DNA of 64,000 bases from Pseudomonas hefeiensis (lineage in GTDB: Bacteria > Pseudomonadota > Gammaproteobacteria > Pseudomonadales > Pseudomonadaceae), in assembly GCF_030687835.1 (NCBI RefSeq), contig NZ_CP117449.1, positions 4,340,001 through 4,404,000 of the forward strand, given 5' to 3'. This document shows positions 1-64,000 of this stretch, one piece after another. The number at the start of each line of letters is the position of its first letter. Position 1 is the stretch's first letter. The position numbers and the translations under genes were made by a program. The notes under the pieces are model-generated. The model was given only the letters and a program-made list of their open reading frames with translations. It ran no database searches and had not been told where the DNA came from.

Positions 1-1674
1 ATCGCCAAGGTCACCGACGACGGTCGCACCGAATACACTTACGACCCGCTCGACCAGCTCACCGCCGTCACCTTCACCGATCTGCAAGACAACGCGCAAA
101 CCCTGAGCTTCGCCTACGACGCCACCGGCCAGTTGCTCGCCGAAAACAGCGCCGCCGGCAGCCTGCAACACCACTACGACGAACTCGGCAACCTGATCCA
201 GACCCAATTGCCCGATGGCCGCTGGGTCAATCGCCTGTACTACGGCAGCGGCCACCTGCACCAGATCAACCTCGACGGCCAGATCATCAGCGACTTCGAA
301 CGCGACCGCCTGCACCGCGAAGTGCTGCGCACCCAAGGCCAGATCAGCACCCGCAGCGAATATGACCGCAGCGGCCGCCTGCGCGCACGCCAACGCCGCC
401 ATACCAGCCAACCCTCGCTGCTGCCGGCTGCGGTGCAAAAACACTTCGAGTACGACCCCACCGACAACCTGATTGGCAAACTCGACCAGCAACCCGCAGC
501 GCAACACCGGCAACTGCTGCACTACGACGCCACCGGCCGCATCGTCGCCAGCCAGGACAGCCTGCACGGCCAGCGCGAAACCTTCGCCTACGACGCCGCC
601 GCCAACCTGCTGGACGGCCCGCAAGCCGGCGCCGGGCTGGTGGTGCACAACAAACTGCTGACCTACCAGGACAAGCGGTATCGGTACGATGCCTTTGGCC
701 GGATGATCGAAAAACGCAGCGCCGCGCGCGGCCTGCAACGCTTCGCCTACGACGCCGAAAGCCGCCTGATCGAAGTGCACAATGACAATGGCAGCGTGGT
801 CAAGATGACCTACGACCCGCTGGGCCGGCGCACCGAAAAAGCCGAGCACGACAGCCACGGCTACCCACTGGGCGAAACCCGTTTCACCTGGGACGGCCTG
901 CGCCTGTTGCAGGAACACCGCCACCAGCAAACCAGTCTGTACCTCTACGAAGACGACGGCCACGAACCCCTGGCCCGCGTCGACGGCAGCGGCCCGCTGC
1001 AAAAGATCCGCTACTACCACAACGACCTCAACGGCCTGCCGGAACAACTCACCGAGGCCGACGGGCACAATGTTTGGCAGGCCACGTATCGGGTGTGGGG
1101 CAACACGCTGGAAGAGGTGCGCGAACCGTATTACATCGAAGAGCAGAATTTGCGGTTCCAGGGGCAGTACCTGGACCGGGAAACCGGGCTGCATTTCAAT
1201 ACGTTCAGGTTTTATGATCCGGATGTGGGGCGGTTTACTACGCAGGATCCGATTGGGTTGGCGGGGGGATTCAACCTCTATCAATACGCACCGAATCCTA
1301 TTGGGTGGGTAGATCCGTGGGGTTGGGAAGTTTGTCGACTCAGCGCCTCACAGAAGAGAGCGATGGGGCCTGCGCCTAAGGGTATGGTGAAGCCGCATTA
1401 CCATCATATCGTCCGCGAAAAAGCTCCGAAAAGCTGGAAAGCGCAAAATCGAAAATACATTACCGACTCGCAAAAAATTCTGGCCAAACACAAAGTCGGC
1501 CTGAACGACGATCCGCGCAACTTCACTTGGGCCCAGAATGGTGGGGGAAATCACTCTGTAGCCAGCGCGAAAAAGGTTTATGAAATTCTTCAGAAAGCGG
1601 ACATCGGTGGGACGGCCAGTGTCGAAAACGCATTGAAAAAAATGGGTGATCAAATGGCAAAAGGAATTTTTTAA
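1..1674 (+). CDS. Rhs/YD-repeat polymorphic toxin, C-terminal part (5' end outside window)
   Basis: The frame is open from base 1, so the gene starts upstream. The first ~430 codons are YD repeats (YDxxG, GRxxxxY) ending in the conserved Rhs core signature DRETGLHFNTFRFYDPDVGR, DPIGLAGG and the boundary VDPWGW near base 1325. After this the base composition becomes more AT-rich and the sequence unique: a ~115-residue tip with HYHHIV, a conserved SQKILAKHKVGLNDDPRN stretch and a later NHS, the layout of AHH-type HNH/EndoVII nuclease toxins. By family knowledge such proteins are delivered by type VI or other secretion to kill neighbours. The stop codon touches the ATG of the next gene, the likely immunity gene. 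Nuclease activity is inferred, not shown. Confidence 0.9.
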   Translation: MAKVTDDGRTEYTYDPLDQLTAVTFTDLQDNAQTLSFAYDATGQLLAENSAAGSLQHHYDELGNLIQTQLPDGRWVNRLYYGSGHLHQINLDGQIISDFERDRLHREVLRTQGQISTRSEYDRSGRLRARQRRHTSQPSLLPAAVQKHFEYDPTDNLIGKLDQQPAAQHRQLLHYDATGRIVASQDSLHGQRETFAYDAAANLLDGPQAGAGLVVHNKLLTYQDKRYRYDAFGRMIEKRSAARGLQRFAYDAESRLIEVHNDNGSVVKMTYDPLGRRTEKAEHDSHGYPLGETRFTWDGLRLLQEHRHQQTSLYLYEDDGHEPLARVDGSGPLQKIRYYHNDLNGLPEQLTEADGHNVWQATYRVWGNTLEEVREPYYIEEQNLRFQGQYLDRETGLHFNTFRFYDPDVGRFTTQDPIGLAGGFNLYQYAPNPIGWVDPWGWEVCRLSASQKRAMGPAPKGMVKPHYHHIVREKAPKSWKAQNRKYITDSQKILAKHKVGLNDDPRNFTWAQNGGGNHSVASAKKVYEILQKADIGGTASVENALKKMGDQMAKGIF

Positions 1675-2823
1675 ATGACCAACCCAGAAGAAATTTATGA
1701 AAAGAACATCAAGACTTTATCCGCCATTCATGCCGACATCGCCTCGGGAAATGGAGCCTCGCTAAAAAAGCACCTGGAGAAAAATCCCGCTCTATTGCAC
1801 CTGCCCCTGTATGGCCTTGAGGGGCAGGAGACGTTGCTGCACATGGCTGCCGAACAGGGTCAAACCGAAATTTGCCGCTTATTGGTGGCTTTAGGTATTG
1901 CACTGGACCAGCCTGCCGCGAGTTCCGGTAACAGCACCCCCCTTACCGCCGCCGCCGGCAACGGACATCTACAAACATGCCAATGGTTTCTTGAAGCTGG
2001 TGCCTTGGTAGACGGTTGGCCTGACAGCATAACCACCCCGCTGATTGACGCGATCACCTCCGGGCACCAGCACATCGTCAATCTTCTTATAGAACACCAT
2101 GCCGACATCAATCGACTGCACACCCGACTGAATACCGCGCCGTTGGACATCGCCAATACGTGGGGATTTACAGACATTGCGGCCGTCTTAAGAAAAGCCG
2201 GGGCGGTCAGTATCATGGACGTTATTGAGAACCCGGCCGAAGAATTCGGCGGGCCTATAGCCACTTTCGTGCACAACACAGCAGGTTGGGTTTTACCCGC
2301 GCAACTAAGTCCCTTCAGTAATGAAGCGGGGCTGGAGCTGCGTATCAGCTGCATCGAGGGTAAGAACAAGTTCAAGTTACTCTTTACCGTCGGACTTTTT
2401 GCCAAAAGCCCTCATACCGAATTATTCGTATGCTTGCCCGGCGACTGGCCTCTCACGCAGCAAGGTTTTCCCCCGCACAGTCCTTGGGTTTTCCCGGTTG
2501 AGTTGCTGTCCCTGCTCGCTCGCCACACGTTCGATAACGGCCCCTTGTCGGAAGGCCAGATCATTTCAAAAACAGATAAAGACTTCGCCCAGCTCAGCTG
2601 GCCGAGCGATGCCGACGCGCTGTTGGTCGTGGACAAAATTTGGAACACCACCGAAGAGCCGGTGGATGAACACCATGAGGACTCGGTAAAACTCTACGTC
2701 CTGGTTCCTCTCAAGCTGCCGAAGAAAGGGCTACCTGAGGGCGACGCTTTAGCCTCGCTCTTGGAGAAAAAACGAAAGGCGGGCTGGAAAAGTATCGCGT
2801 TGACTTCACCGCTACAAAGTTAA
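1675..2823 (+). CDS. Ankyrin-repeat + SUFU-like protein, probable immunity to the Rhs tip
   Basis: 382 aa. Residues ~10-185 hold about four ankyrin repeats (ETLLHMAAEQGQTEICRLLV, TPLTAAAGNGHLQTCQWFL, TPLIDAITSGHQHIVNLLI, APLDIANTWGFTDIAAVL). Residues ~195-375 resemble the suppressor-of-fused-like domain used by many bacterial toxin-immunity proteins (GWVLPAQLSPF, ELFVCLPGDWP, FPVELLSLLAR, LYVLVPL). The ATG follows the Rhs stop with no gap, and an AAAGGA ribosome site lies inside the end of the toxin gene, so the two are translationally linked. It most likely binds and neutralises the AHH nuclease tip in the cytoplasm. Lower GC than the housekeeping genes fits horizontal exchange. The pairing is inferred from position. 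Confidence 0.8.
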   Translation: MTNPEEIYEKNIKTLSAIHADIASGNGASLKKHLEKNPALLHLPLYGLEGQETLLHMAAEQGQTEICRLLVALGIALDQPAASSGNSTPLTAAAGNGHLQTCQWFLEAGALVDGWPDSITTPLIDAITSGHQHIVNLLIEHHADINRLHTRLNTAPLDIANTWGFTDIAAVLRKAGAVSIMDVIENPAEEFGGPIATFVHNTAGWVLPAQLSPFSNEAGLELRISCIEGKNKFKLLFTVGLFAKSPHTELFVCLPGDWPLTQQGFPPHSPWVFPVELLSLLARHTFDNGPLSEGQIISKTDKDFAQLSWPSDADALLVVDKIWNTTEEPVDEHHEDSVKLYVLVPLKLPKKGLPEGDALASLLEKKRKAGWKSIALTSPLQS

Positions 2824-3034
2824 CGCGTAGAGGATGAATCTGGAGGGATCGGAGATGTAACGTGCTGCCGCCATCGCGAGCTCGCTCCCACAGGGATTGG
2901 TGGTGGCGCCCGGTCAGTGATCTCTCGGGATGGACGACACTCTCTCGGTCCGAAAGGATCAACATGCCACACCGCCCGTCATCCAGTTCATTGTCGACAA
3001 GTGCTAAAGGCTCGTTCCCGACAGATAGAGATAG
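2824..3034. other. Spacer after the immunity gene, with a degenerate REP
   Basis: About 210 bases without a convincing gene. A shortened REP (ATCGCGAGCTCGCTCCCACA, 2873-2892) lies near its start. Downstream, an ATG-started frame of 24 codons (2930-3004) and another frame at 3003-3040 read protein-like but are interrupted. They may be decayed parts of the toxin tip that ends at 3148. Confidence 0.4.
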
Positions 3035-3148
3035 GACCCCGGTGATTTTATTGGCCTGGCAGAAAAGCCCGTAACAGGAACGTCTATGAAAGACTTGCCA
3101 GATGAAAGCCCGATGCTGGCAGACGAAATAATGGACGTTCCCAAATAG
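3035..3148 (+). pseudogene. Possible orphan C-terminal tip of a displaced toxin
   Basis: An open stretch of 37 codons without a proper start reads DPGDFIGLAEKP, then TGTSMKDLPDESPM, then DEIMDVPK and a stop nine bases before the ATG of the next small gene. Acidic and polar content and the position immediately before a putative immunity gene resemble the cut-off ends of Rhs or CDI toxins left when a new tip replaces an old one. Restoring one C at the CCCC run at 3037-3040 would join it to an upstream frame ending AKGSFPTDRDRTP. No family is recognised. This reading rests on layout and protein-like composition only. Confidence 0.35.
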
Positions 3149-3157
3149 AGAAATACC

Positions 3158-3502
3158 ATGGACATCACCAATGTAATAATTCCAAAAAAATCAATCGGCG
3201 GGGTATGCATCGGAGAAAGCATAGAAAAAATTGAAGCGGGCCTTTCAGGCCACTATAAAATTAAACAAGAACAAAACTCGTTCACCCTAGACGACGGCTT
3301 TATCAGAGCATATTACGGCCCGGACGGAATTATTACCGCGATTTCCTGCAACTCGAAATTCACCGGCAGCTATAAAAATAAGTTATGGGCAGGCATGACG
3401 GTAGCAGAAGTCCTCAAGCATTCTAAAGAGCAAATAGCATGGTCCGGCTTCGTACAAGTGGATAAGATCAGCGGCATCGGACTTTCAAATGAGCTTCTAT
3501 GA
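3158..3502 (+). CDS. Small protein, probable immunity-gene remnant (copy A, 3' truncated)
   Basis: 114 aa, cytoplasmic, no recognised domain. Its residues ~60-95 (ITAISCNSKFTGSYKNKLWAGMT) align by eye with residues ~37-60 of the next gene (FSIGCNARYTGLYQKILSTGM), so the two are paralogues. Copy A keeps the N-terminus (SIGGVCIGESIEKIEAGL) but stops at the point where copy B continues with a LCYVLPAPYDEIADSIENIP segment. The start codon has only a weak ribosome site (AGAGAAATACC). AT-rich like the rest of the island. It follows a possible orphan toxin tip, so a role as immunity protein is plausible, but truncation may have disabled it. Confidence 0.55.
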   Translation: MDITNVIIPKKSIGGVCIGESIEKIEAGLSGHYKIKQEQNSFTLDDGFIRAYYGPDGIITAISCNSKFTGSYKNKLWAGMTVAEVLKHSKEQIAWSGFVQVDKISGIGLSNELL

Positions 3503-3878
3503 GCATCATAAAGTCGAGATAAAGAACTATACGCTACCTGACGGCGAAACAAGAACAGCGTACATAATCGATAGTACGTTCACCCTCTCGACCCTACCTG
3601 ACGGAACAATTTTTTCAATCGGTTGCAACGCGCGATACACAGGGCTTTATCAGAAAATACTTTCTACAGGAATGCGTTTTGACCAGATAAAAAAGCTGAC
3701 CAAACGCCAGCGCACATTTAAAGGCATCATAATCCTCACCGAGGATTTCGGCCTCTGCTATGTCTTGCCGGCGCCTTATGACGAGATAGCTGACAGCATC
3801 GAAAATATACCGCCGACGCTAACGCCGGATGGAATCTACGTATCAGACTTTTCTTCCTGGCTTCATAAACCGCAATAA
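3489..3878 (+). CDS. Small protein, probable immunity-gene remnant (copy B, 5' truncated)
   Basis: 129 aa. It overlaps copy A by 14 bases in another frame and lacks the N-terminal segment seen in copy A, while keeping a C-terminal segment copy A lacks (PTLTPDGIYVSDFSSWLHKP). The simplest explanation is a deletion between two tandem copies that fused the 3' end of one to the 5' end of the other out of frame, near 3480-3500. Whether the ATG at 3489 is used is uncertain; no clear ribosome site precedes it. No domain family recognised. Confidence 0.5.
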   Translation: MSFYEHHKVEIKNYTLPDGETRTAYIIDSTFTLSTLPDGTIFSIGCNARYTGLYQKILSTGMRFDQIKKLTKRQRTFKGIIILTEDFGLCYVLPAPYDEIADSIENIPPTLTPDGIYVSDFSSWLHKPQ

Positions 3879-3915
3879 CATAAACCATCAAACTACCCCT
3901 CTGAATTCCACCTAG

Positions 3916-4002
3916 AAAGAAGCACAATCCACATACCGCAACAAGCACAAGGCCAAATACAGCAACGAATATCTACCTCGCAATACGAAACGGCAGGCTT
4001 AA
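3916..4002 (+). pseudogene. Possible second orphan toxin tip
   Basis: 28 codons open after a TAG, reading KEAQSTYRNKHKAKYSNEY then LPRNTKRQA and a stop four bases before the ATG of the 336-aa gene. The very basic end is typical of nuclease-type toxin tips, and a stop codon almost touching the next start is typical of toxin-immunity pairs. It has no start codon of its own. The call is based on position and composition and could be chance. Confidence 0.3.
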
Positions 4003-4006
4003 AGCA

Positions 4007-5017
4007 ATGGATATACTCGAACTGCTCTCATACAAGCTTGAAAATTTCCTGAACGTCCGGCCGTATCCGAAGGCGTTGGGTGCTGTTTTTTACGAAGAAG
4101 ACGAGCCTTCGCTACTGAACGTCGTCGCGAAAAAACACAATGGCGCTCCCTTCAGCGTTAGCCGCTGGCGGGACTTGTTTTCCACCAGCGCTTTCGAAAA
4201 AGCCATGCTGAAGAACGGCTTCACGGAACCCGACTGCTACGCCCTCCTCCTGGTCCTGTCGCGCTTTGGCTACCTGCTTGAAATCGACAACCGTCAACGA
4301 ACCAACAAGGATTACTTTATTTTCTTCTACCTGATCCAACTGATCAGCTTGAAGAACAGCACCCTGGATGCGGATGCGCGCCTCAGGAACTACATGCTTA
4401 GGTTCCTCCTCTTCGAATTGAGCATCGATGACGAGGCGTATCGTCGGTTCAGCATCGAGGGCAATCAGTTGATGATGGCGACCGACGGGCTGGGGTCCGT
4501 GGCTTTTCTGGATTTGATTGATCTGGTTTACAAAGCGATCAAGGCCAACAGCAGGAAAGAGCATCAACTGCTGAGTACGTTGAAAACGTTTCAAACAAGC
4601 ACAGTCAGATTACTCAGCGAGCCCGACGATACCCATGACCGCTTCGCGATCAATGATCGTCACAGCGAGCTTATGTACCCCGACGTTTTTTTGCCCACCT
4701 ATGCTCAGGACAGGCAAAAAATATTTGATGCTTTGATCGACGCGGTCAATCCGCTTCAGTCAACGGCAAACCTGTTCGTCTCCAATATGGTTGTGATGAA
4801 TTACGCCTTTCACGTCCTGAAAGACAAGTCTCACGAAATTCTAAAACTGAAAAAACACGTCCGTGATGAAGCGCTGTTCGGCCAATTGCTGGAGGTGATC
4901 ATCATGCGTCGGATGGCAGTCAACAAAGCGCTGTTCGAAAAAATTCCCACGGGGCACGATCTGTCCTTGATCAAGGATGAGCAAACCGCGTTCTACAACA
5001 TTTTGTACCGCCAGTAG
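4007..5017 (+). CDS. Unrecognised 336-aa protein, possible immunity protein
   Basis: Soluble, mostly helical in appearance, rich in Leu, Phe and charged residues (LENFLNVRPYPKALGAVFYE; FEKAMLKNGFTEPDCYALLL; YFIFFYLIQLISLKNS; VVMNYAFHVLKDKSHEILKL). No signal peptide, no clear membrane segment and no domain that I recognise. It starts four bases after a basic orphan tip and ends before a 600-base gene-poor stretch. Position in an Rhs island suggests an immunity or other defence-linked role, but nothing in the protein proves this. The gene appears intact. Confidence 0.6.
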   Translation: MDILELLSYKLENFLNVRPYPKALGAVFYEEDEPSLLNVVAKKHNGAPFSVSRWRDLFSTSAFEKAMLKNGFTEPDCYALLLVLSRFGYLLEIDNRQRTNKDYFIFFYLIQLISLKNSTLDADARLRNYMLRFLLFELSIDDEAYRRFSIEGNQLMMATDGLGSVAFLDLIDLVYKAIKANSRKEHQLLSTLKTFQTSTVRLLSEPDDTHDRFAINDRHSELMYPDVFLPTYAQDRQKIFDALIDAVNPLQSTANLFVSNMVVMNYAFHVLKDKSHEILKLKKHVRDEALFGQLLEVIIMRRMAVNKALFEKIPTGHDLSLIKDEQTAFYNILYRQ

Positions 5018-5362
5018 AAACTTGATGCATTTGTGCGCCTGACGCTTCTCTTTGCAGCGCACAAAAATAATCAGAGCCGGGATTCGGCTGTGCTCAAGAA
5101 AACCCTGGCGGCTAGATCAAATTGGGAAACAAGCAGTTCGATCTGGCGCTTGCGAACAAATGACCAGGCGCAGGTTAAGCGCAAATCCCCGTGGCGAGGG
5201 AACTTACTCCCGCTGGGCGGCGGAGCCGCCCCAAAAAGGCTGACGAATTCCTACAGAAAAACCGCTGCACCACCGAGCGAGAGCAAGCGCCTTCACCCCG
5301 AATCCTGGGCATTACGAAGGCTTGGTTATTCCCCCTCCGCAACGCTTCCACCAAGCTACGAA
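5018..5362. other. Gene-poor spacer with half of an inverted-repeat element
   Basis: No supported gene. Bases ~5190-5300 contain one arm of the GTGGCGAGGG...GCTGGGCGGCGGAGCCGCCCC repeat family, with a decayed second arm (GAGCGAGAGCAAGCGCC). The remainder leads into the structured leader of the DUF6124 gene. Confidence 0.5.
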
Positions 5363-5659
5363 TCCTTGCGCCATTGCCTACAACTACGCCAGAATTCGCC
5401 CGCTTGTGCGCCTTGCTCATGGGTTCTATCGTTTCCCTGCCACTGCCCATCAGTGGTCGGGTTTAGTAGCCCGGTAGTAGTAACGGTTGCATGAGTCTCA
5501 TCAGTCAGGCATTGCCTGCACTCGATGGTGGCTGTGCGCATGGCGCCTTCGGGCGCGCCGGGTTCCGTTGCCTCTACCGGTCTACTAACTTGCGCACAGC
5601 TGCCTCCTTTCGTTTAGTAGCGAGATGGTTGCGGCCTACTCATTAGAGGTAACGCAACG
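5363..5659 (+). promoter_or_regulatory. Structured leader of DUF6124 gene, copy 1
   Basis: Its first ~75 bases are nearly identical to those of the leader at 25272 (CCTTGCGCCATT, CCTACAACT, CGCCAGAAT, GCTTGTGC, TATCGTTTCC). Next come a hairpin (CCACTG 5440-5445 with CAGTGG 5451-5456), a hairpin CGGG-TTTAGTAG-CCCG (5458-5473), a 10-bp long-range stem (GCTGTGCGCA 5531-5540 with TGCGCACAGC 5591-5600) enclosing a GCGCC-TTCG-GGCGC hairpin, the single strand CTACTAA (5582-5588), and a last hairpin TCG-TTTAGTAG-CGA (5610-5623). CTACTAA is complementary to both TTTAGTAG loops. AGAGG lies before the ATG. Could be an RNA switch or a DNA recombination element. Confidence 0.65.
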
Positions 5660-6019
5660 ATGTTCAAAATTACTCCAAATCCTCCTGAAACTGACTCAAC
5701 GTCTACCCATTCCGGTCGCAAAAACAAAAAGCACGACGAAACCACCAAACGCGTCTTGGATCACTACCTGCTACCCAAACCGGAAAAGTCCGAAGAGGCA
5801 TCCAATCCAGACCAGCTCTTCACCGTGGCAAAAAACGCCGACAACGAATGCCTGCTTGCCAACCTCAGCGAAAACCTGGCATCCGCCGACGCGATGATCA
5901 GCAACCTGGCCTTCGATCTGGAAGGCCCCCACCGCCACATTGCCCTCGGCATCCAGCAACTGATCGAGTTGAGTTCAATGCTGGCCAGCCGTGTGCTGGA
6001 TAACGTCGACCCACGCTAG
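5660..6019 (+). CDS. DUF6124 family protein (formerly DUF3077), copy 1
   Basis: 119 aa, same length as the copy at 25572 and very similar to it: the two share MFK.TPNPP at the start, LFTV, ECLLANLSE.LASADAMIS.LAF.LEG..RH.ALGIQQLIEL and the end LDNVDPR. The N-terminal ~45 residues are variable and charged, the C-terminal half helical. No signal peptide or membrane segment. Function is unknown; the family is common in Pseudomonas. Both copies follow a ~300-base structured leader and are followed by a GTGGCGAGGG inverted-repeat element, so the gene looks like part of a repeated cassette. Confidence 0.8.
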   Translation: MFKITPNPPETDSTSTHSGRKNKKHDETTKRVLDHYLLPKPEKSEEASNPDQLFTVAKNADNECLLANLSENLASADAMISNLAFDLEGPHRHIALGIQQLIELSSMLASRVLDNVDPR

Positions 6020-6097
6020 CCGCGACACCACCAACCCGTGGCGAGGGAGTGGCCGCCGCGTCTTCGACGCTGCGCTGTCGCGCAGTGAACTAGGTCC

Positions 6098-6244
6098 TGT
6101 GGCGAGGGGATTTATCCCCGTTGGGCTGCGCAGCAGCCCCCAAACCAGGCAACTCGGCGTGCCAGGAAGATTGAGTTAACTGCTTTAGGGCCGCTGCGCA
6201 GCCCAACGGGGCGGTGCGACGTTTCGCTAAATCCCCTCGCCACA
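6098..6244. repeat. GTGGCGAGGGGATTTATCCCC inverted-repeat element 1
   Basis: Left arm GTGGCGAGGGGATTTATCCC followed by CGTTGGGCTGCGCAGCAGCC, ~50 bases of loop, then the complementary right arm GGGCCGCTGCGCAGCCCAACGGGG and AAATCCCCTCGCCACA. Related elements are at 25951, 28560 and 50865. The right arm carries an insertion (CGGTGCGACGTTTCGC). Non-coding and probably mobile in the past. Confidence 0.75.
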
Positions 6245-6339
6245 AAGGGAGGCGCACTCGCCTAACTGAGATCACATTGCCGAAGTGTGCTTGGCAGAAA
6301 ATTTTATTTTTAAAATCAGCAGGTTGTAGTTTGTTCCAT

Positions 6340-6462
6340 GAGAGCTTGCTCCCGCTGGGTGGCGAAGCCGCCCCGAAACAGGCTGACGCATTCTCCAGAT
6401 AAACCGCATCAGCCGGTTTACGACGGCTGCGCCGCCGAGCGGGAGCAAGCTCCCTCGCCAGG
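6340..6462. repeat. GAGCTTGCTCCCGCT inverted-repeat element
   Basis: Left arm GAGCTTGCTCCCGCTGGGTG GCGAAGCCGCC, right arm GGCTGCGCCGCCGAGCGGGAGCAAGCTC: an imperfect palindrome of ~120 bases related to, but distinct from, the GTGGCGAGGG family. It lies between the DUF6124 gene and the Rhs remnant. Confidence 0.65.
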
Positions 6463-6496
6463 GATCGCCTACACCTCAAAAGCAGGCGTGTAACCC

Positions 6497-6783
6497 GCCT
6501 TCACCGACCGGCAAGGCAACGCGCAAACCCTGAGCTTCGCCTACGACGCCACCGGCCAGTTGCTCGCCGAAAACAGCGCCGCCGGCAGCCTGCAACACCA
6601 CTATGACGAACTTGGCAACCTGATCCAGACCCAGTTGCCCGACGGCCGCTGGATCAATCGCCTGCACTACGGCAGCGGGGCGCTGCAAAAAATCCGCTAC
6701 TACCACAACGACCTCAACGGCCTGCCGGAACAACTCACCGAGGCCGACGGCCACAACGTGTGGCGGGCGACATATCGGGTGTG
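6497..6783 (+). pseudogene. Rhs fragment with a 741-bp internal deletion
   Basis: From CGCCTTCACCGACC the sequence matches the Rhs gene from about base 70, runs to TACGGCAGCGG, then jumps to the segment that follows base 992 in the intact copy (GCTGCAAAAAATCCGCTAC) and ends at CGGGTGTGGG. The two joined points in the intact gene both carry ACGGCAGCGG (242-251 and 983-992), 741 bases apart, so the deletion is explained by recombination between 10-bp direct repeats and stays in frame. The fragment lacks an N-terminus, a core end and a toxin tip, so it cannot make a working Rhs protein. The frame runs on to 7027 in unrelated sequence. Confidence 0.85.
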
Positions 6784-7125
6784 GGCACCGAGCCCAGAAG
6801 CGCAGATGATTGGAGCTACGATGTACGACCGCCGGGTGGCAAAGCCGCCCAAAATAGTGGCACAAAGCAACCAGGCGGGCCGGTCGAACGAGTTGGCAGG
6901 CCCTTTGGTTTTTTCGCCAACGCCATGGAATGTCTATAGTCAATTGATCTGGGTCATGACTTGTTACATCCGCTACACCATTCGGCCCTTCCTCCCAACG
7001 CGACCAAAGGTCGCACCCTTGAGCTAGACCTACAGGCGTATCATTGCGCCACTGCACTACCCTTTCTGACCGTGGTCGGCACGTACTGACCCCGGCACTT
7101 TTCCACTGCCGTGGGATGCATTTTG
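6784..7125. other. Junction between the Rhs island and the cbb3 assembly genes
   Basis: No supported gene. A possible weak terminator (GGGCC at 6878, GGCCC at 6898, then TTTGGTTTTTT) may be what remains of the end of an upstream cco gene. It is followed by a partial Anr-type box and the start region of ccoG. In many Pseudomonas genomes ccoNOQP lies here; in this window Rhs remnants take that place. Confidence 0.4.
6944..6957 (+). promoter_or_regulatory. Weak Anr/FNR-type box upstream of ccoG
   Basis: TTGATCTGGGTCAT matches the left half (TTGAT) of the TTGAT-N4-ATCAA consensus and part of the right half. It lies ~168 bases before the ccoG start, and cbb3 assembly genes are known Anr targets. 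Imperfect, hence low confidence. Confidence 0.35.
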
Positions 7126-8541
7126 ATGAGCAACCAGATTCCGGTACATGACGTCACCCCGCCTGCCAAGGACGCGAACCAAAGCGTCGATCTCTACGCT
7201 TCTCGGGAAAAAATCTACACCCGCGCCTTCACGGGCCTGTTCCGCAACTTGCGGATGGTCGGCGGTGGCATGTTGTTCCTGCTGTACTTCGGTACGGTCT
7301 GGCTGAATTGGGGCGGGCATCAGGCGGTCTGGTGGAACCTGCCCGAACGCAAATTCTTCATTTTCGGCGCGACCTTCTGGCCCCAAGACTTCATCCTTCT
7401 GTCAGGGCTGCTGATTATTGCCGCCTTTGGCCTGTTTTTCATCACGGTATACGCCGGACGGGTCTGGTGCGGCTACACCTGCCCGCAAAGCGTATGGACG
7501 TGGATTTTCATGTGGTGCGAGAAGGTCACCGAAGGCGACCGCAACCAGCGCATCAAGCTCGACAAGGCGCCCATGAGCGGGAACAAGTTCCTGCGCAAGC
7601 TGGCCAAGCACAGCTTGTGGCTGCTGATCGGTTTCGTCACTGGCATGACCTTCGTCGGGTATTTCAGCCCCATCCGTGAACTGGTGTTCGAGTTCTTTAC
7701 CGGCCAGGCCGATGGCTGGTCATATTTCTGGGTCGGTTTCTTCACCCTCGCCACCTACGGCAACGCCGGCTGGCTGCGCGAGCAGGTGTGCATCTACATG
7801 TGCCCTTACGCACGCTTCCAGAGCGTGATGTTCGACAAGGACACCCTGATCGTTTCCTACGACCCGCGTCGCGGCGAAAGCCGTGGCCCACGCAAGAAGG
7901 GCGTTGACTACAAGGCCCTGGGCCTGGGGGACTGCATCGACTGCACCATGTGCGTCCAGGTCTGCCCCACCGGTATCGACATTCGCGACGGCCTGCAGAT
8001 CGAATGCATCGGCTGCGCGGCGTGCATCGACGCCTGCGACAACATCATGGACAAGATGGATTACCCGCGCGGGCTGATCAGCTACACCACCGAACATAAC
8101 CTCTCGGGACAGAAAACCCATAAACTGCGCCCACGCCTGATCGGTTATGCCCTGGTGCTGCTGGCAATGATCAGCCTGCTGGTGACCGCGTTCTTCATGC
8201 GTTCGCTGGTGGGTTTCGACGTCAGCAAGGACCGTGTGCTGTACCGCGAGAACGCCGAAGGCCGGATCGAGAACGTCTACAGCCTCAAGATCATGAACAA
8301 GGACCAGCGCGATCATACGTACGTGCTGGACGCCACTGGCTTGCCGGACCTCAAGCTGCAGGGACGCCGGGAAATCAAGGTCGCGGCTGGCGAGATCTTC
8401 ACCCAGCCGGTAGAACTGTCCAGCGCGCCGGAGCAACTGCCGTCGAGCGCCAACGAGGTGACCTTCATCCTCAAGGATGCCGATGACGACAGCGTTCATG
8501 TTGAAGCCAAGAGCCGGTTCATCGGCCCACAAATTCGTTGA
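7126..8541 (+). CDS. ccoG: Cytochrome cbb3 oxidase assembly protein CcoG (RdxA/FixG)
   Basis: 471 aa polyferredoxin membrane protein. By family knowledge it reduces Cu(II) for insertion into the CuB site of cytochrome cbb3 oxidase. Visible features: hydrophobic segments near residues 48-65, 90-110, 165-185 and 205-222, the CGYTCPQSVWTWIF motif at ~115, and eight ferredoxin-type cysteines at ~269-306 (CIDCTMCVQVCP and CIGCAACIDACD) for two 4Fe-4S clusters. A last transmembrane segment (~342-362) precedes a C-terminal periplasmic domain. The ATG at 7126 (MSNQIPVHDVTPPAK) fits the family N-terminus better than an in-frame GTG at 7111. First gene of ccoGHIS. Confidence 0.95.
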   Translation: MSNQIPVHDVTPPAKDANQSVDLYASREKIYTRAFTGLFRNLRMVGGGMLFLLYFGTVWLNWGGHQAVWWNLPERKFFIFGATFWPQDFILLSGLLIIAAFGLFFITVYAGRVWCGYTCPQSVWTWIFMWCEKVTEGDRNQRIKLDKAPMSGNKFLRKLAKHSLWLLIGFVTGMTFVGYFSPIRELVFEFFTGQADGWSYFWVGFFTLATYGNAGWLREQVCIYMCPYARFQSVMFDKDTLIVSYDPRRGESRGPRKKGVDYKALGLGDCIDCTMCVQVCPTGIDIRDGLQIECIGCAACIDACDNIMDKMDYPRGLISYTTEHNLSGQKTHKLRPRLIGYALVLLAMISLLVTAFFMRSLVGFDVSKDRVLYRENAEGRIENVYSLKIMNKDQRDHTYVLDATGLPDLKLQGRREIKVAAGEIFTQPVELSSAPEQLPSSANEVTFILKDADDDSVHVEAKSRFIGPQIR

Positions 8542-8552
8542 GAGAACTGAAC

Positions 8553-9092
8553 ATGCCTGCAGCAACCGCTACAAGTCCCTGGTACAAGCACCTCTGGCCG
8601 TGGATCATCATTGGAATTTTGGCCTGCTCGGTGACACTGAGCCTGACCATGGTGACCATCGCCGTGAACAACCCGGACAATCTGGTCAACGACAACTATT
8701 ACGAAGCCGGCAAAGGCATCAACCGCTCCCTGGAGCGCGAACTGCTGGGCCAGACCCTGCAACTGCATGCCAACGTGCAACTGGATGACGTCACCGGCGA
8801 AGTGAACCTGCGCCTGAGCGGCGACAGCCGGCCCCAGACCCTGGAACTGAACCTGATCTCGCCGACCCAGCCGGAAAAGGACCGCAAGGTCGTCCTGACG
8901 CGCAACGACAGCGAACCGGGACGGTATGTCGGTCAGTTGACGGACAAGATCGAAGGCCGGCGCTTTGTCGAATTGCTGGGGGTCGAGAACGACAAGACCT
9001 GGCGGCTGTTCGAAGAAGAGCAGATCAACCATGACCAGGCCGTCCTGCTCGGCGATGAACCGCTGCAAGGCGCTGAAGACCTGAAGAAATAA
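8553..9092 (+). CDS. ccoH: FixH/CcoH family cbb3 oxidase assembly protein
   Basis: 179 aa, one N-terminal membrane anchor (WIIIGILACSVTLSLTMVTIAV) and a periplasmic domain beginning NNPDNLVNDNYYEAGKGINR, the FixH signature. It assists maturation of cytochrome cbb3 oxidase together with CcoG, CcoI and CcoS. The ATG at 8553 lies 11 bases after the ccoG stop and follows AGAGAA; an upstream TTG at 8538 would overlap ccoG and is less likely. Confidence 0.9.
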   Translation: MPAATATSPWYKHLWPWIIIGILACSVTLSLTMVTIAVNNPDNLVNDNYYEAGKGINRSLERELLGQTLQLHANVQLDDVTGEVNLRLSGDSRPQTLELNLISPTQPEKDRKVVLTRNDSEPGRYVGQLTDKIEGRRFVELLGVENDKTWRLFEEEQINHDQAVLLGDEPLQGAEDLKK

Positions 9093-9109
9093 GCTGCTGC
9101 GCTGCGCGC

Positions 9110-9188
9110 AATCGCGAGCAGGCTCGCTCCCACATTGGAATGTCGTAGTGAGACAAACCTGAATGTGGGAGCGAGCCTGCTCGCGAAG
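9110..9188. repeat. REP doublet (head-to-head pair)
   Basis: TCGCGAGCAGGCTCGCTCCC followed by ACA, ~40 bases later by its inverted copy TGTGGGAGCGAGCCTGCTCG CGA. Lies between ccoH and ccoI. Confidence 0.85.
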
Positions 9189-9229
9189 AGGCCTTCAGAT
9201 GCCAGAAAGTTTCGATATGTGAATACCTC

Positions 9230-11680
9230 ATGACCACCCCACTGCCTTGCTATCACTGCGCCCTGCCCGTTCCTCCCGGCAGCCGCTTCACCGCCGTTGT
9301 CCTGGGTGAAACTCGCGAACTCTGCTGCCCGGGTTGTCAGGCAGTGGCCGAGGCGATTGTGGCCGGTGGGCTGGAGAGTTATTACCAACACCGCAGCGAA
9401 GCATCGGCCAACCCCGAAACCCTCCCGGTCCAGTTGACCGATGAGCTGGTGCTGTACGACCGCCCGGACGTGCAGCAGTCGTTCGTGCGCCATGAAGGCG
9501 AGTTGGCCGAAACCACGCTGCTGATCGAAGGCATCAGTTGCGCCGCCTGCGGCTGGTTGATCGAAAAACAACTGCGCAGCCTGCCGGCCGTGGCCGAGGC
9601 GCGGCTGAACCTGTCCAATCACCGCCTGCATGTGCGCTGGGCAGACGCTCAATTACCACTGAGCACCCTACTGGCCGAACTGCGCCAGATCGGCTACGTC
9701 GCCCACCCATACCAGGCCGACCAGGCCAGCGAACAACTGGCCGCGCAAAATCGCCTGGCCCTGCGCCAATTGGGCGTAGCCGGTTTGCTCTGGTTCCAGG
9801 CGATGATGGCGACCATGGCCACCTGGCCGGAATTCAACATCGACCTGAGCCCGGAGATGCACACCATCCTGCGCTGGGTCGCGCTGTTCCTCACCACACC
9901 TATCGTGTTCTACAGTTGCGCACCGTTCTTCAAGGGCGCGATGCGCGACCTGCGCACGCGGCACCTGACCATGGACGTTTCGGTGTCCCTGGCCATTGGC
10001 GGCGCCTATGTCGCCGGGATCTGGACGTCCATCTCCGGTGTGGGTGAGCTGTATTTCGATGCCGTGGGCATGTTCGCGCTGTTCCTTCTGGCCGGTCGCT
10101 ACCTGGAGCGCCGCGCCCGGGAGCGCACCGCTGCCGCCACCGCACAACTGGTCAATCTGCTGCCGGCCTCGTGCCTGCGCCTGGAGGATAACGGCCAGAG
10201 CGAACGGATCCTGCTCAGTGAATTGCGCACCGGTGACCGGGTACTGGTGCATCCCGGAGCGGTCCTGCCGGCCGACGGCAGAATCCTTGACGGCCAGTCC
10301 AGCGTCGACGAATCGCTGCTGACTGGCGAATACCTGCCACAACCTCGTCAAGTGGGCGACACGGTGACCGCTGGCACGCTTAACGTGGAGGGCGCATTGA
10401 CGGTCCAGGTGCTGGCACTGGGGCAAGACACCCGGCTGTCGGCCATCGTGCGGTTGCTGGAACGGGCCCAGGCCGAGAAGCCGCGGCTGGCGGAAATCGC
10501 CGACCGCGCCGCCCAATGGTTCCTGCTGTTCTCCCTGGTCGCTGCGGCGGCCATCGGTCTGCTGTGGTGGCAACTGGATGCCTCTCGCGCCTTCTGGATC
10601 GTGCTGGCGATGCTGGTCGCCACCTGCCCTTGCGCGCTGTCCCTGGCCACGCCAACCGCCCTTACCGCCGCCACCGGCACGCTGCACAAGCTTGGCCTGC
10701 TGCTGACTCGCGGCCATGTGCTGGAAGGCCTGAACCAGATCGACACGGTCATTTTCGACAAGACCGGCACTCTCACCGAAGGTCGTCTGGCGTTGCGCGC
10801 CATTCGGACGCTGACGGCCCTGGACAGTGATCGATGCCTGGGCCTGGCCGCGGCCCTGGAAAATCGCTCCGAACACCCCATCGCCCGTGCCTTTGGCCGC
10901 GCGCCACTGGCCGCCGAGCACGTGCAAAGCACCCCGGGGCTGGGCCTGGAAGGCCTGGTGGATGACCAGCGCCTGCGCATCGGCCAACCCGGTTTTGTCT
11001 GCGAACTCAGTGGCGCGGCGGTGCCGGTGATGCCGGATGAGCCCGGACAATGGTTGCTGCTGGGTGATGACATCGGTCCGTTGGCCTGGTTCGTCCTCGA
11101 CGACCGCTTGCGCGCCGACGCCCCGGCATTGCTGGCCGCCTGCAAAGCGCGGGGCTGGCGCACACTGTTGCTGTCGGGCGACAGTTCGCCCATGGTTGCC
11201 AGTGTCGCCGCCGAACTGGGCATCGATGAAGCTCGCGGCGGTTTGCGCCCGGACGATAAACTGGCCGTGTTGCAACAGTTGCACCAGCAGGGCGGCAAGG
11301 TGCTGATGCTCGGCGACGGGGTGAACGACGTGCCGGTGCTGGCGGCGGCGGACATCAGTGTCGCCATGGGCTCGGCCACCGATCTTGCCAAGACCAGCGC
11401 CGATGCGGTGTTGCTGTCCAACCGTCTCGATGCCCTGATCCACGCCTTCAGCCTGGCTCGGCGCACCCGGCGGGTGATCATCGAGAACCTGGTGTGGGCA
11501 GCACTGTACAATGGCCTCATGTTGCCGTTCGCCGCTCTCGGCTGGATTACGCCGGTGTGGGCCGCGATCGGCATGTCCATCAGTTCGCTGACCGTGGTGT
11601 TGAATGCGCTGAGGCTGACGCGTCAGCCCAAGACGCCGGTTTTCGACGCCACGCCCGATACCCGCCCGCTGCCGGCCTGA
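9230..11680 (+). CDS. ccoI: Copper-translocating P1B-type ATPase for cbb3 oxidase (CcoI/FixI)
   Basis: 816 aa. N-terminal cysteine-rich region (CYHC at ~7, CCPGC at ~34), heavy-metal domain with GISCAACGW at ~100, eight membrane segments, CPC ion-binding motif at ~465, phosphorylation motif DKTGT at ~509, and GDGVND hinge at ~694. It exports copper to the periplasmic side for assembly of the CuB site of cytochrome cbb3 oxidase, rather than for general copper resistance, as judged by its place between ccoH and ccoS. The ATG at 9230 gives the standard N-terminus. Confidence 0.95.
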   Translation: MTTPLPCYHCALPVPPGSRFTAVVLGETRELCCPGCQAVAEAIVAGGLESYYQHRSEASANPETLPVQLTDELVLYDRPDVQQSFVRHEGELAETTLLIEGISCAACGWLIEKQLRSLPAVAEARLNLSNHRLHVRWADAQLPLSTLLAELRQIGYVAHPYQADQASEQLAAQNRLALRQLGVAGLLWFQAMMATMATWPEFNIDLSPEMHTILRWVALFLTTPIVFYSCAPFFKGAMRDLRTRHLTMDVSVSLAIGGAYVAGIWTSISGVGELYFDAVGMFALFLLAGRYLERRARERTAAATAQLVNLLPASCLRLEDNGQSERILLSELRTGDRVLVHPGAVLPADGRILDGQSSVDESLLTGEYLPQPRQVGDTVTAGTLNVEGALTVQVLALGQDTRLSAIVRLLERAQAEKPRLAEIADRAAQWFLLFSLVAAAAIGLLWWQLDASRAFWIVLAMLVATCPCALSLATPTALTAATGTLHKLGLLLTRGHVLEGLNQIDTVIFDKTGTLTEGRLALRAIRTLTALDSDRCLGLAAALENRSEHPIARAFGRAPLAAEHVQSTPGLGLEGLVDDQRLRIGQPGFVCELSGAAVPVMPDEPGQWLLLGDDIGPLAWFVLDDRLRADAPALLAACKARGWRTLLLSGDSSPMVASVAAELGIDEARGGLRPDDKLAVLQQLHQQGGKVLMLGDGVNDVPVLAAADISVAMGSATDLAKTSADAVLLSNRLDALIHAFSLARRTRRVIIENLVWAALYNGLMLPFAALGWITPVWAAIGMSISSLTVVLNALRLTRQPKTPVFDATPDTRPLPA

Positions 11681-11704
11681 GCCGCGCGGGCATGGAGTTC
11701 CGAC

Positions 11705-11923
11705 ATGCCAGCTCTTTACGTGATGATCCCGGCCGCACTGCTGATCGTGGCCATCGCCGTCTACATCTTTTTCTGGGCGGTGGACAGCGGGCAGTACGAC
11801 GACCTCGACGGTCCGGCCCACAGCATTCTGTTTGACGATCAGGACCCCAACCACAAAGCGGCGGTGGACGAAGCCAGCGGCGAGCCCCGCAAGCCGGACG
11901 ACAAGGCCCCGCCCCATGCTTGA
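11705..11923 (+). CDS. ccoS: Cytochrome cbb3 oxidase maturation protein CcoS
   Basis: 72 aa. One N-terminal membrane segment (YVMIPAALLIVAIAVYIFFW) and the typical WAVDSGQYDDLDGPAHSIL stretch followed by a short acidic tail. Needed for cofactor insertion into cytochrome cbb3. It begins 24 bases after ccoI and overlaps the next gene by 8 bases, so it is part of the operon. Confidence 0.93.
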   Translation: MPALYVMIPAALLIVAIAVYIFFWAVDSGQYDDLDGPAHSILFDDQDPNHKAAVDEASGEPRKPDDKAPPHA

Positions 11924-12599
11924 TCTGGCGCCACTGTTGGTCTCGGCGCTCATCCTGGGGTTATTGGGCGGCGGTCATTGCCTGGGCATGTGCGGCGGCC
12001 TGATGGGCGCTCTGACCCTGGCAATCCCTAAGGAACAGCGCAGTCGGCGCTTTCGGTTGCTACTGGCCTACAACCTGGGGCGGATTCTGAGCTACGCCAC
12101 CGCCGGGTTGCTGATCGGCCTGGCTGGCTGGGCCGTGGCCAATAGCCCAGCGGCGATGGTCATGCGCGTGTTGGCCGGGCTGCTGTTGATCGCCATGGGC
12201 TTGTACCTGGCGGGCTGGTGGAGCGGCCTGACCCGCATCGAAGGCGTCGGTCGCGGCCTGTGGCGGCATATCCAGCCCGTCGCCAACCGTTTGCTACCGG
12301 TGTCGAGCCTGCCGCGGGCCTTGCTGCTCGGCGCGCTCTGGGGCTGGCTGCCGTGCGGGTTGGTCTACAGCACCCTGCTGTGGTCAGCCAGCCAGGGCGA
12401 TGCGCTGGACAGCGCGTTGCTGATGCTCGCCTTCGGCCTCGGCACCTGGCCGGTGTTGCTCGCCACCGGGATGGCCGCCGAACGCATCACCGCTCTGTTG
12501 CGCAAACGCAGCGTACGCATGGCCGGTGGCTTGCTGGTGATTGTCTTTGGTCTCTGGACCCTGCCAGGACCGCATCAGCATTGGCTCATGGGGCACTGA
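11916..12599 (+). CDS. Sulfite exporter TauE/SafE family membrane protein linked to cbb3 assembly
   Basis: 227 aa. Six or so membrane segments; GGGHCLGMCGG near residue 16 is the hallmark of the family members encoded after ccoS, related to the CcdA/DsbD-like and TauE/SafE group. Its ATG lies within the end of ccoS (ATGCTTGA overlap). The cysteine and histidine motif and context suggest a role in metal or redox supply to the oxidase rather than sulfite export. An in-frame upstream start at 11832 would overlap ccoS widely and is rejected. Confidence 0.85.
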   Translation: MLDLAPLLVSALILGLLGGGHCLGMCGGLMGALTLAIPKEQRSRRFRLLLAYNLGRILSYATAGLLIGLAGWAVANSPAAMVMRVLAGLLLIAMGLYLAGWWSGLTRIEGVGRGLWRHIQPVANRLLPVSSLPRALLLGALWGWLPCGLVYSTLLWSASQGDALDSALLMLAFGLGTWPVLLATGMAAERITALLRKRSVRMAGGLLVIVFGLWTLPGPHQHWLMGH

Positions 12600-12610
12600 A
12601 CCGGCCGGCC

Positions 12611-12779
12611 TCAATCGCGAGCAGGCTCGCTCCCACAGGGGATTTGTGGCGAACACCACATTATGAACACCCCACGATCAAAATGTGGGAGCAAGCTCGG
12701 CTCCCACAGGCCATGCGTTGTGGCCGGAAGCCAGGAACGCCCCGATCCAGTGTGGGAGCGAGCCTGCTCGCGATGAGGC
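12611..12779. repeat. Three REP elements
   Basis: REP units in alternating orientation at 12612 (TCGCGAGCAGGCTCGCTCCC), 12683 (TGTGGGAGCAAGCTCGGCTC) and 12750 (TGTGGGAGCGAGCCTGCTCG). They fill the gap between the cbb3 operon and the hemN promoter. Confidence 0.8.
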
Positions 12780-12807
12780 CATCACCCACACCCAGCCCCC
12801 ATGCCCG

Positions 12808-12856
12808 TTGACGCAAATCAACACCCCCCCGCGCCCACTTCCCTAGACTCGTGCTC
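12808..12856 (+). promoter_or_regulatory. Anr-dependent (FNR class II) promoter of hemN
   Basis: TTGACGCAAATCAA (12808-12821) matches TTGAT-N4-ATCAA with one change. A -10 like TAGACT at 12844-12849 predicts a start at ~12856, 41.5 bases from the box centre, the spacing expected for FNR-type activation. HemN is a known Anr target, and anr itself is the next gene. Confidence 0.8.
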
Positions 12857-12883
12857 ATGCCAGTCTATCCGGGGAACGCCCGC

Positions 12884-14266
12884 ATGCTCGACGCCATTCG
12901 TTGGGACTCAAACCTGATCCGCCGTTACGACCTGGCGGGACCCCGCTACACCTCGTACCCGACCGCAGCGCAATTCGGTAGCCAGGTGGGGACCTTCGAC
13001 CTGCTCCATGCCCTGCGCGACAGTCGCAAGGCCCTGAGGCCATTGTCGCTGTATGTGCATGTGCCGTTCTGCGCGAACATCTGCTACTACTGCGCCTGCA
13101 ACAAAGTTATCACCAAGGACCGTGGCCGTGCCCACGCCTACCTGCAGCGCCTGGAACAGGAAATCCAGCTGATCGGCTGCCACCTCGACCCGGCGCAGCG
13201 CGTGGAACAGTTGCACCTGGGCGGTGGCACCCCGACGTTCCTCAACCATGACGAATTGCGCCAGTTGATGGCCAGGTTGCGCCAACACTTCAACCTGCTG
13301 GAGGACGACTCCGGCGACTACGGCATCGAAATCGATCCCCGGGAGGCCGACTGGTCCACCATGGGCCTGCTGCGGGAACTGGGCTTCAACCGCGTCAGCA
13401 TCGGCCTGCAAGACCTTGACCCGGCCGTGCAGCGCGCCGTCAATCGCCTGCAAAGCCTGGAAGAAACCCGCGCGGTGATCGAAGCTGCCCGGACCTTGCA
13501 GTTTCGTTCGATCAACATCGACCTGATTTACGGATTGCCCAAACAGACCCCGGAAAACTTCGCCCACACCGTCCAGGAAGTCATCAACCTGCAGCCGGAC
13601 CGGCTTTCGGTGTTCAACTACGCCCACCTGCCGGAACGTTTCATGCCCCAGCGCCGCATCAACAGCCAGGACCTGCCCAATCCGGCGCAGAAGCTGGCGA
13701 TGCTGCAAGGCACCATCGAGCAACTGACCGCCGCGGGTTATCGCTATATCGGCATGGACCACTTCGCCCTGCCCGACGACGAACTGGCGATCGCCCAGGA
13801 AGACGCCACCCTGCAACGCAACTTCCAGGGCTACACCACCCACGGTCACTGCGACCTGATCGGTCTCGGCGTGTCGGCCATCAGCCAGATCGGCGATTTG
13901 TACTGCCAGAACAGCAGCGACCTGAACCATTACCAGAACACCCTGGCCGACGGGCAACTGGCAACCAGTCGCGGGCTGCTGTGCAATGCCGACGACCGGC
14001 TGCGGCGCGCGGTGATCCAGCAGCTGATCTGCCATTTCAATCTGCTATTCACCGACATCGAGCAAACTTTCAACATCGATTTTCGCGGTTATTTCGCACC
14101 GTTGTGGCCACAATTGCAGGGGATGGCCGAGGACGGCCTCATTGAGTTAACCAGCACCCACATCAAGATACTGCCCGCCGGGCGTCTGCTGGTACGCTCG
14201 GTGTGCATGGTCTTTGATACCTATCTGGAGGGACACAATCGACAGCGCTTCTCCCGAGTCATCTGA
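12884..14266 (+). CDS. hemN: Oxygen-independent coproporphyrinogen III oxidase
   Basis: 460 aa radical-SAM enzyme converting coproporphyrinogen III to protoporphyrinogen IX without oxygen, supplying haem for cbb3 oxidase and denitrification-type cytochromes. Visible motifs: CANICYYCAC (4Fe-4S cluster), GGGTPTFL, and HemN-type segments YGLPKQTPENFA and YRYIGMDHFALPDDELA. The start at 12884 (MLDAIRWDSNLIRRYDLAGP) follows GGGGAA; an in-frame GTG at 12851 lies at the predicted transcription start and is unlikely. Confidence 0.95.
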   Translation: MLDAIRWDSNLIRRYDLAGPRYTSYPTAAQFGSQVGTFDLLHALRDSRKALRPLSLYVHVPFCANICYYCACNKVITKDRGRAHAYLQRLEQEIQLIGCHLDPAQRVEQLHLGGGTPTFLNHDELRQLMARLRQHFNLLEDDSGDYGIEIDPREADWSTMGLLRELGFNRVSIGLQDLDPAVQRAVNRLQSLEETRAVIEAARTLQFRSINIDLIYGLPKQTPENFAHTVQEVINLQPDRLSVFNYAHLPERFMPQRRINSQDLPNPAQKLAMLQGTIEQLTAAGYRYIGMDHFALPDDELAIAQEDATLQRNFQGYTTHGHCDLIGLGVSAISQIGDLYCQNSSDLNHYQNTLADGQLATSRGLLCNADDRLRRAVIQQLICHFNLLFTDIEQTFNIDFRGYFAPLWPQLQGMAEDGLIELTSTHIKILPAGRLLVRSVCMVFDTYLEGHNRQRFSRVI

Positions 14267-14359
14267 GCGCGACAATTTGACGATGAAAGCCCGCTGGCCG
14301 GAGTACCTGCGCTGAGTTACCCTTACGGCTTATGTGTGTTTCCCACAAGGATTTAAGAA

Positions 14360-15094
14360 ATGTCCGAGCCAGTCAAATTGCGCGCCCACAACCAGGCCCA
14401 TTGCAAGGATTGCAGCCTGGCCCCCCTCTGCCTGCCACTTTCGTTGAATCTGGAGGATATGGACGCGCTGGACGACATCGTTAAACGGGGCCGACCGTTA
14501 AAAAAAGGTGAATTCCTGTTTCGCCAGGGTGACACCTTCGATTCCGTCTATGCGGTGCGCTCGGGCGCCTTGAAAACCTTCAATCTGAGTGATGGCGGCG
14601 AAGAACAGCTCACCGGTTTCCACCTGCCCAGCGAACTGGTAGGTCTATCGGGCATGGACACCGAGTCTCATCCGGTCTCGGCCCAGGCGCTGGAAACCAC
14701 CTCGGTGTGCGAGATCCCCTTCGATCGCCTGGACGAGCTGGCCTTGCAACTGCCGCAACTGCGTCGTCAGTTGATGCGGGTCATGAGTCGGGAGATCCGC
14801 GACGATCAGCAAATGATGCTGCTGCTCTCGAAGAAAACCGCCGACGAACGCATCGCCACGTTCCTGGTCAACCTCTCGGCACGCTTCCGCGCCCGCGGGT
14901 TTTCGGCCAACCAGTTCCGCCTGAGCATGTCGCGCAACGAAATCGGCAACTACCTGGGCCTGGCGGTGGAAACCGTGTCCCGGGTATTCACCCGTTTCCA
15001 GCAGAACGAATTGATCGCCGCCGAGGGCAAGGAGATCCATATTCTCGACCCGATCCAGCTCTGCGCCCTGGCGGGTGGCTCGATCGAAGGCTGA
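14360..15094 (+). CDS. anr: Oxygen-responsive transcription regulator Anr (FNR homologue)
   Basis: 244 aa CRP/FNR family. N-terminal cysteines C15, C18 and C24 plus a fourth at ~117 (TTSVCEIPF) bind the oxygen-labile 4Fe-4S cluster. A cyclic-nucleotide-like beta domain, dimer helix and a helix-turn-helix with [20 protein letters not shown] (residues ~193-212) follow; the E..SR recognition helix is that of FNR, reading TTGAT-N4-ATCAA. It controls the microaerobic module next to it. The 94-base gap after hemN holds an AAGGA ribosome site but no clear Anr box. Confidence 0.96.
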
Positions 15095-15168
15095 TGAGCA
15101 TGCGCGGCCCAGGGTTCGTCCTGCCGCGCTATACTTCGGCGTTTGCAGCCTGCCAGGACACCTAGACG

Positions 15169-15717
15169 ATGGTCTTCGACTCCTTCGACATCAAATCCCT
15201 GATCCGCCCCGTGATCGACTTCCCCAAGCCGGGCGTGATCTTTCGCGACATTACCCCACTGTTCCAGTCCCCCACCGCGCTGCGGCTGGTGATGGACAGT
15301 TTCGCCCATCGTTATGTCGAGGCCGAGTTCACCCACATCGGCGCGATGGATGCGCGAGGCTTCCTGATCGGCTCGATCCTGGCCTATCAACTGAACAAGC
15401 CCCTGGTGCTATTTCGCAAGCAAGGCAAACTGCCGGCGGATGTGCTGGCCGAGGGTTACCAGACCGAATACGGCGAAGCCTTCCTTGAAGTGCATGCCGA
15501 CAGCCTGTGCGAGGGTGATTCGGTGGTGATGTTCGATGACCTGATCGCCACCGGCGGCACACTGATCGCCGCCGCCAACCTGATCCGCCGCATGGGCGCC
15601 AAGGTCCACGAAGCCGCGGCGATCATCGACCTGCCAGAGTTGCTTGGCTCTCAGCGTTTGGAAGACATGGGGATACCAACGTTCTGCCTGACGCAGTTTT
15701 CGCTGAGCGAAAGGTAA
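15169..15717 (+). CDS. apt: Adenine phosphoribosyltransferase
   Basis: 182 aa. Converts adenine and PRPP to AMP (purine salvage). The PRPP-binding loop [13 protein letters not shown] is intact, as are the [16 protein letters not shown] and [10 protein letters not shown] stretches. The standard length and start match the family. Cytoplasmic; the gene follows anr in many Pseudomonas genomes. Confidence 0.96.
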
Positions 15718-15738
15718 CCGGCACACCGCGCTTAAACC

Positions 15739-15830
15739 TGTGGGAGCGGGCTTGCTCGCGAAAGCGGTGGATCAACTGACACTTATGTTGACTGACACAC
15801 CGCCTTCGCGAGCAAGCCCGCTCCCACATG
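15739..15830. repeat. REP doublet
   Basis: TGTGGGAGCGGGCTTGCTCG CGA and, after ~45 bases, the inverted TCGCGAGCAAGCCCGCTCCC ACA. Sits between the convergent apt and recR and could serve as transcription barrier. Confidence 0.85.
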
Positions 15831-15846
15831 GGCTTTTGTGTGGCGG

Positions 15847-16449
15847 TTATAAAGCGATCGGTTTGCGCCCGGCAAACGAATGCGCCAGCGTCCCGCCGTC
15901 CACCAGTTCCAGCTCGCCACCCAGCGGCACGCCATGAGCGATGCGTGAAGCAATCAGACCCTTGTTGTTGAGCAATTGGGCGATGTAGTGGGCGGTGGCT
16001 TCGCCTTCGACCGTCGGGTTGGTGGCGAGGATGACTTCCGTGAAAGTACCGGCTTCTTCGATCCGCGCCATCAGTTGCGGAATGCCGATGGCTTCCGGCC
16101 CCAGGCCGTCGAGCGGAGACAAATGCCCCTTGAGCACGAAATAACGGCCGCGAAAACCGGTCTGCTCCACGGCGTACACATCCATGGGGCCTTCCACGAC
16201 GCATAGCAGGCTGTCATCCCGACGCGGGTCGGCGCATTGCGGACAGAGATCGTCTTCAGTGAGGGTGCGGCATAAGCGGCAATGCCCTACCCCTTCCATG
16301 GCCTGACTCAAGGCCAGAGCCAGACGCGAACCGCCGCTGCGATCACGTTCAAGCAATTGCAACGCCATGCGCTGGGCAGTTTTCTGACCCACACCCGGCA
16401 AAGTTCGCAGGGCGTCGATCAGTTGGCGAATCAAAGGGCTGAAGCTCAT
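15847..16449 (-). CDS. recR: Recombination mediator protein RecR
   Basis: 200 aa from the family-typical start [14 protein letters not shown]. Helix-hairpin-helix ([13 protein letters not shown]), four-cysteine zinc finger (CRLC...CPQC), and Toprim domain ([27 protein letters not shown]). Works with RecF and RecO to load RecA at gaps. An in-frame ATG six codons upstream (16467) is possible; neither start has a strong ribosome site. Usual dnaX-ybaB-recR order is kept except that an oxidoreductase gene is inserted between ybaB and recR. Confidence 0.93.
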
Positions 16450-16515
16450 GGAGGAAATGTCCGACATAACAACGAGACGCGGTTTATACCCGCGCCTCCG
16501 ATTAGCGTCAAATAC

Positions 16516-17550
16516 TCAATCCTGCGCCACCCGCACCACCAGCTTGCCGAAGTTGCGCCCCTCCAGCAGACCGATAAAGGCCTGTGGCGCATTCTCAAGA
16601 CCATCGACCACGTCTTCGCGGAACTTGACCTTGCCGTCACGCACCCAAGGCGCCATGGCGCTGATGAATTCCGGCTGACGGCCACTGAAGTCGTCAAACA
16701 CGATAAACCCCTGGATCCGCACGCGCTTGGTCAGCAATGTGCGCTGCAATTGCGGCAAGCGATCCGGGCCGCTCGGGGCTTGATGCTCATTGTAGGAAGC
16801 GATCAGGCCACAGAGGGGAATGCGCGCCTTCGCGTTGAGCAGCGGCACCACTGCGTCGAACACCTTGCCACCGACGTTTTCGTAGTAGATGTCGATGCCC
16901 TTGTCGCAAGCTTGGGCCAGTTGCTCGGCAAAGTCATCGCGCTTGTGATCGACGCAAGCGTCGAACCCCAACTCGTTGACCACGTATTTGCATTTCTCGG
17001 GGCCGCCGGCCACGCCGACCACCCGCAGGCCCTTGATCTTCGCCACTTGGCCGACCACCGAGCCGACTGCGCCCGAGGCTGCTGCGACCACCAGGGTTTC
17101 CCCGGCCTTCGGCTGGCCAATCTCCATCAAGCCCATGTACGCGGTCATGCCCGGCATACCCAGCACACCCAGCGCCATCGACGGGCTCGGCAGCCCGGAC
17201 GGGATCGGAATGACATTGCGACCATCGCTGACAGTGTGGCTCTGCCACCCCGTAGCGCCCACCACCAGATCACCCTCCTGAAACTTCGGATGCATCGAAC
17301 GCTCAACCCGGCTGACAGCACCGCCGGTCATCACCTCACCGATTTCCACCGGCGCAGCGTAGGAAGGTGCATCACTCATGCGACCACGCATGTAAGGGTC
17401 CAATGAGAGGAACAGCGTCTTGAGCAGGATCTGCCCGTCCGCCAGCTCCGGCAGCGTCACCTGCTCCAGACGGAAGTTGTCCGGGGTGGGCGCGCCTGTG
17501 GGGCGGGAGGCGAGGACGATGCGCTGGTGGGTGGTCGATGCTTGTGACAT
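16516..17550 (-). CDS. NADP-dependent oxidoreductase (medium-chain reductase, CurA/LTB4DH type)
   Basis: 344 aa zinc-free medium-chain reductase. N-terminal LSLDPYMRGRMSD and the Rossmann motif AASGAVGSVVGQVAKIKG at ~150-170, followed by GGPEKCKYV and YYENVGG, are typical of the NADPH-dependent enone/curcumin reductase group. The start at 17550 (MSQASTTHQRIVLASRP) follows AGGAGA by 8 bases; a start ten codons upstream lacks this. Physiological substrate unknown, probably alpha,beta-unsaturated carbonyls. Confidence 0.9.
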   Translation of the reverse strand: MSQASTTHQRIVLASRPTGAPTPDNFRLEQVTLPELADGQILLKTLFLSLDPYMRGRMSDAPSYAAPVEIGEVMTGGAVSRVERSMHPKFQEGDLVVGATGWQSHTVSDGRNVIPIPSGLPSPSMALGVLGMPGMTAYMGLMEIGQPKAGETLVVAAASGAVGSVVGQVAKIKGLRVVGVAGGPEKCKYVVNELGFDACVDHKRDDFAEQLAQACDKGIDIYYENVGGKVFDAVVPLLNAKARIPLCGLIASYNEHQAPSGPDRLPQLQRTLLTKRVRIQGFIVFDDFSGRQPEFISAMAPWVRDGKVKFREDVVDGLENAPQAFIGLLEGRNFGKLVVRVAQD

Positions 17551-17644
17551 GGAAGCGTCTCCTTGATCGTTGAGTGGCACTTATAGGAAGCAGACTCTTT
17601 TGAAGGGGGTGTGTTCGATGTTTTTGCCGTTGGACCGCGGCGCC

Positions 17645-17745
17645 TGCTTTCGCGAGCAAGCCCGCTCCCACAGGGAACTGTGGTGGACATAGATATTGAT
17701 GTCCTCCCGGGACAGTGTGGGAGCGGGCTTGCTCGCGAAAGCAAT
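17645..17745. repeat. REP doublet
   Basis: TCGCGAGCAAGCCCGCTCCC ACA and the inverted TGTGGGAGCGGGCTTGCTCG CGA, ~45 bases apart, between the oxidoreductase gene and ybaB. Confidence 0.85.
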
Positions 17746-17771
17746 CGTACAGACGCCACATTTCCCGAGCA

Positions 17772-17804
17772 CAAACAAAAATGCCAGGCGCGATGCCTGG
17801 CATT
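17772..17804 (-). terminator. Terminator after ybaB
   Basis: On the minus strand AATGCCAGGC-ATCGC-GCCTGGCATT is followed by TTTTGTTTG. A perfect 10-bp stem. Confidence 0.8.
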
Positions 17805-17835
17805 GTGTGTAGCCCATCCCGACCGGGATGGCGAG

Positions 17836-18174
17836 TCAGAACGGCAGCTTCATGCCCGGCGGCAGTTGCATGCCAGCGGTCATGCCGGACATTTTGTCCT
17901 GGCTGTTGGCTTCGATCTTGCGCACCGCGTCATTGACGGCGGCGGCGAACAGGGCTTCGAGCATTTCCTTGTCGTCTTCGCTCAGGCCTTCGACCACGCT
18001 CGGGTCGATGCTGACACGCTTGATGTCGTGGCGACCGGTCATGACCACGGTCACCATGTCGCCGCCGGACTTGCCGGTGACTTCGGCGTTGGCCAGTTCT
18101 TCCTGCATCTTGGCCATTTTTTCCTGCATCTGCTGCGCCTGCTTCATCAGGCCGGCCATGCCACCTTTCATCAT
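17836..18174 (-). CDS. ybaB: YbaB/EbfC nucleoid-associated protein
   Basis: 112 aa, methionine- and glutamine-rich N-terminus ([20 protein letters not shown]), central [23 protein letters not shown] and an acidic C-terminal helix. Binds DNA as a dimer; the gene follows dnaX as in most bacteria and probably shares its transcript. Start chosen at 18174 behind GAGGTG rather than the in-frame GTG at 18183. Confidence 0.93.
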
Positions 18175-18238
18175 GGGAATCACCTCAAAAGTACTTGGAT
18201 AAACACCGCGCCCGGCCCGTACGGCCCGGCGCTTTCAG

Positions 18239-20299
18239 TTATGAGCCCTGGGTCACCGGGGCCTCGACAGGTTCGATAGTATCGTGACGGACCACGGCGC
18301 CGAACTGTTGCATCATTTGCTGGATGAACGGATCACTGTGGATCGACTCCTCGGCCTCGCGCTGACGGTCGGCACGGCGGCGGGACGCAGCCTGGGCCGG
18401 CGTCTCCTGCTCAGGCTTGATCAGCTCGATGCTCAGCGTCAGGGTGCGCTGGTGATACTGGTTCAGCGCATCGTTGAGGCGGCGCTGCTGAGTGGCGTTG
18501 AACAGCGCGCTATGGGCCGGGTCCAGGTGCAGCAGCCAGTGGTCGCCCTCCACGGAGATCAGCGTGCAGTTGGCGGCAATGCTGCCGGTCATGCCGGTAA
18601 TCGGCAGTTTCGGGAACAGCTCCAGCCATTGCAGGGCCAGTCCGGTAGCCGGCATCGCCGCCGGTTCAGGCTCGGGCTCCGGAGCCGGCTCGGCGGTGTG
18701 CTCGCTGGCCAGTTCGTCCAGATAGCTGTAGGCCGAATCCATGTCCGGCTCAATGTAATCCTCGTCCAGCGGCGGCTCATCATCCAGGTCCATGCCCGGC
18801 GTGGCGACATCAACGTCCGCCACCGTAGGCTCGGGCACCGGAGCGGCAGCCCACTCGGGTGCGTCGGGCACCACGCTATCGGGCGTGGGCACGGGCATCG
18901 GCGGCAGCTCGGGTTGCTCAGCGACGGTTTCCAGCACCGGCTCCACGGCGGGCTGCTGGACGACCTGGGCCTCGACCGGATCGTTCCAGGGCAGGTCGAC
19001 CACTTCTTCGGCGACCGGCTGCGGCAAGGCCTCGACGACCGGCTCAGGCTCAGGCGCCGCGACGACAGGCACCGGGGCCGGTTGCGCCACCGCTGCCGGG
19101 GCAGAAGCCACTGCCGGCGCAACGACGGGCGCGGCAGCCACTGGCTTGGCGGAATCAGCTGTGGCCTGGCTGATCCCCACTGGCTTTAGCGGTTGCCTCG
19201 GGGCGTTTTCCGTGTCGGCCGGCCGGAACGCGAGCATTCGCAGCAGCACCATTTCAAACCCACCACGCGGATCCGGCGCCAGGGGCAGGTCACGACGGCC
19301 GATCAGCCCCATCTGGTAATAGAACTGCACGTCCTCGGCCGGCAGTGCCTGAGCCAGTGCCAGCACCCGATCACGGTCGCCATGACCGTTATCAACCCCA
19401 TCAGGCAAGGCCTGGGCGATGGCGACACGGTGTAATACGTTGAGAATTTCCGAGAGCACGCCATTCCAGTCCGGCCCCTGCTCGGCCAGGTGACGCACCG
19501 CTTCGAGCAGCGCCTTGGCGTCACCTTCGATCAGCGCATGCAACACGTCGTAGACCTGGCCGTGGTCGAGGGTGCCCAGCATGGCCCGCACATCGGCGGC
19601 CATGACCTTGCCTTCACCAAAGGCAATGGCCTGGTCGGTCAGGCTCATGGCGTCACGCATCGAACCATCGGCGGCGCGACCCAGCAGCCACAGCGCATCG
19701 TCTTCGAACGGCACGTTCTCGACACCCAACACGTGGGTCAGATGCTCAACGACCCGCTCCGGGGTCATGTTCTTCAGGGAGAACTGCAGGCAGCGGGACA
19801 AAATGGTTGCAGGAAGCTTCTGCGGGTCGGTGGTCGCCAGGATGAACTTGACGTAAGGCGGCGGCTCTTCGAGGGTCTTGAGCAGTGCATTGAAGGAATG
19901 GCTGGAAAGCATGTGCACTTCGTCGATCAGGTAGACCTTGAAGCGCCCACGGCTTGGCGCGTACTGCACGTTGTCGAGCAGCTCGCGGGTGTCTTCGACC
20001 TTGGTGCGGCTGGCGGCGTCGATCTCGATCAGGTCGACGAAACGGCCTTCGTCGATTTCCCGGCATACCGAGCACTCGCCACACGGCGTCGAGGTAATGC
20101 CGGTTTCACAGTTCAGGCACTTGGCGATGATCCGCGCGATGGTCGTCTTGCCGACGCCGCGCGTGCCGGTGAACAGGTAGGCGTGATGCAGCCGCTGGCT
20201 GTCCAAGGCATTGATCAGGGCCTTGAGCACATGGGTCTGGCCGACCATTTCGCGGAACGAGCGCGGACGCCATTTACGTGCAAGAACCTGATAACTCAT
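18239..20299 (-). CDS. dnaX: DNA polymerase III subunit gamma/tau
   Basis: 686 aa clamp-loader ATPase. Walker A GTRGVGKTT at ~44, zinc-binding cysteines CLNC...CGECSVC, DEVHML (Walker B), SRCLQF sensor region, then a long Pro/Ala/Val/Glu-rich linker (~405-570) and the C-terminal tau domain. The start MSYQVLARKWRPRSF at 20299 is the family start; the open frame continues 44 codons upstream without support. No clear slippery AAAAAAG for a gamma frameshift was noticed. Confidence 0.95.
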   Translation of the reverse strand: MSYQVLARKWRPRSFREMVGQTHVLKALINALDSQRLHHAYLFTGTRGVGKTTIARIIAKCLNCETGITSTPCGECSVCREIDEGRFVDLIEIDAASRTKVEDTRELLDNVQYAPSRGRFKVYLIDEVHMLSSHSFNALLKTLEEPPPYVKFILATTDPQKLPATILSRCLQFSLKNMTPERVVEHLTHVLGVENVPFEDDALWLLGRAADGSMRDAMSLTDQAIAFGEGKVMAADVRAMLGTLDHGQVYDVLHALIEGDAKALLEAVRHLAEQGPDWNGVLSEILNVLHRVAIAQALPDGVDNGHGDRDRVLALAQALPAEDVQFYYQMGLIGRRDLPLAPDPRGGFEMVLLRMLAFRPADTENAPRQPLKPVGISQATADSAKPVAAAPVVAPAVASAPAAVAQPAPVPVVAAPEPEPVVEALPQPVAEEVVDLPWNDPVEAQVVQQPAVEPVLETVAEQPELPPMPVPTPDSVVPDAPEWAAAPVPEPTVADVDVATPGMDLDDEPPLDEDYIEPDMDSAYSYLDELASEHTAEPAPEPEPEPAAMPATGLALQWLELFPKLPITGMTGSIAANCTLISVEGDHWLLHLDPAHSALFNATQQRRLNDALNQYHQRTLTLSIELIKPEQETPAQAASRRRADRQREAEESIHSDPFIQQMMQQFGAVVRHDTIEPVEAPVTQGS

Positions 20300-20442
20300 C
20301 GAAAACCATCGCCACTGGAAAGCAGAAGCGGCTAATGCTAGCGGAGCAGGGGCGAAATTGCATCCGGTGTGCTCGTCTAATCTGTCTAAGCTTGGGTCAG
20401 GGGCCCGATTGTCGGCAGGATTTAGCACCATCAGGAGAGTTT

Positions 20443-21210
20443 ATGCGTTCGGCCATGGGGGCTTTGCTGTTAATGGGTTCAGGGTGTTTTGCTGCCGAAA
20501 CCCCGTTGCGTTTCGCCATCACCGACAGTTGGGCCATGCCCATGGTGCAGACTGAAGAAGGCCGCCCGATCCAGGGCATCATCCCCGAGGTCATGACCCG
20601 ACTGGCGACCCAGGTGGGGATGCCGGCGCAGTTTCATGTCCTGGCCCGCGCCCGGCTGGACAATGCCATGAAACATGGCGAAGTCGACGTACGGTGTTAT
20701 GTCATCCCCGATTGGGTAAAGGATACGGGGGGCGATTACCTGTGGAGCATCCCGCTATTTTTCCAGCGCGACGTGCTGGTGGGCACGGCCAGCGCCCCCA
20801 CGGAGGTGACGCCCGCGACCCTGCCCCACCAGCCTGTCGGGACCGTGCTCAGTTATGCCTACCCGACCTTGCAACCGCTCTTCGACGGCGGGGATCTGCG
20901 ACGTGACGATGCACGCAGCCAGGAACAAGTCCTGGCCAAACTGCTGGCCGGCCGCTATCGCTATGCGGTCAGCAATCAATGGGCGCTGGAGTGGTTCAAT
21001 CAGCGACATACCCCTGACCGGCCATTGCGCGCCGTGGCTGTACTCCAGGAGCGCGTGTTGGGCTGCTATGTGCGCGACGATCCGAAAATCCCGGCACAAC
21101 GCATTCTGCGCACCTTATTGAAAATGAAAACGTCGGGGGAAATCGACGCGATCATCCAGCGCTACACCGGCCATAGAGAGTCGCCGGGCAGCGGATCCGA
21201 TTCGCCCTGA
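20443..21210 (+). CDS. Periplasmic substrate-binding family protein (SBP_bac_3 type)
   Basis: 255 aa. N-terminal signal peptide MRSAMGALLLMGSGCFAAE with likely cleavage after CFA; TPLRFAITDSWAMPM starts the mature domain. Sequence pattern (GIIPEVMTRLATQVGM, DVRCYVIPDWV, YSIPLFFQRD-like, VGTVLSYAYP) is that of amino-acid-type solute-binding proteins; no ABC permease genes lie nearby, so it may be an orphan receptor. Start set at 20443 after CAGGAGAG. The 3' end overlaps the end of the convergent GGDEF/EAL gene by 49 bases. Confidence 0.85.
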   Translation: MRSAMGALLLMGSGCFAAETPLRFAITDSWAMPMVQTEEGRPIQGIIPEVMTRLATQVGMPAQFHVLARARLDNAMKHGEVDVRCYVIPDWVKDTGGDYLWSIPLFFQRDVLVGTASAPTEVTPATLPHQPVGTVLSYAYPTLQPLFDGGDLRRDDARSQEQVLAKLLAGRYRYAVSNQWALEWFNQRHTPDRPLRAVAVLQERVLGCYVRDDPKIPAQRILRTLLKMKTSGEIDAIIQRYTGHRESPGSGSDSP

Positions 21211-22916
21211 AGGTCCGGCCGATGCTGCCATTGCGGCGGCGAAGCAAATCCCCTCACCCAGCCTGGTACTTGTTCAGGCGGCATGGGCCGGGCGATGAAA
21301 TAGCCTTGAGCCACTTCGCAACCCAGGCGTAACAGCAATTGACCATGCTCCAGGCTGTCCAGTCCCTCCGCCACCACCTGGCGACCAAATGCCCTGGCCA
21401 AGCCGATGATCGCTTCGGTCAGCGCCAGATCATCCCGGTCATTGAGTATGTCGCGGACAAAGGTCTTGTCGATCTTGATGGTCTGTGTGCGCAGGTGTTT
21501 GAGGTCATTGAGCGAACAGTATCCCGTGCCAAAACCGCCCAGGGAAAACCCCACACCCAAGGCCTGGCACGCCTGGAGACAGGTGCTGACGTGGGCAAGG
21601 TTTTCCACCGCGACGGATTCAACGATCTGCAGATCCAGCATGCGCGGCGACACCGCCGGGTGCCGTTGCAGCACCTGCCGCAACCGCTCGACGAAATCCG
21701 CCCGCTGGAAATGCCGCGCCGAGATATTGATGCTCACCGGCCAGACCTGCCCCGCGTGCTGCCATTGCTGCAACTGAATCAGCACCTGCTCCATGACCCA
21801 CTCACCGATCTCGACGATCAGGTCGGTCTCCTCCACAAGCGGCAGGAACTCCCGGGGCGGCACCAGGCCCCGTTGTGGATGTTTCCAGCGCAGCAACGCT
21901 TCCAGGCCCACCACCGCGCCATGGCGCATATTGACCTTGGGCTGGAAATGCAGCCGCAACTCGTTGCCGGCCATGGCCTGCCGCACCCGCTCGACGGTCT
22001 GGTAAGTGACCCGCACTTCATGGTCCCGGGACACGTCGAACAAATGAAAGCGATTGCGACCGCTCTGCTTGGCCACGTACATCGCCTGGTCGGCGTGGCG
22101 CAACAAGGTGTCGGCGTCTTCGTTGTCATCGGGAAACAGGGTGACGCCAATGCTGGCGAAAACCTTGATGGCCTTGCCATCAATGGCATACGGCATGGAG
22201 ACGGCAATCAGCACCCGGTTCAACGCGGCATGCAATTCATCAAGCCCGCGTACATGGCGCAGCACCAGCACAAACTCATCGCCAGCCAGCCGCGCCACCA
22301 CATCCTCACCGCGCACGATGCTGCGCAGGCGCCTGGCGACTTCCACCAGCAACTGATCACCACAGGCATGGCCATGACCGTCGTTCACGGCCTTGAAGCC
22401 ATCCAGGTCGAGCATACACACCGCCAGAGGCAAGTTCTGCGCCCTGGAAAACTCCAGAGCCTGATCCAGCAGATCGGACAGGTAGGTGCGGTTGGGCAAT
22501 CCGGTCAACACATCGTGACCGACCCGCCATTGCAGCGAATGCAACAACTGACGCTTCTCGCTGATATCAAAACGAATCGCCAGGTAGCGCTCGATCTGAC
22601 CGGTCGCATCGTCGATCACCGGCACCAGCGTGGTATCGACCCAATGCAGCGTACCGTCCTTGGCCCGGTTGCAGATCTCACCCTTCCAGACCTGCCCCAG
22701 GGCGATGGTGCGCCACATGGCGCTGAAGAACTCGCCAGGGTGCTGGCCGGAGTTGATCAGGCGATGGTTAGCCCCCAACAGCTCTTCGCGCGGGTAGCCA
22801 AAAAGCTTACAGAATTGGTCGTTGACGTAGGTAATGCGCCCGCTCAGATCGGTTTCAGAAAAAATCGCGGCGGCGTCAACGGCTCTGCGGTACTTCTTAT
22901 CCATCGAAGCAGTCAT
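21162..22916 (-). CDS. PAS-GGDEF-EAL protein with degenerate EAL domain
   Basis: 584 aa from MTASMDKKYRRAV; a GTG 12 codons upstream is an alternative. PAS domain (~10-130; ITYVNDQFCKLFGYPREELLG), GGDEF domain (~150-310) with LAGDEFVLVLR as active loop, EAL domain (~330-575). The GGDEF half looks able to make cyclic di-GMP. In the EAL half EALLRW is kept, but the metal-binding DDFGTG is GGFGTG and the ELTES motif reads LQIVES, so phosphodiesterase activity is probably lost and the domain may serve as a sensor. Cytoplasmic, no membrane segments. Confidence 0.9.
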   Translation of the reverse strand: MTASMDKKYRRAVDAAAIFSETDLSGRITYVNDQFCKLFGYPREELLGANHRLINSGQHPGEFFSAMWRTIALGQVWKGEICNRAKDGTLHWVDTTLVPVIDDATGQIERYLAIRFDISEKRQLLHSLQWRVGHDVLTGLPNRTYLSDLLDQALEFSRAQNLPLAVCMLDLDGFKAVNDGHGHACGDQLLVEVARRLRSIVRGEDVVARLAGDEFVLVLRHVRGLDELHAALNRVLIAVSMPYAIDGKAIKVFASIGVTLFPDDNEDADTLLRHADQAMYVAKQSGRNRFHLFDVSRDHEVRVTYQTVERVRQAMAGNELRLHFQPKVNMRHGAVVGLEALLRWKHPQRGLVPPREFLPLVEETDLIVEIGEWVMEQVLIQLQQWQHAGQVWPVSINISARHFQRADFVERLRQVLQRHPAVSPRMLDLQIVESVAVENLAHVSTCLQACQALGVGFSLGGFGTGYCSLNDLKHLRTQTIKIDKTFVRDILNDRDDLALTEAIIGLARAFGRQVVAEGLDSLEHGQLLLRLGCEVAQGYFIARPMPPEQVPGWVRGFASPPQWQHRPDLQGESDPLPGDSLWPV

Positions 22917-23242
22917 CCATGAGTCAGGCTCATTTGTCGCGCGCGGTTGCACCGCCCCAAGACAGGCGAAAAATCAACTAGGCTCAAACACCTTGAGATA
23001 CGCTGGAGCGCGGGCCGTGGCGGTGCTACCTGAAGGCGCCAAGCGTCGCCTTGTGTACAACAAGAAAACGCAAGGCCCACCCTTTTCGCACATCCAGGCT
23101 TCTGAAGCAGGTCACCAAATGCCCGTGCCAAAGGCCGATTCTACGAAACGCATCACATTTTGCAAAGCAAGGTGATGAATCATGCGGTTGCCTAATGCAA
23201 AAATCTATCGTTAAGTTCTTGATTCTAAATGGGAATTAAGCG
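22917..23242. other. Intergenic region between divergent genes
   Basis: No convincing gene. It holds the promoters of the GGDEF/EAL gene (minus) and the XRE regulator (plus); AT-rich sequence at 23200-23240 fits the latter. Confidence 0.4.
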
Positions 23243-23557
23243 ATGCAAATTTCAAGTTTGGGTCCGGCCATCAGACGCTATCGCAAAGTAGCGGGGCTTA
23301 CTCAGGCTGAACTTGGCGAAAAAACCGGTTTTGACCCTAAAACCATCAGCCGTTTCGAAACCGGCACCTACACCCCGAGCGTCGAAGCCTTGGTCTTGCT
23401 TGCCGACAAACTGGATGTACAGCTCAAAGTGTTTTTTGCCGACATGGACGACGAGGACGAACAGCGGGCATACCTGTTTGGCGTCATACACAAAGCCACC
23501 GCAAAGGATTTGGGGAAGCTGATTGCGGCGGTAGATCAGGCACTGGCGAAGCCTTGA
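23243..23557 (+). CDS. XRE-family helix-turn-helix regulator
   Basis: 104 aa. The N-terminal HTH is clear: IRRYRKVAGLTQAELGEKTG, FDPKTISRFETGTYTPS, VEALVLLADKLDV. C-terminal half short and acidic (FFADMDDEDEQR), then a helix. The composition and size suggest a stand-alone repressor; no toxin gene partner is adjacent, and an intrinsic terminator follows. Target unknown. Confidence 0.85.
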   Translation: MQISSLGPAIRRYRKVAGLTQAELGEKTGFDPKTISRFETGTYTPSVEALVLLADKLDVQLKVFFADMDDEDEQRAYLFGVIHKATAKDLGKLIAAVDQALAKP

Positions 23558-23575
23558 AGCGATAATGCAAAAGAA

Positions 23576-23616
23576 AAGCCCGGCCTGTCGATGAGCGACA
23601 GGCCGGGCTTCTCTTT
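23576..23616 (+). terminator. Terminator after the XRE regulator
   Basis: GCCCGGCCTGTCG-ATGAG-CGACAGGCCGGGC followed by TTCTCTTT: a perfect 13-bp stem. It could also act on the minus strand (CTTTTCTTTT), ending 4.5S RNA transcripts. Confidence 0.85.
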
Positions 23617-23741
23617 CGGTGTTTGGTTGTTCTGCCACACCAGAATCCAGGCAGCAGAAAGCGGCGATAAATATCGTTCGGTAAATAAAAGAAATATGGA
23701 ATATTCGCAAACCTTGCGAACGAAGGCCTGGGCGTTATGGA

Positions 23742-23850
23742 GGCAACCCCACCAGCCACACCCCGGCACACAATGTTCCCGCTGTGGCTGCTTCCTTCCG
23801 GATCTGACCAGGTTCACGGGTAATCGTTGCGGGGGGACCGATGGGGTCAC
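23742..23850 (-). ncRNA. ffs: 4.5S RNA (bacterial small SRP RNA)
   Basis: On the minus strand the conserved apical SRP motif is present: GGTCAGATCCGGAAGGAAGC AGCC, flanked by pairing arms GTGACCCCATCGG...CCCCCGCAACG at the 5' side and GTGTGCCGGGGTGTGGCTGG TGGGG at the 3' side. It binds Ffh to form the signal recognition particle for co-translational membrane targeting. Ends are estimated from the pairing arms. Confidence 0.93.
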
Positions 23851-23991
23851 CATAACGACGCCCACCTGACGGCGAGCCGCGCCATTGTACCTATCTGACG
23901 AGAAGTTACAACCGTTCGCGCCGGATTAAAAAACTGAAGATGTTCAAGCACTTGCCTGTGGGAACAAAGCCTGCTCCCGCAAGCCGGGCTG

Positions 23992-25152
23992 CTACAGCAA
24001 CACCTCGTCAGCGCGGCCGCCCTCCTCCTGGATTACCAGATGGATGAAATGCAGCTTGGTGATCACCGCGGCCGGTACGACGAACGGATAAAAATCCGGC
24101 TGGCCCATGCTGCGCGACAGTTCGTTGAGCATGCCGGCCAGTTCGATCCAGGCGTTGACGAACGACAGGAAGGCCACGCCGCCGCTGTGTTGAGGGTCGA
24201 ACAAGGTCTCGGGCGGGAACGGTTGGTAGTCGAAATCCATGTCCCCGGCGCTCATGCCAAAACCCAGGGCCGTGTCCACCGCGTCCATCATGTGCAGGTA
24301 ATGCGCCCAGGTTTCCGCCCAGTCTTCCCAGGGATGCATGGTGGCGTAGGCGCTGACGTAGTGAGTTTGCCAGTCCAGCGGCGCGCCCTGCTGATAGTGA
24401 CGTTCCAGGGCATCGGAATAGCTGGCCCGCTCGTCGCCAAACTGCTCGCGAAACGCCTCGAGCCAGTGGCTGTTGGCGATCAACCGGTCCCAGTAGTAGT
24501 GCCCTACCTCATGACGAAAGTGCCCGAGCAAGGTGCGATACGGCTCGTGCATCTGCTGGCGCACGTGCTCGCGGTGGGCATCGTCGGCCTCTTTGATGTC
24601 GAGCGTGACCAACCCGCTGGCATGGCCGGTGGTCGGAGCCGTGCCGTCGAGATCAACGCCGATGAAATCGAAGGCCAGGCCCTGACTTTCACTGACGGTT
24701 TTTGGGATGACTGGCAAACCGAGAGTGATCAATTGCGCCACCAGCCGGCGCTTGGCGGTTTCGACCTTGCACCAGCGTTCGGGGTTTTCCGGGATCGACA
24801 GGTCTGGAATGGTGCGGTTCAAGCTGCAGGCGATACACAAGGTGTCGCGCCCATTGGCCGGCAACAGCCAATTGCAGGCCGCCGGGGTGTCGAGGTTGGC
24901 GCAACGGCGGAACAATCCGGCGTGCGGGTCGGCATCCAGGGTCCAGGTGCCGGGCTGTTCGCCGGGTTGCAGGGACGACAAGCGGCTTTGCTCGGGCTGA
25001 TAGCCCAGCACCGCCTGGCAGGCCAGGCACTGGCTGTTGCGAAAAAACAGCGACTGGCCGCAACGACACGGCCAGATCTTGCTGTTACGCGAGCGATCGC
25101 CGGTAAAGGGCGCGGCGATGCGTGAACTCAGTTGCTCGAAGAAGCGGTACAT
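23992..25152 (-). CDS. Putative zinc-binding metallopeptidase with N-terminal zinc ribbon
   Basis: 386 aa. N-terminal ribbon with CRCGQSLFFRNSQCLAC; a further cysteine group CIACSLNRTIPD at ~105. The peptidase centre HFRHEVGHYYWDRLI (HExxH type) near residue 213 and a later DWAETWAHYLHMMD match the DUF-type putative zinc-binding metallopeptidases found in Proteobacteria. No signal peptide, so probably cytoplasmic. Substrate unknown. Confidence 0.85.
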   Translation of the reverse strand: MYRFFEQLSSRIAAPFTGDRSRNSKIWPCRCGQSLFFRNSQCLACQAVLGYQPEQSRLSSLQPGEQPGTWTLDADPHAGLFRRCANLDTPAACNWLLPANGRDTLCIACSLNRTIPDLSIPENPERWCKVETAKRRLVAQLITLGLPVIPKTVSESQGLAFDFIGVDLDGTAPTTGHASGLVTLDIKEADDAHREHVRQQMHEPYRTLLGHFRHEVGHYYWDRLIANSHWLEAFREQFGDERASYSDALERHYQQGAPLDWQTHYVSAYATMHPWEDWAETWAHYLHMMDAVDTALGFGMSAGDMDFDYQPFPPETLFDPQHSGGVAFLSFVNAWIELAGMLNELSRSMGQPDFYPFVVPAAVITKLHFIHLVIQEEGGRADEVLL

Positions 25153-25271
25153 GGTGATCTCCGGGGGCCTGCAAGACTAGATTCCCCCCTGTGCGTGATC
25201 GTTCCCGGGAGCGTGCGAATCATCCGAAGATTGTGAGCATTGTGTAGGACGCTGCCGGGCCGGGCTACCCC

Positions 25272-25571
25272 GCCTTGCGCCATTACCTACAACTGCGCCA
25301 GAATCCGCCGGCTTGTGCACCTATGGGCCGGGCTTTATCGTTTCCGGGTCGCTGACGAATCAGCGATCGGGTTTAGCGACCCGGATCATTCTAGGTGCAT
25401 AAGCGGTCCATGCTTCGCTGCAGGTCTAACTGCAATGACGTTATGGCGGCTGTATGTGGGAGACCTTCGAGTCTGCCGGGTGCCTATGACCGGTTCGCTA
25501 ACCTGCGTGCAGCCGCCACCATTTCTGTTTAGCGACAGGCCTTGGTGGCTCCATCTCATAGGAGCGTCACC
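25272..25571 (+). promoter_or_regulatory. Structured leader of DUF6124 gene, copy 2
   Basis: Same architecture as the leader at 5363 with compensating changes: hairpin TCGCTGA-CGAA-TCAGCGA (25349-25366), hairpin CGGG-TTTAGCGA-CCCG (25368-25383), long-range stem GGCGGCTG (25445-25452) with CAGCCGCC (25510-25517) enclosing AGAC-CTTCGA-GTCT, single strand TCGCTAA (25495-25501), and hairpin CTG-TTTAGCGA-CAG (25525-25538). Both loops and the single-stranded complement changed together relative to copy 1. TAGGAG precedes the ATG by 7 bases. Confidence 0.65.
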
Positions 25572-25931
25572 ATGTTCAAAGCAACACCCAACCCACCGGA
25601 CACCGATCCAACATCCCCGCACAAAACCGCCGCCGCTAAAAAACTCGACGAAGCCGCCGAACGCGCCCTCGACTTCTACCTGAAGCCAAAACCGGAACAA
25701 CCGGAGGCCGACCCCACACCCGGCCAGCTCTTCACCGTGATCAACGGCATCGACACCGAATGCCTGCTCGCCAACCTCAGCGAAACCCTGGCTTCGGCCG
25801 ATGCCATGATCAGTGATCTGGCTTTTGAACTGGAGGGTTCGCGGCGGCATGTTGCGTTGGGTATTCAGCAGTTGATCGAGCTGGGAGGGTTGCTGGCGAA
25901 TCGGGCGCTGGATAACGTCGATCCACGCTAG
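25572..25931 (+). CDS. DUF6124 family protein (formerly DUF3077), copy 2
   Basis: 119 aa, close paralogue of the protein at 5660. Conserved C-terminal half ECLLANLSETLASADAMISD, LAFELEGSRRHVALGIQQLI, ELGGLLANRALDNVDPR. N-terminal half variable and charged. Function unknown. The ATG at 25572 is aligned with copy 1 and placed behind TAGGAG; an in-frame GTG at 25542 lies inside the leader. Followed at 25951 by a GTGGCGAGGG inverted repeat. Confidence 0.85.
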   Translation: MFKATPNPPDTDPTSPHKTAAAKKLDEAAERALDFYLKPKPEQPEADPTPGQLFTVINGIDTECLLANLSETLASADAMISDLAFELEGSRRHVALGIQQLIELGGLLANRALDNVDPR

Positions 25932-25950
25932 CCGACTCTCCACATAACCC

Positions 25951-26082
25951 TGTGGCGAGGGGATTTATCCCCGCTGGGCCGCGCAGCGGCCCCAATCCTG
26001 TCGACTCAATCAACCAGACAGACCGAGATGGCAGATATTAGGGCCGCTGCGCGGCCCAGCGGGGATAAATCCGCTCGCCACA
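25951..26082. repeat. GTGGCGAGGGG inverted-repeat element 2
   Basis: Arms TGTGGCGAGGGGATTTATCC CCGCTGGGCCGCGCAGCGGCC and GGCCGCTGCGCGGCCCAGCG GGGATAAATCCGCTCGCCACA separated by ~50 bases. Lies between the DUF6124 gene and the convergent ligA. Confidence 0.8.
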
Positions 26083-26109
26083 ATGAATCCGAGCTTCCTG
26101 GCGACATGA

Positions 26110-28508
<2,399 letters not shown>

Positions 28509-28559
28509 AATTTTTTGAAATCATCGGCAGTCGGACCTGAGCCCGCCGAACATACAACC

Positions 28560-28691
28560 TGTGGCGAGGGGATTTATCCCCGCTGGGCTGCGAAGCAGTC
28601 CCAAAGCTAACGACTCAACTAGCTGATAAGGCCAAGGCGCCAGGATTTAGGGCTGCTGCACAGCCCAGCGGGGATAAATCCCCTCGCCACA
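28560..28691. repeat. GTGGCGAGGGG inverted-repeat element 3
   Basis: TGTGGCGAGGGGATTTATCC CCGCTGGGCTGCGAAGCAGTCCC, then GGGCTGCTGCACAGCCCAGC GGGGATAAATCCCCTCGCCACA. Between zipA and ligA. Confidence 0.8.
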
Positions 28692-28723
28692 AAAGCCCTT
28701 CAGCCAGAAAAATCCTGCCGACT

Positions 28724-29569
28724 TTAGCGTTTCTGGGTCAGTGCCCGGCGTTCGAATTCGACGATGCGCTGGCGGTAGTGTTCGATGGTCTGGGCGGTCA
28801 GCACGCTGCGCTGGTCATCCTTCAGTTCGCCGTTGAGCTCCTGGGACAGCTTGCGCGCCGCGGCCACCATCACATCAAACGCCTGCTTGGGATGACGCGG
28901 GCCGGGCAAGCCGAGGAAGAAGCTCACCGCCGGGGTGCTGAAATGGTCGATGTCGTCCAGGTCGAACACGCCAGGCTTGACCGCGTTGGCCATGGAGAAC
29001 AGCACCTCGCCGTTGCCGGCCATGCTTTCATGGCGGTGGAAAATGTCCATCTCGCCAAAACGCAGGCCGCTCTCCAGGATGTTCTGCAACAGCGCCGGGC
29101 CCTTGAAGCCGGCCGGGTCACGGCAGATCACGCTGATCACCAGCACTTCCTCGGCCTGGGCCTGGTCCTTGTCGCCACGCACGGGCTTGCTCTCGTCCGG
29201 GAAATCATCGTCGCGACTGCTGAAGCTCGGGCCGCCATCCAGGTCGAGATTGAGGTTCAGGTCGCCCTGGGACGGTTCGCTGTTGCGCTTGCCGCGCTTG
29301 GAGCCCGACTCCCGTGGCTCGCGCACCGGCGCGCTCATCGACGGCAGGTCGTGCTCATCCAGTTGTGGCTCCTTATGGGTATCCAGCACCCGGGGCGGGC
29401 CCAACAGCTCGGCATTGCCATCGTCATCCGGCAAGTTCGACAGGCTGCGGTCAAGGCGAAACTTGAGTTTCCCCTTGCCGCCGCGCATGCGGCGCCAGCC
29501 GTCGAAAAGAATACCGGCAATGACAATAATGCCGATGACGATCAGCCACTCGCGCAGACCGATTTCCAT
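28724..29569 (-). CDS. zipA: Cell division protein ZipA
   Basis: 281 aa. N-terminal membrane anchor ([20 protein letters not shown]) followed by the [15 protein letters not shown] basic stretch, a variable charged linker, and the C-terminal FtsZ-binding domain ([38 protein letters not shown]). Tethers FtsZ to the membrane at the division site. Gene order smc-zipA-ligA is standard for Pseudomonas. Confidence 0.95.
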
Positions 29570-29826
29570 GTAATCCCGTGCCTCTATAAAAATGCTGAAA
29601 AATAAGGGGCTTAGCTATGTGCAAACCGCTTTAAAACGTGGCGCCAACTCTATGTTCTGAATGGCGTTTTGCCCACGCATACGAAAAATTGACATTAAAC
29701 TAGCACGACCAAAGATAACTTTACACCGTCTGTCGCATAGGCTTGCGCCATTCTGCGAATTGAACGACAAGCCCAAGGCTCAAAAAATCCTACAACATCC
29801 AAAGTAAATGCCCTACAAGCAGTGTT
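29570..29826. other. smc-zipA intergenic region
   Basis: About 257 AT-richer bases without a gene. It is expected to carry the zipA promoter on the minus strand; no strong terminator for smc was found. Confidence 0.35.
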
Positions 29827-32800
29827 TCAGGCATCCACCATCGCCATCGCCTCCTCCACATCCACCGCCACCAGACGCGAGCAACCTGGCTCATGCATGG
29901 TCACGCCCATCAACTGGTCGGCCATTTCCATGGCGATTTTGTTGTGGGTGATGTAGATGAACTGCACCGTTTCAGACATCTCTTTTACCAGCCGTGCATA
30001 ACGCCCCACGTTGGCGTCGTCCAGCGGCGCGTCCACCTCGTCGAGCATGCAGAACGGCGCCGGGTTCAATTTGAAAATGGCAAAAACCAGAGCCAATGCC
30101 GTCAGCGCTTTTTCACCCCCGGAGAGCAAATGGATGGTGCTGTTCTTCTTGCCCGGGGGACGCGCCATGATGGTCACCCCTGTATCGAGTAAATCTTCGC
30201 CCGTCAGTTCCAAGTAAGCGCTGCCACCACCGAAAACTTTCGGGAAAAGTGCCTGCAAACCGCCGTTGATCTGATCAAAGGTATCCTTGAAGCGATTACG
30301 GGTTTCCTTGTCGATCTTGCGGATGACGTTTTCCAGGGTCTGCAGCGCTTCCACCAGATCGTCGTTCTGGGCATCCAGATAACGTTTGCGCTCGGACTGC
30401 TGCTGATACTCGTCGATGGCCGCCAGGTTGATGGCGCCCAGACGCTGGATGCGGGCAGCGATGCGTTCCAATTCTTCTTCGGCGTCTTTCTCGTTGGCCC
30501 CGGCCACCAACGTGGCGAGCACGCCGTCGAGATCGTAGCCGTCTTCCAGCAACTGGTCCTGCAAGGCTTTGCGGCGCACGGTCAGGGCTTGCCATTCCAT
30601 GCGTTGCTGTTCCATCTGGCTACGGATCAGTTGGGACTGCTGTTCGGCCTGGCTGCGGCGCTTTTCGGCGTCGCGCAGTTCGCGGTCGGCGTCTTCCAGG
30701 GCAATTTGCGCGGTCTTGAGTTCCTCATCAACGCTCATGCGCTTGTCGAGCAACTCTTCGAGTTTGAGGCGCAACTCTTCCAGCGGCGCTTCGCCCTCCT
30801 CCAGATTCAGACTCAATTGCTCGCGTTTTTCGGTCAGGCGTTCGGACTGCATTTCCAGCCGTTCCAACGCCTGGCGCGTGGAGTCGTACTGAGCCTTGAG
30901 CGAGCCCAGGCGGACCGCCAACTGGTGGGCGTGATCCTTATGTTGGCGGGCATCCTGACGCACCCGGTCGAGGCGTTCGCGCAGACTGTCGCGCTGAGCC
31001 AGCAGCAACTCGCGCTGCTCGGTGTCCACGGCCATAGCATCGAGGGCTTCCTGCAGTTGCAGGCGCGCCTCACCGATCTGCTCATGCTCCAGCGCCCGCT
31101 GCTCGCCCAGCTCGGCGATTTCTTCCTCAAGGCGCGTGCGGCGCAAGGCCAGTTGTTCAACCTTGGCCTTGCCGGCCGACAACTGCGCCTTGAGTTCGCC
31201 CTGCTGGCGTGCTTCATCCTGCAACAGCCGACGCAAATGTTCGCGGCCGTTCTCCTGTTGACGCTGTTGCGCCCGCAGATTCTGTAATTCGGTTTCCAGG
31301 GCTTCGACGCTCGCTTCGCGCTCTTCGCGCTCGGCGCTCAGGCGCTGGATTTCCTGGCCCCGGGCGAGCATGCCGCTCTCGGCTTCGCTGGCCCGGCGCA
31401 CCCGCAGGAAATGCCGGCCGACCCAATAGCCATCCCGACTGATCAGGCTTTCACCGGCCGCCAGTTGTCCGCGCAGGGCCAAGGCCTGTTCAAGGCTGTC
31501 CACCGGTTTCACCTGCCCCAACCAGGGAGACAGATCGACCTGGGCCTCGACTTTATCCAGCAAGCTGCCCGGCACCCGCACGCCATCGCCAGCGGGGCTG
31601 AGCAGGCGCAGATCACCTTGGGTGAAGCCCGACAGATCGAAGCCTGCGAAGTCATCCACCAGCACCGCTTGCAGATCGGCGCCCAGCACGGTTTCCACCG
31701 CCAGCTCCCAGCCGGCATCGACCTTCAGGCCTTCGGCCAGTCGCGGACGCTCGGCCAGATGCTGGTCGCGCAGCCATTCGGCGGTGCCGGTGCCCGGGTC
31801 CAACGCGGCTTGCTGCAAGGCCTCCAGCGAAGCCAGACGGCCATTGAGGCGCTGCAATTCGCCTTGGGCCTGCTGCTGATTCTGCAGAGCCAGTTGCAAG
31901 GCTTGGCGCAGTTGTTCGAGCCGCTCAACCTGGGCATCTTCGCTGGCTTGCAAGTCTTCAAGGGTGGCTTCGCTGGCAGCCAGCTGTTCACTCAGATCAA
32001 TAATCGCCGCGTCTTCGGGGTCCGCCGCGAGCAAGGCGCGCTCTTCGGCCAAGCGGCGCTGACGCTCGGCCAGGCGTTCCATGCTGGCTTCCAATTGCTG
32101 GATGCGCGACTGCTGGACTTCGGCCTGACGCCGCGGCTCGGCAGAGGTCAGGTTGAAACTGTCCCACTGCTCCTGCCAGCCGTGCATGGTCAGCTCGGCT
32201 TCTTCCAGGGCCGCGGCAGCCTCTTCGGCAGCGGCGCTGGTGAGTTCCTGTTCCGGCGTGAGCCGGTCCAGTTCTTCGCCAAGGGTCAGCAGCAACGTGC
32301 GGTCGTGGCCCAGGTGGGATTCGGTTTCCAGGCGCGCCCGCTCGGCTTCTTTCAAGTCATCCTGCAACTGGCGCAGCCGTTGCTGACCGTGCTGGATACT
32401 CTGCTCGACCCGGGCGATGTCGCCACCCACCGAATAGAAGCGCCCTTGCACCAGGTTGAAGCGTTCGGACAGATCGTGGTGGCCGTCGCGCAAGCGCTCA
32501 ATGGCGGCGTCGGCATTGCGCTGCTCGGCCACCAGGGCTTCGAAGCTGACCTCCTGATTGCCGATAATCGCCTCGCGCTGACCGACCTGCTCGTTCAGCG
32601 CCTGCCAGCGCAGGGCCGAAAGCTGGGCTTTGAGCTGACGCTCTTCGCCTTTGTATTCCTGATACTTCTTGGCGGCCTCGGCCTGGCGGTGCAAGCGTTC
32701 GAGTTGGCGTTCAAGTTCTTCGCGCAGGTCGGTCAGGCGGGCCAGGTTTTCGTGGGTGCGACGGATGCGGTTTTCGGTCTCGCGCCGCCGCTCCTTGTAC

Positions 32801-33315
32801 TTGGAGATGCCGGCGGCTTCTTCGATGAAGTTACGCAGGTCTTCGGGCTTGGCCTCGATCAGCTTGGAGATCATGCCCTGCTCGATGATCGAGTAGCTGC
32901 GCGGGCCGAGGCCGGTGCCGAGGAAAATATCGGTGATGTCGCGACGTCGGCACTTGGTGCCGTTAAGGAAATAACTGTTCTGGCTGTCGCGGGTCACTTT
33001 GCGGCGGATGGAGATTTCCGCATAGGCTGCGTACTCGCCGATCAGGGTGCCGTCGGAGTTGTCGAACACCAGTTCGATGCTCGCCTGGCTCACCGGCTTG
33101 CGACTGGTGGAGCCGTTGAAGATGACGTCGGTCATCGACTCGCCGCGCAGGTTCTTGGCCGAGCTCTCGCCCATCACCCAGCGTACGGCGTCGATGATGT
33201 TCGACTTGCCGCAACCGTTGGGCCCGACCACCGCCGCCATGTTGCTGGGGAAGTTCACCGTGGTCGGGTCGACGAAGGATTTGAACCCCGCCAGTTTGAT
33301 GCACTTGAGCCGCAC
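29827..33315 (-). CDS. smc: Chromosome segregation protein SMC
   Basis: 1162 aa. Walker A GPNGCGKSN at ~32, long coiled coils, hinge domain around residues 510-640, signature LSGGEKALTALALVFAIF and Walker B FCMLDEVDAPLDDANV at the end. Compacts and segregates the chromosome with ScpAB. The start is a GTG at 33315 (VRLKCIKLAGFKSFVDPT), matching the family start; 13 more codons upstream are open but overlap the end of the preceding regulator gene. It lies two bases after that gene's stop, so both may be co-transcribed. Confidence 0.96.
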   Translation of the reverse strand: MRLKCIKLAGFKSFVDPTTVNFPSNMAAVVGPNGCGKSNIIDAVRWVMGESSAKNLRGESMTDVIFNGSTSRKPVSQASIELVFDNSDGTLIGEYAAYAEISIRRKVTRDSQNSYFLNGTKCRRRDITDIFLGTGLGPRSYSIIEQGMISKLIEAKPEDLRNFIEEAAGISKYKERRRETENRIRRTHENLARLTDLREELERQLERLHRQAEAAKKYQEYKGEERQLKAQLSALRWQALNEQVGQREAIIGNQEVSFEALVAEQRNADAAIERLRDGHHDLSERFNLVQGRFYSVGGDIARVEQSIQHGQQRLRQLQDDLKEAERARLETESHLGHDRTLLLTLGEELDRLTPEQELTSAAAEEAAAALEEAELTMHGWQEQWDSFNLTSAEPRRQAEVQQSRIQQLEASMERLAERQRRLAEERALLAADPEDAAIIDLSEQLAASEATLEDLQASEDAQVERLEQLRQALQLALQNQQQAQGELQRLNGRLASLEALQQAALDPGTGTAEWLRDQHLAERPRLAEGLKVDAGWELAVETVLGADLQAVLVDDFAGFDLSGFTQGDLRLLSPAGDGVRVPGSLLDKVEAQVDLSPWLGQVKPVDSLEQALALRGQLAAGESLISRDGYWVGRHFLRVRRASEAESGMLARGQEIQRLSAEREEREASVEALETELQNLRAQQRQQENGREHLRRLLQDEARQQGELKAQLSAGKAKVEQLALRRTRLEEEIAELGEQRALEHEQIGEARLQLQEALDAMAVDTEQRELLLAQRDSLRERLDRVRQDARQHKDHAHQLAVRLGSLKAQYDSTRQALERLEMQSERLTEKREQLSLNLEEGEAPLEELRLKLEELLDKRMSVDEELKTAQIALEDADRELRDAEKRRSQAEQQSQLIRSQMEQQRMEWQALTVRRKALQDQLLEDGYDLDGVLATLVAGANEKDAEEELERIAARIQRLGAINLAAIDEYQQQSERKRYLDAQNDDLVEALQTLENVIRKIDKETRNRFKDTFDQINGGLQALFPKVFGGGSAYLELTGEDLLDTGVTIMARPPGKKNSTIHLLSGGEKALTALALVFAIFKLNPAPFCMLDEVDAPLDDANVGRYARLVKEMSETVQFIYITHNKIAMEMADQLMGVTMHEPGCSRLVAVDVEEAMAMVDA

Positions 33316-33317
33316 GT

Positions 33318-33977
33318 TCAGGCCGCCGTCAGGGCAGAAACCACCAGATCGCAACTGCGCTGGGCGTAGGCCGTCAGCACGATGCGGATCTGTGGCAAAT
33401 CACGGGCCAGCACGGCGGTCAGCAGGCGCTGGAACAGGTCGAGGAATTCGCTCATCTCGGCCTTGCGCTGTTCCAGGGCCAAGAAGTAGGCGCGACTCAT
33501 GGCCGGTTGCAGGTTCTCGACGGTTTCCTGCAAGTACGGATTGTTAGCGAAGGGATAGGCGGCGCGCATCACGCTGAAACTTTCATCGACGAAGGTGCGG
33601 ATGTCCTGGCGCGCATAGGCGTCGTTGAGACGCTGCTGGATCGCCACGAACGGCGCCATGTCGGCCTGTTCCTGCCAGCCATGAGCCACGGCATTGCCCA
33701 ACAGGATGTACAGCTCGCTCATCAGCGCACAGAGACTGCGTACCTTGTGTTCGCTCAGTTCGGTGACGTGTGCGCCACGGCGCGGCAGGATCGCGATCAG
33801 ATGCCGCCGCTCCAGAATCAGCAGCGCCTCGCGGACCGAGCCGCGACTCACGTTCAGCGCCAGCGTGACCTTCTGTTCCTGGATGCGCTCGCCCGGCTTC
33901 ATTTCGCCACGAATGATGCGTTCGGCGAGATGGTGGGCGATTTGCTCGGCGAGGCTGTCCGGGGCCTTGAACGTCAT
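33318..33977 (-). CDS. GntR family (FCD) regulator, probable regulator of xdhABC
   Basis: 219 aa. N-terminal winged helix (LAEQIAHHLAERIIRGEMKP GERIQEQKVTLALNVSRGSV REALLILERR) and C-terminal helical FCD ligand domain. Divergent from xdhA across ~380 bases that hold two TGAC-N6-GTCA palindromes and a REP doublet. This makes it the likely purine-responsive regulator of the xanthine dehydrogenase genes. It ends two bases before smc. Confidence 0.88.
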   Translation of the reverse strand: MTFKAPDSLAEQIAHHLAERIIRGEMKPGERIQEQKVTLALNVSRGSVREALLILERRHLIAILPRRGAHVTELSEHKVRSLCALMSELYILLGNAVAHGWQEQADMAPFVAIQQRLNDAYARQDIRTFVDESFSVMRAAYPFANNPYLQETVENLQPAMSRAYFLALEQRKAEMSEFLDLFQRLLTAVLARDLPQIRIVLTAYAQRSCDLVVSALTAA

Positions 33978-34118
33978 GGTTGTCCTTCAAACTCTTCGAT
34001 TTGCACAAGCGGCGCAGTGTAGCGCACTCAATACGTCATGGCGCAGGGCCTGCAGCGGGTTTTTGGCACGATATAAGCAAAAAGTTTGAGCCCTCATCCT
34101 GAAACAGAACCTGTGGAA

Positions 34119-34222
34119 GAACCTGTGGGAGCCGAGCTTGCTCGCGATAGCGGTCTGCCAGCTTGCATCCATACTGAATGTACCGTCGTCATCGCGAGCA
34201 AGCTCGGCTCCCACAGGTTCTA
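34119..34222. repeat. REP doublet
   Basis: CTGTGGGAGCCGAGCTTGCT CGCGA and the inverted TCGCGAGCAAGCTCGGCTCC CACAG, ~50 bases apart, between the GntR gene and xdhA. Confidence 0.85.
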
Positions 34223-34263
34223 CAGTGTCCATAGATCGTTGTTCATCGACCAAACGGATTTTC

Positions 34264-34303
34264 TTGACCTATAAGTCAGAAAATCGTTGACCGCAAAGTC
34301 AGA
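34264..34303 (+). promoter_or_regulatory. Twin palindromic operators upstream of xdhA
   Basis: TTGACCTATAAGTCAGA (34264-34280) and TTGACCGCAAAGTCAGA (34287-34303): each is TGAC-N6-GTCA, 23 bases apart, about two helix turns. A possible -10 (GATAAAT) follows at ~34307. Likely binding sites for the divergently encoded GntR regulator. Confidence 0.6.
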
Positions 34304-34357
34304 CCTGATAAATTCAGCTCAAGTCGATACAACAATAATGAGTTTGCGAGGCCTTCC

Positions 34358-35812
34358 GTGATCCAGTTTTTACTCAACCAGGAACTCCGTAGCGAGCACG
34401 CCCTGGACCCGAACCTGACCGTGCTCAACTATTTGCGCGAACACCTCGGCAAATCCGGTACCAAAGAAGGCTGCGCCAGCGGCGACTGTGGCGCGTGCAC
34501 AGTGGTGGTGGGCGAGTTGCAGACCGACGAGGAAGGCCGTGAACGTATTCGTTATCGCAGCCTCAATTCGTGCCTGACCTTCGTCTCGTCCCTGCACGGC
34601 AAGCAACTGATCAGCGTCGAAGACCTCAAGCACCAGGGCCAGTTGCACAGCGTCCAACAGGCGATGGTCGATTGCCACGGTTCGCAATGCGGCTTCTGCA
34701 CACCGGGCTTCGTGATGTCCCTGTTCGCCCTGCAAAAGAACAGCGAACAGCCCGACGCCCATAAGGCCCACGAAGCCTTGGCCGGCAATCTGTGCCGCTG
34801 CACCGGCTACCGGCCGATTCTGGCGGCCGCCGAGCAGGCCTGCTGTGGGAAACAGCCAGACCAGTTCGACGCCCGCGAAACCGAAACCATCGCTCGCCTC
34901 AAGGCCATCGCGCCGACTGACACTGGCGAGCTCAACAGCGGCGACAAACGTTGCCTGGTGCCGTTGACCGTGGCCGACCTGGCCGATCTCTACGACGCTT
35001 ATCCCCAGGCGCGCCTGCTGGCCGGCGGCACGGACCTGGCCCTGGAAGTCACCCAGTTCCATCGCACCCTGCCGGTGATGATCTACGTGGGCAACGTCGC
35101 TGAACTCAAGCGCATCGAGCGCTTCGACGATCGCCTGGAGATCGGCGCCGCCACCACGCTCTCCGATTGCTACGAAGCTTTGCAAGCTGAATACCCGGAC
35201 TTCGGCGAACTGCTGCAGCGCTTCGCTTCATTGCAGATCCGCAACCAGGGCACCCTGGGCGGCAACATCGGCAACGCGTCGCCGATTGGCGACTCGCCGC
35301 CCTTGCTGATCGCCCTCGGCGCGCAGATCGTGTTGTGCAAGGGCCAGACTCGCCGCAGCCTGGCGCTGGAAGACTATTTCATCGACTACCGGGTCACCGC
35401 CCGCCAGGAAAGCGAATTCATCGAAAAGATCATCGTGCCCCGGGCCAGCGCTGAGCAAGCGTTCCGCGCCTACAAGGTCTCCAAACGCTTGGACGATGAC
35501 ATTTCCGCCGTATGTGCTGCGTTCAACCTGCGTATCGAGCATGGCGTGGTCCAGGACGCCCGGGTGGCCTTCGGCGGCATGGCCGCGACACCCAAGCGCG
35601 CCAAGCATTGTGAAGCCGCGTTGATCGGTGCCGCGTGGAACGACAGCACGGTTGAACGCGCTTGTACCGCCCTGGCCGAAGACTTCACGCCGCTATCGGA
35701 CTTCCGCGCCAGCAAGGAATACCGCCTGCTTAGCGCCCGCAACCTGCTGCGCAAATACTTCATCGAATTGCAAACGCCGCACATCGAGACTCGGGTGACC
35801 GCTTATGTCTAA
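34358..35812 (+). CDS. xdhA: Xanthine dehydrogenase small subunit (FeS/FAD)
   Basis: 484 aa. Two 2Fe-2S clusters: CASGDCGAC at ~43 and the CGFCTPGF...NLCRCTGYRP pair at ~110-150. FAD-binding domain with LAGGTDLALEV and QIRNQGTLGGNIGNASPIGD. Oxidises hypoxanthine and xanthine to urate together with XdhB. The start is GTG at 34358 (IQFLLNQELRS). Its last codons overlap xdhB by 8 bases, indicating translational coupling. Confidence 0.96.
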   Translation: MIQFLLNQELRSEHALDPNLTVLNYLREHLGKSGTKEGCASGDCGACTVVVGELQTDEEGRERIRYRSLNSCLTFVSSLHGKQLISVEDLKHQGQLHSVQQAMVDCHGSQCGFCTPGFVMSLFALQKNSEQPDAHKAHEALAGNLCRCTGYRPILAAAEQACCGKQPDQFDARETETIARLKAIAPTDTGELNSGDKRCLVPLTVADLADLYDAYPQARLLAGGTDLALEVTQFHRTLPVMIYVGNVAELKRIERFDDRLEIGAATTLSDCYEALQAEYPDFGELLQRFASLQIRNQGTLGGNIGNASPIGDSPPLLIALGAQIVLCKGQTRRSLALEDYFIDYRVTARQESEFIEKIIVPRASAEQAFRAYKVSKRLDDDISAVCAAFNLRIEHGVVQDARVAFGGMAATPKRAKHCEAALIGAAWNDSTVERACTALAEDFTPLSDFRASKEYRLLSARNLLRKYFIELQTPHIETRVTAYV

Positions 35813-38204
35813 CCATCACGCCGTAGAGAAGACTCAAGCCGAGCTGGCCGAACTGTTCGCCCGCGACCTGACCACCGGCGTGGGCCGCAGTGTCAAGCAT
35901 GACAGCGCCGCCAAGCACGTGTCCGGCGAAGCCCAGTACATCGACGATCGCCTGGAATTCCCGAACCAGTTGCACGTTTACGCCCGGTTGTCGGACCGTG
36001 CCCACGCGCGGATTTTGCGCATTGATACCGCGCCTTGCTACGCCTTTGAAGGCGTGCGCATCGCCATCACCCATGAGGACGTGCCCGGCCTCAAGGACAT
36101 CGGCCCGCTGCTGCCCGGTGATCCGCTATTGGCCATCGATGACGTGCAGTTCGTCGGCCAACCGGTGCTGGCCGTCGCCGCCAGGGACCTGGAAACCGCG
36201 CGCAAGGCAGCGATGGCGGCCATCATCGAGTATGAAGACCTGGAACCGGTGCTGGACGTGGTCGAGGCTCTGCGCAAGCGGCATTTCGTGCTGGACAGCC
36301 ACACCCACCAGCGCGGTGATTCGGCGGCGGCGCTGGCCAGTGCCGAGCATCGCATCCAGGGCTCGCTGCACATTGGTGGCCAGGAACACTTTTACCTGGA
36401 AACCCAGATTTCCTCGGTGATGCCCACCGAAGACGGCGGCATGATCGTCTACTGCTCCACGCAGAACCCCACCGAAGTGCAGAAACTGGTGGCCGAAGTG
36501 CTGGACGTTTCGATGAATAAAGTCGTGGTGGACATGCGCCGCATGGGCGGTGGCTTTGGTGGCAAGGAAACCCAGGCCGCCAGTCCGGCGTGCCTGTGCG
36601 CGGTCATCGCCCACCTCACCGGCCAGCCCACCAAGATGCGCCTGCCCCGGGTCGAAGACATGCTGATGACCGGCAAGCGCCACCCTTTCTACATCGAATA
36701 CGACGTCGGCTTCGACAGCTCCGGGCGTCTGCACGGGATTGCCCTGGAGCTGGCCGGCAACTGCGGCTGCTCGCCCGACCTGTCGGCCTCGATTGTCGAC
36801 CGGGCGATGTTCCATGCCGACAACGCCTATTACCTGGGCGATGCAACCATCAACGGCCATCGCTGCAAGACCAATACCGCGTCGAACACCGCTTACCGTG
36901 GCTTCGGCGGGCCGCAAGGCATGGTCGCCATCGAAGAAGTGATGGACGCCATCGCCCGGCATCTGGGGCTCGATCCGCTGGCGGTGCGCAAGGCCAACTA
37001 CTACGGCAAGACCGAGCGCAACGTCACCCATTACTACCAGACCGTCGAGCACAACATGCTCGAGGAGATGACCGCTGAACTCGAGCAAAGCAGCCAGTAT
37101 GCCGAGCGCCGCGAAGCGATCCGCCGCTACAACGCCAATAGCCCGATCCTGAAAAAAGGCCTGGCGCTGACGCCGGTCAAGTTCGGCATTTCCTTTACCG
37201 CCAGCTTCCTCAACCAGGCCGGCGCGCTGATTCACGTCTATACCGACGGCAGCATTCACCTGAACCATGGCGGCACGGAAATGGGCCAGGGCTTGAACAC
37301 CAAAGTCGCGCAAGTGGTGGCCGAGGTGTTCCAGGTGGAAATGGACCGGGTGCAGATCACCGCAACCAACACCGATAAGGTGCCGAACACCTCCCCCACC
37401 GCCGCCTCTAGCGGTGCCGACCTCAATGGCAAGGCTGCGCAGAATGCCGCTGAAACCATCAAGCAGCGCCTGGTGGCGTTCGCTGCGCGGCAGTACCAGG
37501 TCAGCGAAGAAGACGTGGCGTTCCACAACGGCCATGTGCGGGTGCGCGATCACATCCTGACGTTCGAGGCGCTGGTCCAGCAGGCGTATTTCGCCCAGGT
37601 TTCGCTGTCGAGCACCGGTTTCTACAAGACCCCGAAAATCTACTACGACCGCAGTCAGGCCCGGGGCCGGCCGTTCTACTACTACGCCTACGGCGCGGCG
37701 TGTGCCGAGGTGATCGTCGACACCCTGACCGGCGAATACAAAATGCTGCGCACCGACATCCTCCACGACGTCGGCGCCTCGCTGAACCCGGCCATCGACA
37801 TTGGCCAGGTCGAGGGCGGTTTCATCCAGGGCATGGGCTGGCTGACCATGGAAGAACTGGTATGGAACGACAAAGGCAAGCTCATGACGAATGGCCCAGC
37901 CAGCTACAAGATTCCGGCGGTGGCCGACATGCCGTTGGATCTGCGGGTCAAGCTGGTGGAAAACCGCAAGAACCCGGAAGACACGGTGTTCCACTCCAAA
38001 GCCGTGGGCGAGCCGCCGTTCATGCTCGGCATCGCCGCCTGGTGCGCGATCAAGGACGCCGTGGCGAGCCTGGGGGATTACCAGCACCAGCCTAAAATCG
38101 ATGCACCGGCGACACCGGAGCGGGTGTTGTGGGGGTGTGAGCAGATGCGCGGGTTGAAGGTGGCGAAAGCTGTGGAAGCTGAGGCCGAGGTGGCTTCGCT
38201 TTAG
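35805..38204 (+). CDS. xdhB: Xanthine dehydrogenase large (molybdenum) subunit
   Basis: 799 aa molybdopterin-binding subunit. Motifs include MGGGFGGKETQA, TAYRGFGGPQGM, GGTEMGQGLNTK, and the region SKAVGEPPFMLG carrying the catalytic glutamate. Works as a heterotetramer with XdhA. Start ATG at 35805 inside the end of xdhA. Confidence 0.96.
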   Translation: MSNHHAVEKTQAELAELFARDLTTGVGRSVKHDSAAKHVSGEAQYIDDRLEFPNQLHVYARLSDRAHARILRIDTAPCYAFEGVRIAITHEDVPGLKDIGPLLPGDPLLAIDDVQFVGQPVLAVAARDLETARKAAMAAIIEYEDLEPVLDVVEALRKRHFVLDSHTHQRGDSAAALASAEHRIQGSLHIGGQEHFYLETQISSVMPTEDGGMIVYCSTQNPTEVQKLVAEVLDVSMNKVVVDMRRMGGGFGGKETQAASPACLCAVIAHLTGQPTKMRLPRVEDMLMTGKRHPFYIEYDVGFDSSGRLHGIALELAGNCGCSPDLSASIVDRAMFHADNAYYLGDATINGHRCKTNTASNTAYRGFGGPQGMVAIEEVMDAIARHLGLDPLAVRKANYYGKTERNVTHYYQTVEHNMLEEMTAELEQSSQYAERREAIRRYNANSPILKKGLALTPVKFGISFTASFLNQAGALIHVYTDGSIHLNHGGTEMGQGLNTKVAQVVAEVFQVEMDRVQITATNTDKVPNTSPTAASSGADLNGKAAQNAAETIKQRLVAFAARQYQVSEEDVAFHNGHVRVRDHILTFEALVQQAYFAQVSLSSTGFYKTPKIYYDRSQARGRPFYYYAYGAACAEVIVDTLTGEYKMLRTDILHDVGASLNPAIDIGQVEGGFIQGMGWLTMEELVWNDKGKLMTNGPASYKIPAVADMPLDLRVKLVENRKNPEDTVFHSKAVGEPPFMLGIAAWCAIKDAVASLGDYQHQPKIDAPATPERVLWGCEQMRGLKVAKAVEAEAEVASL

Positions 38205-38216
38205 ACCGCGGCGCGG

Positions 38217-38296
38217 CCTTCGCGAGCAAGCCCGCTCCCACAGGGACTTTGTTAACCCTGAGCCCCCTGTGGGAGCCAAGCTTGCTCGCGATGAGG
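38217..38296. repeat. REP doublet inside the xdh operon
   Basis: TCGCGAGCAAGCCCGCTCCC ACA and CTGTGGGAGCCAAGCTTGCT CGCGA between xdhB and xdhC. It may reduce the level of xdhC relative to xdhAB. Confidence 0.85.
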
Positions 38297-38328
38297 CCGG
38301 AACAGACAACAGAGATGTCGAGGTGAAT

Positions 38329-39171
38329 ATGTACAACTGGATCAGCGCCCTCGCCGACCTGCAAGATCGCGGTGAACCCTGCGTGCTGGTGACGATCATC
38401 GAAGAACTCGGCTCGACCCCGCGCAATGCCGGTTCGAAGATGGTGATCAGCGCCAGCCAGACGTTCGACACCATCGGTGGCGGGCACCTGGAATACAAAG
38501 CCATGGAACTCGCTCGGCAGATGCTCGCCAGCGGCCAGCAAAGCACCCATCTGGAGCGCTTCAGCCTCGGCGCCAGCCTGGGCCAGTGCTGCGGCGGCGT
38601 GACCGTGCTGCTGTTTGAACCCATGGGCCAGGTCCAGGCGCAGATTGCCGTGTTCGGCGCCGGCCATGTCGGCCGTGCCCTGGTGCCGCTGCTGGCGAGC
38701 CTGCCCTGCAAGGTGCGCTGGATCGACTCCCGGGAAGCGGAGTTCCCCGAACACCTGCCCCACGGCGTGCGCAAGATCGTCAGCGAAGAGCCGCTGGATG
38801 AAATCGACGAACTGCCCGCCGGCAGCTACTGCATCGTCATGACCCACAACCATCAGCTCGACCTGGAACTGAGCGCCGCGATCCTCAAGCGCAACGACTT
38901 CGCCTACTTCGGCCTGATTGGTTCGAAAACCAAACGGGTCAAGTTCGAACATCGCCTGCGTGATCGTGGCTTCGACAGCAGCACCTTGCAACGCATGCGC
39001 TGCCCGATGGGCATCGGCGACGTCAAAGGCAAGTTGCCTGTGGAAATCGCCATCTCCATCGCCGGTGAAATCATCGCCACCTATAACGCGGATTTCGGCC
39101 AGCACACCACGCGCGCCGAACCGATTGCCAAGCTGCTGCCGGCCTCGCGCCGCAGCCAGGCGAACCGTTGA
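38329..39171 (+). CDS. xdhC: Xanthine dehydrogenase accessory protein XdhC
   Basis: 280 aa. Binds molybdenum cofactor, supports its sulfuration and hands it to XdhB. Visible: GSTPRNAGSKMVIS, DTIGGGHLEYKA, LGQCCGG, and a Rossmann-type IAVFGAGHVGRALVPLLA. The ATG at 38329 (MYNWISALADLQ) follows GAGGTGAAT; the frame open to 38269 runs through the REP and is not used. Confidence 0.94.
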   Translation: MYNWISALADLQDRGEPCVLVTIIEELGSTPRNAGSKMVISASQTFDTIGGGHLEYKAMELARQMLASGQQSTHLERFSLGASLGQCCGGVTVLLFEPMGQVQAQIAVFGAGHVGRALVPLLASLPCKVRWIDSREAEFPEHLPHGVRKIVSEEPLDEIDELPAGSYCIVMTHNHQLDLELSAAILKRNDFAYFGLIGSKTKRVKFEHRLRDRGFDSSTLQRMRCPMGIGDVKGKLPVEIAISIAGEIIATYNADFGQHTTRAEPIAKLLPASRRSQANR

Positions 39172-39190
39172 ACAATCGTTGAGAACTCCC

Positions 39191-40495
39191 ATGCCCCTGA
39201 CACGTAAAGCCTACCGCGCCGCCCTGCTCCACAGCCTCGCCGACCCTGCCGAAGTCGGCATTGAAGCGTCCTATGAATATTTTGAAGACGGCCTGCTGGT
39301 GGTAGAAAACGGCCAGATCAGCGCCATCGGCCACGCCAGCGAGTTGCTGCCGACCCTGGCGGCCGACATCCAGATCACTCACTACCAGGACGCGCTGATC
39401 ACGCCCGGCTTCATCGACACCCACATCCACCTGCCGCAGACCGGCATGGTCGGGGCCTACGGCGAGCAATTGCTGGACTGGCTCAACACCTACACCTTCC
39501 CCTGCGAAAGTCAGTTCGCCGACAAAGCCCACGCCGACGCCGTGGCCGATATTTTCGTCAAGGAACTGCTGCGCAACGGCACCACCACCGCGCTGGTGTT
39601 CGGCAGTGTGCACCCGCAATCGGTCAACGCATTTTTCGAGGTGGCCGAGAAACTCGACCTGCGAATGATCGCCGGCAAAGTGATGATGGATCGCAACGCC
39701 CCGGACTACCTGACCGACACTGCTGAATCCAGCTACACCGAAAGCAAAGCGCTGATCGAACGCTGGCACGGCAAAGGCCGCCTGCATTACGCCGTGACCC
39801 CGCGTTTTGCGCCGACCAGCACGCCGGAACAACTGGCCCTGGCGGGTCAGTTGCTGGGGGAATATCCCGACCTGTACATGCAGACTCACATCAGTGAAAA
39901 CCTGCAGGAAGTGCAATGGGTCAAGGAGCTGTTTCCAGAGCGCAAAGGTTATCTGGACGTCTACGACCACTACCAACTGCTCGGCGAACGTTCGGTGTTC
40001 GCCCACGGCGTGCACCTGTGTGACGACGAATGCGCGCGCCTGGCTGAGACCGGTTCGGCCATCGCGTTCTGCCCGACCTCGAACTTTTTCCTCGGCAGCG
40101 GCCTGTTCAACCTGCCAATGGCCGAGAAGCACAAAGTGAACGTAGGGTTGGGCACGGACGTCGGTGGCGGCACCAGCTTCTCGTTGCTGCAAACCCTGAA
40201 CGAAGCCTACAAGGTGATGCAGTTGCAGGGCGCCCGCCTGAGTCCGTTCAAGTCGCTGTACCTGGCCACGCTTGGCGGCGCTCGGGCCTTGCGCCTGGAA
40301 GACCGGATCGGGACTTTACAGCCGGGCAGCGATGCGGACTTTTTGGTACTGGACTACAGCGCCACGCCGCTCTTGGACTATCGACTGAAGCAGGCCCGGG
40401 ACATTGCCGAGAAGTTGTTTGTGTTGATGACGCTGGGGGATGACCGCGCGGTGGCGCAGACTTATGCGGCGGGCCAGTTGGTGCATCAGCGGTAG
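39191..40495 (+). CDS. guaD: Guanine deaminase
   Basis: 434 aa amidohydrolase turning guanine into xanthine, the substrate of XdhAB. Metal-binding PGFIDTHIHLPQTGM, HISENLQEV, HGVHLCDDE and GLGTDVGGGTSFS are intact. The gene follows xdhC by 19 bases and completes the purine-degradation operon. Confidence 0.95.
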   Translation: MPLTRKAYRAALLHSLADPAEVGIEASYEYFEDGLLVVENGQISAIGHASELLPTLAADIQITHYQDALITPGFIDTHIHLPQTGMVGAYGEQLLDWLNTYTFPCESQFADKAHADAVADIFVKELLRNGTTTALVFGSVHPQSVNAFFEVAEKLDLRMIAGKVMMDRNAPDYLTDTAESSYTESKALIERWHGKGRLHYAVTPRFAPTSTPEQLALAGQLLGEYPDLYMQTHISENLQEVQWVKELFPERKGYLDVYDHYQLLGERSVFAHGVHLCDDECARLAETGSAIAFCPTSNFFLGSGLFNLPMAEKHKVNVGLGTDVGGGTSFSLLQTLNEAYKVMQLQGARLSPFKSLYLATLGGARALRLEDRIGTLQPGSDADFLVLDYSATPLLDYRLKQARDIAEKLFVLMTLGDDRAVAQTYAAGQLVHQR

Positions 40496-40517
40496 ATCTT
40501 TAGCGCTTGTCAGACCG

Positions 40518-40604
40518 CTTTCGCGAGCAAGCCCGCTCCCACATTTGATCCGCGTATGTCATGACAACACGGTCAAATGTGGGAGCGGGCTTGCTCGCGA
40601 AGGG
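40518..40604. repeat. REP doublet
   Basis: TTCGCGAGCAAGCCCGCTCC CACA and the inverted TGTGGGAGCGGGCTTGCTCG CGA, between the convergent guaD and GntR genes. Confidence 0.85.
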
Positions 40605-40633
40605 GGCGACACGGTGCCGCTGACTCAACTCAA

Positions 40634-41398
40634 TCAGAGCTTGGCCGTCGACCGCCCAGGCTTCTTGCTCTGCAGCAAATGCGAAAAAACCGCATGCAGA
40701 TCATCCGACGCGCTTTCTTCGTCGAGGTTGAGCTTGCTGTCGATGTGGTCCATGTGGTGCATCATCAGGTCCACCGCCAGGGTGGCGTCGCGGGCCTCGA
40801 TGGCGTCGATCAACTGAGTGTGTTCGTCGTAGGAACAGTGGGAGCGGTTGCCGCTTTCGTACTGGGCGATGATCAGCGAGGTTTGGGACACCAGGCTGCG
40901 CTGAAAGCTGATCAGCGGGGCGTTCTTCGCCGCCTCGGCCAGCTTGAGGTGGAACTCGCCCGACAGGCGGATGCCGGCGCCGCGGTCACCGCGGGAAAAA
41001 CTGTCGCGCTCGTCGCTGACCATCTGCCGCAGCTCAGCCAGTTGTTCGGCCGTGGCATGCTGCACCGCCAGTTCGGTGATCGCCCTTTCCACCAGGCGCC
41101 GGGCCATGAATACCTGACGGGCCTCTTCGACACTCGGGCTGGCCACCACGGCGCCGCGATTGGGCCGCAACAGCACCACGCCTTCGTGGGCCAGACGCGA
41201 CAGCGCACGGCGAATGATGGTGCGGCTGACCCCGAAAATCTCCCCCAACGCCTCTTCGCTCAACTTTGTACCGGGCGCCAGGCGCTGTTCGAGGATGGCC
41301 TCGAAAATATGCGCATAGACAATATCGTCCTGGGTTCCGCTGCGGCCGGCTTTGCCTGCTCGCGGTTGTTTCTTGAGGGGCTGCAACTGTTCGTTCAT
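40634..41398 (-). CDS. GntR family (FCD) regulator divergent from BenE-type transporter
   Basis: 254 aa. A Lys/Gly-rich N-terminal tail is followed by the winged helix (IVYAHIFEAILEQRLAPGTK LSEEALGEIFGVSRTIIRRA) and an FCD domain (residues ~100-235). The start MNEQLQPLKKQPRAGK at 41398 is preferred over the open frame up to 41554, which would run through the promoter region. Likely controls the transporter gene at 41640 and possibly guaD. A TNGTNNACNA site lies between. Confidence 0.88.
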   Translation of the reverse strand: MNEQLQPLKKQPRAGKAGRSGTQDDIVYAHIFEAILEQRLAPGTKLSEEALGEIFGVSRTIIRRALSRLAHEGVVLLRPNRGAVVASPSVEEARQVFMARRLVERAITELAVQHATAEQLAELRQMVSDERDSFSRGDRGAGIRLSGEFHLKLAEAAKNAPLISFQRSLVSQTSLIIAQYESGNRSHCSYDEHTQLIDAIEARDATLAVDLMMHHMDHIDSKLNLDEESASDDLHAVFSHLLQSKKPGRSTAKL

Positions 41399-41639
41399 GG
41401 GCACTCGAGTCGGGAGAACTGCGGCGAATTGACCGTGACTGTAATACGCCTCAGCGAGTTGCTGACAAGTATCACGTAAATAATACGGCGATTGTACACA
41501 ACCTCTGATGGCAACACGACTGTACGGCTGTTTGCGGACGTGGCTGTATTGCAATCGGCAACGGGGTTGAGTTTAGGCTTAAACCCCAAACCTGTGGCCC
41601 CAGCCCTCCTGCAATTTACAACAAGGACCACCGCCCACC
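41399..41639. other. Divergent promoter region (GntR regulator / transporter)
   Basis: About 240 bases without a gene, AT-richer than its surroundings. It contains TTGTACACAA at 41494-41503 and an AAGGA ribosome site near 41620 for the transporter. Confidence 0.5.
41494..41503. promoter_or_regulatory. Candidate operator TNGTNNACNA
   Basis: TTGTACACAA fits TNGTNNACNA, the pattern bound by many GntR/FCD regulators. It lies 95 bases before the regulator start and ~137 before the transporter start. Confidence 0.4.
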
Positions 41640-42830
41640 ATGACCGAAGTCACGACCACGCCACTTCGCCCGCTGGCCGATACGGCGCCATCGGCCATCG
41701 TCGCCGGTTTCATCGCAATGATGACCGGCTATACCAGTTCGCTGGTGTTGATGTTCCAGGCCGGGCAGGCGGCAGGGCTGACCAGCGGGCAGATTTCTTC
41801 GTGGATCTGGGCGATTTCCATCGGCATGGCTGTGTGCTCCATTGGTCTGTCGTTGCGGTATCGCACACCGATCACCATCGCCTGGTCGACACCCGGCGCG
41901 GCGCTGCTGATCACCAGCCTGGGCGGGGTCAGTTATGGCGAAGCCATCGGCGCCTACATCACCTGCGCGGTGCTGGTGACAATCTGTGGCCTGACCGGTA
42001 GCTTCGAGCGCCTGGTCAAGCGCATTCCGGCCTCGCTGGCGGCGGCGTTGCTGGCGGGGATCCTGTTCAAGATCGGCAGCGAGATTTTCGTCGCCGCCCA
42101 GCATCGAACCGGCCTGGTGCTGGGGATGTTTTTCACCTACCTGATCGTCAAGCGCCTGTCGCCGCGCTACGCGGTGCTGGCAGCGTTGCTGATCGGTACA
42201 GCGCTGTCAGGTTTGATGGGGCTCCTGGACTTCAGCGGCTTTGCCCTGGAAGTCGCCACACCGGTATGGACCACGCCACACTTCTCCCTGGCGGCCACCA
42301 TCAGCATCGGCATTCCACTGTTCGTGGTGGCGATGACCTCGCAAAACATGCCTGGCGTCGCCGTGCTGCGGGCAGACGGTTACAACGTGCCGGCCTCGCC
42401 GCTGATCACCAGCACAGGCATCGCCTCGCTGCTGCTGGCACCGTTCGGCTCCCACGGCATTAACCTGGCGGCCATCAGCGCGGCCATTTGCACCGGGCCC
42501 CATGCCCATGAGGATCGTAACAAACGCTACACGGCAGCGGTCTGGTGCGGGATTTTCTACGGGATTGCCGGCGTGTTCGGCGCGACACTGGCGGCATTGT
42601 TCGCGGCGCTGCCCAAGGAGCTGGTACTGTCCATCGCGGCGTTGGCGCTGTTCGGTTCAATCATCAATGGCTTGAGCATCGCCATGAGCGAAGCCCGGGA
42701 ACGCGAAGCGGCGCTGGTCACCTTCATGGTCACGGCATCGGGGTTGACGCTGTTTTCCATCGGTTCGGCGTTCTGGGGGATTGTGGCGGGGGTGTTGACC
42801 TTGCTGATCCTGAACTGGCGTAACGCCTGA
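41640..42830 (+). CDS. BenE family (benzoate/H+ symporter-like) transporter
   Basis: 396 aa, ~11-12 membrane segments. Family motifs include FIAMMTGYTSSLVLMFQAGQ, WSTPGAALL, VAMTSQNMPGVAVLRADGY and FGSHGINLAAISAAICTG. Known members carry benzoate, but no benzoate genes are here; with guaD and xdhABC adjacent and a GntR regulator divergent, a nucleobase- or urate-related substrate is possible. Substrate not provable from sequence. Confidence 0.88.
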   Translation: MTEVTTTPLRPLADTAPSAIVAGFIAMMTGYTSSLVLMFQAGQAAGLTSGQISSWIWAISIGMAVCSIGLSLRYRTPITIAWSTPGAALLITSLGGVSYGEAIGAYITCAVLVTICGLTGSFERLVKRIPASLAAALLAGILFKIGSEIFVAAQHRTGLVLGMFFTYLIVKRLSPRYAVLAALLIGTALSGLMGLLDFSGFALEVATPVWTTPHFSLAATISIGIPLFVVAMTSQNMPGVAVLRADGYNVPASPLITSTGIASLLLAPFGSHGINLAAISAAICTGPHAHEDRNKRYTAAVWCGIFYGIAGVFGATLAALFAALPKELVLSIAALALFGSIINGLSIAMSEAREREAALVTFMVTASGLTLFSIGSAFWGIVAGVLTLLILNWRNA

Positions 42831-42833
42831 CAG

Positions 42834-42914
42834 CATCGCGAGCAGGCTCGCTCCCACAGGGGGATTTGTGTCGCTCACATAACCTTGTGGGAGCCAGCCT
42901 GCTCGCGAAGGCGG
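42834..42914. repeat. REP doublet
   Basis: ATCGCGAGCAGGCTCGCTCC CACA and TGTGGGAGCCAGCCTGCTCG CGA between the transporter and the convergent yggL. Confidence 0.8.
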
Positions 42915-42944
42915 CCTGAAGGTCACCCAATCCATAACTGACAG

Positions 42945-42981
42945 GCACAAAAAAACCGGCGCCCGAAAGGGCTGCCGGTTT
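42945..42981 (-). terminator. Terminator after yggL
   Basis: On the minus strand AAACCGGC-AGCCCTTTCGGGC-GCCGGTTT then TTTTTGTGCC. Confidence 0.8.
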
Positions 42982-42988
42982 CAGACCA

Positions 42989-43333
42989 TCAAGCGACCGG
43001 ATTGATCGGCTTTTCCGGGTACCAGACGTCCATCAGCGGGCTGACTTCAACACTGGTCAGCTCAGGACGCGCCTTGAGCCAGGCTTCAACGGCCGCACGC
43101 TGCTCTTCGGACACCGAGCCACGCTTCTGCAGGCAAACCAGACCGTAGTCGTCGCCGCCAACATAGCCCAGGCCATTGGCTTCCATGGCTTGTTTCAGGA
43201 AAGCGTCGAGGAAAGCGTCAACGGCCTCATCGGCCAGATCTTCTTTGAAATCCAGGTTCAGTTCGAAACCCAGCTCTTGAAATTCATCCACGCACAGTTT
43301 TTTGCGCAGACGCTGGGAACGGTTAGTCGCCAT
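42989..43333 (-). CDS. yggL: YggL / DUF469 family 50S ribosome-binding protein
   Basis: 114 aa. MATNRSQRLRKKLCVDEFQE, LGFELNLDF, GGDDYGLVC and a C-terminal Trp-Tyr (VWYPEKP) are family features. Homologues bind the 50S subunit. The start at 43333 matches the family; five more codons upstream are open. Monocistronic with its own terminator. Confidence 0.9.
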   Translation of the reverse strand: MATNRSQRLRKKLCVDEFQELGFELNLDFKEDLADEAVDAFLDAFLKQAMEANGLGYVGGDDYGLVCLQKRGSVSEEQRAAVEAWLKARPELTSVEVSPLMDVWYPEKPINPVA

Positions 43334-43504
43334 TGGAACAATCCTCATAAGTAATAACGGCCGGCACTCTACCAGTTTGGTGCACCGTTTGCCCGCCTGA
43401 TCGGGTGTGTGGGCCTACCGTCGGTAAAAAATAGCGCCCCGAAGGGCTCAGGCACGGCACACGCCGTTGCACCTTGGGGCATAATGCCGACACTTTCATG
43501 ACGT

Positions 43505-43537
43505 TGAGGGCGTTCATTTTCATGCCCTCGTTTTTTC
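43505..43537 (+). terminator. Terminator-like hairpin in the dacB leader
   Basis: GAGGGC (43506-43511) pairs with GCCCTC (43524-43529), followed by GTTTTTT. It lies 27 bases before the dacB ATG with no upstream gene on this strand, so it could act as an attenuator. Confidence 0.5.
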
Positions 43538-43563
43538 CCCCTCGCCCGTAGGGTTTTATTTCA

Positions 43564-45030
43564 ATGATCAAATCTTTGCGTCCACTGCTTTTGGCCAGCC
43601 TTCTTCTTCCCCTGGCCCTGCCGGCGTCCACCAGCGCCGCCACCATCAACACGGCCCTGACGCCCAATGTGCAAAAGGCCCTCAAGAACAGCAAGCTGCA
43701 AAACAACGCCTTGTCCCTGGTGATGATCCCGCTCAACGGCCCTGGCACCCCGACCCTGTACAACGCCGATGTCTCGGTGAACCCGGCCTCCACCATGAAA
43801 CTGGTGACCACCTATGCCGCCCTGGAGATGCTGGGGCCCAATCACCAGTGGAAAACCGAGTTCTACACCGACGGCACCCTCAGCGGCGGGATTCTCAACG
43901 GCAACCTGTACCTCAAGGGTGGCGGCGACCCCAAGCTGAACATGGAAAAGCTCTGGCTACTGATGCGCGACTTGCGGGCCAACGGCGTGCAACAGGTCAC
44001 CGGTGATCTGGTGCTGGACCGTGGTTTCTTCGTCAAACCGCAGTTGCCTGAATTCAACGACGACGGCAACGACAAAAACAAACCGTTTTTGGTCAAGCCT
44101 GATTCTCTGCTGGTCAACCTCAAGGCCCTGCGTTTTGTCGCCCGCAATGACGCCGGTCGGGTGCTGGTGTCGGTGGAGCCGCCGATCGCCAGCATTCGTA
44201 TCGAAAACCAGGTCAAGGCACTCAACTCCAAAAAATGCACCGGTGGCGTGCGCTATAACCCGGTGCCCCAGGCGGACGGCAGCGTGACCGTCACCGTCGG
44301 CGGCCAGCTCGGTGACGGCTGCAGCTCCCAGACCTACCTGGCGCTGCTCGACCACCCTACCTACACCGCCGGAGCGGTGCGGGCGATCTGGAAGGAACTG
44401 GGCGGCAGCATCCAGGGCAAGGACCGCCTGGCGGCGACCCCGAGCAGCGCCAAGGTGTTGGCCCGGGCGTTCTCGCCGGATCTGGCGGAGATCATTCGCG
44501 ACATCAACAAATACAGTAACAACACCATGGCCCAGCAATTATTCCTGAGCCTGGGCGCAGAGTTTCGCAACGAAGCCGACGGTGACGACGCCAAGGCGGC
44601 ACAACGGGTGGTACGCCAGTGGCTGGCTCGCAAAGGCATCACCGCGCCGCACCTGGTCATGGAAAACGGCTCCGGCCTGTCCCGCGCCGAAAGGGTGAGT
44701 GCCCGGGAAATGGCGGCAATGCTGCAAGCCGCGTGGCGCAGCCCGTACTCCGCCGAATTCATCAGTTCGATGCCCATCGCCGGCACCGACGGCACCATGC
44801 GCAGACGTCTCAAGACCACCGCCATGGCCGGCGAAGCCCACGTCAAGACGGGCACCCTGAACACCGTTCGCGCCATCGCCGGCTACAGCCGTGACATCAA
44901 CGGCAACACCTGGGCCGTGGTGGCGATCCTCAACGATCCGCGGCCATGGGGTGCGTCGTCGGTGCTGGACCAGGTGCTGCTGGACCTGTATCGCCAGCCG
45001 AAACTGCCACAGACGGCTTCGGTGCTCTAA
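43564..45030 (+). CDS. dacB: D-alanyl-D-alanine carboxypeptidase/endopeptidase (PBP4)
   Basis: 488 aa. Signal peptide MIKSLRPLLLASLLLPLALP. Catalytic Ser in STMK (S76, K79), YSNNTMAQ (SxN) near 319, and KTGT near 427: the three motifs of class C penicillin-binding proteins. It trims and cleaves peptidoglycan in the periplasm and its loss is linked to AmpC induction in Pseudomonas. Divergent from yggL. Confidence 0.94.
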   Translation: MIKSLRPLLLASLLLPLALPASTSAATINTALTPNVQKALKNSKLQNNALSLVMIPLNGPGTPTLYNADVSVNPASTMKLVTTYAALEMLGPNHQWKTEFYTDGTLSGGILNGNLYLKGGGDPKLNMEKLWLLMRDLRANGVQQVTGDLVLDRGFFVKPQLPEFNDDGNDKNKPFLVKPDSLLVNLKALRFVARNDAGRVLVSVEPPIASIRIENQVKALNSKKCTGGVRYNPVPQADGSVTVTVGGQLGDGCSSQTYLALLDHPTYTAGAVRAIWKELGGSIQGKDRLAATPSSAKVLARAFSPDLAEIIRDINKYSNNTMAQQLFLSLGAEFRNEADGDDAKAAQRVVRQWLARKGITAPHLVMENGSGLSRAERVSAREMAAMLQAAWRSPYSAEFISSMPIAGTDGTMRRRLKTTAMAGEAHVKTGTLNTVRAIAGYSRDINGNTWAVVAILNDPRPWGASSVLDQVLLDLYRQPKLPQTASVL

Positions 45031-45045
45031 ACCCGTACAAATTAA

Positions 45046-45138
45046 CTGTGGGAGCGAGCCTGCTCGCGATGCGTCAGCCAGTGAACAGAAATGTTGAATG
45101 GCACACCGTTATCGCGAGCAGGCTCGCTCCCACATTGA
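45046..45138. repeat. REP doublet
   Basis: CTGTGGGAGCGAGCCTGCTC GCGA and the inverted ATCGCGAGCAGGCTCGCTCC CACA between convergent dacB and the GGEEF gene. Confidence 0.85.
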
Positions 45139-45154
45139 TCCCCGGCGGAGACGC

Positions 45155-47539
45155 CTACCCCAACTGCGCCTCAACCCGATCCCGTCCGGCCTGCTTGGCC
45201 ACGTACACTCCCGAGTCGGCTCGCAACAGCAGCGCATCCGCCCCCTCCCCGACGCGCCAGGTGGCGATGCCGAAGCTGGCGGTGATGACACCCACATCCT
45301 CGATTGGCGCGCTGCGCAGCCCCTCCCACAACCCCACGGCCAAAGCATGGGCGCTTTCGCCGTCGGTGTCCGGGCACAACACCACGAACTCTTCACCGCC
45401 CAGCCGGCAGAACACGTCGGTCCGTCTCAGCCGTTGAGTGATACGCTGGCAAACCGCCTGCAACACCCGATCGCCCACTGCGTGGCCGTGCTGATCGTTG
45501 ATACGTTTGAAGTGGTCGATGTCGAGCATGATGACCGCCAACTCCCCGGTGCCCCGCTCCACCCGGGCCATCTCCGTGGTCAGGCGCTCCTGGAAATAGC
45601 GCCGGTTGCGAATACCTGTCAGGGCGTCGGTCACTGACAAGGCTCGCAGTTCCTCTTCCACCCGTTTGAGATCGGAAATGTCGGAAATATAACCGTGCCA
45701 CAACACCCCGCCGCCCGGCAGCTCCTCAGGTGTGGCTTCGCCGCGCACCCAACGCAACCCACGCTGCGGCAGTTGCAGGCGATACTCCTCCCGCCATGGG
45801 CTCAGGGTGTCGGCCGAAGTCCGGATCGATCTGCGCACGCGCGCACTGTCCAGCGGATGGATGCGCGAGAAAATCGATTCGGCGTTGCGCACCAGTATCT
45901 CGGGCTCCAGCTCGTAGATATCGCGAATGCCGTCGCTGGCATAAATCACGCTGAAACGCCCATTGAAATCCATCTTGAACTGGTAGATGCCTCCGGGCAC
46001 GTGAGCACTGAGCTTTTTCAGCAACAGGTCCCGCGCGGCCAGGGCCTCGTGAACGCGCTTGCGTTCGGTGATGTCGATGCAGATGGCCAGATGGCCAATC
46101 CACAGTCCCTGATCATCCAGCATCGGTGTGGCCAGCATGTTCACAGTCAGATGAGTGCCATCGCGGCGCACCAGCGTCCACTCCCGGGCTTGCTGACCAC
46201 CCTGTTCGCCGCCTTCGACCAACATGGCGTGGCAGGTGGGAATCGGTTTGCCATAACGCGCTGCAAGTTGTACGGCCCGGGCCTGGAGCTCGCGCGGCAA
46301 GTGGAGGCTTTCGAGGGTCATGCTGTGCAGGACCTCGCCGCTGTCGTAGCCAAGCATCTGTTCGGCGCCCGCATTGAACGTGGTTATCACCCCGCGCAGA
46401 TCCGTGGCGATGATCGCAACCTGGGTCGCGGCATCCAGCACACCTCGCAACTGGCCGTGGGTACCCCGCAGCTCCTGCTCACGCTCGCGCAGCTCCCGGG
46501 TCCGCAGCTCTACCAGTTGCAGGGCCCGCTGTCGCTGGCTGACCAACACATACAGCAGGGCACTGAGGAGCAGGCTGAGCAAGCCACCCAATACCACCAG
46601 GCTTGCCACCGAAGAGGGGTTGGTGGACAGAAAGATGCGACTGGGCCGCAACTCTATCCGATAGTCGCGGTCGGCCAGGCGCAACAGACGGGTCGCTGAC
46701 AAGTCACTTTCGCCTGGTGGATCGAGCGACTCGAACAACACTTCCTCACGGTCGTCCGCAGACAAGTCCATGACCCGCATCGCAAGATTGTCCTGACCGG
46801 GCGCTGGCAGGCCATCACCTACCAACTGGTGCATGCTGACGGCAGCCACGACGTAACCGAACGGTTCCCTGGACCACGTCCTGGAGACCGGCGCGACCAA
46901 CAACACTCCGCGCACCGTGGTGGAAGCCTCACCCACCAGGTCCAAAGGTTGCGATACCACCATGGTGTCACGTTGGCGAGCACGCTCAAGGGTGGCACGG
47001 CGCAAGGGCTGGGCGAGCAGATCCAAACCCCGTATGGCCTTGAAGGAAGGCTGACTCTGGAGGTACAGCACCGGCACGTATTCGTCCCGCTCGGCGGCCA
47101 GGCGCAGGCCACCTGAGTCGTCCGGCTCACGGATGGAAAACGTATCGCCCCCCTCGGTCCGGGCTTGTTGTTCGAACGAGGATCGTTCGTCGCGCAGCAC
47201 CCGAGGCGCCCAGGCGAACGCCTGGGTGCGGCGCAATAACGCTTCGGCATAGCCATGGAATTCCCTCTCGAAAACCCCTGCCGAATTGGCAAAGAAACGC
47301 CTCAGGCTGTCGAGACGTTGCTCTTGGTCCTGAAAACGCTCCTCGATGCGGCTGAAGCGCTCCTGGGTTTGCAGTTCAAAGCGCTGGCGCAATTGCTGGT
47401 TGAACAGACTCGCCATCGCCCAGGTCAGCAAACCGGTCACGAACGCACCGGCCAGCAGCACCAGCGAAGCCACCAGCCAGGCCGACACATCTTCGCTGAT
47501 AAAACCCAGGATTCTGGGGCGCACCTGATGCAATGCCAT
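45155..47539 (-). CDS. Membrane diguanylate cyclase with CHASE and two PAS domains
   Basis: 794 aa. Membrane segment at ~22-45, periplasmic CHASE domain (~95-270; WAPRVLRDERSSFEQQA, FGYVVAAVSM), second segment at ~312-335, PAS (~360-490), PAS (~500-620) and GGDEF domain (~630-794). Active loop RLGGEEFVVLCP, with the inhibitory RxxD site (RRTD) directly upstream, so an active, product-inhibited cyclic di-GMP synthase is expected. CHASE implies sensing of an external ligand, not identifiable here. Confidence 0.92.
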   Translation of the reverse strand: MALHQVRPRILGFISEDVSAWLVASLVLLAGAFVTGLLTWAMASLFNQQLRQRFELQTQERFSRIEERFQDQEQRLDSLRRFFANSAGVFEREFHGYAEALLRRTQAFAWAPRVLRDERSSFEQQARTEGGDTFSIREPDDSGGLRLAAERDEYVPVLYLQSQPSFKAIRGLDLLAQPLRRATLERARQRDTMVVSQPLDLVGEASTTVRGVLLVAPVSRTWSREPFGYVVAAVSMHQLVGDGLPAPGQDNLAMRVMDLSADDREEVLFESLDPPGESDLSATRLLRLADRDYRIELRPSRIFLSTNPSSVASLVVLGGLLSLLLSALLYVLVSQRQRALQLVELRTRELREREQELRGTHGQLRGVLDAATQVAIIATDLRGVITTFNAGAEQMLGYDSGEVLHSMTLESLHLPRELQARAVQLAARYGKPIPTCHAMLVEGGEQGGQQAREWTLVRRDGTHLTVNMLATPMLDDQGLWIGHLAICIDITERKRVHEALAARDLLLKKLSAHVPGGIYQFKMDFNGRFSVIYASDGIRDIYELEPEILVRNAESIFSRIHPLDSARVRRSIRTSADTLSPWREEYRLQLPQRGLRWVRGEATPEELPGGGVLWHGYISDISDLKRVEEELRALSVTDALTGIRNRRYFQERLTTEMARVERGTGELAVIMLDIDHFKRINDQHGHAVGDRVLQAVCQRITQRLRRTDVFCRLGGEEFVVLCPDTDGESAHALAVGLWEGLRSAPIEDVGVITASFGIATWRVGEGADALLLRADSGVYVAKQAGRDRVEAQLG

Positions 47540-47625
47540 AAATACAACTCAGAAAGGGGCCAGGCATAGGTACTGCCCTGTCCACAAGCTTAAGTTATAG
47601 CTATTAGCCATCACTTTGACCAGCA

Positions 47626-47659
47626 CAAAAAACCCCGAAAGCCTTGAGTTTCAAGGCTT
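47626..47659 (-). terminator. Terminator after rlmKL
   Basis: Minus strand AAGCCTTGA-AAC-TCAAGGCTT then TCGGGGTTTTTTG, 24 bases after the rlmKL stop. Confidence 0.65.
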
Positions 47660-47682
47660 CCATGGATCCAATCGGCTATAGG

Positions 47683-49953
47683 TCAGCGGGCCATGATCTT
47701 CCAGGCACGATGAATCTTGCCGTTTCGGGCAAAATCCGGATCAATGGTCTTGGCGGTGATCTCCTCCACCGCGTAACGCTCGCCAAGATTGTCCTCGAGC
47801 TGGAACTTGCGGAAGTTGTTGGAGAAATACAGCACGCCACCCGGCGCCAGGCGGGCCATGGCCAGGTCCAGCAACTGGACGTGGTCGCGCTGCACGTCGA
47901 ACACACCTTCCATGCGCTTGGAGTTGGAGAAGGTCGGCGGGTCGATGAAGATCAGGTCGTACTCGTCGCGGCTGGCTTCAAGCCAAGCCATCACATCGCC
48001 CTGCTCCAGGCGATTCTTGTCCGAGAAGCCATTGAGCGACAGATTACGCCGCGCCCAATCCAGGTAGGTTTTCGACAGGTCGACACTGGTGGTGCTGCGC
48101 GCGCCACCCTTGGCAGCGTGGACGCTGGCGGTCGCGGTGTAGCAGAACAGATTGAGGAAGCGCTTGCCGGCCGCCTCTTTCTGGATCCGCAGGCGCATCG
48201 GCCGATGGTCGAGAAACAGCCCGGTGTCCAGGTAGTCGGTGAGGTTGACCAGCAGCTTCACGCCACCTTCATTGACCTCGGTGAACTTGCCTTGGGCGCT
48301 CTGGCGCTCGTACTGCTTGGTGCCGCTCTGGCGTTCGCGACGCTTGATCACCACGCGACTCTTGTCCACGTTCAATGCCTGGGGGATGGCCGCCAGGGCG
48401 TCGAACAGCCGGGCCGAGGCCTTTTCCGGGTCGATGGATTTTGGCGCGACGTATTCCTGGACATGAACCCAATCGTGGTACAGGTCGATGGCCATGGAGT
48501 ATTCCGGCATGTCGGCGTCGTAGACCCGATAGCAGTCCACGCCTTCACGCTTGGCCCATTTACTCAGCAGCTTGAGGTTCTTTTGCAGACGGTTGGCAAA
48601 CATCTGCCCGCCTTCGCTCAAACGTGCCTGCTCGACCACAGGGGCCGGAGCCGGGGCGGGTTTGATCGGGTTGCCGTTCTTGTTGTACTGGCGCTCTTGC
48701 GGTACGTCGGGCGCCTGTTCGTACTCAGCCTGCTCACGCTCGGCCTGACGCTGTTCCGGGGTACGACGCTCACCGGTGACGAACTGATCCGGCAGGACCT
48801 TGATCAGCAGCAATTTGCACGGCAAGGCGCCGTTCCAGAACGAATACTGCTTGTGACTGCGAATGCCCATGCGCTTGCCCAGGTCCGGCGCGCCGGTGAA
48901 CACCGCGGCTTCCCAGTTCAGGCAGGCCTGGCGCAGGCGCTCGCCGAGGTTCTGATAGAGATAAAGCAAGCTGGCTTCGTCGCCCAGACGCTCGCCGTAC
49001 GGCGGATTGCAGATCACCAGGCCTTTCTGGTTCTGGTCGGGACGGGGTTCGAAGGTAGCGACTTCACCCTGATAAATCTTGATCCACTCGCTCAGGCCGG
49101 CACGCTCGACGTTATTGCGGCCGGGCTGAATCAACCGCGGATCAGCCTCGTAGCCGCGAATCCACAGCGGCGGCTTGGCCAGCCCGGCGGCGGCACGGGC
49201 GCTGGCCTCTTCGTGCAGCTTCTTCCACAACGCCGGCACATGGCCGAGCCAGGCGGTGAACCCCCACTGCTGGCGACGCAGGTTCGGCGCCATGTCGGCG
49301 GCGATCATCCCGGCTTCGACCAGAAAGGTGCCGACGCCACACATCGGGTCGGCCAGCGCCCCGCCTTCAGCGGCAATACGCGGCCAGCCGGAGCGGATCA
49401 GGATGGCCGCGGCGAGGTTTTCCTTCAGCGGCGCGGCGCCTTGCTGCAGGCGATAACCGCGCTGATGCAGGCTGTGGCCGGAAAGGTCCAGGGAGAGGAT
49501 CGCTTCGCCGCGGTCCAGGCGCAGGTGGATGCGCAAGTCCGGGTTGAGCTTGTCGATTGATGGCCGCTCGCCCGTCGGCGTGCGCAGCTTGTCAACAATG
49601 GCGTCCTTGACCTTCAAGGCACCAAAGTGGGTGTTATCGATGCCCGAGCCATGCCCGCTGAATTCCACTGCCAGAGTGCCATCGGCCAGCATGTGGTCCT
49701 GCCAGTCGACATCCAGCACGCCGTGATACAGGTCTTCGGCGTCCTTCATCGGGAAACGCTTGAGCACCAGCAACACGCGGTTGGCCAGACGTGACCACAG
49801 GCACAGGCGATAAGCCGTTTCCATGTCGGCCATGCCGCGCACGGCCGAGGTGTGCTCGCGCGCCTCTTCAAGGCCAAGCCCGACGGCTTCCTCGATGAGC
49901 AGGCCTTCAAGACCTTTGGGGCAAGTGAGGAAGAGTTCGAAACGATCGGACAT
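47683..49953 (-). CDS. rlmKL: Bifunctional 23S rRNA methyltransferase RlmKL
   Basis: 756 aa fusion. N-terminal THUMP domain, RlmL domain (m2G2445) with ADPMCGVGTFLVEAG and ICNPPYGERL, then RlmK domain (m7G2069) with FLNLFCYTATASVHAAKGGA and FIDPPTFSNSKRM. A Pro/Gln-rich linker (~400-440) joins the halves. The start MSDRFELFLTCPKGLE at 49953 is the family start; 14 codons further upstream are open. Confidence 0.95.
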   Translation of the reverse strand: MSDRFELFLTCPKGLEGLLIEEAVGLGLEEAREHTSAVRGMADMETAYRLCLWSRLANRVLLVLKRFPMKDAEDLYHGVLDVDWQDHMLADGTLAVEFSGHGSGIDNTHFGALKVKDAIVDKLRTPTGERPSIDKLNPDLRIHLRLDRGEAILSLDLSGHSLHQRGYRLQQGAAPLKENLAAAILIRSGWPRIAAEGGALADPMCGVGTFLVEAGMIAADMAPNLRRQQWGFTAWLGHVPALWKKLHEEASARAAAGLAKPPLWIRGYEADPRLIQPGRNNVERAGLSEWIKIYQGEVATFEPRPDQNQKGLVICNPPYGERLGDEASLLYLYQNLGERLRQACLNWEAAVFTGAPDLGKRMGIRSHKQYSFWNGALPCKLLLIKVLPDQFVTGERRTPEQRQAEREQAEYEQAPDVPQERQYNKNGNPIKPAPAPAPVVEQARLSEGGQMFANRLQKNLKLLSKWAKREGVDCYRVYDADMPEYSMAIDLYHDWVHVQEYVAPKSIDPEKASARLFDALAAIPQALNVDKSRVVIKRRERQSGTKQYERQSAQGKFTEVNEGGVKLLVNLTDYLDTGLFLDHRPMRLRIQKEAAGKRFLNLFCYTATASVHAAKGGARSTTSVDLSKTYLDWARRNLSLNGFSDKNRLEQGDVMAWLEASRDEYDLIFIDPPTFSNSKRMEGVFDVQRDHVQLLDLAMARLAPGGVLYFSNNFRKFQLEDNLGERYAVEEITAKTIDPDFARNGKIHRAWKIMAR

Positions 49954-50359
49954 GGGATTTCCAGAGCCTTTGGCTAAGTGGACCGGGCAACGCATTGCCG
50001 GGCCGGGTTCGATCAGGTGCTTTTCTCAAGAGCACCCGCGTGGCACGAAGGTGTGCCGTCCCGCCCTCGCCGCTCAGGTTAAAAAGCTTAGAGGCGAGGG
50101 CAGGTAAAAAATTCTGTGCAACAAATTGTGAAAAGTCGCCCCTTTCGTCGCATATTACCCGAGTGCAACGCAGGGACATTCGCATTCGGACAAGGGCAAC
50201 GCCCTTCGACGCAGGGCCGATCATACAGGGCTCTTGCTCATTAGCGGTCAACGAACATCATGTTACTTATCGCCCTAACATCTTTATTGTTACGCGCTTA
50301 TGACAAAACGATCATTCCATACATGTGACGCTTTGGTTAGAACTCAACACAGGTTGACG
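49954..50359. other. rlmKL-rmf divergent intergenic region
   Basis: About 400 bases without a gene. It holds several small inverted repeats (e.g. GTGCTTTTCTCAAGAGCAC at 50020-50038) and AT-rich stretches near 50260-50310 that probably contain the rmf promoter. Confidence 0.45.
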
Positions 50360-50484
50360 TCACAACGGCGCCAACACCTCGGCTCGTCACGCCGGCAACG
50401 AGCCACCCAACGGCAGAATGATTCTGCCCCGGCCTCGACAGAGGTCAACGCGAAGCAACAGTCAACAAGTGAGGGCAACACCCT
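50360..50484 (+). promoter_or_regulatory. rmf RNA motif (structured 5' leader of rmf)
   Basis: Consecutive hairpins GGCTCGT...ACGAGCC (50381-50404), GGCAGA-ATGAT-TCTGCC (50412-50428) and CCTC-GACA-GAGG (50433-50444) directly before rmf. A conserved rmf RNA structure is known in Pseudomonas 5' leaders; the match is by position and hairpin content, not by a covariance model. Confidence 0.65.
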
Positions 50485-50700
50485 ATGAGAAGACTTAAGC
50501 GTGATCCGTTGGAAAGAGCTTTTTTACGCGGTTACCAATATGGCGTTGGTGGTAAATCCCGTGAGCTTTGCCCCTTTACTCTACCGTCGGTACGTCAAGC
50601 CTGGATCAATGGCTGGCGAGAAGGACGCGGCGACAACTGGGACGGTATGACCGGCACTGCGGGTATCCACAGACTCAACGAACTTCACGCCGTCGGCTGA
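50485..50700 (+). CDS. rmf: Ribosome modulation factor
   Basis: 71 aa. MRRLKRDPLERAFLRGYQYG, SRELCPF and RQAWINGWREGRGDNWDG are diagnostic. It dimerises 70S ribosomes into inactive 100S particles in stationary phase. A GAGGG ribosome site lies before the ATG, the leader is structured and a strong terminator follows. Confidence 0.95.
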   Translation: MRRLKRDPLERAFLRGYQYGVGGKSRELCPFTLPSVRQAWINGWREGRGDNWDGMTGTAGIHRLNELHAVG

Positions 50701-50789
50701 CACAGGGCTTAACACTCAAGAACTCAACAATTTGATACTCACATCGATTTAACCACGCACGTCCCATCCGGACGGCGGGCTTCGGCCCA

Positions 50790-50816
50790 GGGGGCTCCTT
50801 CGAGGAGCCCTTTTTA
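50790..50816 (+). terminator. Terminator after rmf
   Basis: GGGCTCC-TTCGA-GGAGCCC followed by TTTTT (50792-50815). Confidence 0.85.
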
Positions 50817-50864
50817 ATGCCTGGGTTTCATGAACACTGCAAAAAGCGGAGCTGTGAATACAGC

Positions 50865-50983
50865 TGTGGCGAGGGGATTTATCCCCGCTGGGGCGCGAAG
50901 CGGCCCCAAACAGTTCACTCGTTAAACCTGACACTCTGAGGGGCTGCTGCGCAGCCCAGCGGGGATAAATCCCCTCGCCACAG
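50865..50983. repeat. GTGGCGAGGGG inverted-repeat element 4
   Basis: TGTGGCGAGGGGATTTATCC CCGCTGGGGCGCGAAGCGGCC and GGCTGCTGCGCAGCCCAGCG GGGATAAATCCCCTCGCCACA, between convergent rmf and pyrD. Confidence 0.8.
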
Positions 50984-51007
50984 TTGAATCGCGCTGCACC
51001 TTGAGAA

Positions 51008-52027
51008 TCAACGCAGCGCGGCAATCGCATCCACCGACTCCCGAATCAACGCCGGCCCCTTATAGATAAAGCCCGAATAAATCTGCACCAGGCTCGCGCC
51101 TGCACTGATTTTCTCGGCAGCATGCTTGCCCTCGGTAATGCCACCCACTGCAATGATCGGCAGGCGTCCCGCCAGTTCGGCGGCCAGCACTTTCACGATA
51201 TGGGTGCTCTTGTCCCGCACCGGCGCACCCGACAGCCCGCCCGCCTCGTCACCGTGATCCACCCCCTCGACGCCTTCGCGACCCAGCGTCGTGTTGGTGG
51301 CAATCACCGCGTCCATTCCGGTGTCGACCAGGGCCTGGGCCACTTGTGCGGTCTCTTCGTCAGTCATGTCCGGAGCGATCTTGATGGCCAGCGGCACGTG
51401 CTTGCCATGGATCACCGCCAACTCGGCGCGGCGCCGGGCCAGGTCAGCCAACAACTGCTTGAGGGAGTCGCCAAATTGCAGGCTGCGCAGCCCAGGGGTG
51501 TTGGGGGAGCTGACGTTGACCGTCACATAACTGGCATGGGCGTAGACCTTGTCCAGGCAGATCAGATAATCGTCGACCGCGCGCTCCACCGGTGTATCGA
51601 AATTCTTGCCGATGTTGATGCCCAGCACGCCCTTGTACTTGGCCGCGGCGACACGACCGAGTAAATGGTCGACACCCAGGTTGTTAAAGCCCATGCGGTT
51701 GATGATCGCCTCGGCTTGCGGCAGGCGGAAAATCCGTGGCTTGGGGTTGCCCGGCTGGGGACGCGGGGTGACGGTGCCGATTTCCACGAAACCGAACCCC
51801 AGTTGGGCAAAGCCGTCGATGGCCGCGCCATTCTTGTCCAGGCCCGCCGCCAGCCCGACCGGGTTGGGGAAATCAAGTCCCATCACAGTCACCGGCAACT
51901 TAGCCGGCGCCTTGCACAGCAGACCATTGAGGCCCAAACGTCCACCCGCGCCGATCAGGTCCAGAGACAGATCGTGGGAGGTTTCCGGGGAAAGTTTGAA
52001 CAGCAGTTCACGGGCCAGGGTGTACAT
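51008..52027 (-). CDS. pyrD: Dihydroorotate dehydrogenase (quinone), class 2
   Basis: 339 aa. Oxidises dihydroorotate to orotate with quinone as acceptor, at the membrane. N-terminal helices ([20 protein letters not shown]), [28 protein letters not shown], catalytic Ser in [12 protein letters not shown], and FMN site GGITEG...YSGFIYKGP. The frame stays open ~340 codons upstream because of high GC, but the family start is at 52027. Confidence 0.95.
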
Positions 52028-52117
52028 GGGCGGCTTGGACTCGGGCGACGAAATGAGGCGGCGATTATAGCCGGCCAACGGCGATTCAAGCGAGGCGCCT
52101 GCACAAAACAGCGGCGA

Positions 52118-52133
52118 TGGCATATGCCTTGCA
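52118..52133 (+). promoter_or_regulatory. Sigma-54 promoter of nasST
   Basis: TGGCATATGCCTTGCA has the GG-N10-GC spacing (GG 52119-52120, GC 52131-52132) and close fit to TGGCAC-N5-TTGC. Predicted start ~52144, eleven bases before the first leader hairpin. Confidence 0.7.
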
Positions 52134-52143
52134 CCACTTGCGT

Positions 52144-52246
52144 TCATCGGCACCCATGCCAACGATGGAATGAGTGCCACACTGTATTTGAAGGACAACG
52201 GCGTCGTCATCCGGCCTTGCAAGCGTCCGGATACGGCGCCTTTTTT
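52144..52246 (+). promoter_or_regulatory. Candidate ANTAR antitermination leader of nasST
   Basis: Hairpin P1: CAT(g)CC-AACGAT-GG(a)ATG at 52155-52172. Hairpin P2: GAC-AACGGC-GTC around 52194-52205. Both loops have A at 1 and G at 4 as in ANTAR targets. The terminator, GGCGTCGTCATCCGG (52200-52214) with CCGGATACGGCGCC (52227-52240) and TTTTTT, starts inside the P2 loop, so P2 and terminator exclude each other. P2 has a short stem and lies 21 bases from P1, longer than in the other two leaders. Confidence 0.6.
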
Positions 52247-52264
52247 GTGGAAAGGTGATGCGCG

Positions 52265-53476
52265 ATGAATGAAATTCCAGCCAACCCTCTGGCCTGGGTC
52301 AACGGCAGCGATGCCCCGGAAAAGAGCGCGATCAATCTCGGCTTCATGGCCTTGAGCGACTGCGCGCCGCTGGTGGTGGCCGCCACCCAGGGCTTCGCCC
52401 AGCCTTACGGGCTGACCTTGAACCTCAAGCGCCAGGCATCCTGGGCCAACCTGCGGGACAAGCTGGTCAGCGGTGAAATCGATGCCGCCCACAGCCTGTA
52501 TGGCCTGATCTACGCGGTGCATCTGGGTATCGGCGGGGTCGCGTCGACCGACATGGCGGTGTTGATGGGGCTGAACCAGAACGGCCAGAGCATCAACCTT
52601 TCCCACGGCTTGCAGGCCCAAGGCGTGACCAGTCCTGAGGCACTGGAACGGCATGTGCACCAAACTCGCCCGAAACTGACCTTCGCCCAGACCTTCCCCA
52701 CCGGCACCCACGCCATGTGGCTCTATTACTGGCTCGCCGCCCAAGGCATCCATCCGCTGTCGGATGTCGACAGCGTCGTGGTGCCGCCGCCGCAAATGAT
52801 CGCCCACCTGCAGGCCGGACGCATCGACGGGTTCTGCGTGGGCGAGCCGTGGTGCGCCAGCGCAGTAAAGCAGAACCTGGGCTTCACCCTGGCGACCACC
52901 CAGACCATCTGGCCCGATCACCCGGAAAAAGTCCTCGGCTGCACCCGTGCATTTGTCGAGCAATACCCCAATACCGCCCGCGCACTGGTGATGGCGATCC
53001 TGCAAGCCAGTCGCTTCATTGAGCAAAGCACCGAGAATCGCCGCAGCACTGCACAACTATTGAGTGCGCCCGAATACCTGGATGCGCCGCTGGACTGCAT
53101 CGAGCCGCGCCTGTTGGGGATCTACGCCGACGGGCTGGGCAACAGCTGGCAGGACCCTCACGCGATGCGCTTCCACGGCAACGGCGAAGTGAACCTGCCC
53201 TACCTGTCCGATGGCATGTGGTTCATGACCCAGTTCCGCCGCTGGGGCCTATTGCGTGAAGACCCGGATTACCTGGCCGTGGCGCGGCAAGTCCAGCAAC
53301 TCAAGCTATACCGTGAAGCCTGCGCGGCACTGGACATTGCATCGCCCCGCCAGGACATGCGCAGCAGCCAATTGATCGACGGCACCCTCTGGGACGGCTC
53401 GGATCCGACCGCTTATGCCAAAAGCTTCAAACTGCACGCCTTGAGCGATGCGGCTCCCCTCTTCGCCAGCCGCTGA
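52265..53476 (+). CDS. nasS: Nitrate/nitrite sensor NasS (NrtA-like, cytoplasmic)
   Basis: 403 aa of the NrtA/CmpA nitrate-binding family but without signal peptide, as expected for Nas[54 protein letters not shown] and [14 protein letters not shown] are binding-fold motifs. Without nitrate, NasS holds NasT; with nitrate it lets NasT go. The gene lies 14 bases before nasT. GGAAAGGTG precedes the ATG. Confidence 0.92.
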
Positions 53477-53490
53477 CAGGAGCCTCGACC

Positions 53491-54066
53491 ATGCTGCGTA
53501 TCCTGCTGATCAACGACACCGCGAAAAAAGTCGGCCGCCTCAAAGCGGCCCTGATTGAGGCCGGGTTCGAAGTCATCGACGAATCCGGATTGACCATCGA
53601 CCTGCCGGCGCGCGTCGAAACAGTGCGTCCGGACGTGATCCTGATCGATACCGAGTCACCCGGGCGCGATGTCATGGAGCAAGTGGTGCTGGTCAGCCGC
53701 GATCAGCCACGACCGATCGTCATGTTTACCGACTCCCACGATCCGGATGTGATGCGCCAGGCGATCAAGTCGGGCGTAAGCGCCTACATCGTCGAAGGCA
53801 TCCACGCCGCGCGCCTGCAACCGATCCTCGACGTGGCCATGGCGCGCTTCGAAAGCGACCAGGCCCTGCGCGCCCAGCTCCTGGCCCGGGACCAGCAACT
53901 GGCCGAACGCAAACGCATCGAACTGGCCAAGGGTATGCTGATGAAGATGAAAGAATGCAACGAAGAACAGGCCTACACCCTCATGCGCCGCCAGGCCATG
54001 AGCCGCCAGCAGAAGCTGATCCAGGTGGCTGAGCAGATCATTGCGATGAATGAGTTGCTCGGCTGA
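53491..54066 (+). CDS. nasT: ANTAR-domain antiterminator NasT
   Basis: 191 aa. N-terminal receiver-like domain (LRILLINDTAKKVGRLKAAL; DVILIDTESPGRDVMEQVVL; IVMFTDSHDP) and C-terminal ANTAR RNA-binding domain (ELAKGMLMKMKECNEEQAYT LMRRQAMSRQQKLIQVAEQI). Binds double-hairpin leaders and prevents termination upstream of nitrate-assimilation genes when freed from NasS. Three leaders of this type are in the window. Confidence 0.94.
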   Translation: MLRILLINDTAKKVGRLKAALIEAGFEVIDESGLTIDLPARVETVRPDVILIDTESPGRDVMEQVVLVSRDQPRPIVMFTDSHDPDVMRQAIKSGVSAYIVEGIHAARLQPILDVAMARFESDQALRAQLLARDQQLAERKRIELAKGMLMKMKECNEEQAYTLMRRQAMSRQQKLIQVAEQIIAMNELLG

Positions 54067-54091
54067 AAGCCTTGCAGCGCCTGGCCTGCCC

Positions 54092-54324
54092 CCATCGCGA
54101 GCAGGCTCGCTCCCACAGGTTCAGTGGGGAACACAGCATTCGCGAACACCCCAGATCAAGTGTGGGAGCGGGCTTGCTCGCGAAGACGGTGGGTCAGTCG
54201 ATATCGATGTTGGATATGAGATTGCTTTCGCGAGCAAGCCCGCTCCCACATGGGGGATTGGGGGGCACGCAAATGCTGCATTCACCCCGAGAACCCCATG
54301 TGGGAGCGAGCCTGCTCGCGATAG
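54092..54324. repeat. Four REP elements in two pairs
   Basis: Units at 54093 (ATCGCGAGCAGGCTCGCTCC), 54161 (TGTGGGAGCGGGCTTGCTCG), 54227 (TTCGCGAGCAAGCCCGCTCC) and 54299 (TGTGGGAGCGAGCCTGCTCG), alternating in direction between nasT and the nasA promoter. The outer pair has the GAGCAGGCTCG core, the inner pair GAGCAAGCCCG. Confidence 0.85.
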
Positions 54325-54346
54325 CCCTCACGCCAAACCCTCCTGT

Positions 54347-54362
54347 TGGCACAGATCTCGCT
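54347..54362 (+). promoter_or_regulatory. Sigma-54 promoter of nasA
   Basis: TGGCACAGATCTCGCT with GG at 54348-54349 and GC at 54360-54361 (GG-N10-GC). Predicted start ~54373, four bases before hairpin P1 of the leader. Sigma-54 fits nitrogen control by NtrC. Confidence 0.8.
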
Positions 54363-54372
54363 TAAGCAACCC

Positions 54373-54466
54373 CACAGGTAACCAACGGCGGTTGCCCCAC
54401 CTACGACAAAGACGTCGCACACCCTCCTCGCCCCCTGGCGATTCGGGTTGCGGCGTTTTTTTGTTT
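54373..54466 (+). promoter_or_regulatory. NasT (ANTAR) antitermination leader of nasA
   Basis: P1: GGTAACC-AACGGC-GGTTGCC (54377-54396), perfect 7-bp stem with loop A1 and G4. P2: CGAC-AAAGAC-GTCG (54404-54417), loop A1 and G4. Terminator: CGTCGCAcACCC (54413-54424) with GGGTTGCGGCG (54445-54455), then seven T. The terminator's 5' arm uses the 3' arm of P2, so NasT binding to P1-P2 must prevent terminator formation. Exact match to the known ANTAR design. Confidence 0.85.
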
Positions 54467-54562
54467 TGACCCCACAGTCCGGGGTCGGTGGTGCAGCCAC
54501 AGGCGGCGCACTGCTTCAAGGCACTGACTCATTTCTCGAGACTTTTACAGCTGAGGTGCGCG

Positions 54563-55774
54563 ATGAATTCAAGCTTCTGGAAATCCGGCCACACCCCGAC
54601 ACTGTTCGCGGCCTTCCTCTATTTCGACCTGAGTTTCATGGTCTGGTACTTGCTCGGCCCACTGGCGGTGCAAATTGCCGCCGATCTGCAACTGACCACC
54701 CAGCAACGCGGCCTGATGGTGGCTACGCCGATCCTGGCCGGTGCCGTGTTGCGCCTGTTCATGGGCTTGCTGGCTGACCGCATTTCCCCGAAAACCGCCG
54801 GTATGGTCGGCCAGGTGATTGTGATCGGTGCACTGTTCTGTGCCTGGAAACTGGGCATCCACAGCTATGAACAAGCCTTGCTGCTGGGGCTGTTCCTGGG
54901 CGTGGCCGGCGCATCGTTCGCCGTGGCCCTGCCACTGGCCTCCCAATGGTATCCGCCACAGCACCAGGGCAAGGCCATGGGCATCGCCGGCGCAGGTAAC
55001 TCGGGCACCGTACTGGCAGCCTTGATCGCCCCGGTCATGGCGGTGGCATTTGGCTGGAGCAACGTGTTCGGTTTCGCGCTGATCCCGCTGATCGTGACCC
55101 TGATCCTCTTCGCCTGGCTGGCCAAGAACGCTCCCGAGCGACCAAAAGCCAAATCCATGGCCGACTACCTCAAGGCCCTGGGCGACCGGGACAGCTGGTG
55201 GTTCATGTTCTTCTACAGCGTGACCTTCGGCGGTTTCATCGGCCTGGCCAGTGCCCTGCCCGGCTACTTCAACGACCAGTACGGCCTGAGCCCGGTGACC
55301 GCCGGTTACTACACCGCCGCTTGCGTCTTCGGTGGCAGCCTGATGCGTCCATTGGGCGGCGCCCTGGCGGATCGTTTCGGTGGCATTCGCACCCTGTTGG
55401 GCATGTACACCGTCGCGGCCGTCTGCATCGCGGCAGTGGGCTTTAACCTGCCGAGCTCCTACGCGGCCCTGGCCCTGTTCGTCTGCACCATGCTCGGTTT
55501 GGGTGCGGGCAACGGCGCGGTATTCCAACTGGTGCCACAACGCTTCCGTCGCGAGATCGGCGTGATGACCGGGTTGATCGGCATGGCCGGCGGCATCGGC
55601 GGTTTCGCCCTGGCGGCAGGCATGGGCGCGATCAAGCAGAGCACCGGCAGCTATCAACTGGCGCTGTGGCTGTTCGCCAGCCTCGGCGTTCTGGCCTGGT
55701 TCGGCCTGTACGGCGTCAAGCGTCGCTGGAGGACCACCTGGGGTTCGGCTGCTGTCACCGCGGCTCGGGTATAA
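54563..55774 (+). CDS. nasA: Nitrate/nitrite transporter (NarK/NasA family MFS)
   Basis: 403 aa, 12 membrane segments. Nitrate signature regions IAGAGNSGTVLAALIAPV and LGLGAGNGAVFQLVPQRF, plus the substrate-binding Arg in VLRLFMGLLADRISP. Imports nitrate for assimilation. Start at 54563 (MNSSFWKSGHTPTLFAAF) after GAGGTG; the open frame upstream runs through the leader. Confidence 0.93.
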   Translation: MNSSFWKSGHTPTLFAAFLYFDLSFMVWYLLGPLAVQIAADLQLTTQQRGLMVATPILAGAVLRLFMGLLADRISPKTAGMVGQVIVIGALFCAWKLGIHSYEQALLLGLFLGVAGASFAVALPLASQWYPPQHQGKAMGIAGAGNSGTVLAALIAPVMAVAFGWSNVFGFALIPLIVTLILFAWLAKNAPERPKAKSMADYLKALGDRDSWWFMFFYSVTFGGFIGLASALPGYFNDQYGLSPVTAGYYTAACVFGGSLMRPLGGALADRFGGIRTLLGMYTVAAVCIAAVGFNLPSSYAALALFVCTMLGLGAGNGAVFQLVPQRFRREIGVMTGLIGMAGGIGGFALAAGMGAIKQSTGSYQLALWLFASLGVLAWFGLYGVKRRWRTTWGSAAVTAARV

Positions 55775-55783
55775 ATAGCACCC

Positions 55784-57454
55784 ATGAGCCTGCAACTGAG
55801 TTTTGCCGAAGCCAGTGCCATTGGCCCTCGGGAGGAAAACCAGGACGCCCTGCGCCTGGTGACCCCGGCGCCGGCCCTGGCTGCCAGCAAGGGGTACCTG
55901 TTCGCCATCGCCGACGGTGTGAGCCAATGCGCCGATGGTGGACTGGCCGCCCGTTCGACCTTGCAGGCCCTGGCCCTGGATTACTATTCCACGCCGCAAA
56001 CCTGGGGGGTGGCCCAAGCACTGGACCGGCTGTTGCTGGCTCAGAATCGCTGGCTACAGGCCAATGGTGGCGGGCAACCGTTGCTCACCACCGTCAGCGC
56101 CCTGGTCCTGCGGGGCCGGCGCTTCACCCTGGCCCACGTGGGCGATTGCCGGGTCTACCGCTGGCACGACAATCATCTGCAACGGGTCAGTGAGGATCAC
56201 GTCTGGGAACAACAGGGCATGCAGCACGTGCTCAAGCGTGCCCTGGGGCTGGATCAGCACCTGATCCTGGACTTCCTCGATGGTGAACTGCGCACCGAGG
56301 AGACCTTCGTACTGCTCAGCGATGGCGTCTGGGCGGTTCTGGGGGACACGGCCATCGCCGGTATCCTTCGCGACCAGCCGGATTTGGACATTGCGGCGCA
56401 AACCCTGGTCAACGCTGCGCACCTGGCCGGCAGCCAGGACAACGCCAGCGCCCTGCTGGTGCGGGTCGATGCGGTGGGCGAAGCAAGCATTGGCGATGCA
56501 CTGGCCCAACTGCAGCAATGGCCCCTTCCCCCGGCATTGAAACCGGGGCAAGCGTTCGAGGGCTGGGAGATCGAAGGCCTGCTCGGCCAGAGCCAGCAAT
56601 CGTTGCTCTACCGGGTACACGATGGCCAGGGCCAACCGTGGTTGCTGAAAACCTTGCCAGGGCATCTACGGGACGATACCCAGGCCGGGCAGTCGTTGCT
56701 GTCGGAAGAGTGGTTCCTCAAGCGGGTCGCAGGGCGGCAATTTCCGGAAGTCCACGGCGTTCCCCAACGTCAGCATTTGTACTACGTCATGCGGGAATAT
56801 TCGGGCAAAACCCTGGCCGAGCTGTTCAACCAGGGCGGCCCGCTGCCTCTGCCTCAGTGGCAGGACCTGGCACAGCGGCTGGTCCACGCGGTGGGTCTGT
56901 TGCATCGAAGGCAGATCTTTCACCGCGATATCAAGCCGGAGAACCTGCACCTGGGCGCTGATGGCGAACTGCGCTTGCTGGATTTCGGACTGGCGTATTG
57001 CCCGGGATTATCTGAAGACCAGGCCAACCTGCTGCCCGGCACACCCAGCTATATCGCCCCGGAAGCCTTCGGCGGCACTGCCCCCACGGCCCAACAGGAT
57101 TTGTATGCCGTCGGCGTGACTTTGTATTTCCTGCTGACCGGGCATTATCCCTACGGCGAAATCGAGGCGTTCCAGCGACCGCGCTTTGGCGTACCGGTCA
57201 GTGCTCAACGCTATCGACCGGATCTGGCCGAATGGCTCGGGCAAAGCCTGGAGCGTGCCGTGGCGGCAGATCCTGGGCAGCGCTTTGAAACCGCCGAGGA
57301 ATGGCTGTTACTGCTGGAACAGGGCGAACGCCGCAGTTTGAGCGTCAGGCCCCGGCCGTTGCTGGAGCGTGAGCCGCTGAAGGTCTGGCGCACGTTGGCG
57401 CTGGTGTCTTTGCTGGTGAATATTGTGCTGCTCTTTCTGGTGTTCCATAGCTGA
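55784..57454 (+). CDS. Bifunctional PP2C phosphatase / Ser-Thr kinase, membrane-anchored
   Basis: 556 aa fusion. N-terminal PP2C-type phosphatase (~1-235): REENQDALRLV, FAIADGVSQCADGG, HVGDCRVYRW, LLSDGVWAVL, SQDNASALLV, keeping the metal-binding aspartates. C-terminal kinase (~265-515): Lys in WLLKTLPG, catalytic HRDIKPENLHL at ~380, DFGLAYCPG in place of DFG, GTPSYIAPEAFGG. A last transmembrane segment (LALVSLLVNIVLLFLVFH) anchors it. It starts 9 bases after nasA, so it belongs to the nitrate operon. Such genes occur at this site in other Pseudomonas; target unknown. Confidence 0.92.
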   Translation: MSLQLSFAEASAIGPREENQDALRLVTPAPALAASKGYLFAIADGVSQCADGGLAARSTLQALALDYYSTPQTWGVAQALDRLLLAQNRWLQANGGGQPLLTTVSALVLRGRRFTLAHVGDCRVYRWHDNHLQRVSEDHVWEQQGMQHVLKRALGLDQHLILDFLDGELRTEETFVLLSDGVWAVLGDTAIAGILRDQPDLDIAAQTLVNAAHLAGSQDNASALLVRVDAVGEASIGDALAQLQQWPLPPALKPGQAFEGWEIEGLLGQSQQSLLYRVHDGQGQPWLLKTLPGHLRDDTQAGQSLLSEEWFLKRVAGRQFPEVHGVPQRQHLYYVMREYSGKTLAELFNQGGPLPLPQWQDLAQRLVHAVGLLHRRQIFHRDIKPENLHLGADGELRLLDFGLAYCPGLSEDQANLLPGTPSYIAPEAFGGTAPTAQQDLYAVGVTLYFLLTGHYPYGEIEAFQRPRFGVPVSAQRYRPDLAEWLGQSLERAVAADPGQRFETAEEWLLLLEQGERRSLSVRPRPLLEREPLKVWRTLALVSLLVNIVLLFLVFHS

Positions 57455-57468
57455 GATCCAGTAGCGCC

Positions 57469-57650
57469 TATCGCGAGCAAGCTTTGCTCCCACAGGGGAT
57501 CTGATCCCACTGGATATCTGCTCCCACTGGAGATCTGATCCCACAGGAGGTCTGCTCCCACTGGAGATCTGCTCCCACTGGGGATCTGATCCCACTGGAT
57601 ATCTGCTCCCACTGGAGATCTGCTGTGGGAGCAAAGCTTGCTCGCGATGG
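57469..57650. repeat. REP doublet containing a 17-bp tandem array
   Basis: Between an outer REP (ATCGCGAGCAAGCTTTGCTC, 57470) and its inverted partner (GAGCAAAGCTTGCTCGCGAT, 57629-57648) lie eight 17-bp units from 57484 to 57619. Two variants, CTGATCCCACTGGATAT and CTGCTCCCACTGGAGAT, mostly alternate. Each unit contains the TCCCAC end of the REP. Confidence 0.85.
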
Positions 57651-57785
57651 CGGCCGGACTGTCCATACAAACTTTCCGGCCGAGCGCTCCATTAGCGGGC
57701 AACACGCGTTGATTCGGTGCAATAAATCCCTCCCCCATGCGTGTAACCCGTCGTTTCCCGAGTAAATCCGCGCACTCAAGCCAGT

Positions 57786-57801
57786 TGGCACAACCACTGC
57801 A
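57786..57801 (+). promoter_or_regulatory. Sigma-54 promoter of nirB
   Basis: TGGCACAACCACTGCA, GG at 57787-57788 and GC at 57799-57800 (GG-N10-GC). Predicted start ~57812. A GGTGCA half site (57715) of the type bound by NtrC lies ~70 bases upstream. Confidence 0.8.
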
Positions 57802-57811
57802 TAACCTCTCT

Positions 57812-57917
57812 CACCATACATAAAGCAACGCCTCCAACGATGAAGGCGGTGCTTCCCGAGAGAACGGGACCAGGACAAAGGCGTCCTCGCTAGCTTGCTA
57901 GCGGGACGCCTTTTTTT
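57812..57917 (+). promoter_or_regulatory. NasT (ANTAR) antitermination leader of nirB
   Basis: P1: CGCCT(c)C-AACGAT-G(a)AGGCG (57829-57848), loop A1 and G4, one mismatch. P2: TCCCG-AGAGAA-CGGGA (57854-57869), loop A1 and G4. Terminator GGCGTCCtCGCTAGC-TT-GCTAGCGGGACGCC (57880-57910) and seven T. P1-P2 spacing is 5 bases. The AACGAT loop is shared with P1 of the nasS leader. Confidence 0.82.
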
Positions 57918-57997
57918 GTTTTCGTAAAAATTGTCGAGCCAGTCCGATCGCCGTGATGAAACGTGACGAAACCGGTCTGGGCTTGCGGAGAACCCTG

Positions 57998-60451
57998 ATG
58001 AAAAAACTCAAACTGGTGATGATCGGCAACGGCATGGCCGGGGTTCGTACCCTCGAAGAGCTGCTCAAGCTGAGCAACGAGTTGTATGACATCACGGTGT
58101 TCGGCGCCGAGCCCCACACCAACTACAACCGCATCCTGCTCTCGCCCGTGCTCGCCGGCGAGCAGACGTTTGAAGAGATCGTGCTCAACGATCTGAGCTG
58201 GTACCTGGACAACAACATCAAGCTGCTGCTCAACCGCAAAGTGGTGGAGATCGACCGGATCAAGCGCCGGGTCATCGCCGAGGACGGCAGCGAAGCCGAA
58301 TACGACCGCCTGCTGATCGCCACTGGCTCCACGCCGTTCATCCTGCCGATCCCCGGCAACACCCTGGAGGGCGTCATCGGCTACCGCGACATCGCCGACA
58401 CCCAGGCGATGATCAACACTGCCAAGACCCACAAACACGCGGTGGTGATCGGCGGCGGGCTGCTCGGCCTGGAAGCCGCCAACGGCTTGAAACTGCGGGG
58501 CATGGACGTGACCGTGGTGCACCTGGGTGAGTGGCTGCTGGAACGGCAGTTGGACAAGACCAGCGGTCAGTTGCTGCAAACCGCCCTGGAAAACCGTGGC
58601 CTGAAATTCCGCCTTAGCGAACAGACCCAGGCCCTGCACGACGCCGGCAATGGTCGGGTCGGCTCGGTGCAATTCAAGAACGGTGACATCATCCCGGCCG
58701 ATCTGGTGGTGATGGCTGCCGGTATCCGCCCCAATACCGAACTGGCGGAAAAGTCCGGCATCCCTTGCAACCGCGGGATTCTGGTCAACGACACGATGCA
58801 AACCTACGACCCGCGCATCTACGCCATCGGTGAGTGCGCCAGCCACCGGGGGACCGCCTACGGCCTGGTGGCACCGCTGTTCGAGCAAGCCAAGGTCTGC
58901 GCCAATCACCTCGCGCAACTGGGCTTCGCCACCTACAAGGGTTCAGTGACCTCGACCAAACTCAAAGTCACCGGCATCGATCTGTTCTCCGCCGGGGACT
59001 TCATGGGCGGCGAAGGCACCGAGACCATCACCCTCTCCGACCCGATTGGTGGCGTCTACAAAAAACTGGTGATCAAGGATGACGTGCTGGTCGGCGCCTG
59101 TCTGTACGGCGATACGGCAGATGGTGGCTGGTATTTCCGTCAGATCCGTGAGAACCACGCCATCAGCGAGATCCGCGATCACCTGATGTTTGGCGAAAAC
59201 GCTCTCGGCGATGTAGGACACCAGGGCCAGGACAAAGCCATGAACATGGCCGACACCGCCGAAGTCTGCGGCTGCAACGGCGTGTGCAAGGGCACCATCG
59301 TCAAGGCGATCCAGGAGCACGGGCTGTTCAGCGTCGATGACGTGAAAAAACACACCAAGGCCGCCAGTTCCTGCGGCTCCTGCGCCGGGTTGGTAGAGCA
59401 GATCCTGATCAACACTGTGGGCGGTGCGGCGGACGTCAAACCGAAAAGCGAAAAAGCCATCTGTGGTTGCAGCGACCTCAACCACGGACAGATTCGCCAG
59501 GCGATCCGCGACCAGCATCTGCTGACCATCGCCGCAACCATGAGTTACTTGAACTGGCGCTCCCCGAACGGCTGCGCCACCTGCCGCCCGGCGCTCAACT
59601 ATTACCTGATTTCCACCTGGCCCGGCGAAGCACACGACGACCCGCAGTCGCGCCTGATCAACGAGCGTGCCCACGCCAACATCCAAAAAGACGGCACTTA
59701 CTCCGTCGTCCCACGGATGTGGGGTGGCGTGACCAATCCGTCGGAGCTGCGGCGCATTGCCGACGTGGCCGACAAGTACAACGTGCCGATGGTCAAGGTC
59801 ACCGGCGGTCAGCGTATCGACCTGCTGGGTATTAAAAAGCAGGACCTGCCCGGAGTCTGGAAAGACCTGGACATGCCGTCCGGCCACGCTTATGGCAAAT
59901 CCATCCGTACCGTAAAAACCTGCGTGGGCAGCGAGTTCTGCCGCTTCGGCACGCAGAACTCCACGCAGCTGGGGATCGAGCTGGAGCATGACCTCTTCAA
60001 CATGTGGTCGCCCCACAAGGTGAAGCTGGCCGTTTCCGGTTGCCCACGCAACTGCTCGGAAGCGGGCATCAAGGACGTCGGTATTATCGGCGTCGATTCC
60101 GGTTGGGAGATGTACATCGGCGGCAACGGCGGGATCAAGACTGAGGTCGCCGAGTTCTTCGTCAAACTCAAGACCGCTGAAGAAGTGCGCGAATACAACG
60201 GCGCATTCCTGCAGTTGTATCGCGAAGAAGCCTTTTACCTCGAGCGCACCGTGCACTACATGCAACGGGTCGGCATGGAGCACATCAAGAAAGCGGTACT
60301 TGAAGATCCGCAACGACGCAAAGCCTTGCATGAACGCCTGAAGTTCTCCCTGTCGCTGGAACAGGACCCATGGAAAGAACGCCTGGAACAACCCCGGTTG
60401 AAAAAAGAGTTTGAAGTCATCCCCGTGAAAAACCTGGAGGTGCCGGCATGA
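57998..60451 (+). CDS. nirB: Assimilatory nitrite reductase, large subunit
   Basis: 817 aa. FAD/NAD(P)H-dependent domain (VMIGNGMAGVRTLEELL, VIGGGLLGLEAANGL), 2Fe-2S BFD-type region (CGCNGVCKG, CGSCAGLVEQ at ~424-470), and C-terminal siroheme/4Fe-4S domain with TCVGSEFCRFGTQNS at ~641 and CPRNCSEAG at ~681. Reduces nitrite to ammonium with NirD. Start MKKLKLVMIGNG at 57998 after GGAGAA; an ATG at 57953 is less likely. Confidence 0.95.
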   Translation: MKKLKLVMIGNGMAGVRTLEELLKLSNELYDITVFGAEPHTNYNRILLSPVLAGEQTFEEIVLNDLSWYLDNNIKLLLNRKVVEIDRIKRRVIAEDGSEAEYDRLLIATGSTPFILPIPGNTLEGVIGYRDIADTQAMINTAKTHKHAVVIGGGLLGLEAANGLKLRGMDVTVVHLGEWLLERQLDKTSGQLLQTALENRGLKFRLSEQTQALHDAGNGRVGSVQFKNGDIIPADLVVMAAGIRPNTELAEKSGIPCNRGILVNDTMQTYDPRIYAIGECASHRGTAYGLVAPLFEQAKVCANHLAQLGFATYKGSVTSTKLKVTGIDLFSAGDFMGGEGTETITLSDPIGGVYKKLVIKDDVLVGACLYGDTADGGWYFRQIRENHAISEIRDHLMFGENALGDVGHQGQDKAMNMADTAEVCGCNGVCKGTIVKAIQEHGLFSVDDVKKHTKAASSCGSCAGLVEQILINTVGGAADVKPKSEKAICGCSDLNHGQIRQAIRDQHLLTIAATMSYLNWRSPNGCATCRPALNYYLISTWPGEAHDDPQSRLINERAHANIQKDGTYSVVPRMWGGVTNPSELRRIADVADKYNVPMVKVTGGQRIDLLGIKKQDLPGVWKDLDMPSGHAYGKSIRTVKTCVGSEFCRFGTQNSTQLGIELEHDLFNMWSPHKVKLAVSGCPRNCSEAGIKDVGIIGVDSGWEMYIGGNGGIKTEVAEFFVKLKTAEEVREYNGAFLQLYREEAFYLERTVHYMQRVGMEHIKKAVLEDPQRRKALHERLKFSLSLEQDPWKERLEQPRLKKEFEVIPVKNLEVPA

Positions 60452-60765
60452 ACTGGCTGGATATCTGCGCGCTGGAAGAGATCAACGCCCTGGGCTCGCG
60501 CATCATCAACGGACCAAAAGGCGACATCGCGATTTTTCGTACCAGTGACGATGAGGTTTTCGCACTCGATGACCGCTGCCCGCACAAGGGTGGTCCGCTG
60601 TCCCAGGGGTTGATCTATGGCAAGCGCGTGGCCTGCCCGCTGCACAACTGGCAGATCGACCTGGAAACCGGCCAGGCCCAGGCCCCGGATGTGGGCTGCG
60701 CGCATCATCATTCGGCGCGGGTCGAAAACGGCCGGGTGATGCTGGCATTGCGGGAAGCAAGCTGA
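60448..60765 (+). CDS. nirD: Nitrite reductase small subunit
   Basis: 105 aa Rieske-like protein. DRCPHKGGPLSQGLIYGKRV and CPLHNWQIDLETGQ give the CxH...CxxH cluster ligands, so unlike some NirD it should bind a 2Fe-2S cluster. Overlaps nirB by four bases (ATGA). Confidence 0.93.
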   Translation: MNWLDICALEEINALGSRIINGPKGDIAIFRTSDDEVFALDDRCPHKGGPLSQGLIYGKRVACPLHNWQIDLETGQAQAPDVGCAHHHSARVENGRVMLALREAS

Positions 60766-63482
60766 TGAGCCGTCAGACCACTGCCTCGACCTGCTGTTAT
60801 TGCGGGGTCGGTTGCGGCGTGCTGATCGAACATGACGACGAGCGCATCCTCGGCGTCAGTGGCGATCCTGCCCATCCGGCCAACTTCGGCAAACTGTGCA
60901 GCAAGGGTTCGACCCTGCACCTGACCGGCGACCTCGCCGCGCGCGCCTTGTATCCCGAACTGCGCCTGGGCAAGGGCTTGTCCCGTGCCCGCAGCGACTG
61001 GGACAGCGCGCTGGATCACGCGGCCAGCATCTTCGCCGATACCATCGCCGAACATGGCCCCGACAGCGTGGCGTTCTACATCTCCGGGCAACTGCTGACC
61101 GAGGACTATTACGCCTTCAACAAACTCGCCCGGGCCCTGGTGGGCACCAACAATATCGACAGCAATTCCCGGCTGTGCATGTCCTCGGCGGTGGTGGGCT
61201 ACAAGCGAAGCCTTGGCGCCGATGCGCCTCCCTGCAGCTATGAAGACCTGGAGCTGAGCGACTGCGTGATGATTGTCGGCAGTAACATGGCCTACGCCCA
61301 TCCGATCCTGTTCCGTCGCCTGGAGGAAGCCAAGTCCCGCCGGCCGCAGATGAAAATCATCGTTATCGATCCACGGCGTACCGACACCTGCGACCTTGCC
61401 GACTTGCACCTGGCGATCCTGCCGGGCACCGATGTCGCCTTGTTCCATGGGATTTTGCACCTGTTGTTGTGGGAAGACTGGGTCGACCGCGATTTCATCA
61501 AGGCTCACACCGAAGGCTTGGCGGACCTGAAGAACCTGGTGCGCGACTACACGCCGGCGATGGTCGCCCAGATCTGCGGCATCAGCGTCGAGCAACTGCA
61601 CCAGTGCGCCGAATGGGTCGGCACTTCGCCCAGCTTCCTGTCGTTGTGGTGCATGGGCTTGAATCAGTCCACCGCCGGCAGTGCGAAGAACAGCGCGTTG
61701 ATCAACCTGCACCTGGCCACCGGGCAAATCGGCCGGCCGGGCGCCGGGCCCTTCTCGCTGACCGGTCAGCCCAATGCCATGGGCGGTCGGGAAACCGGTA
61801 GCCTGTCGAACCTGCTGCCGGGCCATCGCGACGCCGCCAATGCTGAGCATCGCGCCGAAGTCGCCCGCTACTGGGGCGTTGAACAATTGCCCGCGACCAC
61901 GGGTTTGAGCGCCATCGAACTGTTCGAACAGGTTCGCAGCGGCAAGATCAAGGCATTGTGGATTGCCTGCACCAACCCCGCACAGTCAATGCCAGACCAG
62001 ACAGCGGTACGGGACGCCCTGCAAGCCTGTCCATTCGTGGTGCTGCAAGAGGCCTTCCGGACCACCGAAACCGCCGCGTTTGCCGATCTGCTGCTGCCAG
62101 CGGCCAGTTGGGGCGAGAAAGAAGGTTCAGTGACCAACTCCGAACGGCGTATTTCCCACGTCCGCCGGGCGATTGCCGCACCGGGTGAGGCACGGCCGGA
62201 CTGGGCGATTACCGTGGATTTCGCCCAACGCCTGGAGAAACGCCTGCGCCCGGGCAGGCCCAGTCTGTTCGCCTTTGAAACCTCAGCCCAGTTGTTCGAT
62301 GAATACAAGCAACTGACCCGTGGCCGCGACCTGGACTTGTCCGGTATCAGCCACGCCCTGATCGATCAACTCGGTCCTCAGCAATGGCCCTTCCCGGAAG
62401 GCGCCAGCAGCGGAACGCCGCGCCTGTATCTGGACGGGATTTTTCCTACCGACAATGGCCGCGCGCGGTTCGTCGCAGAGCCGTATCGCGCCGCCAAAGA
62501 GCTGCGCGATGCCCGCTACCCGCTGACCCTCAACACCGGTCGACTGCGGGACCAATGGCATGGCATGAGCCGTACCGGCACCGCAGCGCAATTATTCGGC
62601 CATGTGAACGAGGCCGTGCTCAGCCTGCACCCCGACGAACTGCATCGCCATCGCCTGCAAGCCGGTGACCTGGTCAGCCTCAAGAGCCGTCGTGGCACCA
62701 TCATCGTGGCGGTGGACAGTGACGACAGCGTGCGCCCCGGCCAGGCGTTCCTGCCCATGCACTGGGGCGACCGCTTTCTCAAGGGTGGGGTCAATACCCT
62801 GACTCAACCGGCCTTCGACCCCTTGTCAAAACAGCCGGAGCTCAAACACAGCGGCGTGCGCCTGGAGCCGGTGAATCTGCCCTGGCAGCTTTTCGCCCTG
62901 GTCGAAGGCAATGTTCAACAGCATCTGGAGACTTTGCGCCCACTGTGTGAGGCGTTTTCCTACGTCAGCCTGAGCCTGACCGGGCGCGAACGTCCCGCGT
63001 TGCTGATTCGCGCAGCCAGCGCCGTCGCCCCCGAGCCACAGTTGCTACAAGCGATCGACGAGCAATTGGGGCTCATCGAAGGACCCGTGCTGGCCTATGA
63101 CGATCCGCGTCGCTCCATCGGTAAACGGGTGCGGATCGAAAACGGCCGCATCACCGCGATTCGCCTGGCCGGTGAAACCCTCGCCCGGCACTGGCTGCAA
63201 AACCTCTGGCTCGAAGGCCGTGCCGATGAGCAGTTGCGGCGCTGGCTGCTGGCACCTTTAAGCGCTCCACCAGGCAATGTCGGCGCCTCGGTCGGCGGGA
63301 GCAAAACGCTGTGCAACTGCATGAACGTCAGCCAGCGTGCGATCTGCGCGGGCATTGAACGTGGCCTGGATTTGCAGGGGCTGAAACAGGAACTGGGCTG
63401 CGGCACGCAATGCGGCTCCTGTGTACCGGAAATCAAACGCCTACTGGTTGCCACCGCGCAACCGGTGGCCGCTGTCTCGTGA
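60765..63482 (+). CDS. nasC: Assimilatory nitrate reductase catalytic subunit
   Basis: 905 aa molybdopterin oxidoreductase. 4Fe-4S ligands CCYCGVGCGV...KLCSKGSTLH at the N-terminus, MGD-binding segments (SNSRLCMSSAVVGYKRSLGA, NPAQSMPDQTAVRDALQ-type), and a C-terminal 2Fe-2S BFD domain (CNCMNVSQRAICAGI...CGTQCGSC from ~849). Reduces nitrate to nitrite in the cytoplasm. Start overlaps the nirD stop (TGATG). Confidence 0.94.
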   Translation: MSRQTTASTCCYCGVGCGVLIEHDDERILGVSGDPAHPANFGKLCSKGSTLHLTGDLAARALYPELRLGKGLSRARSDWDSALDHAASIFADTIAEHGPDSVAFYISGQLLTEDYYAFNKLARALVGTNNIDSNSRLCMSSAVVGYKRSLGADAPPCSYEDLELSDCVMIVGSNMAYAHPILFRRLEEAKSRRPQMKIIVIDPRRTDTCDLADLHLAILPGTDVALFHGILHLLLWEDWVDRDFIKAHTEGLADLKNLVRDYTPAMVAQICGISVEQLHQCAEWVGTSPSFLSLWCMGLNQSTAGSAKNSALINLHLATGQIGRPGAGPFSLTGQPNAMGGRETGSLSNLLPGHRDAANAEHRAEVARYWGVEQLPATTGLSAIELFEQVRSGKIKALWIACTNPAQSMPDQTAVRDALQACPFVVLQEAFRTTETAAFADLLLPAASWGEKEGSVTNSERRISHVRRAIAAPGEARPDWAITVDFAQRLEKRLRPGRPSLFAFETSAQLFDEYKQLTRGRDLDLSGISHALIDQLGPQQWPFPEGASSGTPRLYLDGIFPTDNGRARFVAEPYRAAKELRDARYPLTLNTGRLRDQWHGMSRTGTAAQLFGHVNEAVLSLHPDELHRHRLQAGDLVSLKSRRGTIIVAVDSDDSVRPGQAFLPMHWGDRFLKGGVNTLTQPAFDPLSKQPELKHSGVRLEPVNLPWQLFALVEGNVQQHLETLRPLCEAFSYVSLSLTGRERPALLIRAASAVAPEPQLLQAIDEQLGLIEGPVLAYDDPRRSIGKRVRIENGRITAIRLAGETLARHWLQNLWLEGRADEQLRRWLLAPLSAPPGNVGASVGGSKTLCNCMNVSQRAICAGIERGLDLQGLKQELGCGTQCGSCVPEIKRLLVATAQPVAAVS

Positions 63483-63492
63483 AGAAAACACT

Positions 63493-64000
63493 ATGAACGC
63501 AAAAGTCTGGCTGGTGGGTGCAGGTCCTGGCGACCCTGAATTGCTGACCCTCAAAGCCGTGCGCGCCTTGGGCGAAGCCGACGTGGTGTTGATCGACGAT
63601 CTGGTCAACGATGCGGTGCTGGAGCACTGCCCCGGCGCGCGGATCATTGCCGTGGGCAAGCGCGGCGGGTGCCGCTCCACGCCACAGGCCTTTATCCATC
63701 GGCTGATGCTGCGTTATGCCCGTCAGGGCAAGTGCGTGGTACGCCTCAAGGGCGGCGACCCGTGCATCTTCGGCCGGGGCGGCGAAGAGGCGCAGTGGCT
63801 GCGCGAGCGCGGCGTCGAAGTGGAGCTGGTCAATGGCATTACGGCCGGTCTTGCGGGGGCCACCCAATGTGATATTCCGCTGACGCTGCGCGGGATTGCC
63901 CGTGGCGTGACGCTGGTCACCGCCCACACCCAGGACGGCAGCAGCCTGAACTGGAAAGCCTTGGCCCAAAGCGGCACGACCCTGGTGGTGTATATGGGCG
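63493..64000 (+). CDS. cobA: Uroporphyrinogen-III C-methyltransferase (3' end outside window)
   Basis: 169 codons visible. VWLVGAGPGDPELLTLKAVR, VRLKGGDPCIFGRGGEE and NGITAGLAGATQCDIPLT are SUMT hallmarks. Makes precorrin-2 for siroheme, the cofactor of NirB, which explains its place at the end of the nitrate-assimilation operon. No N-terminal CysG dehydrogenase domain, so a separate siroheme ferrochelatase is needed. Truncated by the window edge. Confidence 0.94.
   Translation, partial: MNAKVWLVGAGPGDPELLTLKAVRALGEADVVLIDDLVNDAVLEHCPGARIIAVGKRGGCRSTPQAFIHRLMLRYARQGKCVVRLKGGDPCIFGRGGEEAQWLRERGVEVELVNGITAGLAGATQCDIPLTLRGIARGVTLVTAHTQDGSSLNWKALAQSGTTLVVYMG

Follow-up and report, generated by a model that had tools for sequence, protein, structure and literature searches.

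Two genes of the DUF6124 family in the window (the whole 64,000-nucleotide stretch of Pseudomonas hefeiensis DNA analysed here) each follow a leader, 5363-5659 (leader 1) and 25272-25571 (leader 2), in which two hairpins carry the same loop and a single strand is complementary to it. What is this arrangement, and what could it do? A sequence-only reading of the window had found no named RNA family to match it, and had suggested a pseudoknot or loop-loop switch in RNA or, as a second idea, the paired sites of a DNA recombination system.

C4 RNAs ahead of two DUF6124 genes

Every string quoted in that reading is present at its position in both leaders, but the Rfam search that it had called for does supply a name. 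The covariance models of the C4 antisense RNA (RF01695, gathering cut-off 45 bits) and, upstream of C4, of c4-a1b1 (RF03163, cut-off 46.7 bits) both score above cut-off in both leaders (Table 1). The leader RNA is of the known C4 type and is not new. The loop seen twice per leader represents the targets a1 and a2, and the complementary single strand is a′. The leaders also hold a second triad, b1/b′/b2, with b2 at the Shine-Dalgarno region ahead of DUF6124. In leader 1 the longest exact run in b1 complementary to b′ is a weak 5 nt; in leader 2 it is 4 nt and is located elsewhere in the region than TCTAGGTGC. The b1/b′/b2 code had been overlooked in the sequence-only reading.

Table 1. Positions of the elements of both leaders within the window.
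Leader	Feature	Position	Strand	Remark
1	Promoter-like -35 TTGTGC / -10 TATCGT, spacing 17	5404..5432	+	sequence motif
1	c4-a1b1 target element RF03163	5426..5477	+	50.5 bits
1	Hairpin stem CCACTG / CAGTGG	5440-5445 / 5451-5456	+	string located
1	a1 loop TTTAGTAG	5462..5469	+	string located
1	b1 region	5480..5490	+	AACGG 5482-5486 pairs with CCGTT 5565-5569 of b′
1	C4 antisense RNA RF01695	5521..5610	+	71.3 bits
1	Stem GCTGTGCGCA / TGCGCACAGC	5531-5540 / 5591-5600	+	string located
1	b′ loop of C4	5561..5577	+	
1	a′ single strand CTACTAA	5582..5588	+	
1	a2 loop TTTAGTAG	5613..5620	+	second copy of a1 loop
1	b2 TAGAGG, Shine-Dalgarno region	5644..5649	+	pairs with CCTCTA 5571-5576
1	DUF6124 gene PF19619, 119 aa	5660..6019	+	100.1 bits, cut-off 27
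2	Promoter-like -35 TTGTGC / -10 TATCGT, spacing 17	25313..25341	+	sequence motif
2	c4-a1b1 target element RF03163	25335..25387	+	52.7 bits
2	Hairpin stem TCGCTGA / TCAGCGA	25349-25355 / 25360-25366	+	string located
2	a1 loop TTTAGCGA	25372..25379	+	string located
2	b1 region TCTAGGTGC, weak	25390..25398	+	7 pairs with two G-U allowed (by eye)
2	C4 antisense RNA RF01695	25439..25523	+	71.6 bits
2	Stem GGCGGCTG / CAGCCGCC	25445-25452 / 25510-25517	+	string located
2	b′ loop of C4	25479..25490	+	
2	a′ single strand TCGCTAA	25495..25501	+	
2	a2 loop TTTAGCGA	25528..25535	+	second copy of a1 loop
2	b2 TCATAGG, overlaps Shine-Dalgarno region	25556..25562	+	pairs with CCTATGA 25483-25489
2	DUF6124 gene PF19619, 119 aa	25572..25931	+	110 bits

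In P1 and P7, C4 is an antisense RNA that is cut out of a transcript, pairs with a target mRNA and represses antirepressor synthesis (PMC5320573). The idea of an RNA pairing code stands; the mechanism described for the family is that of an antisense RNA acting on target mRNA and not a pseudoknot. The likeness to the immI operon of P1/P7 extends to the order of elements (a1, b1, C4, a2, b2, gene here; a1, b1, c4, a2, b2, icd in the P1 annotation), to a and b elements of 7-8 nt, to a b2 that precedes the start codon, and to a three-stem C4 with a′ as a single strand and b′ as a loop. It ends at the downstream gene, which is DUF6124 and not the icd-ant of P1-type immI (c4-icd-ant), and at the many dispersed chromosomal copies with differing codes. 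Acinetobacter baumannii resembles Pseudomonas in having many C4-like RNAs per genome: 21 C4-like sRNAs of Group 1, with varied a′ and b′, occur in one genome and are expressed and apparently processed at an RNase P-type GGW site (PMC5320573). The genus differs, and the accessible part of that source does not state adjacent a1/b1 or a2/b2 elements of their own or a link to a gene family.

A pairing code across many copies

Could two loci establish such a code? Bare 7-nt triads (a word, its reverse complement and the word again) number 9 on the + strand of the window and 13 on the - strand; ten block-shuffled versions of the + strand gave between 1 and 10. Since they are not rare by chance, the two loci alone are no proof; it is the many copies that establish the code. 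A triad lies within 330 nt upstream of 75 of 79 DUF6124 loci in named Pseudomonas genomes, compared with 2 of 225 control stretches from the same loci. Of the four remaining loci, L386 does possess the triad, but with an insertion separating C4 from a2, and L355 retains an a2-like hairpin without C4 (both by eye); L387 has only 95 nt of upstream sequence, and in L402 the match begins at residue 6.

The 146 cassettes of five genomes are consistent with this. Exact 7-nt a triads, built from 28 different words, are found in 136 of them, so that loop and complement do covary across many copies, as the earlier reading had proposed to check. Pairing over at least 6 nt joins a′ to its own a1 in 145 cassettes and to its own a2 in 144, and b′ to its own b1 in 107 and b2 in 118; the own-pairing means of the four elements were never reached in 5000 permutations. 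The remark that the stems change but keep pairing is likewise borne out: among 133 distinct C4 sequences, one helix has six pairs that hold in 94 to 100% of the sequences, although both partners of a pair have changed in as many as 69 of them. Of the 146 cassettes, 130 have a promoter-like match (TTGNNN-N15-19-TANNNT) ahead of C4, as against 7.3% in shuffles. The one sign of putative RNase P processing visible in the sequence, a GG near the 5′ side of stem P1 of C4, is found in 145.

Within the genus Pseudomonas, C4 scores over cut-off in 137 of 149 genomes and DUF6124 is present in 118 of them. The P. hefeiensis genome holds 31 C4 loci, 26 of which lie ahead of a DUF6124 match. A search for DUF6124 in 50,697 phage records gave one match, at the record's edge.

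A probable self-repressing cassette and its alternatives

How would these elements act together? We consider it likely, from their order and complementarity, that leader and gene constitute a self-repressing C4-type cassette. A promoter just upstream would give one transcript for leader and DUF6124, the middle part of which would be excised as a C4 RNA of about 77 nt, as in P1/P7, where C4 is released by RNase P cutting. Both a1/b1, close to the 5′ end, and a2/b2, ahead of the gene, would be bound by the a′ and b′ of C4, and DUF6124 would stay off because b2 overlaps the ribosome-binding site. We infer both the production of C4 and the repression by it. Within the transcript, a1 may also pair in cis with a′, in competition with the antisense pairing.

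C4 is a candidate regulator for DUF6124, a gene family without assigned function. Profile searches against solved structures gave nothing credible for it (best E 0.49), and profile comparisons, made with shallow alignments, were not significant for DUF3077-like or for other C4-linked proteins. PHROGs, NCBIfam and PADLOC returned nothing convincing, the best match being an NCBIfam histidine-kinase model (16.5 against a cut-off of 500). No paper on DUF6124 was found by a literature search whose coverage excludes most subscription papers.

Might the cassettes be addiction-like modules, with a harmful DUF6124 and C4 as a type I antitoxin RNA? An antisense RNA that covers a small gene's ribosome-binding site, in many copies, fits such modules, which would also explain the private codes and the patchy sites: cassette 2 of the window is missing at the same site in 28 of 28 relatives with both flanks aligned, and cassette 1 in 3 of 3 relatives that retain its neighbour gene. 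We nevertheless regard this as unlikely. Two DUF6124 genes of the same genome, at 632586 and 1943545, persist apparently intact, as open frames without stops, with an a1-like hairpin kept, no C4 call and, by eye, no intact a2; release from C4 therefore seems, on this indirect evidence, to be tolerated. PADLOC gave no match, and typical type I toxins are short hydrophobic peptides, which the DUF6124 protein is not like.

A cis switch, in which a1/b1 folds onto a′/b′ within one transcript and the 5′ part, once released, is an activator, is also quite unlikely. Its model would be IsrK of Salmonella Gifsy-1, an activator that targets its own operon in trans and lies ahead of a small ORF and a gene resembling an antirepressor (PMC4825925). 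Pairing inside one operon is common to both, and the isrK model (RF01394) weakly matches the a1/b1 part of the leaders; these matches, however, reach 20.9 and 31.4 bits, below the cut-off of 50, and IsrK has another target gene. The predicted minimum-energy fold includes a1-a′ pairing in leader 1, but that of leader 2 lacks it and keeps C4 intact, and no U-rich terminator was seen by eye after a1 in either window leader.

It is very unlikely that the chromosomal C4 set serves as an immunity library, silencing the antirepressor mRNAs of incoming phages of the same code. Repression of antirepressor synthesis by C4 in P1/P7 fits the idea, and the A. baumannii authors proposed incoming-phage targeting as one option (PMC5320573). 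The cassettes, however, retain their own targets and gene, and we rejected the library on scant code sharing with IMG/VR copies: in a biased set of 88 resolved non-DUF6124 C4 copies chosen by one exact hairpin, 1 of 44 distinct codes also occurs among the 105 chromosomal codes, and 6 of 6424 chromosomal-viral combinations reach a of at least 7 and b of at least 8.

DNA recombination sites were rejected as barely credible: inverted and direct repeats are present and cassettes vary between sites, but an RNA model matches, the stem covariation includes G-U pairs, the element order is that of a characterised RNA regulator, and the four flanking proteins scanned against Pfam (a zinc peptidase and the DNA ligase LigA beside copy 2, two without a match beside copy 1) lend no support.

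Codes within and between genomes

If the cassettes are self-repressing, would 31 of them in one cell silence each other? The C4 RNAs of P1 and P7 are kept apart by a difference of a few nucleotides, and code differences would similarly stop cross-silencing here. Distinct codes number 31 in the 31 cassettes of P. hefeiensis (G000), 34 in 35 in G010, 19 in 19 in G035, 29 in 29 in G124 and 32 in 32 in G125. Thirty-one switches with differing codes suggest that the genome has many gene cassettes that silence themselves and do so without cross-talk, and from the comparisons below the cassettes are probably insulated from each other.

Joint pairing of at least 7 nt at both a2 and b2 is found with the own target in 94 of 146 cassettes, with other cassettes of the same genome in 5 of 4266 combinations and with non-syntenic cassettes of other genomes in 85 of 16784 (Fisher P 0.0002, for pairs that are not independent). 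At protein identity of at least 0.8 and C4 scaffold identity (first 34 nt of C4) of at least 0.85, 0 of 19 within-genome pairs resemble each other in both codes, against 46 of 127 between-genome pairs, and at protein identity of at least 0.7 with the same scaffold limit 1 of 36 do, against 64 of 257; the between-genome pairs may still include orthologues with undetected synteny, and gene conversion of the coding part could make paralogues seem younger than their leaders. A stratified permutation gave a modest effect (4 observed, 9.5 expected, P 0.016).

Single elements alone do not insulate the cassettes, since by duplex energy the own target frequently fails to rank first: in the 31 P. hefeiensis cassettes it is strictly best for a′ in 23 (upstream region) and 8 (downstream), and for b′ in 8 and 15, respectively. 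Averaged over all pairs, the complementary run between a′ and a1 is almost equally long within (4.60) and between genomes (4.64). It is the comparison of close relatives and the joint a and b measure that carry the insulation signal. Two within-genome pairs share b′, and one of these, the tandem G010:741014 and 741736, also shares a′; no gene start was found for its second member.

The sequence-only reading had held that three separated elements changed together, and the same is seen between syntenic copies at several sites. Between G000:5273147 and G035:C38 (92.4% leader identity), TTAGTCG is replaced by TTAGCAG in a1, a′ and a2; between G000:5098214 and G125:2859375, TTAGTAG by TTAGTCG in the same three elements, with the b′ loop constant. 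Between G010:964631 and G125:3147711, one identical base change occurs in all three b elements, b1, b′ and b2, and the surroundings of b2 show further changes.

It is tempting to propose, as a possible but tentative reading, that antisense circuits with private channels number in the tens in Pseudomonas genomes, a C4 cassette of phage type having been dispersed to many sites around a family of small host proteins, with same-genome copies avoiding a shared code and with concerted three-element changes arising perhaps by repeat-templated correction among a1, a′ and a2. If the circuits are insulated in one cell, they form a large natural antisense set, in which the evolution of specificity with three co-changing elements, and the number of bases that separate antisense pairs, become testable. 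The DUF6124 proteins themselves appear to be under purifying selection: of 39 syntenic pairs, the 37 whose dS could be used have a median dN/dS of 0.15.

C4-type leaders of the two window cassettes

The motif of both leaders is already known and is of the C4 type. The sequence-only reading, whose quoted strings were all found in the window sequence where it placed them, had matched the leaders to no named RNA family and had proposed an RNA pseudoknot or loop-loop switch, or DNA recombination sites. An Rfam search gives the C4 antisense RNA (RF01695) and its a1/b1 target (RF03163) in both leaders; the RNA reading was right in kind, for a motif that had been described before. The loop occurring twice in each leader corresponds to a1 and a2, and the single strand complementary to it is a′. 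A second triad (word, reverse complement, word), b1/b′/b2, terminates on the Shine-Dalgarno region of the downstream gene, which is a DUF6124 gene (PF19619) in both cases. The order of elements is that of phage P1, whose record annotates a1, b1, C4, a2 and b2, followed by icd and ant, and a triad of this kind is present in the P1 sequence itself. From the sequence, we infer that C4 would repress the DUF6124 gene.

P1 C4 is summarised in PMC12197685 and PMC8546580, c4 and c4-a1b1 are among the RNAs listed in PMC2864571, and IsrK is described in PMC4825925. For A. baumannii, PMC5320573 reports 21 C4-like sRNAs that show signs of being processed at a GGW site; on P1 and P7, it states that a 4-nt difference suffices to limit cross-reactivity. 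The amplified, differently coded, DUF6124-linked C4 set looks like a new variant.

Positions of the leader elements and of other features in the window
Feature	Position	Basis
a1/b1 target of C4, leader 1	5426-5477	Rfam, over curated cut-off
C4 antisense RNA, leader 1	5521-5610	Rfam, over curated cut-off
a1/b1 target of C4, leader 2	25335-25387	Rfam, over curated cut-off
C4 antisense RNA, leader 2	25439-25523	Rfam, over curated cut-off
Cassette-to-cassette homology	about 5190-6049 and 25257-25987	
REP-like palindromic repeats (GTGGCGAGGGGATTTATCCCC and similar), 3′ of both cassettes	6034-6240 and 25940-26085	by eye
Small SRP RNA	23747-23843	Rfam
rmf leader	50333-50466	Rfam
narK leader	54348-54418	Rfam
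sRNA P11	57774-57910	Rfam

Pairing code and probable insulation between cassettes

Every C4 locus over cut-off was taken from five genomes, namely the window's genome G000 (31), G035 (19), G125 (32), G010 (35) and G124 (29), giving 146 cassettes. The cassette's own a1 pairs with a′ by at least 6 nt in 145 of them and its own a2 in 144; b′ pairs with its own b1 in 107 and with its own b2 in 118, a count slightly too low since at least one cassette was given an early start codon. Covariation, proposed earlier as a check, is seen in the C4 stem pairs. Exact 7-nt triads occur in 136/146 cassettes; the 146 together contain 34 different a′ and 101 different b′ sequences. The triad is also present at 75 of 79 DUF6124 loci of named Pseudomonas genomes, a set that shares species with the five genomes, versus 2 of 225 control stretches.

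The concerted change of three separated elements, first noticed between the two leaders, is seen again in alignments of four syntenic cassette pairs, in which all three elements have changed and the rest of the leaders is similar. Among 60 cross-genome pairs that were called syntenic from flanking matches, some of these pairs being loose in that several cassettes match one partner, both codes are identical in 19, b′ alone differs in 12, a′ alone in 3 and both in 26. In those pairs that retain both the scaffold and the other code, this speaks against a swap of the whole leader.

Identical (a′,b′) codes are found in 1 of 2133 pairs within genomes versus 49 of 8452 between genomes. For proteins at least 0.9 identical, b′ is alike in 0/12 within-genome versus 24/40 between-genome pairs; for pairs matched at protein identity of at least 0.8 and C4 scaffold identity of at least 0.85, both codes are alike in 0/19 versus 46/127. 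Stratified permutation of code sharing gives a weaker signal (P 0.016), and the P values are guides only because cassettes recur across pairs. Joint a and b pairing occurs with the cassette's own targets in 94/146 cases, with other cassettes of the same genome in 5/4266 and with non-syntenic cassettes between genomes in 85/16784. Single-element duplex energies count against insulation of cassettes: in G000, the own target is strictly best in only 23, 8, 8 and 15 of 31 cases.

Genomic setting, site occupancy and distribution

G000 has 31 DUF6124 matches, one of them a fragment and two others the parts of a single broken gene; by position, a match lies downstream of 26 of its 31 C4 loci. The genes behind loci 298051 and 279353 appear frameshifted. 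Five C4 loci precede no DUF6124 match: 2144742 is followed by a short ORF with the same start and 394572 by DUF3077 (a DUF3077 pseudogene is mentioned in PMC9630843), 917931 by another, non-DUF6124 ORF, and 5937298 and 3685496 by two mutually similar proteins, of which the one scanned, behind 5937298, has no Pfam match over cut-off. Apparently intact DUF6124 genes at G000:C1:632586 and 1943545 (L052, L051) have an a1-like hairpin without C4. A divergent DUF6124 gene at G000:C1:2202484 (L053), with no C4 call nearby and no C4-like leader by eye, is possibly a stand-alone form.

Twenty-nine relatives were examined for the second window cassette, and one (L165) was set aside, as only one flank of the site aligned; 38 to 467 nt separate the flanks in 28/28 of the others, versus about 930 in G000. 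A stretch similar to REP-like repeats aligns at this otherwise cassette-free site in a few relatives. Among 24 relatives queried for the first cassette, 3 keep its neighbour gene over its length, and in all 3 the cassette was not found beside it. Median dN/dS of the cassette proteins is 0.15 (37 of 39 syntenic pairs).

Within Pseudomonas, C4 is present in 138/149 genomes at E ≤ 0.001 and in 137/149 over cut-off (G000 included; up to 27 candidates in each genome were scored), and DUF6124 in 118/149 (up to 38 scored). Neither family is present in 14 well-known control genomes. At the family level, DUF6124 occurs in 6/99 genomes and 1/19 genera; at the phylum level, C4 occurs in 35/249 genomes and 25/131 genera. 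The 31 genomes with C4 outside the genus comprise 26 with 1 to 3 matches and five with 5 to 14 (at most 16 candidates scored per genome in the phylum search). A DUF6124 search in G292, a genome of another genus with 14 C4 loci, found none; G241, also of another genus, has 10 C4 loci. In 26 of 29 C4 loci inspected from the phylum search (3 of the 29 belong to Pseudomonas), one and the same word, complementary to a′ over 6 nt or more, lies both upstream and downstream, and the proteins behind some of these loci resemble, by eye, phage antirepressors or small Icd-like ORFs.

In an IMG/VR set selected by one exact hairpin (L055-L162), one a′ code is common to 70 of 88 resolved non-DUF6124 C4 copies, with variable b′. 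One IMG/VR contig (L121) carries two C4-DUF6124 cassettes, at 9873 and 10900 and thus roughly 1 kb from each other, whose a codes differ.
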